A DNA stretch of 64,000 bases from an uncultured Planctomycetia bacterium (lineage in GTDB: Bacteria > Planctomycetota > Phycisphaerae > FEN-1346 > JAACEH01): positions 1 through 64,000 of the forward strand of contig CAIYVX010000059.1 in NCBI GenBank assembly GCA_903929765.1. The letters run 5' to 3'. The notes beneath the pieces were generated by a model. That model saw only the letters and a program-made list of their open reading frames with translations, did not search any database and had not been told where the DNA came from. Positions within the stretch are counted from its first letter, which is position 1. The number at the start of each line of letters is the position of its first letter. Both the position numbers and the translations under genes were made by a program. Positions 1 to 64,000 of this stretch are shown piece after piece.

Positions 1-35
1 AAGAAACGGCGAAGAAGAAAAAGAAGAAACAGTGT

Positions 36-54
36 CCCCCAGCAATGCTGGGGG
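36..54 (+). repeat. REP-like palindrome (CCCCCAGC family), copy 1
   Basis: Perfect 9-base arms CCCCCAGCA/TGCTGGGGG around one base. A leader reading AGAAACAGTGT precedes it, and CTTCAT plus a long AAG/GAA polypurine tail follows. This leader-palindrome-tail layout defines a family with nine copies in the window. Confidence 0.9.
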
Positions 55-92
55 CTTCATAAGAAGAAGAAAAAGAAGAAGAAGCAACAGCA

Positions 93-141
93 CCCTCACC
101 CGGCCGCTAAAGCGGCCACCCTCCCCCAAGGGGGAGGGGTG
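93..141 (+). repeat. CCCTCACCCGGCC double-hairpin element, copy 1
   Basis: Two adjacent small hairpins: GGCCGC-TAAA-GCGGCC, then CCTCCCCC-AA-GGGGGAGG. The same layout with changed stems recurs at 886-933 and, inverted, at 58811-58858. It lies between the polypurine tail of the first REP and the ribosome site of the next gene. Confidence 0.8.
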
Positions 142-172
142 AAGAAGAAGCAACGGATATGGAGGTGTTTGA

Positions 173-817
173 ATGAGCGACGTGCGGCTGGACGTGCTGG
201 CCATCGGAACGCTGGCGGCAAATCGGTTCTGGAACGAGACGGGGCCGGCGCGGGAGGAGTTTTCCACGGTCACGCTGGTGCGCAGCGGCGAGACGGTGCT
301 GGTGGTCGATCCGGGCTGGCCGCAGGAGGTGTTGCTGGCGGTGCTCTATTACCGGGCGGGCCTGAAGCCGGAAGCGGTGACGGACGTGTTTTTGACGCAC
401 GTCGACACGGCGCACCTGCGCGGCATCGGGCTTTTCTCCAAGGCGCGGTGGCTGGCCTATGAGGAGGAGATTCTATACGCTAAGACGGAACTGGTGGCGG
501 ATTCGGCGCTGGGGCCGGTGATAAAAAAACTCTCGGCGGCACCGGAGAAGATCGCTCCGGGCCTCGACATTTTTCCGACGCCGGGCCATTCGCCGGGGCA
601 CGCTTCGCTGCTGGTCTACACGGCGCTGGAAACGACCGTGGTGGCCGGCGACGCGGCGCTCACGCGTGATTATCTGGAGCACGGCGACCTGGGTTCGACG
701 CTTTACGACCGCGACAAGGCCGAGGACTCGTTCCGCGAAGTTCTGGAGATCGGCGATTTCGTGGTGCCGGGACATGATAACATTGTCTGGCTGCGCTCGA
801 CGCCGGGGATGGTTTGA
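173..817 (+). CDS. MBL-fold metallo-hydrolase-like protein with degenerate metal motif
   Basis: A 214-residue protein with the metallo-beta-lactamase layout. It has a DPGW strand near residue 47, the PTPGHSPGH segment with H139 and H143, VVAGD ending in D160, and VVPGHD with H201. The first motif, normally HxHxDH, reads H76-V-D78-T-A80-H81, so one His and the Asp of the usual first metal site are changed. Such changes can shift metal choice or abolish hydrolysis; which applies here cannot be read from sequence. GGAGGTG sits six bases before the ATG. Substrate unknown. The gene stands alone between repeat-rich spacers. Confidence 0.8.
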   Translation: MSDVRLDVLAIGTLAANRFWNETGPAREEFSTVTLVRSGETVLVVDPGWPQEVLLAVLYYRAGLKPEAVTDVFLTHVDTAHLRGIGLFSKARWLAYEEEILYAKTELVADSALGPVIKKLSAAPEKIAPGLDIFPTPGHSPGHASLLVYTALETTVVAGDAALTRDYLEHGDLGSTLYDRDKAEDSFREVLEIGDFVVPGHDNIVWLRSTPGMV

Positions 818-833
818 GGTAAGGTAGAAAAAC

Positions 834-868
834 AGTGGTTAGTGTTCAGTGGTCAGTGGACAGTGAAA
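834..868 (+). repeat. Seven-base word tract (AGTGGTC vocabulary)
   Basis: Five consecutive heptamers AGTGGTT, AGTGTTC, AGTGGTC, AGTGGAC and AGTGAAA in strict register. A related tract on the opposite strand lies at 57655-57682. Confidence 0.85.
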
Positions 869-885
869 GAAGCAAAAAACAGCAA

Positions 886-933
886 CCCCTCACCCGGCCC
901 TGAAGGGTCACCCTCTCCCGAGGGAGAGGGGTG
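886..933 (+). repeat. CCCTCACCCGGCC double-hairpin element, copy 2
   Basis: Same layout as the element at 93-141. The second stem is CCCTCTCCC-G-AGGGAGAGGG and the first is shortened. A GAAGAAGC tail and a REP copy follow. Confidence 0.8.
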
Positions 934-966
934 AAGAAGCAGAAGAAGCAAAAGAAGAAACAGCGT

Positions 967-985
967 CCCCCAGCAGAGCTGGGGG
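967..985 (+). repeat. REP-like palindrome, copy 2 (AGA centre)
   Basis: CCCCCAGCAGAGCTGGGGG, with AGAAACAGCGT leader. Its polypurine tail, built from units close to AGAAGCAAAAGA, runs from 986 to the ribosome site of the gene starting at 1057. Confidence 0.88.
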
Positions 986-1056
986 CTTCAAAAAAAGAAG
1001 CAAAAGAAGAAGCAAAAGAAGAGGCATAAGAAGAAGCAAAAGAAACAGCAACGGAG

Positions 1057-2436
1057 ATGTTCTGGATGACCGACGTGCTGTGGTCAAGCGTCTGGCGGTT
1101 GGCGGTCATGGCGGCGCTGCTGGCGATTTCGGCAATGGTGGCGGCGGCGGAGACGTCGCTGTTCAGCCTGCCGCGCGAGCGTCTGCGCCGCTTTCGCCAG
1201 AGTACGGTGCTGGGCGAGCGGCTGGCTCCGCGCCTGCTGGACCATCCCCGTTCGCTGCTGGCCACGCTGCTGTTTACGAACATGACGGTGAACGTGACGT
1301 TCTTCGCCCTGGCGGCGGGGCTGGCCGGAGATTTGGTGCTGGCTCATCATAATTACGCGGCGGTCGCGGTGGGCGTGGCGGCGCTGCTGGCCGTGGTGGT
1401 GCTGGGCGAGATCGCTCCGAAGAATTTTGCGGCGGCGGCCCCGGTTCCCACGGCCCGGACCACGGCGCCCCTGGTCTATTTTCTGACCTGGCTGCTGACG
1501 CCGCTGCGGCTGGTGCTTGATCGCCTGGTGGTCGAGCCGCTGGTGCGGCTGATTACCGGGCGGCGCGGCCGGCACAGTCGCGGCCCGTTCCTGACGACGG
1601 CCGAACTCCAGACGCTGATTGAAATGGCCTCGCGCGAGAGCGTCGTGGCCCGCGACGAAGGCGAAATGATCAGCGAAGTGCTGCACCTGCACTCGACGCG
1701 GGTCCGCGAGGTGATGGTTCCGCGCGTCGACATGGTGGCCTGCGACCTGGCCACGCCGACGGCCGAGGTTCTGGCCATTTTCCGCCGGACGAAGATGAAA
1801 AAGATCATCGTCTATCGCGGCTCGCCCGACGACATTGTCGGCGTGGTGGCGGCGCGAGCCGCTTTTCTCCAGCCCCAGAAGCCGCTGGGCGAGCTGATCG
1901 AGCCGGTTCGCTATGTGCCGGAACAGACCACGGTCGAGTTGCTGCTGCGCATGTTCCGGGAGAAGAAAATTCAACTGGCCATTGTTGTCGATGAGTATGG
2001 CGGCACGTCGGGCCTGGTGACGCTGGCGGATTGCATCGAGGAAATTGTCGGCGAGATTCCCAGCGAGTACGAAGCGCCGCAGACGACGATGGAAAAGTTG
2101 AGCGACACGCAATTCGTCCTCGACGGCAACCTGAGCATGAGGGCCTGGAGCGAGTACCTGGAAACCGACCTCAATACCGAGATGGGCGTGACCACGCTGA
2201 ACGGGTTCGTCATGGGCCTGCTGGGCCGGTTGCCGCACGTCGGCGAGACGTGCCGCTACGGGAACCTGCGGTTCACGATTCAGGAAGTGGGTTGCCATCC
2301 GCACGGCGGGCCGTGTACGCGGGCCAGCAAAATTCTGGTGGAGATTCTCCACCATGACAGCGCCGCCGGGCAACGCAAGGCGGGTCGCCTGGGCGGCGGA
2401 AAACCGCGCGAGTCCGAGGGAGGTGCGCGGCCATGA
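1057..2436 (+). CDS. CNNM/CorC-HlyC family membrane protein with CBS pair
   Basis: 459 residues. The N-terminal DUF21 (CNNM) membrane region occupies about residues 1-160, with the AAETSLFSL motif typical of the first helix. A CBS-domain pair follows (about 215-340, with VVDEYGGTSGLVT), then a CorC/HlyC-associated domain to about residue 440. Family members are linked to magnesium or cobalt movement and are often called hemolysins; transport by this protein is inferred. CGGAG lies just before the ATG, at the end of a REP polypurine tail. The stop overlaps the start of a paralogue by four bases (ATGA), so the two are probably translationally coupled. Confidence 0.88.
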   Translation: MFWMTDVLWSSVWRLAVMAALLAISAMVAAAETSLFSLPRERLRRFRQSTVLGERLAPRLLDHPRSLLATLLFTNMTVNVTFFALAAGLAGDLVLAHHNYAAVAVGVAALLAVVVLGEIAPKNFAAAAPVPTARTTAPLVYFLTWLLTPLRLVLDRLVVEPLVRLITGRRGRHSRGPFLTTAELQTLIEMASRESVVARDEGEMISEVLHLHSTRVREVMVPRVDMVACDLATPTAEVLAIFRRTKMKKIIVYRGSPDDIVGVVAARAAFLQPQKPLGELIEPVRYVPEQTTVELLLRMFREKKIQLAIVVDEYGGTSGLVTLADCIEEIVGEIPSEYEAPQTTMEKLSDTQFVLDGNLSMRAWSEYLETDLNTEMGVTTLNGFVMGLLGRLPHVGETCRYGNLRFTIQEVGCHPHGGPCTRASKILVEILHHDSAAGQRKAGRLGGGKPRESEGGARP

Positions 2437-3476
2437 GCCTCTTCTGGATCAACCTCCTCGCTGCGGCCGGACCCTGGGTGCTGCTGGTGCTGCTGGTCGG
2501 CACGGCGGCGTTTTTCAGCGGGGTCGAGACGGGGGCCTACCGCCTGAATCGCGTGCGCCTCCGCCTGGCCGAGCAGGAAGGGCGGCCCGGCGCCCGGCTG
2601 CTGGGAAAAATGCTCGCCGACCTGCCGGGCGTCATCTGCGTCACGCTCCTGGGCGTCAACGTAGCGACTTATGTAGCCACCATCGTCTCCGAGCGGCTCT
2701 GGCGGCAGGTTTATCCGACGGCGCACGACGAGATGGTCGTGGAACTGCTGACCTCGGTCACGCTGGCTCCGGCCCTGTTCATTTTCGCCGACCTGGTGCC
2801 CAAGGACATTTTCAACAATTGGGCGGACCGGCTGATGTACCCGGCGGCGCGGCCGCTCTGGGTGGCCGACGTGTTTTTCCGCGGCGTGGGCCTGGTCAGT
2901 TTGCTCAAGGGCATCGGGCGGGTCTGGGTGCGGCTGGCCCGCTGGGCGGGTGTGGACGTGCCACCGGAGGAGACGGCGCCGTTTCCGCCGCGCGCCCGGC
3001 TTCAGGCGATTCTCCGCGACAGCGCCGCCGAGGGCGTGATGACGCCTTACCAGAGCGAACTGGCCGAGAAGATCATGAACCTCCAGCACGTCGGGATCCA
3101 GAGCGCCATGGTTCCGGCGGCGCAGGCCGAGACGATTTCCATGGCTGCCGGCCGCGAGGATTTTAACGCCCTGATTCGCCGTTGCCCGTACAGCCGGTTG
3201 CCGGTGGTCGATCCGTCCGAGGGCGACGTGCTCGGCGTGCTGCGCGTCCACGACGTGCTGCGCGAACTGGGACCGGAGGACGAGTTCGACCTGACGCTCT
3301 TCGTCCGGCTGGCCCTGGATTTGCCGGACACGATGAACGTGGCCCAGGCCATGTTCGCCATGCAAAGCGCACGGCTGCCGATGGGTATTGTTAGAAACGC
3401 CAAAGGCGAATTCGTCGGCCTGGTGACGCTGAAAGATCTGGTCGAGGAGATTGTCGGCGAACTGGCGGCGTGGTGA
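2433..3476 (+). CDS. CNNM-type membrane protein, short paralogue without CorC domain
   Basis: 347 residues, starting inside the stop of its larger paralogue. DUF21-type membrane helices fill about residues 1-150 (FFSGVETGAYRLNR). A CBS pair ends at LVEEIVGEL, very near the C terminus, so the CorC/HlyC-associated domain of the upstream gene is absent. The Gly and acidic signature around VVDEYGG of the paralogue is replaced by IVRNAKGEFVGLVT. A heteromeric ion transporter made from both proteins is plausible but inferred. Confidence 0.85.
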   Translation: MSLFWINLLAAAGPWVLLVLLVGTAAFFSGVETGAYRLNRVRLRLAEQEGRPGARLLGKMLADLPGVICVTLLGVNVATYVATIVSERLWRQVYPTAHDEMVVELLTSVTLAPALFIFADLVPKDIFNNWADRLMYPAARPLWVADVFFRGVGLVSLLKGIGRVWVRLARWAGVDVPPEETAPFPPRARLQAILRDSAAEGVMTPYQSELAEKIMNLQHVGIQSAMVPAAQAETISMAAGREDFNALIRRCPYSRLPVVDPSEGDVLGVLRVHDVLRELGPEDEFDLTLFVRLALDLPDTMNVAQAMFAMQSARLPMGIVRNAKGEFVGLVTLKDLVEEIVGELAAW

Positions 3477-3515
3477 AAACGCGCGAACAAACCTGCATAA
3501 CAGAAAGGAGCGGCT

Positions 3516-4637
3516 ATGGTCCAGTTCCAGTGTCAGCAGTGCCGTCGTGAGATTGAGGTGGGCGAGGGCCAGGCCGGGCCGGGGACGGCGTGTCCGCAGT
3601 GCGGCGCTGCCGTGGTCGCGCCGGCGGCGACGTTCACGCCGGTGGACCCTCCCACGGTGCCGGAACCACCCAAGACCAGCGGCTTGGCGATTGCCTCTTT
3701 CGTCTGCGGCCTGGTGGAATGCGTGGGCGGAATCCCGTCTATCCTGGCCCTGATCTTCGGCATCATGGCCATCCGCCGGATCAACCGCAGCGGCGGACGC
3801 CTCAAGGGTATGTGGATGGCCATTACCGGCGTCGTCCTCGGCGGACTGTTCATCATGGCGATTCCTTTGCAGATCGCCATTTTGTTGCCGGCCTTGTCTG
3901 GGGCCATGGACGCGGCCAACCGCATGGCGGACGCGGCCCAACTTAAAAACATCGGCAGCGCGATGAACCTTTACGCGACGAACAATAACGGGCATTACCC
4001 ATCGGTCTATTCCAAGCCGCAGGCGGAGGGCGAACAGTGGGGTCCGGGCTTTGATCCCAAGACCGGCGCCATCGCCGACGCGGCGGCGCCGACCGGGCCG
4101 GGGGCGGTCCACGGGCTGTACACCTGCAACCTGTCGAGCCTCTATCTCCTGGTTCGCGATGGGGATGTCCCGTCCCCGAGTATATTCCACTCGCCGGCGG
4201 ACAAAAATGGTGAGAAGTTGACCGAGCCGAAGGCCAAGGAACTCTGGTCATTCCAGAACATTCACCAATGCAGCTATAGTTACCAGAACCAGTTGGGCCT
4301 GAACTCCAGCCAGAATACTCTCGACCCGGCGATGATCGTGTTGGCCGATGCCAGCCCGCTGCGCCTCGGCACGGAATTGCCCACCGACGCCGTGCTGCCC
4401 TGGGAGCACAACAGTCCGCTTTTCAAGTTCACGGGGCAGAACTGCCTTTACGCCGACGGCCATGTCGCCTGGCAGACGACGCCGGACTGCGGCTATGGCG
4501 GGAACAACATCTGGTTGCGGAGTACATATAATGAATCGATGCCGGATATGCCCGCGATGTGGAACGATGGTTCGCTCAGCACGACTCCGCCCACGGCGAC
4601 CATCGGGCATAAATACGATTCGTTCCTGGCACCGTGA
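3516..4637 (+). CDS. Zinc-ribbon / DUF4190 protein with H-X9-DG-like C terminus
   Basis: 373 residues. An N-terminal zinc ribbon carries two CxxC pairs (CQQC and CPQC) within the first 30 residues. A DUF4190-like pair of hydrophobic segments follows at about 48-130, joined by RRINRSGGRLKG. After it comes a pilin-like stretch, AAQLKNIGSAMNLYATNN, of the kind found in planctomycete prepilin-like proteins. Near the C terminus NCLYADGHVAW matches the DG part of the H-X9-DG motif of those proteins. A cleavable type IV prepilin leader is not seen. Role unknown; probably envelope-associated. AGAAAGGAG precedes the ATG. Confidence 0.75.
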   Translation: MVQFQCQQCRREIEVGEGQAGPGTACPQCGAAVVAPAATFTPVDPPTVPEPPKTSGLAIASFVCGLVECVGGIPSILALIFGIMAIRRINRSGGRLKGMWMAITGVVLGGLFIMAIPLQIAILLPALSGAMDAANRMADAAQLKNIGSAMNLYATNNNGHYPSVYSKPQAEGEQWGPGFDPKTGAIADAAAPTGPGAVHGLYTCNLSSLYLLVRDGDVPSPSIFHSPADKNGEKLTEPKAKELWSFQNIHQCSYSYQNQLGLNSSQNTLDPAMIVLADASPLRLGTELPTDAVLPWEHNSPLFKFTGQNCLYADGHVAWQTTPDCGYGGNNIWLRSTYNESMPDMPAMWNDGSLSTTPPTATIGHKYDSFLAP

Positions 4638-4653
4638 CGGGAGAGGATGTTGA

Positions 4654-5286
4654 ATGAAAACTCTGACGCTGATATTCTTCGCCGAGTTTGCCCTCCTGGC
4701 CCTCGCTGCGCCGCTGGCGGGAGGGCGGCGCACCGTCAAAGGGAAACTGGCCCAGGCGCTGGTCGGACCGGCGGCGCTTGGGCTGGTGCTGGTCGTGCTG
4801 ATCCGCCTGGGCGTCTGGGCGATTGATGGGGCGACGGTGACGGCGATCCTTGAAGTTCAGGCCCTGGCCGCGGGCTTTGCCCTGGCCGTGAGCGGGGCGG
4901 CGGCGCTGGCGGCGCGGCGCTGGCCGGCTGGCGGGTCGCTCGTGGTGACGGTCCTGGCCTTGGCCGTTCTCGCTTCGCCGTTCTGGGGCGATGTGCTGCT
5001 GAACCTGCCGCTGGGGCGAGAGGTTGTCGCCGGGCCGGTCCTGGAGACCCTGGTGCTGCCCAATCCGCTCTTCACAGTTTGCGACATAACGCAATATGAC
5101 TGGATGCATTCCGCCGTGCTCTACGGCCGCCTGAGCCGCCTCGGCGAGGACTTCATGCCGCCCTCCGGCGGCTGGCTTTCCCTGGCGGGCGGTTACGGCG
5201 GCCTCGGACTGCTGCTGGCACTGGCCGAATGGTTGTTCGGCCGCAGACGGAAGTTGACTGGCCACGGCGCGGAGGGTTTGTTATAG
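4654..5286 (+). CDS. Hypothetical membrane protein
   Basis: 210 residues with about five hydrophobic segments (near 1-20, 35-55, 62-85, 90-112 and 180-200) and a basic C-terminal tail after WLFGRRRK. It begins 16 bases after the DUF4190 gene and runs the same way, so co-transcription is likely. I do not recognise the family. Confidence 0.7.
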   Translation: MKTLTLIFFAEFALLALAAPLAGGRRTVKGKLAQALVGPAALGLVLVVLIRLGVWAIDGATVTAILEVQALAAGFALAVSGAAALAARRWPAGGSLVVTVLALAVLASPFWGDVLLNLPLGREVVAGPVLETLVLPNPLFTVCDITQYDWMHSAVLYGRLSRLGEDFMPPSGGWLSLAGGYGGLGLLLALAEWLFGRRRKLTGHGAEGLL

Positions 5287-5319
5287 TTACGATGGAAGGG
5301 CCTGTTTTACGGAGTATTC

Positions 5320-5925
5320 ATGTCGGGCAATAGCCGCTACATGTTGGTGCAATATGTGACCGTGGCCCGGATTCCGCTGGCCATTTCCGTGGCTGTGTTA
5401 CTCCAGTTCGCGGCGGCGAAGGAACCGCTGGCCTTCGTCGTCATCGGCCTGCTGGTGGTGCAGGAGTTGACCGACATGTTCGACGGCTGGCTGGCCCGGC
5501 GGCTCGGAGCTTCGAGCCGCTTCGGGTCGCTGTTTGATCCCTATTGCGATTCAATCGCGCGGCTCATTACGTTTTTCGGCCTGGCCGCGGCGGGCATGTG
5601 CGACTCGTGGCTCTTCCTGCTGCTGGCCGTGCGCGACGTTTCGGTGGCCTATATTCGGATCATGTGCATTCTCAAGGGCCTCCAGGTCGCCGCCCGGGTT
5701 TCCGGCAAACTGAAGGCCCTGGCCCAGGGCATCGGGGCGATTGTCCTGGTGGTCCTGTTTTCCTTCGGCGGGCCGGTGGGGGTGAAAAAGCCCTGGCTCG
5801 CCGAGGGTGTGGAACACGCCCCGCTGGTCATCGAAATTCTGATTGCCGTGGTCACCTTCTGGAGCCTGCTGGACTATTTCAAGGCGGCGCGGCACAAGCC
5901 GGTCGGCGAACCGCTCACGAAGTAG
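5320..5925 (+). CDS. CDP-alcohol phosphatidyltransferase family protein
   Basis: 201 residues with the full family signature D-x2-DG-x2-AR-x8-G-x3-D-x3-D, seen as DMFDGWLARR followed by FGSLFDPYCD (about residues 50-75). This motif binds the CDP-linked substrate and the metal. The rest is hydrophobic helices, as expected for a membrane phospholipid-head-group enzyme such as phosphatidylglycerophosphate synthase or phosphatidylserine synthase; the alcohol acceptor cannot be told from sequence. The TAG stop is part of a GTAGGG hairpin element. A terminator-like hairpin follows about 30 bases later. Confidence 0.85.
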   Translation: MSGNSRYMLVQYVTVARIPLAISVAVLLQFAAAKEPLAFVVIGLLVVQELTDMFDGWLARRLGASSRFGSLFDPYCDSIARLITFFGLAAAGMCDSWLFLLLAVRDVSVAYIRIMCILKGLQVAARVSGKLKALAQGIGAIVLVVLFSFGGPVGVKKPWLAEGVEHAPLVIEILIAVVTFWSLLDYFKAARHKPVGEPLTK

Positions 5926-5948
5926 GGTGGCGGCTTGCAGCCGCGCGG
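5923..5948 (+). repeat. GTAGGG hairpin element containing a stop codon
   Basis: GTAGGGTGGCGGCTTGCAGC begins the element; stem GCGGC-TTGCA-GCCGC. The TAG in GTAGGG is the stop codon of the preceding gene. Confidence 0.75.
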
Positions 5949-5953
5949 CCAGA

Positions 5954-5983
5954 GGGCCAGGTCCGGCCCGCTACTTTTTTGGT
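5954..5983 (+). terminator. Probable intrinsic terminator, then weak promoter
   Basis: Stem GGGCC-AGGTCC-GGCCC followed by GCTACTTTTTT, as in Rho-independent terminators. It closes the phosphatidyltransferase unit. A weak sigma70-like pair, TTGCTT (5990-5995) and TAACAT (6013-6018) with 17-base spacing, follows and could drive the next gene; that promoter is only a suggestion. Confidence 0.5.
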
Positions 5984-6078
5984 TTTCCCTTGCTTCGTTA
6001 CTTGGCGAAGTGTAACATTGTGGCAGTTGCTGCTGCGGGTTGGCCTTGGACCATAACCAGTCTACGGGAGGGTAGTTC

Positions 6079-6909
6079 ATGAAAAGGATCGCGATGCTGG
6101 TCTCGGTCGCAGTTGTGGCCGTGGTGCTGGCGGGAACCTGTCTGGCGGCGGCCGAGACAATAACGGCCACCTCGCCCATCTCCGCCGCTCCGGCGACGGC
6201 GTCCGCACCGGCGCCGGCCAACGGCCTGGCCGCCCTGGAGCAGGCGACCAAGGACAAAAAGTACCTGTTCATCTTCTTCTTCAAGAACCCGCAGGAAGAG
6301 GCGACGCAGGCCATGCGGCTGGTCTTTGACGCCACCCTGGCCAAAGTCGCCGACAAGGCCGAGACTTACTATGTCAATCTGACCAATTCGTCCGAGAATG
6401 GGATCGTCGCCAAGTACGATGCCGGCCGGGCGCCGCTGCCGCTGGTGCTGGTCGTCGCGCCCAATGGAGCCATCATGGCCGGGCTGACCATCAAGTTCGA
6501 CGAGTACACGCTCCTGAACGCCTTTAACGGTCCTGGGGCAGAGAAGGCCCTGAAGGCCCTTCAGGACCACAAGTTCGTGGTGCTGGCGATCCAGAATGCC
6601 AAGACCACGGACAACGAGCCGTCCCTGAAGGCCGCCCGGGAGTTCAAGGACGACAAGCAGTACGCCCAGACCGAGATCGTCCAGATCGACCCGACCGCCA
6701 CAGCCGAGGCCAAGTTCCTGGGTTCGCTTCAGATCGACCGCGAAACCAAGGAAGCGATCACCGTACTGCTGGCTCCGCCAGGGTTTCGCCTTGGCGCATT
6801 TAAGGGCCAGACCAGCAAGCAGGCTCTGGTAGACGCCCTGAAGGCGGCGTCGGCTCCGGCCGGCGGTTGCGGTCCTGGTGGCAAGTGTGGTCCTGGCGGC
6901 TGCAAGTGA
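6079..6909 (+). CDS. Secreted thioredoxin-like protein with Cys-rich tail, ars-linked
   Basis: 276 residues. A signal peptide (residues 1-25, ending GTCLAAAE) and an Ala/Pro linker come first. A thioredoxin-fold-like stretch follows, with KKYLFIFFFKNPQEEA where a thioredoxin would carry its redox motif, but without CxxC. A second related stretch (about 150-260) carries FVVLAIQNAKTTDNE. The protein ends in GGCGPGGKCGPGGCK, three cysteines in a Gly/Pro setting that look suited to binding a soft metal or metalloid. GGGAGG precedes the ATG. The FtsX permease gene begins 20 bases later, so it probably belongs to the arsenic locus. Function is inferred from position and tail only. Confidence 0.65.
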   Translation: MKRIAMLVSVAVVAVVLAGTCLAAAETITATSPISAAPATASAPAPANGLAALEQATKDKKYLFIFFFKNPQEEATQAMRLVFDATLAKVADKAETYYVNLTNSSENGIVAKYDAGRAPLPLVLVVAPNGAIMAGLTIKFDEYTLLNAFNGPGAEKALKALQDHKFVVLAIQNAKTTDNEPSLKAAREFKDDKQYAQTEIVQIDPTATAEAKFLGSLQIDRETKEAITVLLAPPGFRLGAFKGQTSKQALVDALKAASAPAGGCGPGGKCGPGGCK

Positions 6910-6928
6910 CAAGTAAGAGGAGTAATCC

Positions 6929-8149
6929 ATGCGACTAAGAACGCTGGTCTGGCGCGAGCTTTTTGAACGTAAGAACCAACTCGCGACCAGCTTCGTGGCC
7001 ATCCTCCTGGGCATTACGGCGATCGTGGCTATCAAAACTGTCACGGTCTATTCCGAAAAGGCCGTGGCCCGCGAACTCGACGCCCTGGGGGCCAACATCC
7101 TGATACTGCCCAAGTCGGTCTCGCTGCAGGATTATTACAGCGCCGACATGCAGGGCGAGGAATTGCCGGAGGAGTATGTGACGCGGCTGGCCGCCTCGGG
7201 CCTGGAGGGCGTGGACAATCTCTCCCCGAAGTTTTCGACGCCGGTGGAGCTTGGCGGCCGACGGTTCACTCTGACGGGTATCCTGCCGAAGAGCGAGTTC
7301 CAGGCCAAGGCCGCCTGGCAGGGCGCCGGCATCTTCGCCCGGCCGGCGAAGGGCTGCGGGGCGATGGAGGCGCCCGGCCAGGAAATCGCGCCGCCCAGGG
7401 AGACTCTGGTCCGCAAGCGGGTCATCGAGACGCTGGGCGACTCGGAGGTTCTCGTCGGAGCCGACGTGCAGTCGGCCCTCGGCCTCCACCAGGGTGAAAC
7501 GGTCCAGCTTCTCGGCAAACCGTTTACCGTCACGGCCATCCTGCCGCAGACGGGCACGGTGGACGATTCGCGTATCTTCGCCCATCTGCACGTGGTCCAG
7601 CAACTGGCCGGCAAGGGGCCGGTGCTGAACACCATCGAGGTCGTCGGCTGCTGCCAGGAAATTTCCAAGGGTCTGGTGCAGAAGATCAACGCCCTGTTGC
7701 CCGAAGCCAAAGTGGTCACGGTGACGCAGGTCGTCGAGACCCAGGTCAAGACCAACCGCATGATGTCGCAGCTTTCGCTGGTCTTTCTGGGGATCATCAT
7801 CCTGGTGGGCGGGGCGAGCATCGCCAATTACATGTATGCCAATGTCTTTGAGCGTCGCCGCGAGATCGGCACGATGATGGCCCTGGGGGCCGGGTCGGGC
7901 GTGGTGGTGAAAATGTTTCTGCTGAAGGCGGTGTTGCTGGGACTGGCCGGCGGACTGACCGGGTATGTCCTGGGCACCGTGGCGGCCGTCACGCTCGGAC
8001 CGCGCATCGCCGGAGTGCCGGTGCTGCCGATTGCCTGGCTGGCTCCGGCGGCCGTGGGCGTGGCCCTGGCCATCTCTCTGGCGGCCAGCTACCTGCCGGC
8101 GCGGCGGGCGGCGCGGCTCGATCCCAGTACGACGCTCCAGGAGATTTAA
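6929..8149 (+). CDS. FtsX/MacB-type ABC transporter permease
   Basis: 406 residues. A first transmembrane helix at about 20-40 is followed by a large extracytoplasmic MacB-like domain (about 45-270). Three C-terminal helices form an FtsX domain, with ERRREIGTMMALGAGSG between the first two. This is the layout of LolC/MacB-type permeases, which couple cytoplasmic ATP use to work in the periplasm. The matching ATPase starts four bases after its stop. Position directly upstream of arsR suggests a role in arsenic resistance or in handling the Cys-tailed protein; both are inferences. Confidence 0.85.
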   Translation: MRLRTLVWRELFERKNQLATSFVAILLGITAIVAIKTVTVYSEKAVARELDALGANILILPKSVSLQDYYSADMQGEELPEEYVTRLAASGLEGVDNLSPKFSTPVELGGRRFTLTGILPKSEFQAKAAWQGAGIFARPAKGCGAMEAPGQEIAPPRETLVRKRVIETLGDSEVLVGADVQSALGLHQGETVQLLGKPFTVTAILPQTGTVDDSRIFAHLHVVQQLAGKGPVLNTIEVVGCCQEISKGLVQKINALLPEAKVVTVTQVVETQVKTNRMMSQLSLVFLGIIILVGGASIANYMYANVFERRREIGTMMALGAGSGVVVKMFLLKAVLLGLAGGLTGYVLGTVAAVTLGPRIAGVPVLPIAWLAPAAVGVALAISLAASYLPARRAARLDPSTTLQEI

Positions 8150-8152
8150 CCG

Positions 8153-8845
8153 ATGCTCAAGCTGGAATCCGTGAGCAAAACTTATCGCCATCGCGGCCAG
8201 GATATCCAGGCCCTCAGCGGCGTGACGCTGGAGATCGGCCGCGGCGACTTTGTGGCCGTCATCGGTCCCAGCGGCAGCGGCAAAAGCACCCTGCTGCTCG
8301 TGCTGGGCGGCATGCTCAGCCCGGCCGCCGGACGGGTGCTGCTGGAAGATCAGTCGCTCTACGACCTGGACTCAGACCAGCGGGCCGCTCTGCGGCGGCG
8401 GAAGATCGGCTTTGTCTTTCAGACCTTCAACCTCGTGCCCTATCTGACGGCCCTGGAGAACGTGCAACTTCCGCTGTTCCTGGCGGGCGTGCCGGAGGCC
8501 GACCAGCAGCGGCAGGCTGCGGCCTTGCTGGAGCGGGTGGGGCTGGCGGACCGGGTCTCCCACAAACCGTCGGAGTTGAGCGTCGGCCAGCAGCAGCGCG
8601 TGGCCCTGGCGAGGATGCTCGCCAACGATCCGGCGGTGATTCTGGCTGACGAGCCGACCGGCAACCTTGATCCTGAGACGGCGGAGTCGATTCTGAAGTT
8701 CCTGGAAGAGGTCAACCGCGAAGGCCGGACCATCGTCATGGTGACCCACGACCTGCGGGCCGCCCAGCGGAGCAGCCGGATTCTGAAACTTCACAACGGA
8801 GCCATTCTCGACGACCGGCGGGCGGTCGATGTGGCGGCTCAGTAG
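8153..8845 (+). CDS. ABC transporter ATP-binding protein (LolD/MacB type)
   Basis: 230 residues with all ABC landmarks: Walker A GPSGSGKST (about residue 38), Q-loop FVFQTFNL, signature LSVGQQQRVALAR (usual LSGGQ, here LSVGQ), Walker B VILADEPTGNLD and H-loop MVTHD. Closest in layout to LolD/MacB ATPases. It follows its permease after three bases and ends 47 bases before the arsR GTG/ATG start, in a spacer holding a candidate ArsR operator. Confidence 0.9.
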   Translation: MLKLESVSKTYRHRGQDIQALSGVTLEIGRGDFVAVIGPSGSGKSTLLLVLGGMLSPAAGRVLLEDQSLYDLDSDQRAALRRRKIGFVFQTFNLVPYLTALENVQLPLFLAGVPEADQQRQAAALLERVGLADRVSHKPSELSVGQQQRVALARMLANDPAVILADEPTGNLDPETAESILKFLEEVNREGRTIVMVTHDLRAAQRSSRILKLHNGAILDDRRAVDVAAQ

Positions 8846-8851
8846 TGACGT

Positions 8852-8876
8852 GGTAGTATTAGCGCGAGATAGTACC
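8852..8876. promoter_or_regulatory. Candidate ArsR operator (imperfect inverted repeat)
   Basis: Arms GGTAGTAT (8852-8859) and ATAGTACC (8869-8876) match at seven of eight positions around a nine-base centre, directly upstream of the arsR ribosome site. Placement and symmetry fit the autoregulation common among ArsR repressors. Binding is inferred. Confidence 0.4.
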
Positions 8877-8895
8877 AACCCTCTGGGAGGACGTG

Positions 8896-9261
8896 ATGCG
8901 TAACTTTATGGCCGTGACCAAGGCCATTTCTGACGAGAACCGGACGCGGCTGCTGATGTTTCTGGATGGCGGCGAACTGTGCGTTTGCCAGTTGATCGAA
9001 CTCTTGGGCCTGGCTCCCTCGACCGTCTCCAAGCACATGGCCATTCTCTATCAGGCCGGGTTGGTCGAATCCCGCAAGGAAGGCCGCTGGGTCCATTACC
9101 GCCTGGCCACGAAGAGCGACTCGCCGCCGGTGCGCGAAGCCATCCGCTTTGTGCAGCGGAGCCTGAAGGAGAATCCGCAGGTGGTCGAAGGCCGCAAGCG
9201 GCTGGAGGTCGTTAAGAAGATGGACCTCGACAAGCTCTGCTCCCGCTACAAGCGCGGCTGA
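8896..9261 (+). CDS. arsR: ArsR-family transcriptional repressor
   Basis: 121 residues from ATG 8896; a GTG three bases earlier is possible, but GGGAGG spacing favours the ATG. Winged helix-turn-helix with recognition segment APSTVSKHMAILYQAGLV and wing RKEGRWVHYRL. The metal-sensing segment reads ELCVCQLIELL. It keeps both cysteines of the classical ELCVCDL arsenite site and replaces Asp by Gln. Expected to repress the ars genes until trivalent arsenic binds. arsC, acr3 and arsM follow closely on the same strand. Confidence 0.92.
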   Translation: MRNFMAVTKAISDENRTRLLMFLDGGELCVCQLIELLGLAPSTVSKHMAILYQAGLVESRKEGRWVHYRLATKSDSPPVREAIRFVQRSLKENPQVVEGRKRLEVVKKMDLDKLCSRYKRG

Positions 9262-9280
9262 CAAATTGAATAATCAGAGT

Positions 9281-9733
<453 letters not shown>

Positions 9734-9739
9734 CCCGCA

Positions 9740-10867
9740 GTGGCGACCGGCATTATCAAAAAGCTCTCGTTTCTCGACCGCTACCTGACGCTCTGGATTT
9801 TCCTGGCCATGGGCGTCGGCGTTTTCCTCGGCTATGCCGCCCCCGGCGTGGGCGGGTGGATTGGTTCGCTGCGGCCCGCCGGGTCGCAGACCAGCGTGCC
9901 TATCGCTCTGGGCCTGATTCTGATGATGTACCCGCCACTGGCCAAGGTGAAGTACGAGGAACTGGGTGACGCTTTCCGCGACTTCAAGGTCTTGGGCCTC
10001 TCGCTGGTGCAGAACTGGATCATCGGTCCGGTGCTGATGTTCGCCCTGGCCATTCTGTTCCTGCGCGGCCAGCCGGAATTCATGATCGGCCTGATCATGA
10101 TCGGCCTGGCCCGCTGCATCGCCATGGTCATCGTCTGGAACGACCTGGCCAAGGGCGACACGGAATACGCCGCGGGCCTGGTGGCCTTCAACTCGATCTT
10201 CCAGGTCTTCTTTTACAGCGTCTACGCCTGGCTGTTCGTCACGGTGCTGCCGCCGATCCTGGGTTTCAAGGGGGCCGACACTTCCGCCATCACCATCGGC
10301 CAGATCGCCCAAAGCGTTTTCATATATCTCGGCATCCCGTTTCTGGCCGGCATGTTGACGCGGCTGGTGCTGGTCAAACTCAAGGGCAAGGAGTGGTATC
10401 ACACGAAGTTCATTCCGCGCATCTCGCCGCTGACGCTCGTCGCCCTCCTTTTCACCATCGTGGTCATGTTCTCGATGCAGGGCCGCAGAATCATCGACCG
10501 GCCCGGCGACGTGGTGCTGATCGCCGTGCCGCTCCTCATCTATTTCGTGGTCATGTTCTTCGTCAGTTTCTGGATGGGCCGCAAGGCCGGGGCGGGTTAC
10601 GCCAAGACCGCCACGCTCTCCTTCACCGCAGCGAGCAACAACTTCGAGTTGGCCATCGCCGTGGCTGTCGGCGTCTTCGGCATCAACCACGGCGCCGCCT
10701 TTGCGGCCGTGATCGGACCGCTGGTCGAGGTGCCCGCCCTGATCGGCCTGGTCAACGTCAGCCTGTGGCTCAGGAAGAAGTGGTTCCCGGCCGAGGCGGG
10801 GGAGATCGAGGCGGTTGCTTGTTGCCCAGTTGCACCCGGGGCGGTTTTCGAACGGAAAACGACATAA
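9740..10867 (+). CDS. acr3: Arsenite efflux transporter, ACR3 family
   Basis: 375 residues with ten hydrophobic helices, GTG start. ACR3 landmarks are [15 protein letters not shown] and [19 protein letters not shown], the latter containing the membrane cysteine essential in characterised ACR3 proteins, and [22 protein letters not shown] near the C terminus. It exports arsenite using the proton-motive force. The stop is 19 bases before the arsM ATG. Confidence 0.95.
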
Positions 10868-10886
10868 AAGCGGAAGAGGTCTGACA

Positions 10887-11663
10887 ATGGACGCGAAACA
10901 AACTCACGAGGTGGTCCGAAAAGCTTACGCCGAAGCCGCCCGCAAGCAAGCGTGTTGCTGCGAAAAGAAAGCGTCGTCCTGTTGCGAACCGAAACCGTAC
11001 AGCGTTCCCGACCATCCGGTGCCGGAGGCGGAACTGGGCCTCTCGTGCGGCAATCCGCTGGCTTTCGGCCACATTCGCCCCGGTGACATGGTCGTGGACC
11101 TGGGCAGCGGCGCGGGCAAGGACGTGTTCCTGGCGGCGCAGAAGGTCGGCCCTGCCGGTCGGGCCATCGGCGTTGACATGACGCCGGAGATGCTGGCCCT
11201 GGCGGTACGGAACGCCGAGAAGTTTGCCGCGACCACCGGGCTGACCAACGTTGAGTTTCGCCAAGGGCTGATCGAGGCCCTGCCGGTCGCGGACGGCACG
11301 GCGGACGTGGTGATCTCGAATTGCGTGATTAATCTTTCGCCGGACAAGGCCCAGGTTTTCCGCGAAGTCTACCGCGTGTTGAAGTCGGGCGGCCGGATGA
11401 TCGTCAGCGACATCGTGCTCAATCGCGAGTTGCCGGCGGCGGTCCGCGAAAACGAGCGGCTCTATTCGGCGTGCCTGGCCGGTGCTTTGCTGCGCGACGA
11501 CTACCTCCAGGCCATTCGCGAAGCGGGATTCCACCAGGTTGAACTCCTGAGCGACCAGCGGCGCGAGCCGAAGGACGCTATCGACGATCCGATCACAAGC
11601 GGCGCGGCCGAAGTTCTGGCCGACGCGGCTTCGAGTGTTACGGTGCTGGCGGTGAAGGATTGA
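10887..11663 (+). CDS. arsM: Arsenite S-adenosylmethionine methyltransferase
   Basis: 258 residues from ATG 10887, preceded by GGAAGAGG. An N-terminal Cys cluster (CCCEKK, then SSCCEPK) is followed by the SAM-binding VVDLGSGAGKD. Three family cysteines sit in GLSCGNPLA, VISNCVINLSPDK and YSACLAGAL, the positions that bind arsenite in ArsM. It converts arsenite to methylated and volatile arsenicals. It is the last gene of the arsenic unit. The convergent clpB gene ends 15 bases after its stop, leaving no room for a separate terminator. Confidence 0.93.
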   Translation: MDAKQTHEVVRKAYAEAARKQACCCEKKASSCCEPKPYSVPDHPVPEAELGLSCGNPLAFGHIRPGDMVVDLGSGAGKDVFLAAQKVGPAGRAIGVDMTPEMLALAVRNAEKFAATTGLTNVEFRQGLIEALPVADGTADVVISNCVINLSPDKAQVFREVYRVLKSGGRMIVSDIVLNRELPAAVRENERLYSACLAGALLRDDYLQAIREAGFHQVELLSDQRREPKDAIDDPITSGAAEVLADAASSVTVLAVKD

Positions 11664-11678
11664 TCTGCGCGGCTAAGG

Positions 11679-14276
11679 TTAACCCGTCGCCTTCGCCGTG
11701 AAGCTCAGCGCCTCCCCGTCGGCATCGACCTTGATCGTCGATTTCGGCGGGAACTCGCCGGAGAGTACCTTCCGGGCCAGAGGATTCTCCAGCAATTGTT
11801 GCACGGCCCGCTTCAGCGGCCGCGCCCCGTAGGTCGGATCGTAGCCCGCTTCGGCCAACAGTTTCTCCGCTGCCGCCGTCACCTCGATCTTGTAATCCTG
11901 TTCCGCCAGCCGCTTGGCCAGCAGCTTCACCTGCAGCTTGACGATCCGCGCCAGTTCCTTCGCCGTCAGGTTCTGGAACAGAATCACTTCGTCGATGCGG
12001 TTCAGGAACTCCGGCCGCAGGGTCGAGCGCAGCAACTCCTTGACCTTGGCCTCGATTTCCCAGGCCGGGGCCTTCTCGTCGGCCATCTGCTGAATCATCT
12101 GGCTGCCGATATTTGAAGTCATGATAATGACGGTGTTGCGGAAATCGACGGTGTGACCCTGACCGTCGGTCAGGCGGCCGTCGTCGAGCACCTGCAGGAG
12201 GACGTTGAAAACGTCCGGGTGAGCCTTTTCGATTTCGTCGAGCAGCACCACGGCATAGGGCCGCCGGCGGACCAGTTCAGTCAACCGCCCGCCTTCCTCG
12301 TAGCCGACGTAACCGGGCGGCGCACCGATCAGCCGCGAGACGTTGTGCTTCTCCATATATTCGCTCATGTCGATGCGGACCAGGGCGTCCTCGTCGTCAA
12401 AGAGGAACTCGGCCAGGGCCTTGGAGAGTTCGGTCTTGCCCACGCCGGTCGGGCCGAGAAAGAGGAACGAACCAATCGGCCGCTTCGGATCCTGCAAGCC
12501 CGCCCGCGAGCGCCGCACCGCGTCGGCCACCGCCCGGATCGCCTCGTCCTGGCCGATCACCCGCTCGTGAATGCGATCTTCCATCTTCAGGAGCTTGTCG
12601 CGCTGGCCCTCCAGGAGCCGCGTCACCGGAATGCCGGTCCAGCGAGCCACAATCCGGGCGATGTCCTCCGCCTCCACCTGCTCGCGCAGCATCGAACCCT
12701 TCTTATGTATCTCCTCGTTGCGAGTCTCGGCCGCCGCCACCTTTTTCTGAAGCTCCGGAATCGTCCCGTACTGGAGCCGCGCCGCCTCTTCCAGCTGTCC
12801 CGACCGCTGGGCCTTTTCGACCTCCAGCCGCGCCGCCTCGATCTGTTCGCGCACGGCGCTCACGTCCTGGTGCGCCGCCTTTTCCGTCTCCCACCGCGCC
12901 GTCAAGGCCCGGTCGTTTTCCTGAATGTCGGCCAGCCGCTTTTCCAGATCCTTCAGCCGCTTTTTCGACGCCGCATCGGTTTCCTTCCGCAGGGCCTCGC
13001 GCTCGATCTCCAGTTGCATCTTCTGTCGCCGCAGCACGTCGAGGTCGGCCGGCAGGCTGTCGTTTTCGATTCGCAACCGGCTCGCCGCCTCGTCCATCAG
13101 GTCGATGGCCTTGTCCGGCAGGAATCGCCCCGTGATGTAGCGATGGCTGAGCGTCGCTGCGGCGACCAGCGCCCCGTCGGTGATGCGGACGCGATGGTAA
13201 ACCTCATACTTATCCTTCAGGCCGCGCAGAATGGCGATCGTGGATTCCACGCTCGGCTCGCCGATGTAGACGGGTTGGAAGCGGCGCGCCAGGGCCGGAT
13301 CCTTTTCGACGTGTTTGTGATATTCGTCGAGCGTCGTCGCCCCGACGCAGCGCAGCTCGCCGCGGGCCAGGGCGGGCTTCAGGAGGTTCGAGGCGTCGAC
13401 CGCCCCTTCGGCCCCGCCGGCCCCGACCAGCGTGTGCATCTCGTCGATGAAAAGAATAATCTGCCCGGCAGCCTCGGTCACTTCGCGGATCACGGCCTTG
13501 AGCCGGTCCTCGAACTCGCCGCGATATTTCGCCCCCGCGATCAAAGCCCCCATGTCCAGGGCCACCACCCGCTTGTCCTTCAGGCCCGCCGGCACGTCGC
13601 CGGCCACGATCCGCTGGGCCAGGCCCTCGACGATAGCGGTCTTGCCGACGCCGGGATCGCCGATCAGGACGGGATTGTTTTTCGTCCGCCGCGAGAGAAC
13701 CTGAATTACCGTCCGCACTTCCTCGTCGCGGCCAATTACCGGATCGAGCTTGCCCTTGCGGGCCAGTTCGACCAGGTCGCGGCTATATTTCTCCAGGGCC
13801 TGATATTTTTCCTCCGCGTTGGGATCGGTGACGCGCTGCCCGCCGCGCAACTCCTGAAGAGCGCGCAGCACATGCTCGCGGTCGATGGCGCTGAGTTCCA
13901 GGATTTCCTTGGCTTTGGAGTCGATTTCCAGCATGGCTAGGAGCAGGTGTTCGGTTGAGACGTACTCGTCTTTCAGAATGTCGGCCTCTTTCTGGGCCTG
14001 GCCGAGAATCCGGGCCAGAGCTTGGGCCATCACAATCTCGCCGCCGCTCTGTTCCGGCAACCGCCCCAACTCCACGTCGAGCATCCGCTCGACCTGCGAA
14101 ACATTCCCGCCGGTCTTGGTCAAGAGCGGTTTCACCACGCCCGCCTCGTCGGCCAGCAGCACCGACAGCAGATGCAGCGGCGTCACCTCCGGATGGTTCC
14201 GCGTCTGGGCCAATTGATGCGCCGCCTGCAAAGCCTCCTGTGCCCGCACGGTGTATTTGTTGAGTTGCATGCCCAT
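11679..14276 (-). CDS. clpB: ATP-dependent disaggregase ClpB
   Basis: 865 residues, the usual ClpB length. It has an N-terminal double Clp domain (about 1-150), a first AAA+ module with GDPGVGKT (about residue 205), a coiled-coil middle domain rich in Lys/Glu (about 410-530), a second AAA+ module with GPTGVGKT (about 608), and a C-terminal D2-small domain. The middle domain separates ClpB from ClpA/ClpC. It works with DnaK, encoded upstream on the same strand, to pull apart aggregates. The ATG lies 42 bases past a REP palindrome, whose polypurine tail supplies the only Shine-Dalgarno-like sequence. Confidence 0.97.
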
Positions 14277-14317
14277 GTTTTTTCTTCTTCTTTTTTCTTT
14301 CTCTTCTTCTTATAAAG

Positions 14318-14336
14318 CCCCCAGCATTGCTGGGGG
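14318..14336 (-). repeat. REP-like palindrome, copy 3, in the clpB leader
   Basis: Read on the minus strand it is CCCCCAGCAATGCTGGGGG with leader AGAAACAGCGT and tail CTTTATAAGAAGAAG, running into the clpB start. It is downstream of the transposase gene, in the same orientation as the upstream copy at 14879-14897. Confidence 0.9.
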
Positions 14337-14374
14337 ACGCTGTTTCTTCTTTTGTTGCTGTTGTCGTTTCTTGC

Positions 14375-14842
14375 TTATTGATTCCTCACGTATTCAACCG
14401 CCGCACAAACCGCCTTCTCTGTGTAAAGTGCCCTTTTGCTCCCATCCTCCGTCCACCATCGCGGCGCCGGCCTTTCGTCCTTCATCTTGTCGAGAGCTTT
14501 CGTGCCGCACTGCTTGAGTACGCCCATCGCCTTTCCCGGAGAAACCTCCCGAGCCGTCAACACGATATGAACATGGTTGGTCCGCACCGCCAGGGCGTGA
14601 ACCATCCAACCGTATTCGCCGCACGCGCCGCCAATGGCCGTTTCCGCCGCGGCTCGCATGGCTTCATCCAGCACTACGGCCGGTCCTTTCAGCAACTCCC
14701 GCGAATGGGCCTCCAAAAGTGGCCTTGCCGCATCAACCGCTTCGCCGCTACGGTGCTGCCGATCAACCCACCCGCGCTCGTCGCCGGGAAGCCAGGAACC
14801 GTAAGTGGTCCAGGTCAGGAAGTATGCCAGGGGATCGCTCAC
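14375..14842 (-). CDS. REP-associated tyrosine transposase (Y1/IS200-like)
   Basis: 155 residues from GTG 14842, which has ACGGAG seven bases upstream. A longer reading frame runs up through the adjacent REP palindrome (encoding PQQCWGLQKKK) and is not believed. The start segment LAYFLTWTTYGSWLPGD and the HUH motif NHVHIVL (His90, His92) are typical of Y1 transposases of the RAYT group. Candidate catalytic tyrosines are Y151 in EYVRNQ and Y140. RAYTs cut and join single-stranded REP palindromes; here two REP copies flank the gene as direct repeats. It sits between clpB and dnaK. No insertion-sequence ends other than the REPs are seen. Confidence 0.85.
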   Translation of the reverse strand: MSDPLAYFLTWTTYGSWLPGDERGWVDRQHRSGEAVDAARPLLEAHSRELLKGPAVVLDEAMRAAAETAIGGACGEYGWMVHALAVRTNHVHIVLTAREVSPGKAMGVLKQCGTKALDKMKDERPAPRWWTEDGSKRALYTEKAVCAAVEYVRNQ

Positions 14843-14878
14843 GGCGAGGCTCCGTAGTTGTTGTTTCTTCTTTTGAAG

Positions 14879-14897
14879 CCCCCAGCACTGCTGGGGG
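14879..14897 (-). repeat. REP-like palindrome, copy 4, upstream of the transposase
   Basis: On the minus strand CCCCCAGCAGTGCTGGGGG followed by CTTCAAAAGAAGAAAC. Its tail points to the transposase GTG, 37 bases away. Confidence 0.9.
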
Positions 14898-14919
14898 ATG
14901 CTGTTGTTGTGACCGGTTG

Positions 14920-15360
14920 TCAAAGGCTACAACTCGGGGGAACTTCTTTCGCCGCGGCAGTTGGTACCATCGCCTGCAATCCCTGCTCGATAACGCGGTT
15001 AAAGAGTACGACGCGATCCTCAAAGCTTTTCCCAACAAATATGGTTGCAAGTCGCTCAATCTGCGACTCGGAGAGGACGGGGTTGTGGCAGATGACTTCG
15101 TGGCACTCGTAGCAACAAGTGACAGTGCCCCTCTTCTTCTTGACGCCCATCGTGTTCCAGGCGGCGTCACTTAAGTTATGGAATTGCTCACGCGACCTTG
15201 CTTTGCCTGTGGCGTGGCCGTAGTGCATGTTCGACTTTGCATCGTGATCGTGAGTTTTTGCGCCCACGGTAAGCTTTTGATTCTTCGCGGTCTTGTTGGT
15301 CGCTGCGTAACGAATGGGTTGTCCGCAAAGACAACACGTCGAGGACAGTTGTTTGGCCAT
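14920..15360 (-). CDS. Small Cys/His-rich protein, possibly HNH-like
   Basis: 146 residues. CCLCGQ near the N terminus, a central HDHDAKSNMHYGH cluster and CCYECHEVICHNP after residue 80 give enough Cys and His for one or two zinc sites. The CxxCHxxxxHNP segment resembles the last part of HNH nuclease folds, but a full HNH motif is not certain. GGGAGAC precedes the ATG. Base composition is lower in GC than clpB and dnaK on either side. It lies between REP copies, so it may be cargo of the cassette. Function unknown. Confidence 0.6.
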   Translation of the reverse strand: MAKQLSSTCCLCGQPIRYAATNKTAKNQKLTVGAKTHDHDAKSNMHYGHATGKARSREQFHNLSDAAWNTMGVKKKRGTVTCCYECHEVICHNPVLSESQIERLATIFVGKSFEDRVVLFNRVIEQGLQAMVPTAAAKEVPPSCSL

Positions 15361-15427
15361 ATTTGTCTCCCGGAAGAACAGAAATCGCTAGCTTATCTTG
15401 TGCTACCGACGAAAACAACAACAGCGT

Positions 15428-15446
15428 CCCCCAGCAATGCTGGGGG
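15428..15446 (+). repeat. REP-like palindrome, copy 5
   Basis: CCCCCAGCAATGCTGGGGG with leader ACAGCGT and tail TTTATAAGAAAAAGC; first of three tandem copies. Confidence 0.9.
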
Positions 15447-15530
15447 GTTTATAAGAAAAAGCAAACAGCAACGGCAACAACAGAAACGGCAGAAGAAAAA
15501 GAAGCCAAGAAAAAACAAAAGAAACAGCGT

Positions 15531-15549
15531 CCCCCAGCAATGCTGGGGG
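15531..15549 (+). repeat. REP-like palindrome, copy 6
   Basis: Same palindrome with leader AGAAACAGCGT and tail CTTTATAAGAAAAAGC. The flanks match copy 5 for about 40 bases, which points to local duplication. Confidence 0.9.
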
Positions 15550-15608
15550 CTTTATAAGAAAAAGCAAACAGCAACGGCAACAACAGAAGCAAAAGAAGAA
15601 ACAGCATC

Positions 15609-15627
15609 CCCCCAGCAGTGCTGGGGG
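15609..15627 (+). repeat. REP-like palindrome, copy 7
   Basis: CCCCCAGCAGTGCTGGGGG with leader AGAAACAGCAT and tail CTTCATAAGAAAC, 33 bases past the dnaK stop. Confidence 0.9.
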
Positions 15628-15660
15628 CTTCATAAGAAACAAAAGCAAAAGCGGCAACAA

Positions 15661-17598
<1,938 letters not shown>

Positions 17599-17843
17599 GC
17601 TAGCGTCTCCTTTCGAGAGTCCCGGCCGCCGTCACGTTCTGGCGTCCAGCGACATCATATCCTTCTTTTGGTAAAAGATTATCATCTTTCGGTAAAAACG
17701 CAAACGCCATGCCGATTCGACGAGAGGTGTCAGATGGCCGCGTAACAGCCTATTTTTAACTTATTTACGCACCACGGCGGGCGGCATGTCTGCCAAATTG
17801 GCAGGCGATAGGTGTGGTTTCTGCCGTTCTGACAATGACGAAA
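17599..17843 (-). promoter_or_regulatory. dnaK upstream region
   Basis: Non-coding. On the minus strand two near-repeats TTTTACCGAAAGATGATAATC and CTTTTACCAAAAGAAGG lie about 70-100 bases before the dnaK ATG; GATAAT could be a -10 element. No CIRCE inverted repeat (TTAGCACTC...GAGTGCTAA) is visible, so HrcA control is not supported here. Confidence 0.3.
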
Positions 17844-20800
17844 TCAACACCATCTTGGCATAGGCTGCACCGCGGCCTTGCCCTCTGACAAAGTGAAGTA
17901 GAACGTCGTGCCCTGGCCGGGTTGGGATTCGACCCAGATGCGGCCGCCGTGGCCTTCGACGATTTTTTTGCAGATGGCCAGGCCGATGCCGGTACCGGGA
18001 TAGGCGTCGCGGGCGTGGAGCCGCTGGAAAATCTGGAAAATCCGTTCCTGGTGCTTCATGTCCAGCCCGATGCCGTTGTCGCGGACGGAGAAGAGCCACT
18101 GGCCGTCATTGATCCTGGCCCCGACGTGAATCTCTGGTTTTCGGTCGCCGTGGAACTTGATGGCGTTGCCGATCAGGTTCTGGAAGAGTTGGGTGATCTG
18201 GCCTGGGTCAGCGGCGACGGTCGGCAATTCGTCGCGTGTGACCTCCGCCCCGGACTCGTCGATGCTTATCTTGAGATTCGCCAAAGCCCGGAAGAGCGGC
18301 GCCTCCAGGTCGGTGGGCACGAGGGTTTGGCCATTAGCCCCGACTCGGGAATAGGAGAGTAAGTCGAGGATCAGAGCGTTCATGCGGGTCGCGCCTTCCA
18401 CGGCGAAGCCGATGTACTCGTCGGCCTTGGCGTCGAGCCGGCCCTGGTAGCGTTCCTGGAGCAACTTGGTAAAACCGATCACGCCCCGGAGCGGCTCCTG
18501 GAGGTCGTGGCTGGCGACGTAGGCGAACTGTTCCAGTTCCTTGTTGGAGCGGGCCAGTTCTTCGGCCGATTGCCGCAGGGCTTCCCCGCTCTGTTTGACG
18601 GCCACCAGATCCATGACGGGCACGGCCAGGGCTTGCAGGAAGGCGACTTCGGCCTGAGAGTAATCGGTCGCCTTGTTGCCCACGCCGATGATGGCGACCA
18701 CCTTGCCGTCGCGCAGCACGGGCACGGTCATTTCCCGCACGATCGGGGCGTGCCCGGCGGGCAGACCCTTCTTATGGGCCAGGGCGGGATAGTCGTTGTG
18801 AATCACCGGCGCTCGGGCGTGGAAACATTCGACCCAGACGCCGGCCTGGCTGATCGGATAGTGCTGCCCCTTGCCTTCGGCCTGGCACATGTTTTTGAGC
18901 GTGTTGCCGGACCAGGCCTGGAGTCGCAGGTTTTCCTGATCCTCGTCGACGAAATGGAAGAACCCGATGCAACTGCCGGTCAGGCGTTCGGCCTCGTCCA
19001 GGGCGGCCTGCATCACTTCGTCCATGGAGGCGTGCGCAGCCAGTTCCGACAGCCGCAACCGTGCGCTCAGCAGAGTCTCGGCCCGCTTTCGCTCGGTGAT
19101 GTCGCGGGCCACGCCGACGAGGCCGACGGTCTGGCCCTGGGCGTCGCGCAGCAGCGATTTCGTCGAAAGGAAGATGCGACTGGCGCCGTCGGAGTTCTTG
19201 ACGACCTCTTCGACGGTTTCGTCAAGTCCGGTTTCCATAATCCGCAGGTCATTGGCCATAATGGCTCGGCCGACGACCGGATCGTCGTAAAACTCTTCGT
19301 CGGTCTTGCCGAGAACCTCGGATTCCGGCTTGCCGATGACCTTCAAGGTGGCCGGGTTGGCAAAAATCAGGCGGCACTGGCGATCCTTCAGGAAAATCGG
19401 GTCAGGGCTGTTATCGGTAATGGACCGCAGGATTGACTCGCTGCGCTGCAGCGCCTCCTCGGCCCGCTTGCGCTCGGTGATGTCCAGGGCAAAGCCGATG
19501 ACGCCGATAATGTTTCCGGCCGCATCGCGGCAGGGAACCTTGTCGGTCTGGACCCAAATTTCCCCCGCCGGCGTCTGCATCGGCTCGATGATGTTCAGCT
19601 TGGGCCGGCCCGAGGCGATCACTTCCAGGTCGTCCCGGTGGAACGCTTCGGCCTGTGCGGCCGGGTAGAGTTCCAGGAGAGAGCGGTCTTCCAACTCTTC
19701 CCTGGGTCGGCCCATGATCTCGGCAAAGGCGCGGTTCACCCGCACAAAGTGATTCTCGCGGTCCTTATAGAAGATCGACGCCGGCGCCGCATCCATGATC
19801 AATTGCAGTTCCGCGTGTTGGGCGGCCAGTTTTTCCTCGGCCTGCTTGCGTGCGGTTATGTCGATGTGGACCCAGAGCCGGCCGAAGGATTTTCCATCGA
19901 CCTGCAAAGGCACAAAATTTCTCAGGTAGAGACCTCCGTCCGCCATAACGACTTCTTCGCCCTTGACCGGCTGGCCGTGGGCCACGATTTCCCGGATGCG
20001 GGCGACGGCCTGGTCGGGATTCTGGTATGTGGGCCGGATTTTCGCGATCATGGCGGGGGCTTCCAGACCGACCAGATCGGCGGGAGAATCGGGCAAATGG
20101 AAAACGTCGCAGAAGGCCTGATTGGCGAATTCGACCCGCCCCTCGTCGGTTACCAGCAGGACGGCGGAATACATGCCCGAAAGAATCCGGTAGAGGCGTT
20201 GCGTGGTCTTTTGCAGCGATTCCTCGGCCCGCTTGAGTTCCTCGACATCGGTATTGGTCCCGAACCACTTCACCACCCGGCCCTGGGCATCTTTCAACGG
20301 CTGGATGCGTGTGAGGAACCGGCGGAACTGTCCATCGGCCCCGCGCAGGGGGAAGGTCATGTCAAAAGGCTCTCCGGTGGCGATGGAAGTCTTCCACCGC
20401 TCCAAGACCTCGGGCAGGGCCTGCGGGTCATGCACGCTCTGCCAGCCCCAGCCTTCCATCTGCTGCGACGTGGTCCCGGTGTATTCGTACCAGCGCCGGT
20501 TGTACCAGGTGATGTAGCCATCGGCATTGGCCCACCAGGCGAGGTTGGGGATGGCCTCGGCCAGGGCGCGGAACTGCTCTTCGCTCTGCCGCAACGCCTC
20601 CGTGCGCTCGGCCACGCGCTGCTCCAGCCGTTCATTGGCCTCCTTCAGCGCCGCTTCGGCGTTTTTGAGGTCTTCGATGTCGGTGCAGGTGCCGAACCAT
20701 TTCAGAATCTCCCCGTTCTCGCCCCGCATCGGCGCGCCGCGGATCAACCACCACCGATAGGCGCCATCGGCGCGCCGCAGGCGGCATTCCAGCGAGTACG

Positions 20801-22784
20801 GCTCGAGGTATTTCGTCGCCCGTTGCCAGGCCTCCCAGGCCCGCTGCCGGTCGTCGGGGTGGAAGGGCTTGTTCCAGCCGGGGCCGTAACTTTCCTCCAT
20901 CGTCAACCCGGTGTAGTCGACCCATTGCTGATTGAAATAGATGGTCCCGCCATCGGGCCGGGTGGCCCAGACGATCTGCGGCACCGACTCCGCCAGGGCG
21001 AGAAATTCCTTCTCGCTCAGCCGCAGGGCCGCGTCCGCCAGCTTGCGCTGGGCCTCCTCGGCCCGTTTGCGGGCGGTGATGTCGGTCAGGAACGTATAGT
21101 AATAGAGCGGTTTTCCGGCGTCGTCCCGGACCACATGGACCAGCAGGTCGATGGCCACCCGCGAGCCGTCTTTCCGGAGATATTCCTTCTCGTAGCGAAT
21201 CGGCTGGCCGGTGCGGTGCAGTGCTTCAAGCTTCTCTCGCTCGACCTCTCGCCACTCGGGCGGCGTGAGCGTCGTCGCCCAATCGAGGGCGTTAAGTTCT
21301 TCGCTGGTATAGCCGGTCAGTTTCTCGAAGGCCTGGTTCATCAGGCCCAGCCGCCCGTCCGGGTAGCCCACGGCAAAAGGCTGGGAGGAGAATTCGAGGA
21401 CGTCCGCCAGAAACTTCTTTTCTTCCAGGGCCCCGCGCAGTTCCTCCTCGGCCCGCTTGCGGGCGGTGATGTCGAGAAGGACGGCGACGGAGCCGCGGGG
21501 TCGTCCGGCGGCGTCGAAGAGCGGCTGGCCGTAGCCCAGGACATGGCGGATCAGATCGTCGTCGAAAACCAGATCAAACTCGAAGCCCTTGACCTGCTCG
21601 CCGCGGGCTGAGCGTTGGGCGGGGAGTTCGTCGAGGGGCAATTCGCGGCCGTCTTTGACGGGGCGGAAGTGACTGGGCCGGGTTTCGGCGGGGCCTGTGA
21701 GGGAGAGCTCGGCACCGTGAGGCAGGCGGAGGATTTCGTCCGAGGCGCGGTTGCCGGTGAGGTGGAGACAATCGGGATCGCGGGCGACGAAGACGGGCAT
21801 GGGGACGGCTTCGAGGAGGACGGCTAGTTCCTCGGCCTGCTCGCGGGCGCGGCGTTCGCTGTCGCGGAGGGCCTCCTCGGCCTGCTTGCGGGCGGTGATG
21901 TCCTGAACCACACCGGCCAGCCGACGCATTTCGCCGGCAGCGTCGGGCTGATGGCGGCCAGCCGCCCAGATCCAACGGACCTCGCCATCCACACGAAGGA
22001 TGCGACACTCGAAGGCCCAGTCCGTTTTCGTTTGGACCGCGTGGCGGAATTTCCGGGCGACTTCTTCGCGATCCTCCGGCAGCACATGCTCCAGGAACAT
22101 CTCGAAGGTCCACCTTGGCAGAAGCGACTCGTAGCCGAAGATGCGATCATGCGTCAGAGAACGGTGCGCCGTTTGGTCAACGAGGTCGAGTTCCCAGGCG
22201 CCCGTGTAAATGGTCTCCAGGGCGAAGGCCAGCCGTGCCTCGCTGTCCCGCAACGCCTCCTCGGCCTGCTTGCGGGCGGTGATGTCGCTGCCGACCGCCA
22301 GAATCTCCGACACCTGACCCGTTTCGTCGAAGATCGGCTTGTTCGTCCAGGCCATCCAGACCCGCCGGCCGTCGCGGCAGACGTTCTCGTTGACGTTGTT
22401 GACGTACTTATCTGGGTTGGCCACGATGTCGCTTATCAGAGTGGTCAAGTCCGTGCCTGTGGATTCCTGTGGCGGCACCAGCAGGCGGACGTTCTTGCCG
22501 ACCACCTCCTCGGCCTTGTATCCGAAGAACGATTCGGCGTACTCGTTGAAAAAGGCGATGGTGCCGTCGCCTTTCCAGCGGATGATCGCGCTGTTGGCGT
22601 TCTGCACCAACTCGCGGTAGAGGAGTTCGCTCTGTCGCAACCGGGAAACTTCGGCTGCGGTGGTCCTGCCGGCCTCGGTCGCGGCGGGTTCAGACCGGCG
22701 CGGCGGGCGGGTGCGGCGGACGCTCTTGACTGGCGCGGCGGCGGACTTCTTTTTGCTGCGCTTGCGGCGGTTATCTGTGGCCAT
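17844..22784 (-). CDS. Cytoplasmic multi-PAS histidine kinase (nine PAS, GAF, HisKA, HATPase)
   Basis: 1646 residues from ATG 22784, which has GGAG seven bases upstream; an open frame further up crosses the tRNA gene antisense and is rejected. Nine PAS units follow one another from about residue 50 to 1190, each closed by a PAC-like D-I-T-A/E-R-K-x-A-E-E (two read TDIEDLKNAE and TDVEELKRAE). A GAF domain follows, then HisKA with SHDLQEPLR (His about 1426), then HATPase_c with NLIGNAIKF, RDNGIGLD and GTGIGLAICKKIVEGHGG. No transmembrane helix and no receiver domain are seen, and no response regulator is adjacent. Signals and partner are unknown; the array suggests several small-molecule or redox inputs. 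Confidence 0.9.
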   Translation of the reverse strand: MATDNRRKRSKKKSAAAPVKSVRRTRPPRRSEPAATEAGRTTAAEVSRLRQSELLYRELVQNANSAIIRWKGDGTIAFFNEYAESFFGYKAEEVVGKNVRLLVPPQESTGTDLTTLISDIVANPDKYVNNVNENVCRDGRRVWMAWTNKPIFDETGQVSEILAVGSDITARKQAEEALRDSEARLAFALETIYTGAWELDLVDQTAHRSLTHDRIFGYESLLPRWTFEMFLEHVLPEDREEVARKFRHAVQTKTDWAFECRILRVDGEVRWIWAAGRHQPDAAGEMRRLAGVVQDITARKQAEEALRDSERRAREQAEELAVLLEAVPMPVFVARDPDCLHLTGNRASDEILRLPHGAELSLTGPAETRPSHFRPVKDGRELPLDELPAQRSARGEQVKGFEFDLVFDDDLIRHVLGYGQPLFDAAGRPRGSVAVLLDITARKRAEEELRGALEEKKFLADVLEFSSQPFAVGYPDGRLGLMNQAFEKLTGYTSEELNALDWATTLTPPEWREVEREKLEALHRTGQPIRYEKEYLRKDGSRVAIDLLVHVVRDDAGKPLYYYTFLTDITARKRAEEAQRKLADAALRLSEKEFLALAESVPQIVWATRPDGGTIYFNQQWVDYTGLTMEESYGPGWNKPFHPDDRQRAWEAWQRATKYLEPYSLECRLRRADGAYRWWLIRGAPMRGENGEILKWFGTCTDIEDLKNAEAALKEANERLEQRVAERTEALRQSEEQFRALAEAIPNLAWWANADGYITWYNRRWYEYTGTTSQQMEGWGWQSVHDPQALPEVLERWKTSIATGEPFDMTFPLRGADGQFRRFLTRIQPLKDAQGRVVKWFGTNTDVEELKRAEESLQKTTQRLYRILSGMYSAVLLVTDEGRVEFANQAFCDVFHLPDSPADLVGLEAPAMIAKIRPTYQNPDQAVARIREIVAHGQPVKGEEVVMADGGLYLRNFVPLQVDGKSFGRLWVHIDITARKQAEEKLAAQHAELQLIMDAAPASIFYKDRENHFVRVNRAFAEIMGRPREELEDRSLLELYPAAQAEAFHRDDLEVIASGRPKLNIIEPMQTPAGEIWVQTDKVPCRDAAGNIIGVIGFALDITERKRAEEALQRSESILRSITDNSPDPIFLKDRQCRLIFANPATLKVIGKPESEVLGKTDEEFYDDPVVGRAIMANDLRIMETGLDETVEEVVKNSDGASRIFLSTKSLLRDAQGQTVGLVGVARDITERKRAETLLSARLRLSELAAHASMDEVMQAALDEAERLTGSCIGFFHFVDEDQENLRLQAWSGNTLKNMCQAEGKGQHYPISQAGVWVECFHARAPVIHNDYPALAHKKGLPAGHAPIVREMTVPVLRDGKVVAIIGVGNKATDYSQAEVAFLQALAVPVMDLVAVKQSGEALRQSAEELARSNKELEQFAYVASHDLQEPLRGVIGFTKLLQERYQGRLDAKADEYIGFAVEGATRMNALILDLLSYSRVGANGQTLVPTDLEAPLFRALANLKISIDESGAEVTRDELPTVAADPGQITQLFQNLIGNAIKFHGDRKPEIHVGARINDGQWLFSVRDNGIGLDMKHQERIFQIFQRLHARDAYPGTGIGLAICKKIVEGHGGRIWVESQPGQGTTFYFTLSEGKAAVQPMPRWC

Positions 22785-22806
22785 GACCCACTCCAACGTG
22801 ATGGAT

Positions 22807-22834
22807 GTGCCACGGCGGGTCTTGTCCCGCCGTG
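22807..22834 (-). repeat. CACGGCGGG hairpin, copy 1 (kinase leader)
   Basis: Stem CACGGCGGG/CCCGCCGTG with a six-base loop, starting 23 bases before the kinase ATG, in its probable mRNA leader. An inverted copy is at 27704-27732, upstream of glyS. Confidence 0.75.
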
Positions 22835-22948
22835 CGAACTTGGTTTGATAGTGGCGCAACAGGTCAATTATGCCTGCTTCGCCGTCCTGCGGCAAGGGGG
22901 GCTTGCGAAGAATCCATTCCGTGGTATGATACGCTGGTTGCTGCTCGT

Positions 22949-23036
22949 GCCGGAGTGGCGGAACTGGCAGACGCGCGGGATTCAAAATCCCGTTCCCCTT
23001 AAAGGAGTGTGGGTTCAAGTCCCTCCTCCGGCACCA
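22949..23036 (+). tRNA. tRNA-Leu (anticodon CAA), CCA encoded
   Basis: Acceptor arms GCCGGAG (22949-22955) and CTCCGGC (23026-23032), A discriminator, encoded CCA (23034-23036). The anticodon stem CGGGA/TCCCG encloses loop TTCAAAA, giving CAA. A long variable arm and the T loop GGGTTCAAGTCCC are present, as expected for a class II leucine tRNA. Its last 16 bases recur at 25417-25432. Confidence 0.95.
23021..23036 (+). repeat. Direct repeat at the tRNA-Leu 3' end (attachment-site-like, left)
   Basis: CCCTCCTCCGGCACCA, identical to 25417-25432. The pair encloses 2.4 kb with a single gene. Confidence 0.6.
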
Positions 23037-23145
23037 TTTAACTGCGTGTCTGATAGAGCCTTACGCAAGAGGGCTGACGACGGTCGTCGGCCAGAAGCCC
23101 ACCGGAAAATTCCGGATAACAGTGGCCTCAAAAGGGAGATTTTCG

Positions 23146-25320
23146 ATGAAAGCCCCATTGCTCTTCGTTATGGTCGCCTTGGCCTTCTCTCTGTTCACCC
23201 CAAGCGCTGCGGCCCTCTCCCCGGAAGCGGTAAAAGCAAATCTGGACAAAATTCCGGCCACCGATCCGGCGGTAACCAACCCGCCGCAACTGGTTGAGGC
23301 CATGAAGGGCGTGCACCCCCGCCTCCTGTTCACAACCAAAGAAATTGCGGCCTTGAAAAAACAAATTCCCACCGACCCGCTGTTACAGAAGTCTTATGAG
23401 GGGACGATGGCGTGGGCCAGAATCTCTCTGGTTCCGAGCGGACCGAAGCCGCCGATTGTGAAGGACGACGGTTCGGCCCTGGTTAAAAGTTATTCCCAGG
23501 CTCCCGCCATGGCCTACGCCTACGCGCTCGACCGCGACCCTGCCATCAAAAAGAAAATCGAAGAGACCCTGACGGAGATGCTGAATCAGCCCTATTGGGC
23601 CGATGTCCCGGAGCTTGATTCCAGCATGGGCGCGGCTTGCAACATGATGATGGTCGCGCTGCTTTACGATGCGATTTACAACGACCTCGATCCCGCCTTC
23701 CGGACTCAGATGGCCGCAAAGATTCTCCTCCACGCCCGCCGCCTGTATTACCTGGGGCACAAGGAATTGAGCATCATGCCCTATCGCTATTGGACCAACG
23801 ATCCCCAGCCGAACCATCGCTGGTATCGTGATATGGGGCTGGCCGCCTGTCTGCTGGCGGTCGCCGACGAGAAGGATTTGAACACGGGCTATCTCCTGCA
23901 AGGACTCAAGACGGAGATGGATTTCGTCATCAAGTGGTATCCCCCGGATGGCGATTGTCATGAGGGCACCGGATATCAAAGCTTTGGCTATACGGCCATC
24001 GCCACGGCCTGCGAGATGATGGACCGAAATCTCGGTACGGATTATCTGAAGAAATCAGGTCTGAAAAATGCGTGGGCGCAACAAGTCTACTACTGGGTGC
24101 CAGGCAGATTAAGCGACATCAGTTGGGGGGATGATGGGAATGGCGTTGCTGGGGATTACGGTCATAACGAGGCCTCGTTTTTCCTCGGACCACGTTTGAG
24201 CCGGGACAAGGAAGCTCAGGCGATGCTCCTCCTGCGTCTTTCAAAAACGAACCTCCCGGACAAAAGGGGGAATGCCTATCTGCCCTGGACGATGTTGACC
24301 TTTTATGACCCGACGGTCGGGCAGGGTGATTACAAATCAGTGGTCCCCTATCGCCTTTTCCCGGACATGGGCGCCGCCTCGATTCGCGATTCCTGGGAGG
24401 ATGACGCGGTCGTCTTCACCTTCAAATGCGGCCCCATCGGCGGTTACAGACTCAATGAATTTCGCATGTCCAACCCGGTGGCCGGTAAACTTCCTAACAT
24501 CAACATCGCCCACGATGATACCGACGCCAATGAGTTCGCCTTGGCCGTCGGCAACGGCTTCGCCTTCCATCCCGGGACCTACTCCGACACAAGAATCACC
24601 GGCGAGCACTCCACCCTTACCGTCGACAACATCGGCCAGGCCAACGAATTTCCCTGGTGGTCTCCACCCTTGAACGCCACCGATTTTCGGCAGTTCGCCT
24701 ACCTGACCGGCTGGAAGTCGGATGACAAAGGCCACGTCATCATCGAGGGGGAGGCGGGCAGCGCTTATCGCGGAAAGCTGGATAACAATCCCAAACTTCC
24801 CGATCCCCTCTTGAAAACCTACCGGCGCACGGCGATCTGGATGCCCAAGGAATATATCCTCATCCTGGATAACATCGTGGCCAATGGCACTCATACCATT
24901 ACCTGGCACGGTACGGCGCCCAAGTCACAGGTGGCCAAATTGCCGTGGAGCGTCACGACTGAAACCGGCCGGGAGGTCAACCTTCAGGTACTGGCCAATC
25001 ATGATTTTCAAAGTTCGGTTGACGACAAGATGATCCTGGCTGGTCGCTGGGGAAAGGTTCCTGTCCAGCAGCTTCAGTTCACGCTGAAGACCGAGGCGGT
25101 GAAATTTGCCACCATCCTCGATCCCTGGAATAAGAAACCAGAGCTGAAGATGTCTGAGGCCGGCGGCACGGTGACGCTTACCGTCCATGCGGCGAACTTC
25201 GACGATACTTGGGTCTGGAAGACAGCAAAGGATGCGACCACACCCTCTCGGATTGGCGGAAAACGTGGCGGCGATGCGCTGATTTCCCTGACCGAAGGAG
25301 ACAAAGCTCCAACAAAATAG
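23146..25320 (+). CDS. Secreted heparinase II/III-like polysaccharide lyase family protein
   Basis: 724 residues from ATG 23146 with AAGGGAG upstream. Signal peptide (about 1-23, ending PSAAA). An alpha/alpha toroid-like region follows (about 45-400), with HPRLLFTTKEIAALKK near its start (the DUF4962-type opening) and NHRWYRDMGLAACLLA and DGDCHEGTGYQSFGY, which place His, Tyr and Arg as in heparinase II/III-like lyases. The second half is a beta-rich heparinase C-terminal-like region with NEFRMSNPVAG and HDDTDANEFAL. Substrate is probably an acidic polysaccharide such as alginate or a glycosaminoglycan; this is inferred. GC is lower than nearby housekeeping genes. It lies alone between tRNA-Leu and a copy of the tRNA 3' end. 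Confidence 0.75.
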   Translation: MKAPLLFVMVALAFSLFTPSAAALSPEAVKANLDKIPATDPAVTNPPQLVEAMKGVHPRLLFTTKEIAALKKQIPTDPLLQKSYEGTMAWARISLVPSGPKPPIVKDDGSALVKSYSQAPAMAYAYALDRDPAIKKKIEETLTEMLNQPYWADVPELDSSMGAACNMMMVALLYDAIYNDLDPAFRTQMAAKILLHARRLYYLGHKELSIMPYRYWTNDPQPNHRWYRDMGLAACLLAVADEKDLNTGYLLQGLKTEMDFVIKWYPPDGDCHEGTGYQSFGYTAIATACEMMDRNLGTDYLKKSGLKNAWAQQVYYWVPGRLSDISWGDDGNGVAGDYGHNEASFFLGPRLSRDKEAQAMLLLRLSKTNLPDKRGNAYLPWTMLTFYDPTVGQGDYKSVVPYRLFPDMGAASIRDSWEDDAVVFTFKCGPIGGYRLNEFRMSNPVAGKLPNINIAHDDTDANEFALAVGNGFAFHPGTYSDTRITGEHSTLTVDNIGQANEFPWWSPPLNATDFRQFAYLTGWKSDDKGHVIIEGEAGSAYRGKLDNNPKLPDPLLKTYRRTAIWMPKEYILILDNIVANGTHTITWHGTAPKSQVAKLPWSVTTETGREVNLQVLANHDFQSSVDDKMILAGRWGKVPVQQLQFTLKTEAVKFATILDPWNKKPELKMSEAGGTVTLTVHAANFDDTWVWKTAKDATTPSRIGGKRGGDALISLTEGDKAPTK

Positions 25321-25416
25321 GAGTCGTCGGCCTCGGGTGTAATTCGCACTTCGGGCGCCAGAGCGGGCTTTTGCGCGGGCGGCCAACTGGTTCGTTAAAG
25401 GCGAGTGGGTTCGCTC

Positions 25417-25432
25417 CCCTCCTCCGGCACCA
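25417..25432 (+). repeat. Copy of the tRNA-Leu 3' end (attachment-site-like, right)
   Basis: The 16 bases match the tRNA 3' end exactly. The preceding AGTGGGTTCGCTCC still resembles a T arm, but no anticodon or 5' half can be found, so this is a fragment and not a second tRNA. Confidence 0.6.
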
Positions 25433-25502
25433 GTTTCTTTATGATGTCGCTTGTCGCGTCCGGCCGCCTGGTGACAGGACGCGACACGTCGGCCTACCGG
25501 GG

Positions 25503-26069
25503 TCAACGCCGTTTTCGGCAAAAGCAGTCCTTCGCATGGTCATTCACAATTCCAACGGCCTGCATCCAGGCATAGACGATGGTCGGCCCGACAAATTTGA
25601 ACCCGCGTTTTTTAAGATCCTTGGAAATACGCTCTGAAAGAGGCGAGAGCGCTGGAACCGTAAGGCCGTCTCCCCGGATGACTTTGCCCTCGGTAAAGGA
25701 CCAGCAGTAGGCGCTGAAGTCTTCGCCCCGCTCGGCCATTTTACAGAAGATTTTGGCGCCGGCAATAGTCGCTTCGATCTTGGCCCGGGCACGAATAATG
25801 CCCGGGTTGGCCATCAGACGCTGGATGTCGTGTTCGTCAAAGGAAGCCACCTTGTCCGGCACAAAGCCCGCAAACGCTTTGCGGAAGGCCTCGCGTTTCT
25901 TGAGTACGATGATCCAGGCCAATCCGGCCTGAAAACCCTCCAGCATCAGCATCTCCCAGAGCATGCGGGAATCACGTTGCGGGAAGCCCCATTCTTCATC
26001 GTGATAATACTGTAACACCGGATCACTTTCGGCCCAGAAACAGCGTCGTTCTGCGGCTCGGCGTGGCAT
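25503..26069 (-). CDS. tag: DNA-3-methyladenine glycosylase I
   Basis: 188 residues matching Tag along its length. CFWAESDPVLQYYHDEEWG is at the N terminus, followed by LWEMLMLEGFQAGLAWIIVL with the catalytic-site Glu and the aromatic pocket. NPGIIRARAKI and GFKFVGPTIVYAWMQAVGIVNDH come next, with a terminal CFC that, with the N-terminal Cys and a His, forms the zinc snap. It removes 3-methyladenine from alkylated DNA. It is separated by only about 70 bases from the convergent attachment-like repeat, and glyS lies upstream on the same strand. Confidence 0.93.
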   Translation of the reverse strand: MPRRAAERRCFWAESDPVLQYYHDEEWGFPQRDSRMLWEMLMLEGFQAGLAWIIVLKKREAFRKAFAGFVPDKVASFDEHDIQRLMANPGIIRARAKIEATIAGAKIFCKMAERGEDFSAYCWSFTEGKVIRGDGLTVPALSPLSERISKDLKKRGFKFVGPTIVYAWMQAVGIVNDHAKDCFCRKRR

Positions 26070-26136
26070 GTGTGCTGTCCTTCACGGCTGGTTCAAGGAA
26101 AACAAAGGTTCGATTAGCTACCCGACATAAAAACAA

Positions 26137-27666
<1,530 letters not shown>

Positions 27667-27703
27667 GAGCGGTCTCCGTGTTTATTTTGGTTTCTGGCGG
27701 CTC

Positions 27704-27732
27704 TCACGGCGGGACAAGACCCGCCGTGGCAC
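27704..27732 (+). repeat. CACGGCGGG hairpin, copy 2 (upstream of glyS)
   Basis: CACGGCGGG-ACAAGA-CCCGCCGTG followed by GCAC. Inverted relative to the copy at 22807-22834. It could lie in the glyS leader. Confidence 0.75.
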
Positions 27733-27864
27733 ATTCGTTACAAGGTGATAATGTTAGCGGGAAATGGCGGAGATGCAAGATGCGGGCTTGTCAGTGAGCG
27801 ATTTTTGGCTACAATACGGCACTCTTGTATTTTCCAGGGCGCAAGTTTTTGCGGAGGAATTCCG

Positions 27865-29058
27865 ATGCGGGAGCAATTTGGTCGCGTGACGATTATTTCA
27901 GCGACCTTAATAGTTGCGCTGGCGATACTGTCTTCGTGCGAGAAGCCGGCGACGCCCACACCGCCGCCGGTGGCGGTGACGGTGACGGAGGCGGTGGTGA
28001 AGGACGTGCCGGTGACGTTCAAGACCTTCGGCAGCGTGATTCCTTACCAGATGGTGGCGGTGAAGGCGATGGTGAGCAGCCAACTGGTGGAGGTGAACGT
28101 CAAGGACGGGCAGTACGTCAAGGCGCGCGACCAGTTGTTCGTGCTGGACAAACAGCCGTTCGAGGCGACGCTGCGACAGGCGGAGGCAAATCTCAAACGC
28201 GATCAGGCGCAGTCGAAGTTCGCCCAGACGGAGGAGAAGCGGATTGCGGAACTGCTGAAAGAAAAAATCAGTGCCCAGGCGGAATTCGATCAGGCTAAGG
28301 CCAACGCCGACGCCCTGCTGGCGGCGATCAAGGCCGACGAGGCGGCCATCGAGAATGCGAAGGTGCAGTTGGCCTATTGCACGATCAAAGCGCCGATTGA
28401 CGGACGGGTCGGGGCGGTGATGATCAACCTCGGCAACCTGATCAAGGCCAACGACACGGCGGCGCTGCTGACGATCAACCAGGTCAAGCCGATTTTCGTT
28501 TCGTTTTTCGTGCCGGAGGGGCGGCTGCTGGACATCAAGAAATACCAGACGGCCGAGGGGCTGCCGGTCGAGGCGACGATTCCGGCGGACCCGGCGCACC
28601 CGGAACAGGGGCGGCTGACGTTCGTCAACAACCAGGTGGACGCGACGACGGGAATGATCGAACTGCGGGCGACGTTCGATAACGCGGGAGAGCGGCTGTG
28701 GCCGGGGCTGTACGTCAACGTGTCGGTCGCCCTGACGACGATGCCGCAGGTAGTGGTGCTGCCGAACCGCGGGGTGCAGACGGGGCAGTCGACGAAATAT
28801 GTGTTCGTGGTCAAGGCGGATGACACGGTCGAGATGCGGCCGGTGACGACGGGGCTGATCACGGACGCGGAGACGGTGATTACGAGCGGGCTGAAGGCCG
28901 GCGAGCGGGTGGTGACGGACGGACAGTTGCGCCTGAAGGCTGGGGCGAAAGTGGTGTTGCAGGCGCCCGGGGCGGGGAACACGGCCAGCGGGTCGTCGGC
29001 GGTTTCGGCGGCGTCGGCGGTTAAGGCCGAAGCCAATCCGAGTGGAGCGGGTCAATGA
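27865..29058 (+). CDS. RND efflux periplasmic adaptor lipoprotein
   Basis: 397 residues from ATG 27865, preceded by GCGGAGG. The signal ends in a lipobox-like LSSC (about residue 24), so it is probably lipid-anchored. Membrane-fusion-protein layout: barrel-sandwich half-motifs around GSVIPYQMVAVKAMVSSQLVEV and YCTIKAPIDGRVGAV, with an alpha-hairpin rich in Lys/Glu/Ala between them (about 95-165), then beta-barrel and membrane-proximal domains. It bridges the pump to an outer-membrane channel; no channel gene is nearby. The stop overlaps the pump start (ATGA). Confidence 0.93.
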   Translation: MREQFGRVTIISATLIVALAILSSCEKPATPTPPPVAVTVTEAVVKDVPVTFKTFGSVIPYQMVAVKAMVSSQLVEVNVKDGQYVKARDQLFVLDKQPFEATLRQAEANLKRDQAQSKFAQTEEKRIAELLKEKISAQAEFDQAKANADALLAAIKADEAAIENAKVQLAYCTIKAPIDGRVGAVMINLGNLIKANDTAALLTINQVKPIFVSFFVPEGRLLDIKKYQTAEGLPVEATIPADPAHPEQGRLTFVNNQVDATTGMIELRATFDNAGERLWPGLYVNVSVALTTMPQVVVLPNRGVQTGQSTKYVFVVKADDTVEMRPVTTGLITDAETVITSGLKAGERVVTDGQLRLKAGAKVVLQAPGAGNTASGSSAVSAASAVKAEANPSGAGQ

Positions 29059-32000
29059 ATCTTTCGGAACTGTTTATCAAGCGGCCGGTGATGACGACCC
29101 TGCTGATGGTCGGCGTGGTGTTTTTCGGCGTGGCGGGTTTCATGGCCTTGCCGGTGAGCGACCTGCCGAACGTTGACTTCCCAGTGCTCGTGGTCATGGG
29201 CGGGTTGCCGGGGGCCACGCCGGACATGATGGCCCGGTCGGTGGCCACGCCGCTCGAGCAGCAGTTTTCGACCATTCCGGCCCTGGAGATGATGACCTCG
29301 GTCAACAGCCAGGGGGCGACGCAGATCACGCTGATGTTCGCGATGGACCGGAACATCGACGCGGCGGCGCAGGACGTCAACGCGGCCATCGCCCGAGCGT
29401 CGAAGTTTCTGCCGCCGCAGTTGCCCAGCCAGCCGACCTATCAGAAGGTGAACCCGGCGGACACGCCCATTCTGTTCCTGGCGCTGACCTCGCCGACCAT
29501 GCCGCTGTATCAGTTGGACGAGTACGGCGAAAACATGATGGCCCAGCAGATTTCGATGGTCAACGGCGTGGCCCAAGTGCTGGTCTTCGGAGCGCAGAAG
29601 TTCGCGGTGCGGGTGCAGGTGGATCCGAACAAATTGAACTCTTACGGCATCGGACTGGACGAGGTGGCCGGGGCCATTGCGGCCAACAACGTCAACCTGC
29701 CGACCGGGACGCTGTACGGCAACTACCAGTCGTTTTCGGTGCTGGCGTCGGGACAGCTTTATCATGCGGCGGATTACGAGCCGATGATCGTGGCCTATCG
29801 TAACGGTTCCCCGGTGCGCGTGAACCAGGTCGGGCGGGCCATCGACAGCGTGGAGAACGACAAGACGGCGGCGTGGTTCAACCGGGAGCGGTCGGTGGTG
29901 CTGGCGATTCTCCGGCAGCCGGGGACGAACACGGTCGAGGTGGCCCGGGCGGTCAAGGATCTGATGCCGAAATTTCGGGCCGATCTGCCGGCTTCGGTCA
30001 CGCTGAACACGATCTACGACCGGAGCGAATCGATCCGTAATTCGTACAACGACGTGCAATTCACGCTGGTGTTGACGCTGGTGCTGGTGATCCTGGTGAT
30101 CTTCCTGTTTCTGCGGAACTTCTGGGCGACGTTCATTCCGGCCATCGCCCTGCCGATTTCGGTGATTGCGACCTTTGCGGCGATGTACTTCATGAAGTAC
30201 AGCCTGGACAACCTGTCGCTGATGGCCTTGACGCTGTCGGTGGGGTTCGTGGCCGACGACGCGATCGTGATGCTGGAGAACATTGTGCGCCACATTGAGC
30301 GCGGGGAGAAGCCGCTGGACGCGGCGCTCCGGGGCTCGCGGGAGATCAGTTTCACGATTCTGTCGATGACGCTGTCGCTGGCGGCGATCTTTATCCCCGT
30401 GATTTTCATGCCGGGTCTGGTAGGGCGGCTGCTGCGGGAATTCTCGATGACCATCGCCTTCGCCATTCTGATCTCCGGCGGCGTGTCGCTGACGCTGACG
30501 CCGATGATGTGCGGGCGGCTCCTGCGTCACCAGGAGACGCACGGACGGCTGTTCCAGTGGTCGGAACGGGTGTTCCAGGGGATGCTGGCGGCCTATGAAT
30601 GGGCGCTGACGCGCGTCCTGCGCCATCAGTTGATTACCGCCTTCGTCGCCGTTCTGACGTGCGTGGCGACGATTTTTCTTTTCATGAACAGCCGCGTCGA
30701 CTTCTTCCCGGCCGACGATACGAACCAGGCGTTCGGTTACACGGAGTGCGTTCAGGGGATTTCCTTTGACGACATGGTCCGGCATCAGAAGTTGGTGGCG
30801 GACATCGTGGCCGCAGACCCGAACGTGGATGCGTTCATATCGAGCGCGGGAGGCCGCGGCGGCATCGGGGCGGGGAACACGGGTGTGGTTTTCATACGCC
30901 TGAAGCCGCGCAAGGACCTGATGGCCAGGATCGACGGATTTTTCGAGGACGCCAGCCGCAAGGTCCGGGGGTTGCCGCCGGTGGTGCGTTCGCTGCGGAC
31001 CCTGAGCGTCGAGGAGGTGATCCAGGGGTTGCGGACCAAGGTGTTGGCGCAGGTGCCGGGGATCGAAATCCGGCTCCAGAACCCGCCGATGTTTCGCACC
31101 AGCGGCCAGTTGACCCAGGGCCTTTACCAGTACACGCTGCTGGGGCCGGACACGGCGGAATTGTACCGGCGGTCGGGGGAGCTGGAGGCGAAGTTGAAGA
31201 CTCTGCCGGATCTGACGGACGTGACCAGCGACCTGCGCATCCAGAATCCGCAAATGGAAATTACCATCGACCGGGACAAGGCCTCGGCCCTGGGCCTGAC
31301 GGCGGCGCAGATTGAGACGGCTTTGTACAGCGCTTTTTCCTTCCGGCAGGTCTCGACGATTTACGCACCCTCGAACGAGTACCAGGTGATCCTGGAAGCG
31401 CTGCCGGAAAACCAGCGGAATCCGTCGGACCTGTCGGCGATTTACGTCCACTCGTCGAAAGGTCCGCTGGTGCCGCTCTCGACGGTGGTGCGCCTGGACC
31501 GCGACGTAGGGCCGCTGTCGGTGAACCACACAGGCCAGTTGCCCTCGGTGACGATCAGCTTCAACCTGAAGCCGGGCGTGGCTCTGGGCACGGCCGTGGA
31601 CGAGATCGAGAAGCTGACGCGCGGCACGATGCCGGCGTCGATTACGAGCAGTTGGGTGGGCGCGGCCCAGGTCTTCCAGAAGTCGATGTCGCTCAAGGCC
31701 ATGGCCCTGCTCCTGATTCTGGCCATCGGCGTCATCTATATCGTGCTGGGCTGTCTCTACGAGAGCTTCTGGCATCCGATCACGATTCTGTCGGGCCTGC
31801 CGTCGGCCGCCGTAGGGGCGATTCTCACTCTGCTCATCTTCGGTTACCCGCTGAGCCTGTACGCCTTCGTCGGCATCATCATGCTCATCGGCATCGTCAA
31901 GAAGAACGCGATTATGATGATCGACTTCGCCCTGGCGGCCCAGCGGAACGAGGGGCTGGCGCCGCGGGAGGCGATTTACCAGGGTTGCGTGATCCGGTTC

Positions 32001-32231
32001 CGGCCGATTATGATGACGACCATGGCGGCGCTGATGGCCGGGTTGCCGATTGCCATCGGCTTCGGGTCGGGGGCGGAGTCGCGGCGGCCGCTGGGCTTGG
32101 CCGTGGTCGGCGGGCTGATCTTCTCACAGTTCATCACGCTGTTCATCACGCCGGTCATCTTCCTCTATCTGGAGCGGGTGAGCCGGTGGGTCGGTCGTCG
32201 CGGCCAGGGACAGGAAAAAGTAGTTTCTTAG
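29055..32231 (+). CDS. RND-family multidrug efflux pump (AcrB/MdtB type)
   Basis: 1058 residues, full length for a hydrophobe/amphiphile efflux-1 transporter. It opens with LFIKRPVMTTLLMVGVVFFG; the fourth-helix proton relay is LSVGFVADDAIVMLENI with both Asp residues, although the usual Val before Asp-Asp is Ala. Large periplasmic loops follow the first and seventh helices, and the C-terminal half holds GIVKKNAIMMIDFAL and RFRPIMMTTMAALMAGLP. It exports hydrophobic compounds using the proton gradient with the lipoprotein encoded before it. Substrates unknown. Confidence 0.96.
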   Translation: MNLSELFIKRPVMTTLLMVGVVFFGVAGFMALPVSDLPNVDFPVLVVMGGLPGATPDMMARSVATPLEQQFSTIPALEMMTSVNSQGATQITLMFAMDRNIDAAAQDVNAAIARASKFLPPQLPSQPTYQKVNPADTPILFLALTSPTMPLYQLDEYGENMMAQQISMVNGVAQVLVFGAQKFAVRVQVDPNKLNSYGIGLDEVAGAIAANNVNLPTGTLYGNYQSFSVLASGQLYHAADYEPMIVAYRNGSPVRVNQVGRAIDSVENDKTAAWFNRERSVVLAILRQPGTNTVEVARAVKDLMPKFRADLPASVTLNTIYDRSESIRNSYNDVQFTLVLTLVLVILVIFLFLRNFWATFIPAIALPISVIATFAAMYFMKYSLDNLSLMALTLSVGFVADDAIVMLENIVRHIERGEKPLDAALRGSREISFTILSMTLSLAAIFIPVIFMPGLVGRLLREFSMTIAFAILISGGVSLTLTPMMCGRLLRHQETHGRLFQWSERVFQGMLAAYEWALTRVLRHQLITAFVAVLTCVATIFLFMNSRVDFFPADDTNQAFGYTECVQGISFDDMVRHQKLVADIVAADPNVDAFISSAGGRGGIGAGNTGVVFIRLKPRKDLMARIDGFFEDASRKVRGLPPVVRSLRTLSVEEVIQGLRTKVLAQVPGIEIRLQNPPMFRTSGQLTQGLYQYTLLGPDTAELYRRSGELEAKLKTLPDLTDVTSDLRIQNPQMEITIDRDKASALGLTAAQIETALYSAFSFRQVSTIYAPSNEYQVILEALPENQRNPSDLSAIYVHSSKGPLVPLSTVVRLDRDVGPLSVNHTGQLPSVTISFNLKPGVALGTAVDEIEKLTRGTMPASITSSWVGAAQVFQKSMSLKAMALLLILAIGVIYIVLGCLYESFWHPITILSGLPSAAVGAILTLLIFGYPLSLYAFVGIIMLIGIVKKNAIMMIDFALAAQRNEGLAPREAIYQGCVIRFRPIMMTTMAALMAGLPIAIGFGSGAESRRPLGLAVVGGLIFSQFITLFITPVIFLYLERVSRWVGRRGQGQEKVVS

Positions 32232-32393
32232 AGCATTTAACGCTTGCCTGTGCTCTGGCGGCCTTCGGCGAGGACGAGTGTGGCTAGGAGGCCGAAGCAG
32301 CCGTATGCAGTTGCATACGGCGATGCAGGACGACAACGCCACGCGAAGCCGCAGCCAGGCCGGCGGGGCACAGGCAAGCGTTAACTGCTCTAA
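32228..32393. repeat. MITE-like element with 26-base inverted ends and inner hairpin
   Basis: The left end TTAGAGCATTTAACGCTTGC is the complement of the right end, with one mismatch and a few terminal differences; the shared core is AACGCTTGCCTGTGC. An inner hairpin CCGTATGCA-GT-TGCATACGG lies near the middle. The left end overlaps the stop codon of the RND pump gene. No open frame fits inside. Confidence 0.7.
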
Positions 32394-32416
32394 AGCCTAT
32401 CCGAAAGGACTGTCGC

Positions 32417-34120
32417 GTGACCGCGCCAAACTCCGAAACCCCATCACCCGTCGCACCCGCCGGCGATTTTATCCGCGCCGCCGTGACCGAAGACCTCAAG
32501 TCCGGCCGCTTCGACCACGTTCACACCCGCTTCCCGCCCGAGCCTAACGCCTATCTCCACATCGGCCACGCCAAGGCCATCTGGATCGACTACGGCGTCG
32601 CCCGCGATTTCAACGGCCTCTTCAATCTCCGCTTCGACGATACCAACCCGACCAAGGAAGAGCAGGAATACGTCGACGCCATCATCGAAGACGTCAAATG
32701 GGTCGGCGGCAAGTTCGACGACCGCATCTTCTACGCCTCCGACTATTTCGACCGCATGTACGAGTGGGCCGAAATGTTAATTAGCAAAGGTGTTGCCTAC
32801 GTCTGCGACCAGACCGCCGACCAGGTCAGCGCCGGGCGCGGCTCTCTCACCCATCCCGGCACGGTCAGCCCGTTCCGCAACCGCACCGTCGAAGAAAACC
32901 TCGACCTCTTCCGCCGCATGAAAGCCGGCGAGTTCCCCGACGGCTCGCGCACGCTCCGCGCCAAAATCGACATGGCCTCGCCAAACCTGAATATGCGCGA
33001 CCCGGTCATGTACCGCATTCTCCACGCGCCGCACCACCGCCAGGGCGACAAGTGGGCCATCTATCCCATGTACGACTGGGCCCACGGCCTCGAGGATTCC
33101 CTCGAAGGCATCACCCATTCGCTCTGCTCGCTCGAATACGAGAATCACCGCCCGCTCTACGACTGGTTCCTCGACCAGCTCGGCATCTACCACCCCCGCC
33201 AGATCGAGTTCGCCCGCCTCAACATGACCTACACCGTCATGAGCAAGCGCCGCCTGATCGACCTCGTCAAGAGCGGCGCCGTGCGCGGCTTCGACGATCC
33301 GCGCCTGCCCACGCTGGCCGGTCTGCGGCGGCGCGGCTACACGCCCGAGGCGATTCACGATTTCTGCGACCGCATCGGCATCGCCAAAGCCGACTCGACC
33401 GTCGACGTGGCCCTGCTGGAACATTGCCTCCGCGAAACCCTCAACAAAATCGCCCCGCGCGTCATGGGCGTTCTGCGACCGTTGAAGGTCATCATCGACA
33501 ATTACCCCGAAGGCCAGACGGAAGAACTCGACGCCGTCAACAACCCCGAAGACCCCGCCGCCGGCAGCCGCAAGGTGCCCTTCTCGCGCGAGCTGTACAT
33601 CGAGCGCGAGGACTTCATGGAAACCCCGGCCCCGAAGTATTTTCGCCTCTCGGTGGGCCGCGAGGTCCGCTTCCGCTACGCCTATTTCCTCAAATGCGTC
33701 GGCTTCACGAAAGACCCGGCCACCGGCGAGGTGACGGAACTCCATTGCACCTACGATCCGGCCACGCGCGGCGGAGACGCCCCCGACGGCCGCAAGGTCA
33801 AGGCCACCATCCACTGGGTTTCCGCGCCGCACTCCCTCGCCGCCGAGTGCCGCCTCTACGACCACCTCTTCACCAAGCCCGACCCCGACGACGTGCCCGA
33901 AGGCCAGGACTTCACCGCCAACCTCAATCCCAACTCTTTGCAAACCCTCTCCGCCTGCCGCGTCGAACCGAGCCTGGCCGCCGCCAAACCCGGTGAGCGT
34001 TTCCAGTTCGAGCGTCTCGGCTACTTCTGCGTCGATCCGGACACTTCCGCCGGGCGGCTGGTCTTCAACCGCGCCGTGACGCTGAAGGACGAATGGGCGA
34101 AGATTCAGAAGAAGGGATGA
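32417..34120 (+). CDS. glnS: Glutaminyl-tRNA synthetase
   Basis: 567 residues, GTG start with CGAAAGGAC upstream. The class I signature is [28 protein letters not shown] follows the acceptor-binding region, and YTVMSKRRL provides the KMSKS-like loop. The C-terminal two-barrel anticodon-binding region runs from about residue 340. It charges tRNA-Gln directly. GluRS is encoded 2.2 kb downstream, so the Gln indirect pathway need not be used. Confidence 0.96.
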
Positions 34121-34141
34121 TCTTCTTCCTTGTTCCTGTTC

Positions 34142-34168
34142 GTAGGGGCAGAGTTTATCTCTGCCCTG
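34142..34168 (+). repeat. GTAGGG hairpin element (GGCAGAG stem)
   Basis: GTAGGGGCAGAGTTTATCTC begins the element; stem GGGCAGAG/CTCTGCCC with a short loop. It lies 21 bases past the glnS stop. Confidence 0.7.
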
Positions 34169-34175
34169 TCGTTGT

Positions 34176-34200
34176 GTAGGGTGCGTGCTTGCACGCACCA
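34176..34200 (+). repeat. GTAGGG hairpin element (GTGCGTGC stem)
   Basis: GTAGGGTGCGTGCTTGCACG; stem GTGCGTGC/GCACGCAC with almost no loop. The same hairpin recurs at 52126-52150. Confidence 0.75.
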
Positions 34201-34316
34201 CGATAAAACGCCGTCTTCCGCTGGCCGTTGTTGCCCCCGGTGCCTTCGTGTGTTAGACTTATTGAGGCGACGAATCGACTATCCGCCTGACCGAGTCCAG
34301 CACGCGAGGGTCTGTT

Positions 34317-34802
34317 TTGAAACAGCGGGTCTACCTGGAAACCACCATCGTCAGCTACCTGACGGCGCGGCCGAGCCGCGATCTGGTTCTGGCGGCGCAC
34401 CAGCAGGTGACACACCAATGGTGGCACGAGAGGCGGAATAAGTACGAGCTTCATATTTCAGATTTCGTTCTGAATGAGGCCGCAGGCGGCGAGCCGGAGA
34501 TGGCCGCGAAGCGATTGGCTATGTTGGAAGGGATCAAGCAGCTTACAATCACGGATGAGGTGGAAGAACTGGGCCAGGCGATTATTACGGCCGGAGTATT
34601 ACCTTCCAAAGCTAGAATAGATGCCCTCCATGTCGCCGCGGCTTCCGTTTATGACATGGATGTTTTGCTGACGTGGAATTGTCGGCACCTGGCCAACGCT
34701 GATTTGCTGGGCAACTTGCGACGTTACCTTACTTCCAAAGGTTACGAATCGCCGATCGTTACTACGCCGGATGAATTAATGGGAGATAAATATGAGGGAT
34801 GA
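34317..34802 (+). CDS. PIN-domain protein, probable toxin of a type II pair
   Basis: 161 residues, TTG start with GCGAGGG six bases upstream. Opens with VYLETTIVSYLTARPSRD, the PIN opening in which the first acidic residue is Glu. ISDFVLNEAAGG, ARIDALHVAAASVYDMD and LLTWNCRHLANAD supply further acidic and Asn residues of the nuclease fold. PIN toxins cut RNA, often tRNA. The last 11 bases overlap a 59-residue gene, which is the likely antitoxin. Confidence 0.85.
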   Translation: MKQRVYLETTIVSYLTARPSRDLVLAAHQQVTHQWWHERRNKYELHISDFVLNEAAGGEPEMAAKRLAMLEGIKQLTITDEVEELGQAIITAGVLPSKARIDALHVAAASVYDMDVLLTWNCRHLANADLLGNLRRYLTSKGYESPIVTTPDELMGDKYEG

Positions 34803-34971
34803 TCCGATTGTGGCCGAAGTGCGTGCGATTCGCGATAAGATTGCCGCCAAGTTCCATAACGATATTCATGCAATCTGCGAGGACGCCCGCAAGCGCGAAC
34901 GGACGAGCGGCCACAAACTTGTCTCGCCGCGCCGCCGTCACCGGGCCAAGAAGTTGCTGGGCGTTAAATAA
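34792..34971 (+). CDS. 59-residue partner of the PIN protein, probable antitoxin
   Basis: ATG 34792 with GGGAGA upstream; the gene overlaps the PIN stop by 11 bases. Residues begin MRDDPIVAEVRAIRDKIAAK and continue with FHNDIHAICEDARKRE, then a basic tail ending RAKKLLGVK. From memory this resembles the small proteins that follow PIN genes of this kind in other bacteria. Toxin-first order is unusual for VapBC modules. A DNA-binding domain is not obvious. Confidence 0.7.
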   Translation: MRDDPIVAEVRAIRDKIAAKFHNDIHAICEDARKRERTSGHKLVSPRRRHRAKKLLGVK

Positions 34972-35535
34972 TGAAAAGGCCCGACGGGCCGGAAGTATTT
35001 AGCCGGGTGGCGTAAGCCCCCGGTTGGCCTCCTCGCGAGAAATAATCTTTTCTTCTTCTTTCTTCTTCTCAAGCCCCGACGGGGCGGCAGACACTTTCGC
35101 CCCATTCAGGGCTTGGTTATAATGCCGTCTCACCGTGGCAGGCCGACGGGCCACGAAGATCGCATCGGCGGCACACGATTATGGCCGGGCTTGCCAGACC
35201 GGGCCACCCTTTTCAAAGATTTTCCAAAAAATCTTTTCGCCGCAACTCTAAGCCCGGCACGGACTTGCGCCGCCACCTAATTCAAATGTAATAGAATATA
35301 TTTGACACGGGGGGGGGGTAATGTACACTATACGAACTCGGGGGAGTTCCTGCTGGAAGGCGGGTGACTCCCCCGCTTGTTTGCGCATCGGTTTCGGCAT
35401 TATTGTAGCTAGGAAATCTTTCAGGAAGGAGGTGAGGCTACGGAAAACTGGCTGTTTCGGGGGAGGAACGATTGATGCAAAATATTGTGCAACGTGTCGT
35501 AGATGTCAAACGTTCCTTTTTTGATGGAGGGTAAA
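34972..35535. other. 564-base spacer with GC hairpins and a leader
   Basis: No believable gene. It holds GGCCCGACGGGCC (about 34980-34992), a GCCCCGACGGGGC hairpin (about 35072-35084), a polypyrimidine TTCTTC run, and an AGATTTTCCAAAAAATCTT inverted repeat. The right 230 bases hold a promoter and a long leader for the PEP-CTERM gene. The 67-codon frame at 35321 is not supported. Confidence 0.6.
35302..35329 (+). promoter_or_regulatory. Likely sigma70 promoter for the PEP-CTERM gene
   Basis: Consensus -35 TTGACA (35302-35307), a 16-base spacer that includes a run of ten G, then TACACT (35324-35329). Transcription from about 35336 would give a leader of about 200 bases. It opens with a GGGGGAGT/ACTCCCCC stem (35340-35347 with 35367-35374) and holds two further purine-rich GGAGG-like sites. 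Confidence 0.5.
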
Positions 35536-36132
35536 ATGAAATTGAGCAATAGTTGTCTCGCTCTGCTGGTCGTGGCGCTTGTAGCGTCAACCACTTTCGC
35601 TTCGCCAATCAATGTCGCCCTCGCGTCGAACGGCGGCACCGCTACCGCCATTAGCGAGGGGTATTACAATGGAGTGACGAAGTATGCCTCGAATGCTATC
35701 GACGGAAATCTACAAAGCGATTGGTGCAGCGAATGGAGTATGCCAGCTTGGCTTAAAGTGCAGTTCAACAAACAATACTTGATTGACCGAGTCGCTGTCG
35801 ATATCAACTACCACCAACAGACATTTGCCATAAGCCTATCTCCCGACGGGATCAACTGGACCCAAGTGGTAGCCCCTCAACTTTCAACCAACATCCCCAC
35901 TTCCTATCCCACATACCAATCTGCCGGAAGTGCTTATGAGGTATTCGATTTGGCTAACCCTGTGCTGGCTGAGTACATGAGGGTGGACATTACCACTACT
36001 TCGGCGCCTAGTTCGCATATTTTCCAGGCCGACGTTGGTGAAGTTGAAGCATATGCAACTCCCGAGCCCACCACACTTTCTTTGCTCGGTCTGGGCCTGG
36101 CTGGCCTGATCGCTCGTCACAAACGGAAGTAA
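35536..36132 (+). CDS. Secreted F5/8-type-C-like protein with PEP-CTERM anchor
   Basis: 198 residues from ATG 35536 with GGAGG five bases upstream. Signal peptide (about 1-23). A discoidin-like beta domain carries SNAIDGNLQSDWCSEW and WLKVQFNKQYLIDRVAVD, typical of carbohydrate-binding F5/8 type C folds. The C terminus is PEPTTLSLLGLGLAGLIARHKRK-like: a PEP motif, a hydrophobic helix and a basic tail. Proteins of this type are sorted by an exosortase, which is not encoded here. AT-richer than its neighbours. A strong terminator hairpin follows. Confidence 0.88.
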   Translation: MKLSNSCLALLVVALVASTTFASPINVALASNGGTATAISEGYYNGVTKYASNAIDGNLQSDWCSEWSMPAWLKVQFNKQYLIDRVAVDINYHQQTFAISLSPDGINWTQVVAPQLSTNIPTSYPTYQSAGSAYEVFDLANPVLAEYMRVDITTTSAPSSHIFQADVGEVEAYATPEPTTLSLLGLGLAGLIARHKRK

Positions 36133-36149
36133 GTTCGCTGTCTTTTAAC

Positions 36150-36206
36150 GCGAGGAAGATTCTTTGGCCGGATTGATCCGCCTTGGAGTCTTCCTCGCTC
36201 TGTTTT
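36150..36206 (+). terminator. Intrinsic terminator of the PEP-CTERM gene
   Basis: Ten-base stem GCGAGGAAGA (36150-36159) with TCTTCCTCGC (36189-36198), an inner GGAT/ATCC pair, then TCTGTTTT. It begins 18 bases after the stop. Confidence 0.7.
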
Positions 36207-36235
36207 GGGGTGGAGTGATTCGGCTAGCCTTTGTC

Positions 36236-36256
36236 GTTAGCCGCTACGCGGCTAAC
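36236..36256. repeat. GTTAGCCGC hairpin
   Basis: Perfect nine-base arms GTTAGCCGC/GCGGCTAAC with a TAC loop, followed by AACAACAGAAATAATAGCGG-type simple sequence up to about 36300. Confidence 0.7.
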
Positions 36257-36315
36257 AACAACAGAAATAATAGCGGCAACAAAAGCAGAAATAACGGCCA
36301 CAATTCGAACGGTCT

Positions 36316-36347
36316 TCATTCATGGCCCTTCGCCGGACCATGCCACT
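36316..36347 (-). repeat. GGCATGGTC hairpin element, copy 1
   Basis: On the minus strand GTGGCATGGTCCGGCGAAGG followed by GCCATGAATG. Stem CATGGTCCG with a GGCCATG-type partner. Related copies at 41381, 48267, 49535, 57586 and a decayed one near 59480. Confidence 0.75.
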
Positions 36348-36353
36348 CAACTT

Positions 36354-37829
36354 TTATTCCAATTTGGCAATCGCGTGATCCAGCCGTTTCATCGCTTCTT
36401 CCAGTCCCAGCACCACCATCGTCTCAAAGAGCGGGGTGGAGACGGGGCGACCGGTGATGGCGATGCGGAGGGTCATGAAGAGTTCGGTCGGTTTCCAGTC
36501 GCCGGATTCGGCCAGCGTGCGGGCCGATTGTTCCAGGGCGGCGGCAGACCAGGTTTGAGTCGCGGCGATTTCGGAGAAGACGGTGCGGACCTGTTCGAGG
36601 ATTTGGCGGGTCTCGGCGGCGGTGTGGAGCGGCTGGCCTTTTTTGGCGGGCAGAAGGGCTGACGGTTCGTAGGGGAGTTCCTGCCAGAGGAAGGCGGTGA
36701 GGTCGGCGACTTCCGAGAGACGCTTGGTCCGTTCCTGAACGAGCGGCGCGGCCGCGAGCATTTTTTCGGGGGTGGCGCCGACCGGGAGGAAGTTTTCGGC
36801 TTGGAGCCGCGCCACGAACGTCTCAGGCGAGAGCGCGCGAATATAAGTGCCGTTGAGCCAATCGAGTTTTTCGAGGTCGAAGACCGGGCCGGTCGTGTTG
36901 ACGCGGTCCCAGGAAAATTCGTCGATCATCTCGGCCAGGGTGAACTGTTCGCGGCCGTCGGGCATGGAGTAGCCCAGGAGGCCGAGGAAGTTCAGCAGCG
37001 CCTCGGGCAGAAATCCCTGGCTGCGGTACCAGTCGAGGCTGGTCGGATTTTTCCGTTTGGAGATTTTGCTGCGGTCGGCGTTGCGGAGGAGCGGCATGTG
37101 GATGAATTCGGGGGCGGTCCAGCCGAAGGCGTCGTAGAGGAGGACGTGCTTGGGGGTGGAGGTGATCCATTCTTCGGCGCGGCAAACGTGGGTGATTTCC
37201 ATCAGGTGATCGTCGACGACGCTGGCCAGGTGATAGGTGGGCAAGCCGTCGGATTTGAGGAGGACCTGGTCGTCGATGGTGGAATTGTCGAACTTGATTT
37301 CGCCGCGCAGGCGGTCGCGGAAGGTGGTTTCGCCTGTGGCGGGGACGGCCAGGCGGATGACGAAGGGTTCGCCGGCGGCGACGCGGCGCTCGGCTTCGGC
37401 GCGGTCGAGCGGGCGGCAATGGCCGTCGTATCGCAATTGGCCTTTGGCGGCTTTCTGGGCTTCTTTGACCTGGGCCAGGCGTTCGGCGGTGCAGAAACAG
37501 TAATAGGCATGCCCGGAATCGAGGAGCTTTTTGACCTCGCGGGCGTAGATAGCCGACCGTTCGCTTTGGCGATAAGGTCCGTGCGGCCCGCCGGCGTCGG
37601 GGCCTTCGTCGTAATCGAGGCCCAGCCAGTGCAAGGCCCGGAAGATGGCGGCTTCGCTTTCGGGAGTGCTGCGCGCCTGGTCGGTGTCCTCGATGCGGAG
37701 GATGAACTGGCCGCCCATTTTGCGGGCGAAGCACATGTTGAACAGGGCGATGTAGGCGGTGCCGACGTGGGGATCGCCGGTGGGGCTGGGGGCGACGCGG
37801 ACGCGGACGGGCCTTTCTTGATTGCTCAA
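36354..37829 (-). CDS. gltX: Glutamyl-tRNA synthetase
   Basis: 491 residues from TTG 37829, which overlaps the TGA of the upstream TPR gene (TTGA) and has GGGGAAG just before it. A longer frame runs into that gene and is rejected. The class I signature is [19 protein letters not shown], the KMSKS-like loop is SKISKRKNP, and the region between holds the acceptor-binding [12 protein letters not shown] and the [13 protein letters not shown] segment typical of bacterial GluRS. The C-terminal anticodon cage runs from about residue 330. It charges tRNA-Glu. Confidence 0.95.
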
Positions 37830-38800
37830 TTGACTTCCCCCGTCGTCACGACCGGCTTGTTCCACTTGGCCAGCATATCCTCGATCTGCGGCTGCTTGGG
37901 ATTGGCCTCCAGGCTCTTGTGCCACAGTTCCAGGGCCTTGGCCCGGAGCTGGTCCTGATTCTTGTCCTTGAGGTAAAGAATCATGTGAATCGCCGCCAGA
38001 GAGTTGAGGGCCTCGGGGTCCTTCGGCGAAAGTTCCAGCGCCCGCTGCAACTCCTCGATGGCCACGGGGTAGCGGTGCAGCTTGTTATAGGCGAAGGCCA
38101 GCCGCTTGTGCAGCAGGGCGTTGTCGGGGTCGAGCCGCTGGGCGTGGGCGAAGGCCTCCAGCGCCGCCTCGATCCGGCCCTGCTTGAGGTAGAGCGTGCC
38201 GAGGTTCAGGTAGACGGAAGCCTGTTTCGGGTCGATTTCCAGCGAGCGGTTGTAGGCCTTGATGGCGTCGTAGGGTTTGCCGGTGATGTCGTAGACCGCC
38301 CCGAGGTTGCTCCAGGCCAGGGCGTGATTGGGGTCGAGTTCCACGGCCTTCGTGCACTGCGTCAGGGCGTTGGGATAATCTTCCAGATTGAAATAGCAGA
38401 CGCCCATGTTGACCCGCGTCGGGACGTTTCGCGGCCGCAGGTCGGCGGCGCCCTGGTAGGTTTCCACCGCCTCCTTGTGGCGGTCGAGCGACTGGTAGAC
38501 GGTGCCGAGGTTGTAGCGGAAATCGAACTCGTAGGGCAGGAGGCTGATGGCCCGCTGGTAGGGGACGATGGCCTGCGCGGCCTGGCCCTGGTCGCGGTAA
38601 ATGTCACCCATCTTGGCGTAGGCGACGGCCAGATGGTCGTCGAGGCGGACGGCGTCCTCAAATTCCTTGAGCGCCGCGTCCTGCTGGTTCTGGTCGCACA
38701 GGACGAAGCCGACGCCGGCGTGCTTGAGAGCCTCGTCGTGGGTGCAGCCGCACGCCGTCGCCAGCGCCGCTACGATTGCCGCTAAAAATAAAGTTCGCAT
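37826..38800 (-). CDS. TPR-repeat lipoprotein
   Basis: 324 residues from ATG 38800 with AAAGGAGC upstream. The signal ends near ALATACGC with a Cys that could be lipidated. About eight tetratricopeptide repeats of 34 residues fill residues 30-320, for example [19 protein letters not shown] and [20 protein letters not shown] scaffold for protein contacts in the periplasm is likely; partner unknown. The stop overlaps the gltX start, so the two share a transcript. Confidence 0.85.
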
Positions 38801-39109
38801 GAGCGAAGCTCCTTTTATGTAGGTCGGGTCAACAGACCCGACATTCTGCCGAATCGTGCCCGCCATTATCTCGAATTTTGCCGGCTGCGCCGAGAGACTT
38901 TTTCCCGCGAAAACAAAAAACGGCGAATATCCAATAACCAACACTCAATATCCAATCATGAAGGGAAAAACGACCGGCGCGGAATCCGTACTTGGGTGTT
39001 GGATATTGGTTATTGAGTGTTGGATATTCGCTGTTTCTCTCTGTTCCCGGAACGCCAAAGCCACACTCCCTCTTGACATTCCGCTCGCCATGCCGCAAAT
39101 AGTGAGCCT
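38801..39109. other. Divergent spacer with hairpin and heptamer inverted repeat
   Basis: No gene. A GGTCGGGTC-AACA-GACCCGAC hairpin (38819-38843, GTAGG-headed) and the long heptamer inverted repeat fill most of the space between the TPR gene and the dihydrouridine synthase. TTGACA at 39073-39078 may be a -35 element for the latter, but its -10 is weak. Confidence 0.7.
38925..39032 (+). repeat. Heptamer inverted repeat, copy 1
   Basis: Left arm in seven-base register: GAATATC, CAATAAC, CAACACT, CAATATC, CAATCAT. A core with GGAATCCGTACTT follows. The right arm, read on the other strand, is GAATATC, CAACACT, CAATAAC, CAATATC, CAACACC. It ends 78 bases before the ATG at 39110. Confidence 0.9.
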
Positions 39110-40096
39110 ATGAAAGCACCGGTTCGTCCTATCGCCCTGGGCCGCTTGTCCCTGGCGAACAATCTCACGCTGGCCCCCATGGCCGGATACACGCAGCGGG
39201 CCCAGCGGCTGCTGGCGCGGCGGTATGGGGCGGCACTGTGCTGGACGGAGATGATTTCGGCTTACGAAGTTCTGCGGCCGGGACGGAAGACGAAGAAGAT
39301 GCTCCTGATTTTGCCGGAAGACCGGCCGCTGGGACTTCAGATTTTCGGGTCGGATGAAAAAATGTTGGCCGATGCGGCTGCGGCGGCGGAGAGGCTTGGG
39401 GTTTTCGACGCCATCGACGTGAACCTGGCCTGCCCGGTGCGGAAAATCATCGGCCATGGCAACGGCGGGGCGATGCTCAGGAAACCGGAGGCGGCGCTCG
39501 GGATTCTCGCTCGTATGCGCGCCGCCACGGCGTTGCCGCTCACGATTAAAGTGCGCCGCGGGTTTTCCGATTCGCCGGAGGATCGCCGCCTGGTGGAAGA
39601 GCTGCTCCTGGGGGCGGACCGGCTGGGCCTCGACGGCGTGACGATTCATGGCCGCACGGTCGAGCAGATTTATCACGGCGCGGCCGATTGGACTTTTGTT
39701 TACGAAATGGCGGCGCGGCTCAAGATGGCGGTCTTCGGCTCCGGCGACCTGATGACCGGGCAGCAGATCATCGACCGCCTGAGCGGCGGGCCGGTGGCCG
39801 GGGTGGCCGTGGCTCGCGGGGCGGTGGGCCAACCGTGGATTTTCCGCGAGGCCCTGGCCCTGGCGGCGGGTTCTGCCGTGGAACCGATTTCCTCGGCCGA
39901 GCGGGTCGAGGTGATGTTCAACCACTTCGACCTGTTGCGCGACGAGGTGGGCGACTACACCGCCGTCCGAGTGATGCGCCGCTTCGGCATGTTCTACTCG
40001 CGCCGCATCGGCCGCGCCAGGGAGGCCCGGCTGGCCTTCGGGCTGGCGAAGTCGCGCGAGGATTTGGCGGGGGTGATTAAGGAGTTTTTCATGTAG
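39110..40096 (+). CDS. tRNA-dihydrouridine synthase
   Basis: 328 residues. It opens with LANNLTLAPMAGYTQRAQR, the flavin-site start of Dus proteins. DVNLACPVRKI holds the catalytic Cys, LTIKVRRGF the active-site Lys and Arg, and IHGRTVEQIYHGAADW the His of the dihydrouridine pocket. GDLMTGQQII and VARGAVGQPWIF bind FMN phosphate. It reduces uridine in tRNA. DusB-like in length, but the subclass cannot be fixed. The TAG stop belongs to a GTAGGG hairpin element. Confidence 0.92.
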   Translation: MKAPVRPIALGRLSLANNLTLAPMAGYTQRAQRLLARRYGAALCWTEMISAYEVLRPGRKTKKMLLILPEDRPLGLQIFGSDEKMLADAAAAAERLGVFDAIDVNLACPVRKIIGHGNGGAMLRKPEAALGILARMRAATALPLTIKVRRGFSDSPEDRRLVEELLLGADRLGLDGVTIHGRTVEQIYHGAADWTFVYEMAARLKMAVFGSGDLMTGQQIIDRLSGGPVAGVAVARGAVGQPWIFREALALAAGSAVEPISSAERVEVMFNHFDLLRDEVGDYTAVRVMRRFGMFYSRRIGRAREARLAFGLAKSREDLAGVIKEFFM

Positions 40097-40145
40097 GGCG
40101 GATGCGCTTTTTGCAGCCGCCATAGTCAAATGTCGTTTTCCGATT
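40093..40145 (+). repeat. GTAGGG hairpin element, left boundary of the accessory block
   Basis: Opens GTAGGGCGGATGCGCTTTTT and closes GCAGCCGCC, with about 25 further bases (CATAGTCAAATGTCGTTTTC) shared with the inverted copy at 42382-42431. Provides the stop codon of the dihydrouridine synthase gene. Confidence 0.75.
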
Positions 40146-40173
40146 AGCGTTTTTGTTGCTTCTTCTTATGAAG

Positions 40174-40192
40174 CCCCCAGCACTGCTGGGGG
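40174..40192 (-). repeat. REP-like palindrome, copy 8
   Basis: On the minus strand CCCCCAGCAGTGCTGGGGG followed by CTTCATAAGAAGAAGC. Confidence 0.9.
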
Positions 40193-40266
40193 ATGCAGTT
40201 GCCGTTAATTCCCGAATCCCTGAGCCATCTGTTCCAAAGTACGTCCAGGGTCAATATAATTGCGGC

Positions 40267-41355
40267 ATGGCCAAAGAAGAGAAATGCATCTACTGCTCGA
40301 CCTCGTTCGATTCTGCTGTGGGCGAAGGGGACCATATTCTTCCTGTCCAACTCGGAGAGTTCAGAGAGGCCGTTCAGTTCCGTCGCATCTGCCCTGGGTG
40401 CAACAATCGGATTGGAAAATCCGAACAACAATTCCTAAGGTGCGGCCCTGAATCTTTATTCCGTAGCAAGGTAAAGCCGACAGTCCCCCCCAAAAGACAA
40501 CGGGGCTGCTCCTCTCGCGCCGGGGCAGCAATGGGCGCCCCTGGCCCACGCTTTACTATCGAGCGTGATGACCACTATGAAATCGTTAGGCCATCAAGCG
40601 AGAATCCGGAGAACTGCTTCCCAGTTGACCAACTGGTAATTCAAGATATTGAGGGAAAAGAGTTCCACATCCCATTGTTTCCTGGGATGCTTCCCAAGCA
40701 ACTACGTGACCGGACCAAGAAGACGGGTGTTCGTCAGATCAAGAAGGCGTGGCTACACTCTGACGAATCAAAATGGGAAGAGCATCAGAAACTACTGATC
40801 GCCACATGGCCCCAAGTCGATGTGCAGGAATTGCCGTCCACGGAAATTGGGATTCACCAGGTCCAAACAGTGGGCAAATTTATAGTCAACGACCATTATT
40901 TTCGGGCTCTAGCGAAGATCGGATTTCATTACTATCTTATACATACTCGGCGTGGTTTGCGAGGTGACGAGGAGGGCTTCGCGCATATCCGGGATTTCAT
41001 CATGAATGGCGGCAAGATAGAGCCGTTCTTTGAACAGAAACAGCAGCAATTTACCACGCCGGTCGGCGAACAGCCATCGGGCGGGCTTGTATCGCCGCGC
41101 CAATGGTGCCACATACTGGGTGCCGATGAAAGCGGCCTCGTGGCCACCGCCTACATTCACCTTTTTCTCGGACCGGGCTGTGTCCCGCCTCCTTACAGCG
41201 TCAATCTGGGGAGGCACGGTAGCTCACTAACCAGGCCAGGTTTCGTATGGGGACACTTTTACCTTTACGACGACCCTCAAAGCGACAAACGGAAGGCAGG
41301 GCGCGTTGTTGCTGCTAGCATTTTGAACATACCGCGTGGAAATACTGCAGGTTGA
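40267..41355 (+). CDS. HNH-nuclease-like protein of unknown role
   Basis: 362 residues from ATG 40267; the frame also reads through the REP upstream, which is not believed. The N terminus carries CIYCSTSF, EGDHILPVQLGEF and CPGCNNRIGKSE, which together match the zinc knuckle and the DH of HNH folds of the CxxC...DHxxP...CxxCN kind. The remaining 300 residues have no family I recognise, and contain several Trp/His-rich patches (WCHILGADESGLVA, FVWGHFYLYDDP). GC is lower than the flanking housekeeping genes. It may be a restriction- or mobile-element-related nuclease; that is inference. Confidence 0.65.
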   Translation: MAKEEKCIYCSTSFDSAVGEGDHILPVQLGEFREAVQFRRICPGCNNRIGKSEQQFLRCGPESLFRSKVKPTVPPKRQRGCSSRAGAAMGAPGPRFTIERDDHYEIVRPSSENPENCFPVDQLVIQDIEGKEFHIPLFPGMLPKQLRDRTKKTGVRQIKKAWLHSDESKWEEHQKLLIATWPQVDVQELPSTEIGIHQVQTVGKFIVNDHYFRALAKIGFHYYLIHTRRGLRGDEEGFAHIRDFIMNGGKIEPFFEQKQQQFTTPVGEQPSGGLVSPRQWCHILGADESGLVATAYIHLFLGPGCVPPPYSVNLGRHGSSLTRPGFVWGHFYLYDDPQSDKRKAGRVVAASILNIPRGNTAG

Positions 41356-41380
41356 TAATTTTGCTGCCAACACTGCGGAT

Positions 41381-41411
41381 CGTGGCCCGTCTTCGCCGGA
41401 CCACGCCACCC
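41381..41411 (-). repeat. GGCATGGTC hairpin element, copy 2 (diverged)
   Basis: On the minus strand GGTGGCGTGGTCCGGCGAAG then ACGGGCCACG. The loop and stem changed together, which preserves the hairpin. Confidence 0.65.
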
Positions 41412-41440
41412 TCAATTACCTAAGCTGACGGTAAACTTCA

Positions 41441-42022
41441 TCACTGTGGTCCATCATCTCCTAAACTCATCGTGTAGCGCAATGTTACGTAATCACCGGC
41501 CAGTTGCCCGTATCGTTCTCTGGTTCTTTGTGCGGCAGTATCGAGGAGTTTCATCATAAGAGTCCCCCGACGATCCTTGCCTGGCTCTTCCTTCAGGTTA
41601 TCCATTGTGTTCTGTGCGTCAGCCTTAACGTCACTCGGAGGCTCGCCGCCTACCTTGAGCCATTCAGCTTTGAGAAATCCTTCAAAGGAACCAGGAGAAA
41701 TCCTCTCCGCCGCCCTCAGCAATGTCGCATAATCTGTTGAGAGCGTGTTCCACGCCCCGACCGCAGTCTTTTCATCGGGAAGGGTAACGCTCTCGCGAAG
41801 AAGTGTTTCCTTGGCTTTCTCGTCAAGTTCCCAGCCTGCTTGGCAGAGACTACAAACAAGGTAATACTTCCTGTTAAACTTGGCTACGGGGATGAAATAG
41901 AGCGAGGCTTTGGTGGCAAGTTCGTAGACGTTCGTCGGAGCCCAATTCTTGCAGTTTGGACACCTGTTGATTCCGGAGAACGCAATTTTCTTTGCGTTCT
42001 TTCCCCAGCCGGCAATGATCAT
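41441..42022 (-). CDS. Zinc-ribbon protein of unknown function
   Basis: 193 residues. An N-terminal zinc-ribbon module (CPNC at about residue 22 and CSLC at about 58) is followed by a helical, charged region without recognised motifs. The opening MIIAGWGKNAKKI and the spacing of the two CxxC pairs are those of a small zinc-ribbon family in many bacteria. GC is low. A smaller zinc-ribbon gene lies immediately upstream on the same strand. Confidence 0.7.
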   Translation of the reverse strand: MIIAGWGKNAKKIAFSGINRCPNCKNWAPTNVYELATKASLYFIPVAKFNRKYYLVCSLCQAGWELDEKAKETLLRESVTLPDEKTAVGAWNTLSTDYATLLRAAERISPGSFEGFLKAEWLKVGGEPPSDVKADAQNTMDNLKEEPGKDRRGTLMMKLLDTAAQRTRERYGQLAGDYVTLRYTMSLGDDGPQ

Positions 42023-42026
42023 GTCT

Positions 42027-42239
42027 TTACCCTTTCATTGCAAAAGCCTGTTCCTTGCTGATTTCTCGGGCACTGTGGCCGCAGATCCCGCAAGATAGGA
42101 AGAACTTTCGTTTTCCGGCAATAGGTCTGCTGGCGAGAATAAACCCAAGTTGCCAGCCCTGTGGCACGACATATACGACATGGTCGTTTGTATTGCCACA
42201 CCTCTCACACTTCATCGAAAGAGGACGTGTTCCTTCCAT
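42027..42239 (-). CDS. Small zinc-ribbon protein
   Basis: 70 residues from ATG 42239, with GGAGG seven bases upstream; a longer frame is possible but has no ribosome site. Two CxxC pairs, CERCGN and CGICGH, flank a hydrophobic hairpin, VVYVVPQGWQLGFIL. It begins the two-gene minus-strand unit with the larger zinc-ribbon gene, which starts four bases after its stop. Confidence 0.7.
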   Translation of the reverse strand: MEGTRPLSMKCERCGNTNDHVVYVVPQGWQLGFILASRPIAGKRKFFLSCGICGHSAREISKEQAFAMKG

Positions 42240-42381
42240 GACCCATCCTCCCTGGCCCGTTCGAAAGAACATAGCTATCCTCCATCACGGTTAGCTGTAA
42301 ATGTGCATGATTTTCTTTTCAAGTTCGTTGATTTTATTCCTCGGTTACTCATCACGCAACGAAAAAAAAGCAAGGCCAAAT

Positions 42382-42431
42382 AAAAGACCGGCATTTTACA
42401 GTGGCGGCTGCAAACGGCGCATCCGCCCTAC
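42382..42431 (-). repeat. GTAGGG hairpin element, right boundary of the accessory block
   Basis: On the minus strand GTAGGGCGGATGCGCCGTTT then GCAGCCGCCACTG. It is the inverted counterpart of 40093-40145; the two flank 2.3 kb of low-GC genes. Confidence 0.75.
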
Positions 42432-42447
42432 ATAACGACAACATCGC

Positions 42448-42470
42448 GGGCGACCCATGGGTCGCCCCTA
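42448..42470 (-). repeat. GTAGGG hairpin element containing a stop codon
   Basis: On the minus strand GTAGGGGCGACCCATGGGTC; stem GGGCGACCC/GGGTCGCCC. The TAG is the stop codon of the kinase-like membrane protein. Confidence 0.75.
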
Positions 42471-44963
42471 CTTGAAAACCACCCGCCAATGCGTGGCCAG
42501 GATGATGGCGGCGGGGAGGAGGGACAGGGCGAGCCAGAAGAAAAAGGCGCGGCGGGCATAGGCGAAACGCGGGGAAAGGGCGGACCAGATGATGAGAGCG
42601 GCAAGGGCGGCTACGGCGGCTCCGAGGGCGGCCCATTTCATGCCGTGGATGGAGTCGGGCTTGGGATGGGCTGATTTCCAGGAAAGAATGGCGGCGGCGA
42701 GGGAGCAGGCGAACCAGACGGCGCCGAGGATGATTTTGGTGACGAGGCGCATGGTGGTTTCCTGGCCCTCGGCGATGCGGCGGCGAATGGAGATGGGCTT
42801 GTTGAAACAGGTGTCGAGGGCGGCATGTTCGAGGAGGGCGCCGTGCTCGCCGAAGACCGGGACGCGGTGGACCAGTTCCCTGGCCCAGCGGCCGGCCATG
42901 AATTGGGCCAGGACGGGGTACTTGGCGACCATCTGAATCGGGAAGCCGAGGTAGCCGATGTACTTCCAGAACGAAATGGCGGCGGCGATCTTGAAGTCGC
43001 GGAAGTTCCGCTTGGCGATCATCACGGCGATGACGAAGAGGCCGCGAGCCAGCGAGCCGGGCGAAATCGGCGTGAGCTGGAAGAGGGTCACAATCCAGAC
43101 CGCCGCCTTTGCCGATTCGGCGGCGCTGAGATGATTGTGCCAACAATACCAGGCGATGACGATCGCGTTGACGACGTGCGTGATCGGGGCGCAGGCCAGG
43201 TGGCCGGCGACGCAGAGAAGGTAAGTCCGAATATACGGATCGCCGGCCTGACTGCGCAACTGGTCGCGCTCGGCTTCGGTCAGTTCGCCGGCTTTGTAAC
43301 CTTCTTCGATGACCGATTCGAGCCACTGCTGACGGTAGGCGGCATTGGTCATGAACTTCCAGGCGCCGCCTACGTAGCGGCGCAGCACGTCGAGGGCGTA
43401 GGACGGTTCGGCGAGGAAGCGGTGCCACTTCGGCGGCAAAAAGCCGAGGGTCAGGCGTTGCAACCAAAACATCAGAATGCCCGGCGAATGGAGAATCGCG
43501 TCCTCCGAGCGGCGGCCCTGGCGACGCCAGTCCATCAGGTCTTCCGCTTGCCGCGCGTGCAGCGACCGCACCAGGTAGGACGGATCGGAAACCAGTTTCC
43601 AGGCGTGCTGGCGATAGTTCAGGTCGCCCCAGCGCTTGCGAATCAGGGTGCCCAGGAGCGGAATGAAGCCGAGGAGGAAGAAGATGGTCCAGGCGGCGCT
43701 GCTGCGGCGAAAGGTTTCGGCGTGGGCGTCGTCGATGATATGGTTGGCTCGCCAGCCGCGCACGAAGCCTTCGGCCACCGAAGCTCGCATGGTGTGGTTA
43801 GTGAGCGCCCGCAGGCCGTGATGGGCCAGGTCGATCAGGCTGTCGCGATAGGCGGGGTCGGCTTGCTTAAGCTCTTCGAGCGCCGGGCGCAGGTCGGCGA
43901 AGCGGTCGGCGTGCTCGTTGATATAGGCTTCGAGTTTGCCGAGGTCGCCGCGGTCGAATTGCACGACCGTTCCGCGCTTGAGGCCGCGGGCGATCAAGGT
44001 GAAGTCGCCGGGGCTCATCGGCAGACACGCGAGCAGGGCCAGCCCCGCGCGAAAATCAATCGCGCTGAGGCCGTCGGCCGGCCCGTCGCCCTGGTCGGTC
44101 CGTTTCAGGACATTCGGCTGGCTCTTGCAGGTCATCCATTCGTACTGCCGGGCGAGTTCCGGCGCGCCGACGCGGTGCAGCAGGGCGACGAACCGGGCCA
44201 TGAAATGTTGCTTGGCCAAGTACTCGGCAGCCGTAACCTGGGAAAAATCGGGATGGGCCACGGCCGGATCGAGCGGCTTTCGCTCGAACAGGCGGTCGTC
44301 GAGGGCGAACTTCCATTGTCGCCCGGCGACCCAGTCGCTGACCTCGCCGAAGGTGCCGAGCGTCTCGTCATACAAGGTGGCGTAGCAGCGGCGCACCACC
44401 TCCGGCCGCTCGAACTCGATTTCGGCAGCGCGGCCGATGAGGGTTTGCCAGAGGACGCCGGCCCGGGCGGCCGCAGGATGGACCTGCATGGAAAAGTGGC
44501 CCTGAAAGCCGACCGTGTAAACACAATCACGAAACAGGCGGGAGAAACCGCTGGGGGGAATCAGGAGTTTGACGGCGTAAACCTGGCCGACGGCGAGGCC
44601 GGCGATGCATGCAGTGGCACGGGCATCTTGCCCGTGAGTCTCAGGGGCATCTTGCCCCTGCTCTTTGTTTTTGTTTTCCACGGGCGAGACGCCCATGTCA
44701 CTGTTGTTATGGCCCTCGATTGGTTCCAGGGCTTCGAGCCGCGCGCGATAGACCTGGCCGGCGAACCCGCCACCGACAAACTTTTCGACGGTCATCACGG
44801 CCCTGGCCCGCCCCGCCGGGCAGACGCCGGTCAGTTCGAACTCGAAAATGCGACCGCGATCATAGCGCGTGCGCCGCTGTCGCCTGAGCGGCCCGGCCGC
44901 ATCGACCACGGTTTGCAACTGGACCAGCACCTCGTCCATTACGATTGGTTCTTTTTCGGTCAT
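42468..44963 (-). CDS. Kinase-like polytopic membrane protein with repeat-derived insertion
   Basis: 831 residues. Residues about 55-135 look like a protein-kinase N-lobe: KFVGGGFAGQVYRARL as glycine-rich loop and GQVYAVKLLIPP as the strand with the ATP-binding Lys. Between them residues 86-118 are foreign: they are encoded by three GGGC-type hairpins and include THGQDARATAC. A kinase catalytic loop is not obvious downstream. The second half has about ten hydrophobic segments, including WIVTLFQLTPISPGSLARGLFV, which recalls the flippase-like membrane domains of lysylphosphatidylglycerol synthase. ATG start, GTAGGG element at the stop. I do not recognise the family; it may be a lipid-linked kinase or pseudokinase. 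Confidence 0.7.
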   Translation of the reverse strand: MTEKEPIVMDEVLVQLQTVVDAAGPLRRQRRTRYDRGRIFEFELTGVCPAGRARAVMTVEKFVGGGFAGQVYRARLEALEPIEGHNNSDMGVSPVENKNKEQGQDAPETHGQDARATACIAGLAVGQVYAVKLLIPPSGFSRLFRDCVYTVGFQGHFSMQVHPAAARAGVLWQTLIGRAAEIEFERPEVVRRCYATLYDETLGTFGEVSDWVAGRQWKFALDDRLFERKPLDPAVAHPDFSQVTAAEYLAKQHFMARFVALLHRVGAPELARQYEWMTCKSQPNVLKRTDQGDGPADGLSAIDFRAGLALLACLPMSPGDFTLIARGLKRGTVVQFDRGDLGKLEAYINEHADRFADLRPALEELKQADPAYRDSLIDLAHHGLRALTNHTMRASVAEGFVRGWRANHIIDDAHAETFRRSSAAWTIFFLLGFIPLLGTLIRKRWGDLNYRQHAWKLVSDPSYLVRSLHARQAEDLMDWRRQGRRSEDAILHSPGILMFWLQRLTLGFLPPKWHRFLAEPSYALDVLRRYVGGAWKFMTNAAYRQQWLESVIEEGYKAGELTEAERDQLRSQAGDPYIRTYLLCVAGHLACAPITHVVNAIVIAWYCWHNHLSAAESAKAAVWIVTLFQLTPISPGSLARGLFVIAVMIAKRNFRDFKIAAAISFWKYIGYLGFPIQMVAKYPVLAQFMAGRWARELVHRVPVFGEHGALLEHAALDTCFNKPISIRRRIAEGQETTMRLVTKIILGAVWFACSLAAAILSWKSAHPKPDSIHGMKWAALGAAVAALAALIIWSALSPRFAYARRAFFFWLALSLLPAAIILATHWRVVFK
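44618..44703. repeat. GGGCATCTTGCCC hairpin cluster inside a coding region
   Basis: Three hairpins in a row: CACGGGC/GCCCGTG (44618-44636), CAGGGGC/GCCCCTG (44642-44660) and GGGC/GCCC (44682-44694). They lie in frame within the kinase-like gene, giving the peptide DMGVSPVENKN then KEQGQDAPETHGQDARATAC. Elsewhere in the window such hairpins are intergenic. Confidence 0.85.
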
Positions 44964-45018
44964 AGTTCCATACCGTACCTGCCGCTGCTTAACCCGTCAA
45001 GCGCCGTTACGGACAAAG

Positions 45019-45046
45019 TCCTCAGACCTCAGTCCCCAGTCTTCAG
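45019..45046 (-). repeat. Seven-base word tract (CTGAAGT vocabulary), copy 1
   Basis: TCCTCAG, ACCTCAG, TCCCCAG, TCTTCAG in register, then GCGCAGCAAAAACAGC. This flank is the complement of the one at 62881-62893, so the two tracts are inverted copies. Confidence 0.85.
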
Positions 45047-45070
45047 GCGCAGCAAAAACAGCAACAGCGT

Positions 45071-45089
45071 CCTCCAGCAGCGCTGAGGG
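45071..45089 (+). repeat. REP-like palindrome, copy 9 (decayed)
   Basis: CCTCCAGCAGCGCTGAGGG with intact leader CAGCGT and tail CTTCAAAAGGAGAAAAAAAC. Two arm positions no longer pair. Confidence 0.7.
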
Positions 45090-45241
45090 CTTCAAAAGGA
45101 GAAAAAAACAGCGCCGCAGGTGCCGTCTTGCAATCGTCCCGACATTTCCTGTAGAATGTCCCGGTTCGCTTCCGATGACAGGAGCGTTAATAGCGCACGG
45201 TTCGCCGCACTTCACTGGCCCAGACTATAGGAGATTTCGCA

Positions 45242-46378
45242 ATGTACAAACCCAGACTCTTTGCCCCCGGACCGACCGTCGTGCCGCCGGAGACGCTGCT
45301 GGAACTGGCCCGCCCGGTTACGCATCATCGCACGGCCGAGTTCCGCGACACCTTCAAGCAGGTCACGGAACTGCTCCAGTACGTCTTCCAGACCAAGCGG
45401 CCGGTCTACACAATGACCGGCTCGGGCAGCCTGGCCATGGAAGCATCGGTGGCCAACGTCGTCGCCCCGGGCGAGAAGATGCTGGCCGTCGTCGGCGGCA
45501 AGTTCGGCGAACGGTGGCAAAAACTCGGGCTAGCCTTCGGGGCCAACGTCATCACCATGACCATTCCCTGGGGCACGGCCGTCACCGCCGACCAGATTGC
45601 GGCGGCGCTGAAGAAAGATCCCGACATCGTCGCGGTCTACGTCACGCATTCCGAAACATCGACGGCCACGGCCATCGACCTGAAGGCCATTGCCGCCGTG
45701 GTCGCCAAGACGCCGGCCGTCCTGGTCTCCGACTGCATCACGTCCATCGGGGCGATGGAAATGCGGATGGACGATTGGGGCATCGACATTCCCGTCACCG
45801 GCTCGCAGAAGGCCCTCATGCTGCCGCCGGGCCTGGCGTTTTTGTCGTGCAGCGAAAAGGCCATGGCCAAGATCGCCAAGACGAAGGCCCACGTTTTCTA
45901 CGCCAAGATTCCGGCCTACGAAAAGAGCCTGGCCGATTGGGACACGCCGTACACGCCGGCCAACACCCTGATCCTGGCCCTGCGGACTTCGCTGAACATG
46001 ATCAAGGCCGAGGGACTGGAAAAGGTCTGGACCGAGACGGCCAAGCGGGCCAAAGCCGTCCGCGAAGGGTCCAAGGCCATCGGTTTGAAGGTTTTCTCGC
46101 AAAGCCCGAGCGACAGCGTCACGGCCATCCTCGCCCCCGATGGTGTGGACGGCGAAAACCTGTACAAGACGCTCTACAAGAGCTACGGCCTGCGGCTGGC
46201 CGGCGGGCAGGACAGCCTCAAGGGCAAGGTGGTCCGCTTCAGCCACATGGGCTACGTCGATGCCTTCGACACGCTGGCCCAGGTGGCGGGGCTGGAAATG
46301 GCCTGCCGCGACCTCGGGGCGAAGATTGAGATCGGAGCCGGCGTGGCGGCGGCGCAGAAGGTTCTCGCTAGTTCGTAA
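45242..46378 (+). CDS. Class V aminotransferase, probably serine-pathway
   Basis: 378 residues of the alanine-glyoxylate / serine-pyruvate type. It opens with FAPGPTVVPPETLLELARPVTHHRTAEF, the pyridoxal-phosphate Lys is in TGSQKALMLPPGLAF, and SDCITSIGAMEMRMDDWGID carries the cofactor-binding Asp. GGRKGQDS-type SerC features are absent. GAGATTTCGCA precedes the ATG weakly. serA begins 203 bases after the stop on the same strand, so it may replace SerC as phosphoserine aminotransferase, or interconvert serine and glyoxylate. Position favours the first; this is inference. Confidence 0.85.
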   Translation: MYKPRLFAPGPTVVPPETLLELARPVTHHRTAEFRDTFKQVTELLQYVFQTKRPVYTMTGSGSLAMEASVANVVAPGEKMLAVVGGKFGERWQKLGLAFGANVITMTIPWGTAVTADQIAAALKKDPDIVAVYVTHSETSTATAIDLKAIAAVVAKTPAVLVSDCITSIGAMEMRMDDWGIDIPVTGSQKALMLPPGLAFLSCSEKAMAKIAKTKAHVFYAKIPAYEKSLADWDTPYTPANTLILALRTSLNMIKAEGLEKVWTETAKRAKAVREGSKAIGLKVFSQSPSDSVTAILAPDGVDGENLYKTLYKSYGLRLAGGQDSLKGKVVRFSHMGYVDAFDTLAQVAGLEMACRDLGAKIEIGAGVAAAQKVLASS

Positions 46379-46410
46379 CGGGCGGGAATAATCGGGAGGT
46401 TAAAAGGAAA

Positions 46411-46523
46411 CGGAGAATATCCAACAACCAACACTCAATATCCAATCATGAAGTGAAAAACTACAGAAGCGGAATCCGTACTTGGTGATTGGGTGTTGGA
46501 TATTCGATATTGGACATTAGCTG
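46411..46523 (+). repeat. Heptamer inverted repeat, copy 2
   Basis: Arms of GAATATC, CAACAAC, CAACACT, CAATATC, CAATCAT around the core GGAATCCGTACTT. The right arm is partly shortened and ends GGACATTAGCTG. It ends 58 bases before the serA ATG. Confidence 0.88.
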
Positions 46524-46580
46524 TTTTGTGTGTATTTTCAAGTAATGTCAAAATTGGCTCTGCACTAACGGAGAAATGCC

Positions 46581-48191
46581 ATGTTGAAGGTTCTCGTCGC
46601 CGACAAACTGCCCAAGGAAGGTCTCGACATCCTCAACAAGGAGGAAGGCGTTAAGGTCGATATCAAGACCGACCTGCCGCCCGACCAGCTCAAGGCCATT
46701 ATCGGCGAGTACGACGGCATCATCATCCGCTCGGCCACCAAGCTGACGGGCGACATCCTGAAGGCGGCCACGAACCTGAAGGCCGTGGCCCGGGCCGGCG
46801 TCGGCGTTGACAATGTCGATGTGCCGACGGCCACGCAAATGGGCATCGTCGTGATGAACACGCCCGACGGCAACACCCTGGCCACGGCGGAACTGACCAT
46901 GGCCCTCATGCTGGGCCTGTGCCGCAAAATCGACCTGGCCGCGGCCAGCTTGAAGAGCGGCCAGTGGGACCGCAAGAGTTTTCAGGGCACGCAACTGGCC
47001 GGCAAGACGCTCGGCGTCGTCGGCCTGGGCCGCATCGGCAGCGCGGTCGCCCGCCGGGCTTTGGGCTTCGAGATGAAGGTCATCGGCTTCGATCCCTTCT
47101 TCGCCGGCTCGAAGGAACTGGAACAGAAAATCACCGTCACGGGCAACCTCGACGAACTTCTCGCCAAGTGCGACATCATCACCGTCCACACACCCAAGAC
47201 GGCCGAGACGACCGGCCTGCTCGGGGCGGCGCAGATGGCCAAGATGAAAAAGGGCGTGCGGCTCATCAATGCGGCGCGCGGCGGAATTATCGACGAGGCG
47301 GCCCTGTTCGACGCCCTGGAATCGGGGCAGGTGGCCGGGGCGGCGCTGGACGTGTTCGTGAAGGAGCCGCCGGAAGATCGCCGGTTGGCGGATCACCCGA
47401 AGGTTCTGGCCGTGCCGCACCTGGGCGCTCAGACCGAAGAGGCGCAGCTCATGGTCGCCGCTGACGCTTCGCGAATCATGATGGACTTCCTCAAAGGCCG
47501 GGGTCTGGCGAACGCCGTCAACATGCCGGCCATCGACTATTCCCGCGCGGGCGAACTGAAAATCTATCTCCAACTGGCCCAGCGCATGGGCCTCTTGCTG
47601 GGGGCGCTGAACCAGGGCCGCATGAAAAAGCTCACGGTGAAATATAGCGGCAAGGTGACGGAACTTTCCTACCGCCAGGCGACGATCGCGCTGGTGATGG
47701 GCCTGCTGCACGGCCGCGTCACCGACCGGCTGACGATGGTCAACGCCATGCTGGTGGCCAAAGACAAGGGCATCGAAGTGATCGAAACCGTGGCCGAGCA
47801 GAACGAATCGTACGTTACGGCGGTCGAGGCGGTGATCGAAAGCGATCAGGAAACCCATTCGCTGACCGGCACGCTCCTCGGGGAGAAGCACACCCGCATC
47901 GTCCGCATCGACGGCATCGACGTGGAAATGCCGCCGGCGGGGAACATCCTGATCACCTTCCACGACGACACGCCGGGCGTCATCGGCAGCGTCGGCTCGC
48001 TGCTGGCGGCCCAGGGCGTCAACATCGCCTACATGACCTGCGGCCGCAAAGGCGGGCGCGGCGAACTGGCCATGCTCGGCATCACCCTCGACGCGGCGCC
48101 GCCGGAAAAAACGCTCGAAGACCTGCGCAAGCTCAAGCCGATGCACCGCGTGCTGCATGTGGCCCTGCCGCCGCTGGAAGAGCAGGGGTGA
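46581..48191 (+). CDS. serA: D-3-phosphoglycerate dehydrogenase
   Basis: 536 residues, the long bacterial form. The NAD-binding motif is VVGLGRIGSAVARRA, the catalytic Arg is in NAARGGIIDEAAL and the His in VPHLGAQTEEAQ. After the catalytic half comes the allosteric substrate-binding domain (about 320-450) and a C-terminal ACT domain, VGSVGSLLAAQGVNIAYMTCGR, so feedback by serine is likely. It begins serine synthesis and lies after the class V aminotransferase. CGGAG precedes the ATG. Confidence 0.96.
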   Translation: MLKVLVADKLPKEGLDILNKEEGVKVDIKTDLPPDQLKAIIGEYDGIIIRSATKLTGDILKAATNLKAVARAGVGVDNVDVPTATQMGIVVMNTPDGNTLATAELTMALMLGLCRKIDLAAASLKSGQWDRKSFQGTQLAGKTLGVVGLGRIGSAVARRALGFEMKVIGFDPFFAGSKELEQKITVTGNLDELLAKCDIITVHTPKTAETTGLLGAAQMAKMKKGVRLINAARGGIIDEAALFDALESGQVAGAALDVFVKEPPEDRRLADHPKVLAVPHLGAQTEEAQLMVAADASRIMMDFLKGRGLANAVNMPAIDYSRAGELKIYLQLAQRMGLLLGALNQGRMKKLTVKYSGKVTELSYRQATIALVMGLLHGRVTDRLTMVNAMLVAKDKGIEVIETVAEQNESYVTAVEAVIESDQETHSLTGTLLGEKHTRIVRIDGIDVEMPPAGNILITFHDDTPGVIGSVGSLLAAQGVNIAYMTCGRKGGRGELAMLGITLDAAPPEKTLEDLRKLKPMHRVLHVALPPLEEQG

Positions 48192-48218
48192 GGGAGGCGG
48201 AGAAAGTGCTGGCAAGGA

Positions 48219-48245
48219 TTCAAGGTCACAAATTGTGACCTTGAA
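48219..48245. repeat. Perfect palindrome, copy 1
   Basis: Arms TTCAAGGTCACAA and TTGTGACCTTGAA, 13 bases each, around a single A. It is 28 bases after the serA stop. No T tract follows, so an intrinsic terminator is unlikely. A second copy with one mismatch is at 49466-49492. Confidence 0.9.
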
Positions 48246-48266
48246 AAGAGAAGGGAAAATAGTCAG

Positions 48267-48300
48267 GGTGGCATGGTCTGGCGCAGACAGGCCATGAATG
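48267..48300 (+). repeat. GGCATGGTC hairpin element, copy 3
   Basis: GGTGGCATGGTCTGGCGCAG then ACAGGCCATGAATG. It is followed at 48311 by TAGGTGGCTGTCCCTGG, whose inverted relative is at about 49640-49657. Confidence 0.75.
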
Positions 48301-48372
48301 TGGATCGTTAATAGGTGGCTGTCCCTGGTTTCAAGGAAGGCCTGGCTACTGGCTTCAGTAGGAAAACGACAC

Positions 48373-49419
48373 ATGGGCCTCCTCTGGTTTATCCGCAAGA
48401 AGTGTGAGCAGTGTGGTAAACGCCTCTTGAAAGAAGAGTCTGAATTGGGATTGCACTTATGTACATCATGCGAACAACCCGAACGTGCCTACGAAGCCGA
48501 GAGAGAGAAACAACTAGACATTCAAGTATCCCTCCCCCATTTCCAACGTGTTTTCAGCGGGTTCGAGGTCTGGAGTGACTGTTACGTTCCGTGGCCGCCT
48601 TTGGACTCGGCAGAAGAAAGTCTGAAAGACAAGATTCGTTCATCCGTTGCCGACCTTGTGCCAAAAGAACAAGAGCGAGTACCGTTCAGGCAGGCAATCT
48701 ATGCCGGTAGCGCTACGTTTGACCCAGAGAACGGGCTACTCTTTAACATGGGAGTATGGCCTCGCGTTGGGCGCGATCAGGAATGCTTGGAGTTCGGGCG
48801 ATTGCCAACCGTTCCCCTTCCTCCGAATACCATCAGGTTTGACAGTGGAGAAGCCGAGCACTATTACAAGTATTCGGTGGCGTCGGAGGCGACTGATCTG
48901 GCGGAAAAACTTGTGTTGCTAAGTGTACTATGGGTGAGTGTGCCACTCGAAACTGTAGACTACCTTCGCGACAGCAGCAGTGTTTGGCTGATTGTTTCCC
49001 GACGTCTTGGCAACGCCCGATGGAAGCAGGGATTGATTCCCGAATTCGGGTACATGGTCGCGAGGAGATTTGGACTTTCGGTTACAATCCATGTGTCTGA
49101 TGCTCAGTCGGAATGTACTTTTGAATTGAAGAAAATCTTTGATGGTATCTGTTCCGCACTTCATCGCTATACTGGCTCGAACGTTTCCGTATTTATGGAC
49201 CGAATCCCAAGTGAGTTTGCCGATAACAAGGACGAGGTTGAAAGACTTTTTTCGGACCAAGAAAACAAAGTTCTCGGCGACAAGAATACGTTGATCACAC
49301 GCGCCGGACAATTATCCCCCGACGACGATTTGTGCCATTACGGACGGTTAGAGTTTGTGATCGGTCATGACGCAAGGCCTCCAAGCCTTCACATCGAAGT
49401 ATTGTCGATCGTGGGTTGA
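48373..49419 (+). CDS. Hypothetical protein with N-terminal zinc ribbon
   Basis: 348 residues from ATG 48373; an upstream ATG at 48298 would run through repeat sequence. N-terminal CEQCGKRLL and LCTSCEQPE form a zinc ribbon (about residues 12-40). The rest is a mixed alpha/beta protein with many acidic and aromatic residues and no motif I recognise. GC is clearly lower than serA. It is isolated between two copies of a palindrome and two inverted hairpin elements, so it may have arrived with mobile sequence. Confidence 0.6.
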   Translation: MGLLWFIRKKCEQCGKRLLKEESELGLHLCTSCEQPERAYEAEREKQLDIQVSLPHFQRVFSGFEVWSDCYVPWPPLDSAEESLKDKIRSSVADLVPKEQERVPFRQAIYAGSATFDPENGLLFNMGVWPRVGRDQECLEFGRLPTVPLPPNTIRFDSGEAEHYYKYSVASEATDLAEKLVLLSVLWVSVPLETVDYLRDSSSVWLIVSRRLGNARWKQGLIPEFGYMVARRFGLSVTIHVSDAQSECTFELKKIFDGICSALHRYTGSNVSVFMDRIPSEFADNKDEVERLFSDQENKVLGDKNTLITRAGQLSPDDDLCHYGRLEFVIGHDARPPSLHIEVLSIVG

Positions 49420-49465
49420 TAACCTACGGGATAATAGGGACGACCCTATTTTGGTCAGCCAAACA

Positions 49466-49492
49466 TTCAAGGTCACAAATTGTGATCTTGAA
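49466..49492. repeat. Palindrome, copy 2
   Basis: Matches the palindrome at 48219-48245 except for one T in the right arm (GATC for GACC). It is 47 bases past the stop of the zinc-ribbon gene. Confidence 0.88.
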
Positions 49493-49534
49493 CAGCCGTC
49501 GGGGTACGACATTATTTATATCGCACGGTCGGGA

Positions 49535-49566
49535 CTTCATGGCCCGTCTGCGCCGGACCATTCCAC
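49535..49566 (-). repeat. GGCATGGTC hairpin element, copy 4
   Basis: On the minus strand GTGGAATGGTCCGGCGCAGA then CGGGCCATGAAG; inverted relative to the copy at 48267. An AAAACCGGGACAGTCACCTA-type segment follows to about 49660. Confidence 0.75.
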
Positions 49567-49688
49567 TCGGCGGATTGGGTTGGCGGAAAAAAACAACAAA
49601 TACAAAAGAAACTGCCGGACAGGGCAGGAAAACCGGGAAAACCGGGACAGTCACCTATTGTCCTCCATATCACTTAGGAAATCCGTAA

Positions 49689-50810
49689 TCAGGCCGGAAT
49701 TTCCAGGGCCTTGCGCAAACGCTGCATGATGTTGACGGTCGCGCCGTTTTTGGAAAAGAAGTTTTTCGTCAGGCCGACGGCCAGGCGATATTGCGGATCG
49801 GCGAAGCCGATGGCGCCGCCGTAACCGCCGTGGCCGAAGGCGGTGGGGCGGGTGCCGAGTTCCAGATTACCTTCGCCGCCTAAACCGTAGCCCAGGGCGA
49901 AACGCGCCGAAGCGGGAGCGCCGGGAGCCGGAACCGTGGTCTGCAATTGAAGCTCCGTCGCCAGGCGGACGCGCTGGGGTGGGAGGAGTTCCACGCCGTC
50001 CACGCCGCCGGGCGTGAGGGCGGCATAGTGGCGGGCTAAAGCGCGGGCGGTCATAATGCCGGTCGAGGCGGGAACGCAGGCCCGGCGAACTTCCGGCCGG
50101 TTCATCCACTCGTGCAGCGGCCAGAGCCAGCCGGGAATCGGTTGCGGCTTGGTGTCGTCCACGGCCGGGGTCTGGCCCGGCTCGAACACCTCATCCAGCA
50201 CGGCCACGCGGCCCTCGACTTCGCCTGGAATGCCGTGGTAGATATTCTTCGTTCCGAGCGGCTGGCGGAGTTCCTCTTCGACCAGTTGCTCGAAAGTTTT
50301 CCCGGCCACGCGGCAAGCCGTCTCGCCCACCAGCCAACTGAAAGTCATGGCGTGGTAAACGATTTCCGCCCCCGGCGGCGAGACCGGGGTCTGGTCAGCC
50401 ATGATCGCGCACATCCGCCGCCAATCGTTCAGGTCCTCCGGCTTGATCCCCACCGGCAGGTTCTGCAAGCCCGACATGTGGGCGAGAACGTGGCGAACTG
50501 TGATGCCGCCCTTGCCGCGCGCTGCGAATTCCGGCCAGACCTGCGCCACCGGCGTGTCGTAAGTCACCAGGCCGCGCTCGACCAGGCGGTGCATGATCGT
50601 CGCGGTCAGGCCCTTGCCCACCGAGAAGACGGGGAAGAGCGTTTCGCCGTCGACGCGGCGGCCTGAGGCCGGATCGGCCACGCCCGCCCAGGCGTCGACG
50701 ACCAGCTTCCCGTCGAGGTAAACCGCCAGTTGCAGCCCGCGCTCTTTGCCTTCCTCGACCAGCGAGTTCAAGAACTTCTGCATCATATTTTGGACTTTGG
50801 ACGCAACCAT
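49689..50810 (-). CDS. Serine beta-lactamase-like hydrolase (class C / esterase family)
   Basis: 373 residues. The SxxK motif is FPVFSVGKGLTAT (about residues 60-72), with Ser as nucleophile. YHAMTFSW supplies the Tyr of the YxN/YxA motif, and GYGLGGEGNLELG followed by FGHGGYGG corresponds to the HxG/KTG strand. No signal peptide is seen, unlike true AmpC enzymes, so a cytoplasmic esterase or peptidase of the EstB kind is more likely than antibiotic resistance. Substrate unknown. It diverges from the ABC genes that follow. Confidence 0.85.
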   Translation of the reverse strand: MVASKVQNMMQKFLNSLVEEGKERGLQLAVYLDGKLVVDAWAGVADPASGRRVDGETLFPVFSVGKGLTATIMHRLVERGLVTYDTPVAQVWPEFAARGKGGITVRHVLAHMSGLQNLPVGIKPEDLNDWRRMCAIMADQTPVSPPGAEIVYHAMTFSWLVGETACRVAGKTFEQLVEEELRQPLGTKNIYHGIPGEVEGRVAVLDEVFEPGQTPAVDDTKPQPIPGWLWPLHEWMNRPEVRRACVPASTGIMTARALARHYAALTPGGVDGVELLPPQRVRLATELQLQTTVPAPGAPASARFALGYGLGGEGNLELGTRPTAFGHGGYGGAIGFADPQYRLAVGLTKNFFSKNGATVNIMQRLRKALEIPA

Positions 50811-51159
50811 TGACGTTGACTCCGATTGTTTGGGGTTGAGAGATTATCGTCCTCTCGGATGCCAGTGCAAGAGAAAATGGGCCGCCGGCAGTTTCGGGAA
50901 TTCCCCGGCGAAAAAAAACGGCGAATATCCAATATCCAACACTCAACACCCAATCATCAAGTGAAAAGCTCCCGCGGCGGAATCCGTACTTCATGATTGG
51001 ATATTGAGTGTTGGGTGTTGGATATTGGCTTTTTCCTCTTCTCCGTTCACCGATCTTGACGCTCCCGCTGCCACTTGACATCCCATCCATCCGCCATTAT
51101 ATAGGTGTCTTGCGCCGCTGCCATTGCTGTCCGCAGGGGCCATGAATCAGGAGCCGGCT
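50811..51159. other. Divergent spacer with heptamer inverted repeat
   Basis: No gene. A heptamer inverted repeat takes up the centre; the rest has no clear promoter. CATATTTTGG lies just upstream of the hydrolase start. Confidence 0.65.
50923..51032 (+). repeat. Heptamer inverted repeat, copy 3
   Basis: Left arm GAATATC, CAATATC, CAACACT, CAACACC, CAATCAT; right arm on the other strand CAATATC, CAACACC, CAACACT, CAATATC, CAATCAT. The modules are the same but in a different order. Core GGAATCCGTACTT. It ends 127 bases before the ATG at 51160. Confidence 0.9.
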
Positions 51160-52122
51160 ATGATCGAAGTGCAGGATCTGACCAAGTATTACGGGGCGTT
51201 TCTGGCGGTTGACCGCATCAGTTTCGAGGTGGCCGAGGGCGAGGTCGTCGGCCTCCTGGGGCCCAACGGCGCCGGCAAGACCACGGCCATTCGCATGTTG
51301 ACCTGCTTCATGCCGGCCTCGGCCGGCCGGGCCACGGTCAACGGGTTCGACATCTTTTCCCAGGGCCTCCAGGTCCGCGAGTCGGTCGGCTACATGCCCG
51401 AAAACGTGCCGCTCTACGAGGACATGCGCGTTGGCGAATACCTGACTTTCCGGGCCAGGCTGCGCGGCCTCGGCCCCGCCAAACGCGACACCCGCGTCGA
51501 CGAAGTGATCCAGCGCTGCCAGCTCAGCGACCGCCGCCGCCAGATCATCAGGACGCTTTCCAAAGGCTATCGCCAGCGGGTCGGCCTGGCCGACGCGCTG
51601 CTGGCCGACCCCAAGGTGCTGATTCTCGACGAGCCGACCATCGGCCTTGATCCCGGCCAGATTCGCGAGGCCCGCAAGCTGATTCAGGAACTGGCCCAGC
51701 GGCACACGGTTCTCCTGTCGAGCCACATCCTGCCGGAGGTCGAGCAGGTCTGCTCGCGGATCATCATGCTCGTGGCCGGGCGGATCGTGGCCAACGGCCG
51801 CATCGACGAATTGAAGGGCAGCATCGCCGGGGCGGGGGCGACGGTGCTGGAAGCGCGCGGCTCGGACGCCGACGGTACGCGGCGGGCCTTGGCGGCGCTG
51901 CACGGCGTCAAAAAAGTCGATCTCTCGCCCGCCGGCGAAAGCGATCTTTTCACCTTCGCCATCGAAACCGACGGCTCGGACGTCCGCGAAGCTGCGGCGG
52001 CGCTGCTGGCCCGGCGCAACTGGACGGTCCGCGACCTCCATCGGGCCAAGTCGACGCTGGAAGAGTTCTTCGTGCAGAAGGTCGCCGAGCAGGGGCTTTT
52101 CAAGGCTGCCGGACGGAGATGA
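51160..52122 (+). CDS. ABC transporter ATP-binding protein, Gld-like
   Basis: 320 residues from ATG 51160, with AGGAG six bases upstream (an in-frame ATG lies at 51142). Walker A GPNGAGKTT, signature LSKGYRQRVGLADAL, Walker B VLILDEPTIGLDPGQ and H-loop LSSHIL. The last 100 residues form an extra C-terminal domain, as in multidrug and GldA-type ATPases. It heads four genes reading the same way: this ATPase, a permease, a GldG-like protein and a DUF4340 protein. Confidence 0.93.
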   Translation: MIEVQDLTKYYGAFLAVDRISFEVAEGEVVGLLGPNGAGKTTAIRMLTCFMPASAGRATVNGFDIFSQGLQVRESVGYMPENVPLYEDMRVGEYLTFRARLRGLGPAKRDTRVDEVIQRCQLSDRRRQIIRTLSKGYRQRVGLADALLADPKVLILDEPTIGLDPGQIREARKLIQELAQRHTVLLSSHILPEVEQVCSRIIMLVAGRIVANGRIDELKGSIAGAGATVLEARGSDADGTRRALAALHGVKKVDLSPAGESDLFTFAIETDGSDVREAAAALLARRNWTVRDLHRAKSTLEEFFVQKVAEQGLFKAAGRR

Positions 52123-52125
52123 TTT

Positions 52126-52150
52126 GTAGGGTGCGTGCTTGCACGCACCA
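52126..52150 (+). repeat. GTAGGG hairpin element (GTGCGTGC stem), copy 2
   Basis: Same hairpin as 34176-34200, three bases after the ATPase stop and in the short spacer before its permease gene. Confidence 0.75.
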
Positions 52151-52173
52151 TAAAAAGTAAAAGGAAAACCACT

Positions 52174-52974
52174 ATGTCCAAGACTCTGGCCCTGATGAAT
52201 CGCGAGCTGCGGGCCTATTTCTATAGCCCCGTGGCCTACGTCGCCCTGGTGGCCCTCTACGCCGTCCTGGCCGTCTTTCTGCTGGTGCCGGGCCTCCTGT
52301 CGCCGCGCGGCTACTTCGAGGCTGGCCAGCCCGCCGAGATGCGAGCCGTCTTCGACACCATGGCCTACATCCTCGTCTTCATCATGCCCATCCTGACCAT
52401 GCGGCTCTTGAGCGAGGAGATGAACAAGGGCACCATCGAAACGCTGATGACCGCCCCCGTCACTGACACCCAGGTTGTTCTCGGAAAATATCTCGGGGCC
52501 ATGGGCTTCTATCTCCTGCTGCTCGCCCCTTCGCTCCTTTACCTCGGCCTGCTCGTCGCCTACGGCAACCCCGACGCCGGGATGATTCTGGCCGGGTACC
52601 TGGGCCTCGTGCTGATCGGCATGGTTTACACCGCCGTGGGCCTCTTGACGAGCACTTGCACCCGCTACGACATCGTCAGCGCCATTGTCGCCCTGTTCGT
52701 CCTTGGGACGATCACGCTGCTGTGCACCGTGCTGGCCTGGGGGGCCACGGCCCTGCGGCACCTCGCCCCCACGGCCGACTGGGCCCGCTGGCTCGTTGAC
52801 CGGCTCTCCGACTGGGGCCACCGCTTTTTCGAGTACATCAACGTGGCCAAACGGTACCAGGATTTCAGCCAGGGCAAAATCGCTTTCGACGACGTGACTT
52901 ATTTCCTCGTCGTCACCGCCCTGGTGCTTTTCATCACGGTCAAGGTACTCGAGAGCCGGAAGTGGCGGGCGTAA
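52174..52974 (+). CDS. ABC-2-type permease, GldF-like
   Basis: 266 residues with about six transmembrane helices. It opens MSKTLALMNRELRAYFYSP, typical of ABC-2 permeases, and LLSEEMNKGTIETLMTAPVTDTQVVLGKYLG is the conserved cytoplasmic elbow after the second helix. AAAAGG precedes the ATG. It pairs with the ATPase gene 51 bases upstream. Confidence 0.92.
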   Translation: MSKTLALMNRELRAYFYSPVAYVALVALYAVLAVFLLVPGLLSPRGYFEAGQPAEMRAVFDTMAYILVFIMPILTMRLLSEEMNKGTIETLMTAPVTDTQVVLGKYLGAMGFYLLLLAPSLLYLGLLVAYGNPDAGMILAGYLGLVLIGMVYTAVGLLTSTCTRYDIVSAIVALFVLGTITLLCTVLAWGATALRHLAPTADWARWLVDRLSDWGHRFFEYINVAKRYQDFSQGKIAFDDVTYFLVVTALVLFITVKVLESRKWRA

Positions 52975-52981
52975 AACAGTT

Positions 52982-53016
52982 AAAAATGCAAAATTAAAAA
53001 TGAAAAATTAAAAAAG
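52982..53016 (+). repeat. Seven-base word tract (AAAAATG vocabulary)
   Basis: AAAAATG, CAAAATT, AAAAATG, AAAAATT, AAAAAAG in strict register, between the permease stop and the GldG-like gene. Confidence 0.85.
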
Positions 53017-53056
53017 GCAAAAAAGAAAACAGGGGCCTTGAACCCCGGAGAAGAAT

Positions 53057-55279
53057 ATGGCAGAAGAAAAAAACCGCGAATCAAAAAGCGAAAACGCCCC
53101 CCGCCGCGGCCCGCGCCGCTTCCTGATCGGGGCCAACGTCGTCGTCTCCGTCCTACTCGTCGCCGCCCTGGTCGTCGCCGCCAACTTCATCGCCTGGTGG
53201 CTCACCTCCCGCTACGACCTGACCGCCGACGCCACCGTCGGCCACCAGAACAGTTTCTCCAGCCGCACGAAAATCCTGCTCCAGAAGCTCGACCAGCCCG
53301 TTCATATCACCTCCCTCTACACCGCCGAACCCAAAGACGCCCCCGCCGCCGAACGGAAGCGCCGCGTCGAAGATTTGCTCCACCTCTACCGCGCCGCCAA
53401 CAGCCGCTACGTCGAGGTCGAGTTTGTCGATCCGACCGACAACCCGGCCGCCTTCCACGTCGTGGCCAAGCGAATCACCGACGACTACGCCGGTGAAGCC
53501 AAGCCCTACGTCGCCGCCATCGGCGATTTCCTGAAGTTCAAGACGGAACTCCAGCGCACCATGCTGGCCGAGAAGGAGCGCTATGCCGCCATTGGCCGCG
53601 ACCCGGAAGCCTCCGCCGACCTGAAGACGCTGATGCACGGTTTGACCGAAGCTCTGGGCCAACTGATCGCCAAGAACGACGAGGTCGAGCGCAGCATCGA
53701 AACCTGGACCTCCGGCGGGGCGAGCCTGCCCGGCGCGACCGCCGACAAGGAGGGTGAGAAGAAAAAGGAAGAGCCGGCCGGCCTCGGCATCCCCGACTAT
53801 GCCAAGGCGACCAGCACCATCGCCTCCCTGGCCGACGCCACCGCCCAACTGCTCGACCAGATCGGGGAACTGATCAACAAGCAACTCCAGGTCGAAGGGC
53901 TGAGGATGCCGCAAACCCTTCGCCACGACCTTCAGGGGGCCGACGCCCGCTACAAGGAGATTAAGGATCGCCTGCTGGCCCTCTCCAAGCAGGCCACCCA
54001 ACTCAAGCCCCTGGAACTCGACACGGTCCGCAACGCCCTGTCGCTGGACGCGATCATCGTCGAGGCCGGCGGCCAGGTCCGCGTCGTCGGCTACGAAGAA
54101 ATGTGGCCGGCGCCGCCGGGGGCCTCGCGCATCGACCCGACCGTCGAGCGCCGCTTCAACGGCGAGGACGTGCTGAGCGCCGCCCTGACCCGCGCCGTCT
54201 CCCACAATCGCGTCTCCGCCGTTTTCGTCCAGTCCGGCGGCATGCCGGTCAGCGAGTTCTACGGCCGCTACACCGAAATGGTCGAGCGGCTGAAGCGGGC
54301 GAATTTTGAAGTCGCCACCTGGGACGTGGCCCGGTCGCACGAGCCGCCCAAAGTCGCCGGAACTTCCTCCTCGGTTTACATTCTCATGGCCCCGGAGCCG
54401 CCCGATCAGCAGCGGCCCACGCCGCCGCCGACGCCCGACCAGTACCAGAGCGTGACCGATCTGGTGAACGCCGGCGGCCGGGCGTTGGTTTTTTGCCGGG
54501 CCAGGATGTCGCCGATGATACCCGAAATTCCCTACACCGATCTGTTGCACAAGTGGGGCATCAATGCCCGCACCGACCTGCTCACGGTCACGTCCTATCC
54601 GATTAACGAGAACGAGAAAAACGGCCGCGCGCCGTTCCTCGACACCACGGCCTATCCGTCCGAAAGCGACTTCAAGTCGCCGCACGCGATCATCAAACCG
54701 CTCGAGGGGATCAAGGCCCGCTTCATCGGTCCGGTGCCGCTGGAGTTGGCCCAGCCGCTGCCGGCCGGCGTCGAGGTCTGGCCGCTGGTGGCCACGCCGC
54801 GCCGCCCCGACATCTGGGCCGACAAGGACATTCAGGAAGTCATGCAGAGTCACCCCGGCGCTTTCAAGAAGGGTGAGGATCTCCCTTCGCCCTACACCGT
54901 GGCCGTCGCCGCGGTGCGGACGGCCAATGTCGCCTCGGGCGCCGCCGCTCCGGCTGCGACGAATAAATCAGCCGCCAAGCTGGTCGTCTTCGGCGACGAT
55001 TTCTTCGCCAGCGACGAACTCATGCGGGCCTCTCTGAGCATGACCGCCAAACGCGAACTCGTCCTCCTCGACAACCCGGCCAACGGCGAAATCGTCGTCA
55101 ACGCCATGCTCTGGCTCTCCGACCAGCAGGACCTGATCGCCGTCAGCGCCAAGGCTCAGGAAGCCCGCCGCCTGGGCGTTCTGCCGTCGTGGCTCAGTTG
55201 GGGCCTGCCCATTGGCATCCCGGTCGTTGTGATCCTTCTGGGCCTCATTGTTTATATGGTCCGTTCTCGCGCGAGGTAA
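53057..55279 (+). CDS. GldG-like ABC transporter accessory protein
   Basis: 740 residues. An N-terminal transmembrane helix (about 22-45) is followed by a large extracytoplasmic region with the GldG/ABC-auxiliary layout: DLTADATVGHQNSFSSRTKILLQKLDQPVHIT near the start, and LVVFGDDFFASDELMRA with MLWLSDQ before a second helix (about 710-735) near the C terminus. A coiled-coil-like stretch with EKKKEEPAG interrupts the middle. In Bacteroidota the related genes take part in gliding and secretion, but in planctomycetes no role is established. It forms a unit with the ATPase and permease genes upstream. Confidence 0.85.
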   Translation: MAEEKNRESKSENAPRRGPRRFLIGANVVVSVLLVAALVVAANFIAWWLTSRYDLTADATVGHQNSFSSRTKILLQKLDQPVHITSLYTAEPKDAPAAERKRRVEDLLHLYRAANSRYVEVEFVDPTDNPAAFHVVAKRITDDYAGEAKPYVAAIGDFLKFKTELQRTMLAEKERYAAIGRDPEASADLKTLMHGLTEALGQLIAKNDEVERSIETWTSGGASLPGATADKEGEKKKEEPAGLGIPDYAKATSTIASLADATAQLLDQIGELINKQLQVEGLRMPQTLRHDLQGADARYKEIKDRLLALSKQATQLKPLELDTVRNALSLDAIIVEAGGQVRVVGYEEMWPAPPGASRIDPTVERRFNGEDVLSAALTRAVSHNRVSAVFVQSGGMPVSEFYGRYTEMVERLKRANFEVATWDVARSHEPPKVAGTSSSVYILMAPEPPDQQRPTPPPTPDQYQSVTDLVNAGGRALVFCRARMSPMIPEIPYTDLLHKWGINARTDLLTVTSYPINENEKNGRAPFLDTTAYPSESDFKSPHAIIKPLEGIKARFIGPVPLELAQPLPAGVEVWPLVATPRRPDIWADKDIQEVMQSHPGAFKKGEDLPSPYTVAVAAVRTANVASGAAAPAATNKSAAKLVVFGDDFFASDELMRASLSMTAKRELVLLDNPANGEIVVNAMLWLSDQQDLIAVSAKAQEARRLGVLPSWLSWGLPIGIPVVVILLGLIVYMVRSRAR

Positions 55280-55286
55280 TTTAAAT

Positions 55287-57551
55287 ATGAACTCTAAAAC
55301 CACCATCATTCTCGCCCTGCTCCTGGCCGTCGCCGGCGTGGCCGTTCTGGCCATCGTCAAATCCGCCGCGCCCGAGCACAAACCGACGCTCTCCTCCGTC
55401 CGCATCTTCCCGGACTCTAAGCCCGAAGACGTCGCGAGCATCACGCTCTCGCGTTCCGGCCCGCTCGGAACCGTCTCGCTGACCCTCTCCTCCGGCAAGT
55501 GGGTTCTGACCGCGCCGGTCCACGCCCCCGCCGACGCCTACCAGGCCGGCGACCTGGCTCGCCAACTCGCCGAACTCTCCTTCTCCCGCGCCGTCGCCCT
55601 CACTCCCGCCTCCACCGCCGAGTTCGGCCTCCAGCCGCCCGCCGCCACCGTCAAATTCACCTCCGCCGGCAAAAATCACGAACTTCTCGTCGGCAACGAC
55701 GTCGGTTTCGGCTCGCAACAGTTCACCTACGTCACCACGCCCGGGGCCAAAGAAGCTTACCTCATCAAAGGCACACTCCGCACGCTGGCTGTGGACGAAG
55801 TCGCCAATTTCCGCACCAAAACCATGATCGAAACCGGCGGCGAACTGGTCGGCCTCTCCCTCTCGCGCAGCGGCTACACCATCGCCGCCGAAAAAACCGC
55901 CGCCGGCTGGACCATCGCCCAGCCCGTCCGCACGCGCGGCGACAAGGCGGCGCTCGACGCCCTGGCCCTTTCCGCCCAGGGCCTCACCGCCGGGGCCTTC
56001 ATCACCAACGACCTCTCCGACCTCGCCAAATTCGGCCTCGACCAGCCGCGCCTGACCGTCGTCCTCTCCCTGAACTCTCCCGTCCCGCCCGCGTCCGCCG
56101 CAACTTCCGCCACCAAACCCGCCGCCGCCCAACTCCGCAACGTCGCCATCGAAATCGGCGGCTACGCCGACCTCCAGAAGTCCAATCGTTACGCCCTGGT
56201 CCTGGGCACGCCGTCGGTCATCTCGCTCCCCGAGGCAAAAGTCCGTGACCTCGATAAGGATTTATTCACCCTCCGCGACAAGCGGGTCCTGGCCGCCGAT
56301 CCGGAGCAGATTGAAAAACTCGTCCTCAATCTCGAGGGCAATTCCGTGACCCTCGAACGCCAGGACGGCAAGTGGAACATCACCGCCCCGGAAAAAGCCC
56401 CCGCCGACGCCGATGAAGTTTCTTCGCTCCTGGCGCACCTGGACAATCTCAAGACAAAGCAGTTCGCCGACAAGGCCGATCTCAAGGACAAGGCCTACGG
56501 CCTCGAACCGCCCTACGGCACCATCACCTATCGCGCTCGCGGCCAGACCGCCGACACGACCGTGACCATCGGCAAGAACAAGAGCGGCGAGTTGTGGACC
56601 GCTGAATCCGGGGCCTCCTCCGTCGGCCGCATCGATAGCGCCGGCCTGGCCGATTGCAAGAAAACCTGGCTCGACCTGCGCAGCCGCACGGTTTTCAAGC
56701 TTGCTCCGGGCCAGACGATTTCGCAGATTACATGGTCCCATAGCGGAGAAAAAGTGACCATCGAACGTCTCTCCGCTACGGGCAGCGATTGGACCATGGC
56801 CTCCCCGACTAAAATGGACCTGGACGGCGAGAAAGTGGCTAAGCTGGTCGAAGCCCTGTCGAACCTCAACGCTAAGAAATGGGTGGCAAAGGGTGAAAAG
56901 GCCGCTGACTACGGCCTCGACCACCCGCAGATCAATTTGTCCGTAACGATCACGGGCATGGTAGTAGGTTTCGAAGACAAGGCCATGATGCTTTCCATCG
57001 CAGAGAAAAATGGAATGCTAGTCGCCCAGAAGTTTAGGCCTTCAATAGTTCTCAGCAACATTCCGACCGTATTGCCTCTCATCTTCGAACTCGACCGCTC
57101 CCTCCTCGACCTCCTCTCCCAGCCGATGTGGAAAGGCCCCTGGCTCGATTTCGACAAGGAGCGCGTCACGCACCTGGAAATCGCCGGCCCCAGTCTCACC
57201 GTCACGTTCCTCCGCACCGGCCAGGAATGGTCGAGCGATCAGAGCGATCTTCAGGCCAATTCGATGCGCGTCAACTGGTACCTGAGTGACCTGGCCGGGC
57301 TGGAAGTCGCCCGCGTGGTCCGCTATGCCGCCAAGGACTTGGCCGAGTTCGGCCTCGACAAACCGGCCTGGCGGATTCGCCTCAAGGGCCTGACCGTCGA
57401 TAAGACGCTGCTGGTCTCCGAAAAAGGTCCGACCGGCGGCGACCGTTACGCCACCATCGCCGGCTCCAACCTCATCGTCGTCCTCGACGCCACGCAGTTC
57501 GCCCGGATCGTCAAGGATCAGAGCTACTTCCGGGCCGGTGGCAACGAATAG
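55287..57551 (+). CDS. DUF4340-domain protein of the Gld-like ABC unit
   Basis: 754 residues. A single N-terminal transmembrane helix (about 5-25), then repeated DUF4340-like modules. Each includes a GKWVLTAP/GKWNITAPEKAPAD-type strand and a DLAKFGLDQP / AYGLEPP / EFGLDKPAWR turn; about four to five such modules are visible. It lies eight bases after the GldG-like gene, and DUF4340 proteins often accompany that gene. It is probably exposed outside the cytoplasmic membrane. Function unknown. Confidence 0.85.
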   Translation: MNSKTTIILALLLAVAGVAVLAIVKSAAPEHKPTLSSVRIFPDSKPEDVASITLSRSGPLGTVSLTLSSGKWVLTAPVHAPADAYQAGDLARQLAELSFSRAVALTPASTAEFGLQPPAATVKFTSAGKNHELLVGNDVGFGSQQFTYVTTPGAKEAYLIKGTLRTLAVDEVANFRTKTMIETGGELVGLSLSRSGYTIAAEKTAAGWTIAQPVRTRGDKAALDALALSAQGLTAGAFITNDLSDLAKFGLDQPRLTVVLSLNSPVPPASAATSATKPAAAQLRNVAIEIGGYADLQKSNRYALVLGTPSVISLPEAKVRDLDKDLFTLRDKRVLAADPEQIEKLVLNLEGNSVTLERQDGKWNITAPEKAPADADEVSSLLAHLDNLKTKQFADKADLKDKAYGLEPPYGTITYRARGQTADTTVTIGKNKSGELWTAESGASSVGRIDSAGLADCKKTWLDLRSRTVFKLAPGQTISQITWSHSGEKVTIERLSATGSDWTMASPTKMDLDGEKVAKLVEALSNLNAKKWVAKGEKAADYGLDHPQINLSVTITGMVVGFEDKAMMLSIAEKNGMLVAQKFRPSIVLSNIPTVLPLIFELDRSLLDLLSQPMWKGPWLDFDKERVTHLEIAGPSLTVTFLRTGQEWSSDQSDLQANSMRVNWYLSDLAGLEVARVVRYAAKDLAEFGLDKPAWRIRLKGLTVDKTLLVSEKGPTGGDRYATIAGSNLIVVLDATQFARIVKDQSYFRAGGNE

Positions 57552-57585
57552 CCCTGTTTCTTCTTCAGCCCGCTCCCTTAACGGT

Positions 57586-57620
57586 GGGTGGCATGGTCCG
57601 GCGCAGACGGGCCATGAATG
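57586..57620 (+). repeat. GGCATGGTC hairpin element, copy 5
   Basis: GGGTGGCATGGTCCGGCGCA then GACGGGCCATGAATG; intact stem CATGGTCCG/CGGGCCATG. Confidence 0.78.
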
Positions 57621-57654
57621 AAAGACGTGTGGCCCGGAGGTCATTTCTGTTTTT

Positions 57655-57682
57655 ACTGACCACTGCCCACTAACCACTATTT
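57655..57682 (-). repeat. Seven-base word tract (AGTGGTC vocabulary), copy 2
   Basis: ACTGACC, ACTGCCC, ACTAACC, ACTATTT in register; the complement of the words at 834-868. Confidence 0.82.
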
Positions 57683-57782
57683 CCTACCGAAAGCTTGCAA
57701 TTCCAAGCCGGGATTGTATAATCACGGGTTCGCCGGTTGGTTGGCAGCCGGGGGAATCACTGCGCAGGAGGACTTTGGCACT

Positions 57783-58793
57783 ATGGTTGACATGGTCAAA
57801 ACGACGGACGAGTTGCGTACCAAGGGCAAAGCGGCGGAGGCCCTGGCAGCGCTCGAGAAGGCCCCCAAGTCCGAGCAGAACACCGCGCCCTGGCACTACG
57901 CCCGCGGCCGGACGTTGGAAGATCTCGGTCGCTACGACGATGCCCTGGAGGCCTACGAGGCCGCCTTGGCGAAAAATGACAAGTTCCGCGCCGCCCGGCT
58001 GCGTCTGGCCTTCCTGGCCGACCTGCGCGGCGACGAAGCCAAGGCCCTCAGGTGCTACGAAAAGTGCGTCGAGCAATGGCCGCGCGACGAGTTGGCCCTG
58101 CTGAACCTCGGCACGCTCTACGAGGAATACGGGTTCCAGGATCCGACCTATTACGAAAAAGCGGTCCAGTGCTATCGCCAGGTGCTGGCCTTCAATCCCA
58201 ACCACACCCGGGCCCGGCTCGGCCTGCGCGACGCCCAGGCCACCAAGAACATGTTCTACGACGAGGAGCAGGAACGCCGCCGCGACAAACGCAACCAGGT
58301 CATGGAAATTCCGATCACCGATTTCGAACTTTCCGTTCGCAGCCGCAACTGTCTGCGGAAGATGAACGTCTTCACCCTGGGCGATCTGGTCATGCACACC
58401 GAGGCCGACCTGCTGGCCTACAAGAATTTCGGCGAAACCAGTCTGACCGAAATCAAGGAAATGCTGACCCAGCACGGGCTTTATCTGGGCATAGGCCTGG
58501 AGCACACGGGTGCGGCGCCGGCGGTGGTTCGCCAGGCCGTGCCCACGCCGGCGGAGGTCAGCGCCGCTCAGGAAGAGGCCGAGACGCGGGCCGCTGTCGC
58601 CGAAATGCTCCTCGACGGCATCGAGTTCTCCGTCCGCTGCCGCAAGTGTTTCACCAAGCTGGGCCTCAAGACCCTCGGCGACCTGGCCAACTTCTCCGAA
58701 ACGGAGTTGATGGACCTCAAGAACTTCGGGCAGACTTCGCTCACCGAGATCAAGCAGAAGTTGCACCGCTACGGCCTGAACATGAAGGAATAG
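57783..58793 (+). CDS. TPR protein with two RNA-polymerase alpha-CTD-like domains
   Basis: 336 residues, with CAGGAGG 11 bases before ATG 57783. Residues 10-150 hold about four tetratricopeptide repeats (WHYARGRTLEDLGRYDDALEAYEAAL, then LALLNLGTLYEEYG). Two alpha-C-terminal-like domains follow: ELSVRSRNCLRKMNVFTLGDLV ... LLAYKNFGETSLTEIKEML (about 178-240) and EFSVRCRKCFTKLGLKTLGDLA ... LMDLKNFGQTSLTEIKQKL (about 275-332). Each matches the helix pair by which the alpha subunit of RNA polymerase touches DNA and activators. No polymerase domain is present. A DNA-binding or polymerase-linked adaptor is plausible but unproven. Confidence 0.88.
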   Translation: MVDMVKTTDELRTKGKAAEALAALEKAPKSEQNTAPWHYARGRTLEDLGRYDDALEAYEAALAKNDKFRAARLRLAFLADLRGDEAKALRCYEKCVEQWPRDELALLNLGTLYEEYGFQDPTYYEKAVQCYRQVLAFNPNHTRARLGLRDAQATKNMFYDEEQERRRDKRNQVMEIPITDFELSVRSRNCLRKMNVFTLGDLVMHTEADLLAYKNFGETSLTEIKEMLTQHGLYLGIGLEHTGAAPAVVRQAVPTPAEVSAAQEEAETRAAVAEMLLDGIEFSVRCRKCFTKLGLKTLGDLANFSETELMDLKNFGQTSLTEIKQKLHRYGLNMKE

Positions 58794-58810
58794 GGCGGGG
58801 GTTGTTGTTT

Positions 58811-58858
58811 CACCCCTCTCCCTTGGGAGAGGGTGGCCCGCCGGGCCGGGTGAGGGGT
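58811..58858 (-). repeat. CCCTCACCCGGCC double-hairpin element, copy 3
   Basis: On the minus strand CCCCTCACCCGGCCCGGCGG then GCCACCCTCTCCCAAGG. Inverted relative to copies at 93 and 886. It lies 17 bases after the alpha-CTD gene. Confidence 0.8.
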
Positions 58859-58911
58859 TGTGGCGAGGAATCCTTCGCCGGGTGGAAGCCCTTCCGAAAG
58901 TTGTGATACCG

Positions 58912-59469
58912 ATGTCAATCTTGCTCCACATTTGTTGTGCGCCGTGCCTGCTCGGCCCGCTCGACGAGCTGCGCCGCGCTGGCTTTGTCGGCTATTTTTA
59001 CAACCCCAACACTCACCCCCTGATCGAGTTCCGCCGGCGGCTCAAGGCGGTCCAGGTTCTCGCCGAACAGGAGCGGTTCGACCTGGTTTGCGACGAGCAA
59101 TACGGCCTGACGAAGTTTCTTGAGACCGTCGATTGGCGCGGGCCGAATCGTTGCCGCGATTGCTACCGGCTCCGCCTCCGCGCCGCCGCAAATCTGGCCC
59201 GCGAGCGCGGCTGCGAGGCCTTCACTACCACGCTCCTGGTCAGCATCTACCAGAACCACGAGGCCTTGCGCCAGGTCGGCCAGGAAGTTGCCGCCGAAAC
59301 CGGCGTGCCTTTTGTCTATCACGACTGGCGGCCGCTGGCCGATAACGGACGCCAGGCGGCCAAGAGCCGCAGCCTCTATCGCCAGCAGTATTGCGGCTGC
59401 GTCTTCTCCGAGTTCGACCGCTACAAGAACGCGTCTTTGCACCTCCACCGTCCGGGGGAAACGCCGTAG
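58912..59469 (+). CDS. queH: Epoxyqueuosine reductase QueH
   Basis: 185 residues from ATG 58912. HICCAPC at the N terminus, RCRDCYRLRL in the middle and YRQQYCGCVFS near the C terminus supply the Cys pairs that bind the iron-sulfur cluster and metal in QueH (DUF208). VYHDW and NPNTHPLIEFRRRL are also family features. It performs the last step of queuosine synthesis in tRNA. tgt, which inserts the precursor base, is encoded 1.8 kb downstream. Confidence 0.93.
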   Translation: MSILLHICCAPCLLGPLDELRRAGFVGYFYNPNTHPLIEFRRRLKAVQVLAEQERFDLVCDEQYGLTKFLETVDWRGPNRCRDCYRLRLRAAANLARERGCEAFTTTLLVSIYQNHEALRQVGQEVAAETGVPFVYHDWRPLADNGRQAAKSRSLYRQQYCGCVFSEFDRYKNASLHLHRPGETP

Positions 59470-59549
59470 TTTCCGGGGGTGGGCCGTTTCGGCGCAGGCG
59501 GGCCAGGACGAATAATGTTTGCTCTGGAAAGGTCGGGAAGACACGGAAA

Positions 59550-59662
59550 CAGCGAATATCAAATATCCAACACTCAATATCCAATCATCAAGTCAGACTC
59601 CCGATCCGGAATCTGCACTTCATGATTGGATATTGGTTATTCGATATTGGATATTCGCCGTT
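59550..59662 (+). repeat. Heptamer inverted repeat, copy 4
   Basis: Left arm GAATATC, AAATATC, CAACACT, CAATATC, CAATCAT; core with GGAATCTGCACTT; right arm on the other strand GAATATC, CAATATC, GAATAAC, CAATATC, CAATCAT. It ends 55 bases before the ATG at 59717. Confidence 0.9.
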
Positions 59663-59716
59663 GTTTTGCTTTTGCCGGGAAAGCCCAGCCGGCCCGGTTG
59701 CGACTTGGATGAGAAT

Positions 59717-61012
59717 ATGCCAGACGAAAAAAACTTTGAATCCAACGCCTCGCGCCGCTTCCTGATCGGCGTCCTTGCCCTCCTCGCCGCCCTGATTCTC
59801 GTCTCCGGCTGCACCCCGCCCGAAACCATTCCTCCGCCGCTCGTGCCGCTGGCGACGCTGTCGCCACCGAAGACCATTTTTTCCGAACCGGCCGCCAGGA
59901 TCGTTCCGACCATCCGCATCAAGCTCGGCGATGACGCCCCTGAAGCGGTCGTCAAGATTCACGGCGCCTTCCGCCTGGCCGACCTTTCGACCGGCCGCAC
60001 CCTCCTGGCCGGGGCCCGCATGGACAATGGCCATTTCACCTGTGACCAGCACGGCCTGCTGCTCCTCAACGCCCAGAGCCTGCCGGCCCCGCGCGTCGAA
60101 ATCCTCCCCGCCGACGACGGCACGGTCGAGGTTTTCGGCGCTCTCTACCACGGCCGCCTGCGGGTCATGGCCGTCCGCGGCCAGGTTCGCCTCGTCAACG
60201 CCGTCGATCTGGAACAATACCTGCCCAGCGTGGTCGGCCAGGAAATGTACCCCTCCTGGCACCTCGAAGCCCTCAAGGCCCAGGCCGTGGCCGCCCGCAG
60301 CTACGCCCTTTACGAAATGCGTCGCGGCGGCGCCGATCCCGAATTCGATCTCTTTGCCACGCAAAAAAGCCAGGCCTATCCCGGCATGAACTCCGAGACT
60401 GACAACTCCCGCCAGGCCGTGAAAGAAACGCGCGGCGTTATCCTGGCCTTCGACGACGGCGGCGTCGAGCGCGTCCTGCCGGCCTTCTATCACAGCACCT
60501 GCGGCGGGCACACCTTCAACGCCGCCGACGTCTTTCCCGGGCGGCCCGGCGTTGACGCCGTGCGCGGCGTGGCGTGCGGCTATTGCACCAGCGCCAAATG
60601 CTATCGCTGGCAGGCTGTGGTTCCCGCCGAAACTTTTCGCCGCGAGTTCCAGGCCGACGTTCCCGGCGGCGCCGCCATGTGCCCCATCAACCGTGCCGCC
60701 GTCCGGCCCGACGACCTGACCGCCGACGGCCGCGTCCGCACCGTCAGCCTTTGGACCACCCCCGACAAATCTCAGCGCTGGCCCGTCCCGGAAGAAACTT
60801 TCAAGCAACTCTTTCCCCCCGACCAGAAGGTTCGCAGCGACCGCTTTTCCGTTTCCTTTGTCGCCGGACATCTGCTGGTCTCCGGCGCCGGTTACGGCCA
60901 CGGCGTCGGGATGTGCCAGTTCGGAGCCGAAACCCTGGCCGCCGGCGGACGAAAAGCCGAGGCCATTCTGAGTTATTATTATCCAGCCGCTCATCTGGCC
61001 AGAGCGTATTAG
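59717..61012 (+). CDS. SpoIID/LytB-domain lipoprotein
   Basis: 431 residues from ATG 59717. The signal ends LILVSGC, a lipobox-type Cys at about residue 32, then a Pro-rich linker. The SpoIID/LytB domain (about 180-430) has LEQYLPSVVGQEMYPSWHLEALKAQAVAARSYAL, FYHSTCGGHTFNAADVF and GAGYGHGVGMCQFGAETLA. In Bacillus SpoIID is a lytic transglycosylase acting on denuded glycan strands; non-sporulating bacteria use relatives for cell-wall work. Both neighbours are queuosine genes, so a functional link is not suggested. Confidence 0.9.
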   Translation: MPDEKNFESNASRRFLIGVLALLAALILVSGCTPPETIPPPLVPLATLSPPKTIFSEPAARIVPTIRIKLGDDAPEAVVKIHGAFRLADLSTGRTLLAGARMDNGHFTCDQHGLLLLNAQSLPAPRVEILPADDGTVEVFGALYHGRLRVMAVRGQVRLVNAVDLEQYLPSVVGQEMYPSWHLEALKAQAVAARSYALYEMRRGGADPEFDLFATQKSQAYPGMNSETDNSRQAVKETRGVILAFDDGGVERVLPAFYHSTCGGHTFNAADVFPGRPGVDAVRGVACGYCTSAKCYRWQAVVPAETFRREFQADVPGGAAMCPINRAAVRPDDLTADGRVRTVSLWTTPDKSQRWPVPEETFKQLFPPDQKVRSDRFSVSFVAGHLLVSGAGYGHGVGMCQFGAETLAAGGRKAEAILSYYYPAAHLARAY

Positions 61013-61037
61013 GCCGCTTCTTCGAGGTGAAACGGAA

Positions 61038-61155
61038 ACAGCGAATATCCAATATCCAACACTCAATATCCAATCATGAAGGAAAAAAACTCCCGTTTCG
61101 GAATCTGACTTCATGATTGGATATTGGATATTGAGTGTTGGATATTCGCTGTTTT
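61038..61155 (+). repeat. Heptamer inverted repeat, copy 5
   Basis: Left arm GAATATC, CAATATC, CAACACT, CAATATC, CAATCAT; core with GGAATCTGACTT; right arm on the other strand GAATATC, CAACACT, CAATATC, CAATATC, CAATCAT. It ends 72 bases before the tgt ATG. Confidence 0.9.
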
Positions 61156-61226
61156 AATTCAGCGAAAACCCTTAAATGCCGGATGAACCGTTATCTTTTC
61201 GCACCGTTTCTGAGAAAAGGGGGCGC

Positions 61227-62351
61227 ATGGGCCAATTTGAATTTTCCATCCTCTCGCGCGACTCCACGACCGCCGCCCGCGCCGGCGCCTTCTCCACCCC
61301 GCACGGCTCGTTCCGCACGCCGGCCTTCATGCCGGTGGGCACGCGGGCCACGGTCAAGGGCCTGCTCCCGCGCGACCTCCGCGAGGCCGGCACCGAAATT
61401 CTCCTGGCCAACACCTATCACCTCGCCCTCCGCCCCGGGGCCGAAGTCGTCCGCGACCTGGGCGGCCTCCACGCCGTGATGGCCTGGGACGGGCCGATCC
61501 TCACCGATTCCGGCGGCTTCCAGGTCTTCAGCCTGGCCACGCTTTGTCGCATCAGCGACGACGGCGTCGAGTTCCGCTCGCACGTTGACGGCGCGCCGCT
61601 GGTGATGACGCCGGAAAGCTGCATGGAAATTCAGGCCAACCTCGGGGCCGACATTATCATGGCCCTCGACCAGTGCCCGCCCTATCCGGCGGCGCGGCCG
61701 CAGGTGGCCGAGGCCACGGAGCGGACCCTGCGCTGGGCCGCCCGCTGCGCCCAGGCCCAGAAAAATCCCGACCGCCAGGCCCTTTTCCCCATCGTCCAGG
61801 GCGGCGAGTTCGACGACCTCCGGGCCGAATGCGCCCGCCGGCTCGTGGCCGAAGTCCCGTCGCCCGGCTACGCCATCGGCGGCGTCAGCGTCGGCGAGCC
61901 GCACGAACTGATGATGCGGGCCGTCGAGGCGGCCATCGTCCACCTCCCCGCCGACCGCCCGCGCTACCTCATGGGCGTCGGCCAGCCGCGCGACGTTCTG
62001 GGGGCGGTTCGCCGCGGCGTGGATCTCTTCGATTGCGTCCTGCCGACCCGCAACGGTCGCAACGCCTCGGCCTTCACCTTCTCCGGCACCGTCCGCCTCC
62101 GCAACCTCCGCCACGAGCGCGACCGCGGCCCGATTGAGACCGGGTGCGATTGTCCGGCCTGCCGCCACTTCTCTCGCGGGGCGATTCGCCACTATTTTCA
62201 GGTGGGCGAAATGTTAGGTCCGATCCTGGTCAGCCTGCACAATGTCCGCTTTTTCGCCCGGTTTTTTGAAGCCATGCGCCAGGCCATTGCCGCCGGAGGG
62301 TTTGACAAGTTTGAGCAGGACTTCCTGAAAACCGTTGATTCCGTCGCTTGA
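61227..62351 (+). CDS. tgt: Queuine/preQ1 tRNA-guanine transglycosylase
   Basis: 374 residues from ATG 61227, with AAAAGGGGG upstream; an earlier ATG at 61176 would add 17 residues not seen in the family. HGSFRTPAFMPVGT opens the barrel, LTDSGGFQVFSL holds the first catalytic Asp, and FDCVLPTRNGRNA the nucleophile Asp. CDCPACRHFSR with a later His forms the zinc site. It exchanges guanine 34 for preQ1 in GUN-anticodon tRNAs. Order tgt-yajC-secD matches many other bacteria. Confidence 0.96.
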   Translation: MGQFEFSILSRDSTTAARAGAFSTPHGSFRTPAFMPVGTRATVKGLLPRDLREAGTEILLANTYHLALRPGAEVVRDLGGLHAVMAWDGPILTDSGGFQVFSLATLCRISDDGVEFRSHVDGAPLVMTPESCMEIQANLGADIIMALDQCPPYPAARPQVAEATERTLRWAARCAQAQKNPDRQALFPIVQGGEFDDLRAECARRLVAEVPSPGYAIGGVSVGEPHELMMRAVEAAIVHLPADRPRYLMGVGQPRDVLGAVRRGVDLFDCVLPTRNGRNASAFTFSGTVRLRNLRHERDRGPIETGCDCPACRHFSRGAIRHYFQVGEMLGPILVSLHNVRFFARFFEAMRQAIAAGGFDKFEQDFLKTVDSVA

Positions 62352-62398
62352 AATGGCTATAGTACGCGGTCCGCACAGGGTGCGGAAAAGGAGAGCCT

Positions 62399-62794
62399 AT
62401 GCATTGGTTAATCACGCTGGCCCAGGCCAGTGACGCGGCGGCAACGTCCACCAGTTCTTCGGCCACGACCACGTCGGCCCCCAGCGGCCCGGGGAGTTCG
62501 ATGTTGCTCTTTGCCGGCCTGGCCCTGGTGGCCATGTACTTCCTGATGATCCGGCCGCAGCGGAAACAGGAAAAGACCCGTCAGCAGATGCTCGCCAAGA
62601 TCGAGAAGAACGATCAGGTGGTGACCATCGGCGGGATCAAGGGCCTGGTTTACTCCGTCGGCGACGACGACGTGGTCCTGAAGATCGACGAGCGCAACGA
62701 TGTTCGCATCCGTGTCACAAAGACTGCCATCGCCCACATTCTGACCGAGGCCGAGGTCAAGAGCGGCGCCGAAGGCGAAAAGAAGCCTGAATAG
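62399..62794 (+). CDS. yajC: Preprotein translocase accessory subunit YajC
   Basis: 131 residues. An N-terminal Ser/Thr/Ala-rich stretch, one transmembrane helix (about 37-55, MLLFAGLALVAMYFLMIRPQRK, containing the family MIRPQRK), and a cytoplasmic domain with GGIKGLVYSVGDDDVVLKI. AAAAGGAG precedes the ATG. YajC binds SecDF near the Sec translocon; secD follows at 62974. Confidence 0.93.
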   Translation: MHWLITLAQASDAAATSTSSSATTTSAPSGPGSSMLLFAGLALVAMYFLMIRPQRKQEKTRQQMLAKIEKNDQVVTIGGIKGLVYSVGDDDVVLKIDERNDVRIRVTKTAIAHILTEAEVKSGAEGEKKPE

Positions 62795-62812
62795 GACGGA
62801 CGTTGCTGTTAT

Positions 62813-62838
62813 GTAGGGTGGCTGCTTGCAGCCACGCG
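62813..62838 (+). repeat. GTAGGG hairpin element (GTGGCTGC stem)
   Basis: GTAGGGTGGCTGCTTGCAGC, stem GTGGCTGC/GCAGCCAC, 18 bases after the yajC stop. Confidence 0.75.
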
Positions 62839-62893
62839 GTTATAAAAAGCCGTTTTCCGCTTGGTGTTGCTGTTTCTTTTGTTTTTGCTGCGC

Positions 62894-62950
62894 CTGAAGT
62901 CTGAGGACTGAAGTCTGAAGACTGCAGTTCTGAAGTCTGAAGTCTGTCTC
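62894..62950 (+). repeat. Seven-base word tract (CTGAAGT vocabulary), copy 2
   Basis: CTGAAGT, CTGAGGA, CTGAAGT, CTGAAGA, then an eight-base CTGCAGTT, then CTGAAGT, CTGAAGT, CTGTCTC. It is the longest such tract in the window and ends 23 bases before the secD ATG. Confidence 0.88.
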
Positions 62951-62973
62951 TAAAAAAGGAAACCGCAAAAATC

Positions 62974-64000
62974 ATGAATCGAACCATCATGTGGGTCACG
63001 CTGGCCCTTGTGGCCATCTTGATCGTCGTGCCGACGCTGGTCCTGGCCATCGGCGGCGTTGATACGGCCAAAAAGTTGTTCAAAGGCGATATCGACATCG
63101 TCGGCGGCACCAGTCTGCTCTACGAGATTCCCCAACTGGAAAAGTTCCAGATGGACGAAGTCATGAAGGTCGTCGTCGGCCGCATCGACCCGACCGGCAC
63201 CAAGGGCTACGTCACGGTTCCGCGCGTCGGCGGCGGACGGCTGGAAATCCGCATGGCCGGGGCGGAACTCGAAGAAGTCCGCACGGTCAAAAGCCTGGTC
63301 GGTCGCAGCGGCTACCTCGAATTCCGCATCCTGGCCAACGAGAAGCAGGTGACCAAAGAGCAGGCCGATCTCCTGGCCCAGCAGCGTCTGACCGGCGGCG
63401 TCCCGCCCGCCAGTTCCAACTTCGAGTGGGTGCCCCTGCAGTTCAACTCCAAAACGCAGTGGGATCGGGCTTTTGATTTTCTGTTTGAACGGGGACGCGA
63501 CCAGAACGGCCATGCGCCGCCCCGCGAACAGTTCCTTGAGCGCCACGACGGCGCCAAATGCTTCTACGTCATTCACAAGGAAGCCACTCAGGGCACGACC
63601 ACCGAGACGACCGTCGTCGCCCGTCCCGGTGCTGCGGCCGAGACCCTCAGCGTATCCGGCTCCGGCGCCAGCAGCGCCACGGCGGCCGTCCCGGCGGCGA
63701 CCCCGGCAACGGCGACCGAGAATGGGGCCCAACAGGCCGACATCGAAGTCCTGGTCCTGCGGGATCCGCCGCGCGTCACCGGCGCCGATTTCTCCGACAC
63801 CCGCAAGTCCAGCCAGGACGGCGCGCCGATCATTCAGTTCGCCATGAAGGACTTTGCCCGGGAACGCCTCGGCGAACTGACCGGCAAGCACGTCAATGAC
63901 CGCATGGCCATTGCCCTCGACGGCAAGGTCGAGAGCGCCCCCAACATCATGGCCCGTCTGACCGACGGCGGCATCATCACCTTCGGCGGCTCGGCCGCCG
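62974..64000 (+). CDS. secD: Protein translocase subunit SecD (3' end beyond window)
   Basis: At least 342 residues are visible; the frame is still open at the window end. It starts MNRTIMWVTLALVAILIVVPT, a transmembrane helix, followed by DIVGGTSLLYEI, the SecD form of the D-x-x-GG motif. A P1-type head domain follows, with an Ala/Thr-rich insert (about 210-250). RVTGADFSDTRKS, FARERLGELTGKHVND and MAIALDGKVESAPNI are SecD signatures before the membrane half. AAAAAAGGA precedes the ATG. SecD uses the proton gradient to complete export; whether SecF is fused at its end lies outside the window. Confidence 0.92.
   Translation, partial: MNRTIMWVTLALVAILIVVPTLVLAIGGVDTAKKLFKGDIDIVGGTSLLYEIPQLEKFQMDEVMKVVVGRIDPTGTKGYVTVPRVGGGRLEIRMAGAELEEVRTVKSLVGRSGYLEFRILANEKQVTKEQADLLAQQRLTGGVPPASSNFEWVPLQFNSKTQWDRAFDFLFERGRDQNGHAPPREQFLERHDGAKCFYVIHKEATQGTTTETTVVARPGAAAETLSVSGSGASSATAAVPAATPATATENGAQQADIEVLVLRDPPRVTGADFSDTRKSSQDGAPIIQFAMKDFARERLGELTGKHVNDRMAIALDGKVESAPNIMARLTDGGIITFGGSAA

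What the first reader, a model, noticed from the sequence alone, without database searches (positions are those of the whole stretch)
834..62950. Intergenic tracts built from seven-base words in four vocabularies
Tracts at 834-868, 57655-57682, 45019-45046, 62894-62950, 52982-53016 and in both arms of five inverted repeats keep a strict seven-base register while the words vary (AGTGGTC, CTGAAGT, AAAAATG and CAATATC types). This resembles the heptanucleotide short tandemly repeated (STRR) sequences known from filamentous cyanobacteria, but with degenerate words. I do not know of such a description in planctomycetes. A fixed period of seven across four unrelated word sets suggests one mechanism, such as slippage with a seven-base step or binding of a protein with that spacing.
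Basis: partly seen in the sequence, partly recalled or inferred. Interest (0 to 1): 0.75.

Follow-up and report, generated by a model that had tools for sequence, protein, structure and literature searches.

The report
Heptad repeats are S23p-element arms
The seven-base-word tracts between genes of this bacterium are real, and they match the paired repeat arms that flank small "23S rRNA intervening-sequence protein" (S23p/IVP) genes across its class, so they are most likely dispersed, mostly gene-less relics of those selfish elements, a link that would give old, unexplained bacterial seven-base repeats a testable origin.

Summary
In 1.18 Mb of this genome, period-7 arrays number 135 between genes and 8 inside genes; periods 4, 5, 8, 10, 11 and 13 give 1-9 between genes. 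There are more than four vocabularies, and copies are not free slippage products: 61 of 72 CTTCATGATT-anchored modules have exactly four words. The explanation lies outside the window. Arrays of short words, mostly 7 nt (33 of 55 gene matches), sometimes 8 (10), rarely 6 or 9, sit on one or both sides of genes for the 23S rRNA intervening-sequence protein (PF05635, four-helix bundle), often as inverted arms. In 20 such loci from genomes not picked for heptads, period-7 arrays were about ten times denser next to the gene. Each window vocabulary flanks such a gene somewhere; AAAAATG flanks this genome's only copy, whose start codon lies in the array. One published IVS (Coxiella) has heptamers before its S23p start. 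Best reading: the window's hairpins and solo arrays are gene-less relatives of IVS/S23p elements. Whether the protein, five chains per entry in solved relatives, reads the words is untested.

The parts
834..868 (-). solo heptad array, AGTGGTC/ACTGACC vocabulary (5 words), 16 nt downstream of the stop codon at 817
   Evidence: same vocabulary flanks IVP genes in L317 and L325, L093 and L158
38918..39036 (+). 119-bp hairpin with two inverted arms of CAATATC/CAACACT/CAATAAC words
   Evidence: RNA z -6.0
45017..45046 (-). solo heptad array, CTGAAG vocabulary
   Evidence: same vocabulary flanks IVP in G198 (L291) and, as CTGAGGA, G138 (L303)
46408..46518 (+). hairpin with two inverted heptad arms, the least regular of the five
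   Evidence: RNA z -3.9
50916..51034 (+). 119-bp hairpin with two inverted heptad arms
   Evidence: RNA z -8.5
52980..53016 (+). solo heptad array, AAAAATG/AAAAATT vocabulary, just after the stop codon at 52974
   Evidence: same vocabulary flanks this genome's only IVP gene on both sides (G000:C4, L296)
57655..57682 (+). solo heptad array, ACTGACC vocabulary
59548..59662 (+). 115-bp hairpin with two inverted heptad arms
   Evidence: RNA z -10.1
61036..61154 (+). 119-bp hairpin with two inverted heptad arms
   Evidence: RNA z -11.9
62894..62946 (+). solo heptad array, CTGAAGT vocabulary, with a one-base register slip near 62928; follows a T-rich linker ending TGCTGCGC

Best explanation
The heptad tracts are the arms of a family of small selfish elements related to 23S rRNA intervening sequences (IVS). 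A complete element is arm - S23p/IVP gene (about 120-136 codons) - inverted arm, each arm usually about 31 nt, four to five degenerate words of a fixed step (mostly 7 nt, in some elements 8, 9 or 6). Each element has its own word set, so one genome can hold several vocabularies. The window's five hairpins (two arms, no gene) and five solo arrays are gene-less relatives dispersed between genes. SHOWN: the period, the dispersal, the fixed word number in this genome, and the adjacency and frequent inversion of arrays around IVP genes with varied words. INFERRED: that the window copies descend from gene-bearing elements (rests on shared words, arm size and inverted layout; no intermediate was found in this genome), that the arms act as RNA stem or protein-binding site during spread, and that the IVP pentamer reads the repeating step. 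How copies move is unknown.
For: Arrays at IVP genes: 30 loci gave 35 period-7 arrays within 300 bp, against 4 for period 6, 9 for period 8, 5 for period 9, 1 for period 10. Independent set of 20 IVP loci from genomes not picked for heptads: 26 arrays in 8 kb of near flank, 15 in 48 kb of far flank, Poisson p about 5e-18; 10 of 20 have arrays on both sides, 7 clearly inverted, modal length 31 nt. Pooled 55 gene matches: best period 7 in 33, 8 in 10; both sides 21 and 5; random placements 3 of 500 for either period. Y1 transposase control loci: 3 arrays in 15 loci. Every window vocabulary flanks an IVP gene somewhere: AAAAATG in this genome's only PF05635 gene (C4; E 2.6e-16), start codon inside the array and inverted array after the stop; AATATCC in G039 and GGATATT-type arms in G518 and G098, whose proteins are one lineage, 56-63% identical; CTGAAG in G198 and CTGAGGA in G138; AGTGGTT/ACTAACC in G219 and G183. 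Different IVP genes in one genome bear different words, e.g. G138, G002, G057, G221. Related IVPs bear somewhat more similar words (Mantel r 0.148, p 0.004) and tend to share the step (35 of 43 nearest neighbours, 27.3 expected, p 0.02). Published precedent: the Coxiella IVS has tandem GACAGAT heptamers before the S23p start, 2 or 3 copies by strain, terminal inverted repeats and RNase III excision (PMC4990558).
Against: Most arrays in this genome are gene-less: one IVP gene in the genome against about 140 arrays in a third of it. No GGATATT-, CTGAAG- or ACTGACC-armed IVP gene was found in this genome, so for those vocabularies the link rests on other genomes. Only 2 of 120 CAGTGGT loci from other phyla held an IVP gene in the stretch fetched, though both abut the array. 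The IVP family is common in the class (189 of 248 genomes), so genome-level co-occurrence is weak evidence. 7 of 55 IVP matches have no detected array of any period. No insertion site, target duplication or empty site was shown. A few array pairs at IVP genes are direct, not inverted.
Confidence: 0.7

Rival explanations
1. Replication slippage with a 7-base step set by the DNA polymerase footprint makes heptad arrays anywhere outside genes; nearness to IVP genes is incidental.
For: Heptanucleotides are the commonest long simple repeats in most genomes and a polymerase-footprint cause was proposed (Mrazek 2007, as cited in PMC4679880 and PMC4692102). Strains of Coxiella and Cyanothece differ by multiples of 7. 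Some homogenisation inside arrays: 3 modules have C at the first base of every word, 0.016 expected; adjacent ACTGACC words are more alike than shuffled (p 0.002).
Against: Fixed word number and a conserved marker word across dispersed copies; arrays concentrated at IVP genes; inverted pairing; 8- and 9-base arrays at some IVP genes. Slippage may still adjust copy number within arrays.
Confidence: 0.15
2. The hairpins are REP/REPIN-like elements moved by Y1 (RAYT) transposases, with the heptads as incidental arm sequence.
For: This genome has 8 Y1_Tnp matches, one in the window, GTAG-type palindromes fill the same spacers, and paired and single modules coexist.
Against: The heptad modules lack the GTAG head; 15 Y1 loci carry only 3 period-7 arrays; IVP genes carry them regularly.
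Confidence: 0.07
3. The arrays are regulatory binding sites (nucleoid protein, translational regulator or Rho-loading site) kept by selection at gene edges.
For: AAAAATT arrays sit a median of 5 nt from a gene, 31 of 42 nearest to a stop codon; CTGAAG arrays mostly lie upstream of starts. TAACTGA repeats near starts were read as translational regulation in Beggiatoaceae (PMC4679880).
Against: Position and orientation differ by vocabulary; the AAAAATT vocabulary has neither the spaced YC of a rut site nor GGA; the only same-family genome held (G001) has none of the two vocabularies searched.
Confidence: 0.06
4. A telomerase-like reverse transcriptase adds heptads from an RNA template.
For: Tandem short words of fixed length resemble templated repeat addition (analogy only; no supporting tool result).
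Against: No RVT_1 (PF00078) match in this genome at 96% completeness; many vocabularies per genome.
Confidence: 0.02

Closest known systems
Intervening sequence (IVS) of 23S rRNA with S23p ORF (Coxiella burnetii, Leptospira)
   Same: Terminal inverted repeats around an S23p/IVP gene; tandem heptamers before the start codon; copy number varies in steps of 7 (PMC4990558).
   Different: Window copies lie between protein genes, not in 23S rRNA, and lack the gene; arrays are on both sides at many class loci, with many word sets.
Cyanobacterial heptanucleotide STRRs and TAACTGA repeats of Beggiatoaceae
   Same: Intergenic 7-nt tandem words, strain-specific, several word sets; CAGTGGT arrays occur in cyanobacteria too.
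   Different: No published link to IVP genes was found in the open-access papers searched; here degenerate words in fixed-length modules and inverted arms.
GGGAATC repeats of Xanthomonas (PMC4692102)
   Same: Dispersed intergenic heptads, mostly four units, about 70 inverted pairs. The closest solved relative of the IVP is XCC0516, from my own knowledge a Xanthomonas campestris protein.
   Different: There explained as G-quadruplex formers; the words here have no G tracts, so a four-unit preference here cannot come from quadruplexes.
REP/REPIN elements with RAYT transposase
   Same: Dispersed inverted doublets and singlets in spacers.
   Different: No GTAG head, heptad substructure, association with IVP rather than Y1 genes.

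Membership tests
IVS / S23p element | S23p/IVP gene between the arms | tested here: not met
   No PF05635 match in the window; met at C4 of this genome and at many class loci. Window copies are gene-less.
IVS / S23p element | terminal inverted repeats forming a long stem | tested here: met
   Five window hairpins, z -3.9 to -11.9; solo arrays lack it
IVS / S23p element | location inside 23S rRNA | tested here: not met
   Window copies lie between protein-coding genes; the Rfam scan of the window shows no rRNA
IVS / S23p element | RNase III excision of the stem | not testable with these tools
   Needs RNA work
STRR (heptanucleotide) | tandem 7-nt units, multiple intergenic loci | tested here: met
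REP/REPIN | GTAG (or CGTC) tag at the foot of a short palindrome | tested here: not met
   Module ends are AAACRGCG/CGCYGTTT
REP/REPIN | linked Y1/RAYT gene | tested here: inconclusive
   8 Y1 matches in the genome, but Y1 loci show little array excess
MITE | terminal inverted repeats plus target-site duplication | tested here: inconclusive
   Inverted ends present; no duplication or empty site shown
G-quadruplex heptads | runs of three or more G per unit | tested here: not met
   Word lists

The most novel reading that the evidence does not exclude
Heptanucleotide repeats across bacteria (STRRs, TAACTGA, GGGAATC and others) are arms and relics of S23p/IVP selfish elements, and the pentameric four-helix-bundle protein (two solved relatives have five chains each) binds the array with one word per subunit: about five 7-nt words per ring, which would set the step and the roughly 31-35 nt length, with other lineages stepping 8 or 9 nt.
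Probability: 0.3. Interest if true: 0.9.

Novelty: new variant of a known kind. Interest (0 to 1): 0.77.

Why it matters
Heptanucleotide repeats have been reported repeatedly in bacteria with no agreed origin or function, and S23p/IVP genes are widespread with no known role. Tying the two gives both a concrete, testable partner: the repeats become the arms of an element, and the protein gets a candidate nucleic-acid target. It would also explain why one genome holds several unrelated word sets with the same step.

Tried and rejected
Reverse-transcriptase origin: no RVT_1 in this genome. Hairpin selected for perfect pairing: arm words at paired positions are less alike than between random elements (word 2: 4.44 against 5.44 of 7), because the TGTT word is usually second in one arm and third in the other. 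Phage or plasmid carriage: no match of the module in viral contigs, plasmids or phages. A sharp four-word peak across phyla: seen in tract lengths, but exact word counts of the CAGTGGT scan give only a drop after four words, so it is claimed for this genome and as a modal length for IVP arms, not for all phyla. Period-8 hits near IVP genes were first taken for echoes of period 7; they are separate arrays. Cargo search between far-apart inverted arrays in other phyla gave no recurrent gene. Literature search for the module sequence gave nothing relevant.
Full report
THE OBSERVATION. The tracts named in the finding are at their coordinates and step by seven bases; the one at 62894 slips by one base. 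The window is contig C59 of a 3.83-Mb, 96%-complete genome. A simple pattern from the hairpin arms occurs 92 times in that genome and never when read backwards. In 1.18 Mb read in stretches, period-7 arrays are 135 between genes and 8 within genes, while periods 4, 5, 8, 10, 11 and 13 give 1 to 9 between genes; in the stretches not chosen for matches the figures are 11 and 0. Lag-7 autocorrelation is raised in spacers only.

ANATOMY. The arrays fall into at least seven word sets. CTGAAG, CTTAAG and ACTGACC arrays follow a T-rich linker built of triplets and lie on the gene side of the spacer; AAAAATT arrays abut genes, mostly stop codons, at a median of 5 nt. Exact word counts show a peak at four words for AAAAATT (25 chains of 4, against 7 of 2 and 6 of 3) and at five, counting the end word CGCYGTT, for GGATATT (63 chains). 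The GGATATT module is CTTCATGATT + GGATATT + GAGTGTT + GGWTATT + GGATATT + CGCYGTTT; 61 of 72 anchored copies have exactly four words. Twenty full elements of roughly 119 bp, two inverted modules around a loop of about 27 nt, were found in the sample. The arms are not kept for perfect pairing, since the TGTT word usually sits second in one arm and third in the other. In three modules every word begins with C instead of G, far above chance, so words within an array can change together.

RELATIVES. The only other genome held from the same family has none of the two vocabularies searched. The module, with changed words but the same marker word in second place, recurs in other families of the class and in another class of the phylum. 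CTGARG arrays occur in 15 of 248 genomes of the class, scattered over families, several as inverted pairs, one hairpin nesting two word sets. Beyond the phylum, an 18-base CAGTGGT array was found in at least 120 stretches from at least 12 phyla, where about 8 are expected by chance; neighbouring period-7 arrays also outnumber other periods (149 against 12 for period 8).

THE LINK TO S23p/IVP. In one relative (G518) the arm runs into the start codon of a four-helix-bundle protein gene. A search for PF05635, the 23S rRNA intervening-sequence protein, hit 20 of 21 genomes of interest and none of 14 control genomes; in the class it occurs in 189 of 248 genomes. At these genes, period-7 arrays are packed against one or both ends, often inverted, with words that differ from gene to gene even in one genome. 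An independent set of 20 genes from genomes not chosen for heptads repeats this: 26 arrays in 8 kb of near flank against 15 in 48 kb further out, 10 of 20 with arrays on both sides, lengths around 31 nt (p about 5e-18). Genes without heptads often have 8-base arrays instead, and two related genes have 9-base arrays on both sides. Over 55 gene matches the best period is 7 in 33 and 8 in 10; random placements give 3 in 500 for each. Y1 transposase genes, the control, show 3 arrays in 15 loci. The first set of 30 loci came from genomes picked mostly for heptads, so the second set carries the weight.

THE WINDOW'S WORDS. Each has an IVP partner somewhere. AAAAATG: this genome's only PF05635 gene (C4, E 2.6e-16), with its start codon inside the array and inverted arrays after its stop. 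GGATATT: G039, G518 and G098, whose proteins form one lineage at 56-63% identity against 28-30% to this genome's protein. CTGAAG: G198, and as CTGAGGA G138. ACTGACC: G219 and G183, and two genomes found through the cross-phylum scan. Related proteins carry somewhat more similar words (r 0.148, p 0.004).

WHAT IS KNOWN. The Coxiella IVS is a 428-nt element in 23S rRNA with a 28-bp terminal stem cut by RNase III, an S23p gene and two or three GACAGAT heptamers before the start, varying by strain (PMC4990558). Heptamers as a class were noted as over-represented and ascribed to polymerase slippage (Mrazek 2007 through PMC4679880 and PMC4692102); Planctomycetes show the highest phylum median for 7-base repeats in a published table (PMC4060949). 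Xanthomonas GGGAATC repeats form inverted pairs and favour four units, explained there by quadruplexes. I found no paper linking heptads in general to S23p/IVP genes, but only open-access papers could be searched.

MECHANISM. Solved relatives of the protein, 2gsc (XCC0516) and 2rld, each have five chains, in line with a pentameric ring as I recall it from the literature. An array of four to five words of seven bases would suit one word per subunit. The tendency of related proteins to share a step (35 of 43, p 0.02) fits a step set by the element or its protein rather than by the polymerase. This is inference; no binding was tested, and how copies move is unknown.

VERDICT.

Noticed in passing
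L308-L310, L312, L326, L327, L288, L302, L290, L292; L279, L286; L294: IVP genes flanked by arrays of 8-base words (10 loci), 9-base words (2 related loci, both sides) or 6-base words (1 locus, both sides).
   Followed up: partly
Spacers throughout the genome, e.g. window 62840-62893: Linkers built of triplets (TTG, CTG, TTT, CTT, CCG), giving a lag-3 and lag-6 excess in non-coding DNA; they join palindromes and heptad arrays with a constant polarity.
   Followed up: partly
Spacers, e.g. G000:C39:11540-11760 and G000:C13:15783-15950: Several families of GTAG-type and other palindromes (gtagggacagggctctgccctgtcc, cccccagcaatgctggggg, gggtgccacactttgaagcccc) making spacers into mosaics.
   Followed up: no
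window 14375-14923 (-): Y1 transposase-like gene (PF01797 match 14450-14674).
   Followed up: no
window 34977-35023 (-): Acido-Lenti-1 RNA (RF01687), just above its gathering score.
   Followed up: no
window 32228-32393: Separate inverted repeat with 37-nt arms, 89% complementary, 92 nt apart, not heptad-based.
   Followed up: no
L078:2135-2292 (G138): One hairpin nesting two different heptad word sets, CTGAGGA outside and AGGGTTC inside, in both arms.
   Followed up: no
L296:1315-1434 (G000:C4): The AAAAATT array downstream of the IVP gene is present twice with a linker between, as if half the element was duplicated.
   Followed up: no

Follow-up and report, generated by a model that had tools for sequence, protein, structure and literature searches.

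A class 3-like RAYT with flanking REP hairpins between dnaK and clpB in a planctomycete genome

Hairpins and the transposases that accompany them

Several described systems bring Y1 transposases and short palindromes together. GTAG REP/RAYT systems, represented by E. coli TnpA-REP and Stenotrophomonas group 3, have one intact RAYT per REP family and a gene bracketed by REPs (PMC2817692, PMC8266576), and the TnpA-REP enzymes of both bacteria cleave their cognate REPs as single-stranded DNA (PMC8266576). Class 3 TnpA-Y1 proteins, a rare group of the Planctomycetes, are accompanied by REP-like hairpins that lack GT[AG]G and sometimes reach high copy number (Quentin et al. 2018, PMC6006769). CGTC-tagged REPs, defined by a CGTC tag, a stem starting with AT and a CCA tail, were reported not to flank a RAYT (Di Nocera et al. 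2013, PMC3733652). The TnpA proteins of IS200/IS605 elements (IS608, ISDra2) are likewise hairpin-recognizing single-strand transposases.

Here, we describe a locus from a 64,000-nucleotide stretch of an uncultured planctomycete genome (the window), in which a Y1 transposase ORF, a 146-residue Cys/His-rich ORF and five near-identical palindromes fill the 1.38-kb interval between dnaK and clpB. Judged from sequence, the locus best fits a REP/RAYT pair (a "REPtron") whose protein is closest in kind to class 3 TnpA-Y1.

The dnaK-clpB interval and its REPs

The genes clpB (11679-14276) and dnaK (15661-17598) lie on either side of the interval, both on the minus strand, as a first, sequence-only reading had stated; its transposase between two REPs of the same orientation, its three further REPs and its small Cys/His-rich gene were all located as well. 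The exact hairpin, CCCCCAGCANTGCTGGGGG, starts at 14318, 14879, 15428, 15531 and 15609. By their asymmetric flanks, the first two copies (14318-14336, downstream of the RAYT, an exact palindrome, and 14879-14897, upstream of it, with a single-stranded hairpin z of -3.05) are on the minus strand, in the gene's own orientation, so that the transposase lies between direct copies. The remaining three lie on the plus strand: one upstream of the small ORF (15428-15446; palindrome match, oriented flanks and fold), one that is second in a local duplication with 103-bp spacing (15531-15549; palindrome match) and one closest to dnaK (15609-15627; palindrome match and oriented flanks). Additional REPs were matched at 36-54 (plus), at 967-985 (plus, one mismatch) and, with its orientation, at 40174-40192 (minus), and at up to three mismatches the window holds nine palindrome matches against 0.07 expected from shuffles. 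On the other side of clpB, at 9740-11663, are ORFs that by eye look like arsenite permease and arsenite methyltransferase genes.

The transposase gene (14375-14842, minus strand) encodes 155 residues, with a likely GTG start at 14842 and GGAG upstream; a longer ORF from a TTG runs through a REP. The protein matches Pfam Y1_Tnp above the gathering threshold (E=1.2e-5) and NCBIfam REP_Tyr_transpos weakly, below cutoff. Residues H90, H92 and Y151 are invariant in an alignment of 21 homologs, and the 30 best PDB fold matches of its AF2 model (pLDDT 88.8) are all Y1 transposases, with IS200/IS605 TnpA proteins as the best structural matches and E. coli TnpA-REP (4ER8) among the rest. With an HUH motif and one catalytic tyrosine in a Y1 fold, it is a member of the Y1/HUH transposase superfamily.

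The sequence-only description of this protein as REP-associated needs to be refined, as it is not a typical GTAG RAYT and fits best in the published class 3 TnpA-Y1 group (PMC6006769), with which it shares a planctomycete distribution, the NHVH and W[TA] motifs, a core of about 155 residues and flanking, high-copy hairpins that lack GT[AG]G. The homologs picked up among named genomes are in records labelled as Planctomycetota or one of its subgroups. The tyrosine motif of class 3 is YV[VI][AENY]EQ (Y----Q), whereas the window protein ends in YVRNQ followed by the stop codon, and its relatives include YVMNQQ and YVLDEQ. Class 3 hairpins also have a reported 5' foot of CnGA, which the window REPs do not; theirs reads C(G/A)T on one strand and mostly GAAG on the reverse.

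The consensus of 85 REP copies runs from a triplet tract, described below as (MAR)n, through CAGC(G/A)T, CCCCCAGCA(R)TGCTGGGGG and CTTCA(W)AAG to a second such tract. When copies are oriented by their flanks the middle base is nearly always A or G, in support of the orientation assigned. Folded as a single strand of DNA, the REP forms a stem of 8 bp closed by a 3-nt loop, with z of about -3 to -3.6. The dimensions are those of REPSm, and the locus is also like the GTAG systems in its one intact RAYT per REP family, its gene bracketed by REPs and its fold near 4ER8; it differs in that base frequencies over the 85 copies reveal neither GTAG nor GTGG at the hairpin foot on either strand, the reverse foot being mostly GAAG. 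The foot reads CGTC in 51/85 copies, recalling the CGTC-tagged REPs. Against this, it reads CATC in 27/85, the last C falls inside the stem and a RAYT is adjacent; membership in that family is ruled out by the stem, which starts with CC rather than AT, and by the tail, CTTCA rather than CCA. We also considered a guide-cleavage pairing between the AG of the reverse-strand foot and a nearby CT, but the CT is too poorly conserved across relatives for this to be claimed.

Copy number, relatives and co-divergence

The genome that contains the window (3.83 Mb in 116 contigs) has 153 palindrome sites at up to one mismatch, compared with one for a reversed-pattern control, and one full-length transposase. 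Nearly all other matches to the transposase query are REPs read within the over-extended TTG ORF, and the only further match from a profile search is partial and distant, and weak at E=0.001. This is the arrangement that defines a REP/RAYT pair: the RAYT is present once, with REPs on both sides of it, and those REPs are numerous genome-wide. Unlike IS200/IS605 elements, the system shows no IS-like spread of the gene, its hairpins are dispersed alone and its cassette has no tnpB.

These counts bear on the strongest competing explanation, in which the RAYT, the small gene and the outer REPs move together as an IS-like transposon whose cargo is the small gene. That the outer REPs are mutually inverted would suit such an element, as would the state of the site in a sister genus (G001), the sole same-family genome among the relatives searched. 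There, dnaK and clpB are neighbors about 305 bp apart, and no RAYT, REP or small ORF was found in this spacer; the site is unoccupied in that genome. Since the two spacers are too diverged to place the ends of an insertion, the difference reflects either gain by one of the two lineages or loss by the other. Gain is favored by sequence composition, because GC3 is lower in both cassette ORFs (0.68, 0.63) than in clpB and dnaK (0.83, 0.86), a difference that a mobile cassette would also explain. The clpB loci of 28 other relatives are uninformative, as dnaK was not found beside clpB at any of them. We nevertheless regard the IS-like transposon as unlikely: the RAYT and the small ORF each occur once in the genome, no small-ORF homolog was found at the related RAYT loci tested, and the REPs are scattered without the gene.

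The small ORF itself (14920-15360, minus strand) is best seen as a passenger and is probably unrelated to REP function. Its 146 residues have a weak HNH-like pattern (CxxC ... CxECHE) with a sub-threshold Pfam match to AI2M-like_HNH (E=0.04), and an AF2 model built without an alignment was uninformative, with a pLDDT of 42. No credible homolog was found in 100 relatives or in viral, phage and plasmid collections, and a sample of 392 genomes of the phylum yielded a single distant one (31% over 73 residues; locus L241, 1261-1749, where the adjoining ORF looks phage-tail-like by eye). With credible homologs missing from the 100 relatives and from the tested RAYT loci, the cargo gene raised as a possibility by the sequence-only reading is not supported.

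Across relatives, the exact REP occurs in zero or one copy in 99 of 100 genomes and in five copies in the remaining one, G045, which carries the RAYT closest to that of the window (55% identity). The generic hairpin TCCCC..GGGGCTT is clearly above control in 8/101 genomes, and the genomes with the four closest RAYTs are all among these eight, an overlap with a chance of about 2e-5 (hypergeometric by hand, uncorrected for kinship). The layout of a RAYT between two REPs of its own orientation recurs in G045 and G087; in G075 the upstream REP is present and the contig ends just past the RAYT gene. Over 32 homolog loci, the density of hairpins close to RAYTs is 5.6 times that found elsewhere, and at 15 of these loci a qualifying hairpin within 350 bp is absent, as is often the case for the more distant RAYTs.

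The REP family is specific to the RAYT lineage, with the exception of G003, G005, G007 and G025, which bear related hairpins and in which no close full-length RAYT was detected. The sequence-only reading had asked whether the palindromes are as common where the transposase is lacking; the exact palindrome is nearly absent from the relatives, and the related hairpins in these four genomes keep the answer from being fully clean. Three of the four assemblies are fragmented. In G005, a fragment that matches the first RAYT residues lies at the end of a contig, and G007 has a partial match; no recognizable REPs were found beside either, so that neither can be assigned to this RAYT clade. Strains of E. 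coli that bear REPs but have lost the RAYT have been reported (PMC3733652). Other hairpin families were seen in passing. G096 has 182 CCCCGCRT-N4-AYGCGGGG hairpins, almost none with the TCCCC..GGGGCTT flanks, and only distant RAYT homologs were found in it. In G005, which is among the four exceptions, a contig (C37; locus L152, 469-828) carries 98-bp units in tandem, in each of which two different hairpins, TCCCCACGCGGTGCGTGGGGCTT and TCCCCCGGCGGTGCCGGGGGCTT, stand head to head, resembling a REPIN array. In G076 (C4; locus L036, 17-447), an eleven-unit array of CCCGCCGC hairpins at 41-bp spacing lies directly upstream of a RAYT homolog.

In the protein tree, seven RAYTs flanked by (R)T-CCCC...GGGG-CTT hairpins form one clade (support 95/89). 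Within it, the subclade of the window's RAYT (97/90) has hairpins with a 3-nt loop, and 4-nt loops are found with G087 and G075 (97/92) and also at locus L162; stems vary between relatives while the (R)T and CTT flanks stay constant. The sampling is small and the hairpin-type label was picked after the hairpins had been seen. The window's RAYT groups with genomes from outside its own order, and its identity to the G045 protein (55%) exceeds that of the N-terminal region of ClpB (49%), which together hint at horizontal transfer of the RAYT and REP as a pair.

REPs have known host roles at transcript ends, in mRNA protection and in protein binding. The palindromes could be selected host sites beside which the RAYT lies by chance, and stable hairpins in noncoding DNA, the dnaK-clpB spacer for one, would be in keeping with this. 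We consider it very improbable, since the palindrome is missing from the same-family genome and from nearly all relatives, hairpin type tracks RAYT clade, and hairpins cluster around RAYTs in other genomes.

Triplet tracts, proposed mechanism and implications

The polypurine tail attributed to the REP by the sequence-only reading is present, but it is not part of the REP. It is a genome-specific tract of triplets, (MAR)n, with A or C first (M), A second and A or G third (R), found on both sides of the hairpin, and also without REPs. Such tracts lie between the RAYT and its downstream REP (14340-14372, minus), between the three REPs of the plus strand and on past them to the dnaK stop codon (15463-15660, plus), and elsewhere in the window around REPs and other intergenic repeats (1-90, 934-1057 and 62867-62890). 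The genome has 551 overlapping start positions of (MAR)8 against 111 in the control, and none of 100 relatives has more than 17. Across 260 kb (the window plus REP-blind stretches), 7/10 REPs are near a tract and 5/15 merged tracts are near a REP; some of the others adjoin different intergenic repeats. The triplets resemble Lys and Gln codons, but their phase differs between the two sides of the hairpin, which makes a translated frame through the REP unlikely. A brief literature search found no published account of such tracts. Another palindrome common between genes, CCCTCACCC ... CCTCTCCC ... GGGAGAGGGGTGA (loci L203-L210 and L120, 1191-1494), adjoins (MAR)n tracts here and is also present in the G001 dnaK-clpB spacer.

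Slippage during replication, or local duplication, driven by these tracts could in principle multiply the REPs independently of the RAYT. This would accord with the tracts around most REPs and other repeats and with the duplication of REP and tract at 103-bp spacing, but it is hardly credible, since the tracts vary from site to site around a near-invariant hairpin and are not needed in G075, G087 and G005, which are rich in such hairpins and have almost no (MAR)8.

We therefore return to the REP/RAYT pair. The pairing is well supported by the single copy of the gene, its intact catalytic residues, the proliferation of the palindrome, the co-occurrence and co-divergence of the two, which would be expected of an enzyme that disseminates its repeats, and the unoccupied site in G001. 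To this extent the earlier pairing of the enzyme with these REPs as likely substrates holds up; cleavage and copying are steps that we infer. Very probably, this is a single-copy and apparently immobile RAYT that spreads the cognate REPs flanking it. The enzyme would most likely bind the single-stranded REP hairpin, probably on the lagging-strand template, and would nick and rejoin near its foot. REPs may thereby have spread to other sites, to about 150 copies, while the RAYT gene itself stayed put. Instead of GTAG, recognition would apparently depend on hairpin architecture together with two short flanks, (R)T to one side and CTT(C) to the opposite side. A wider proposal, that class 3 RAYTs in general read a hairpin with (R)T and CTT(C) flanks without GTAG and that a separate, undescribed process builds (MAR)n around REPs and other intergenic repeats, is speculative, and we think it doubtful as a whole.

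The locus shows that REPs with a CGTC-like foot can have a RAYT adjacent. In addition, these genomes provide a natural series, outside the Proteobacteria and without GTAG, in which RAYT clade and REP architecture diverge together, so that the specificity of RAYTs for their REPs can be put to the test in the class of these enzymes that has been studied least.
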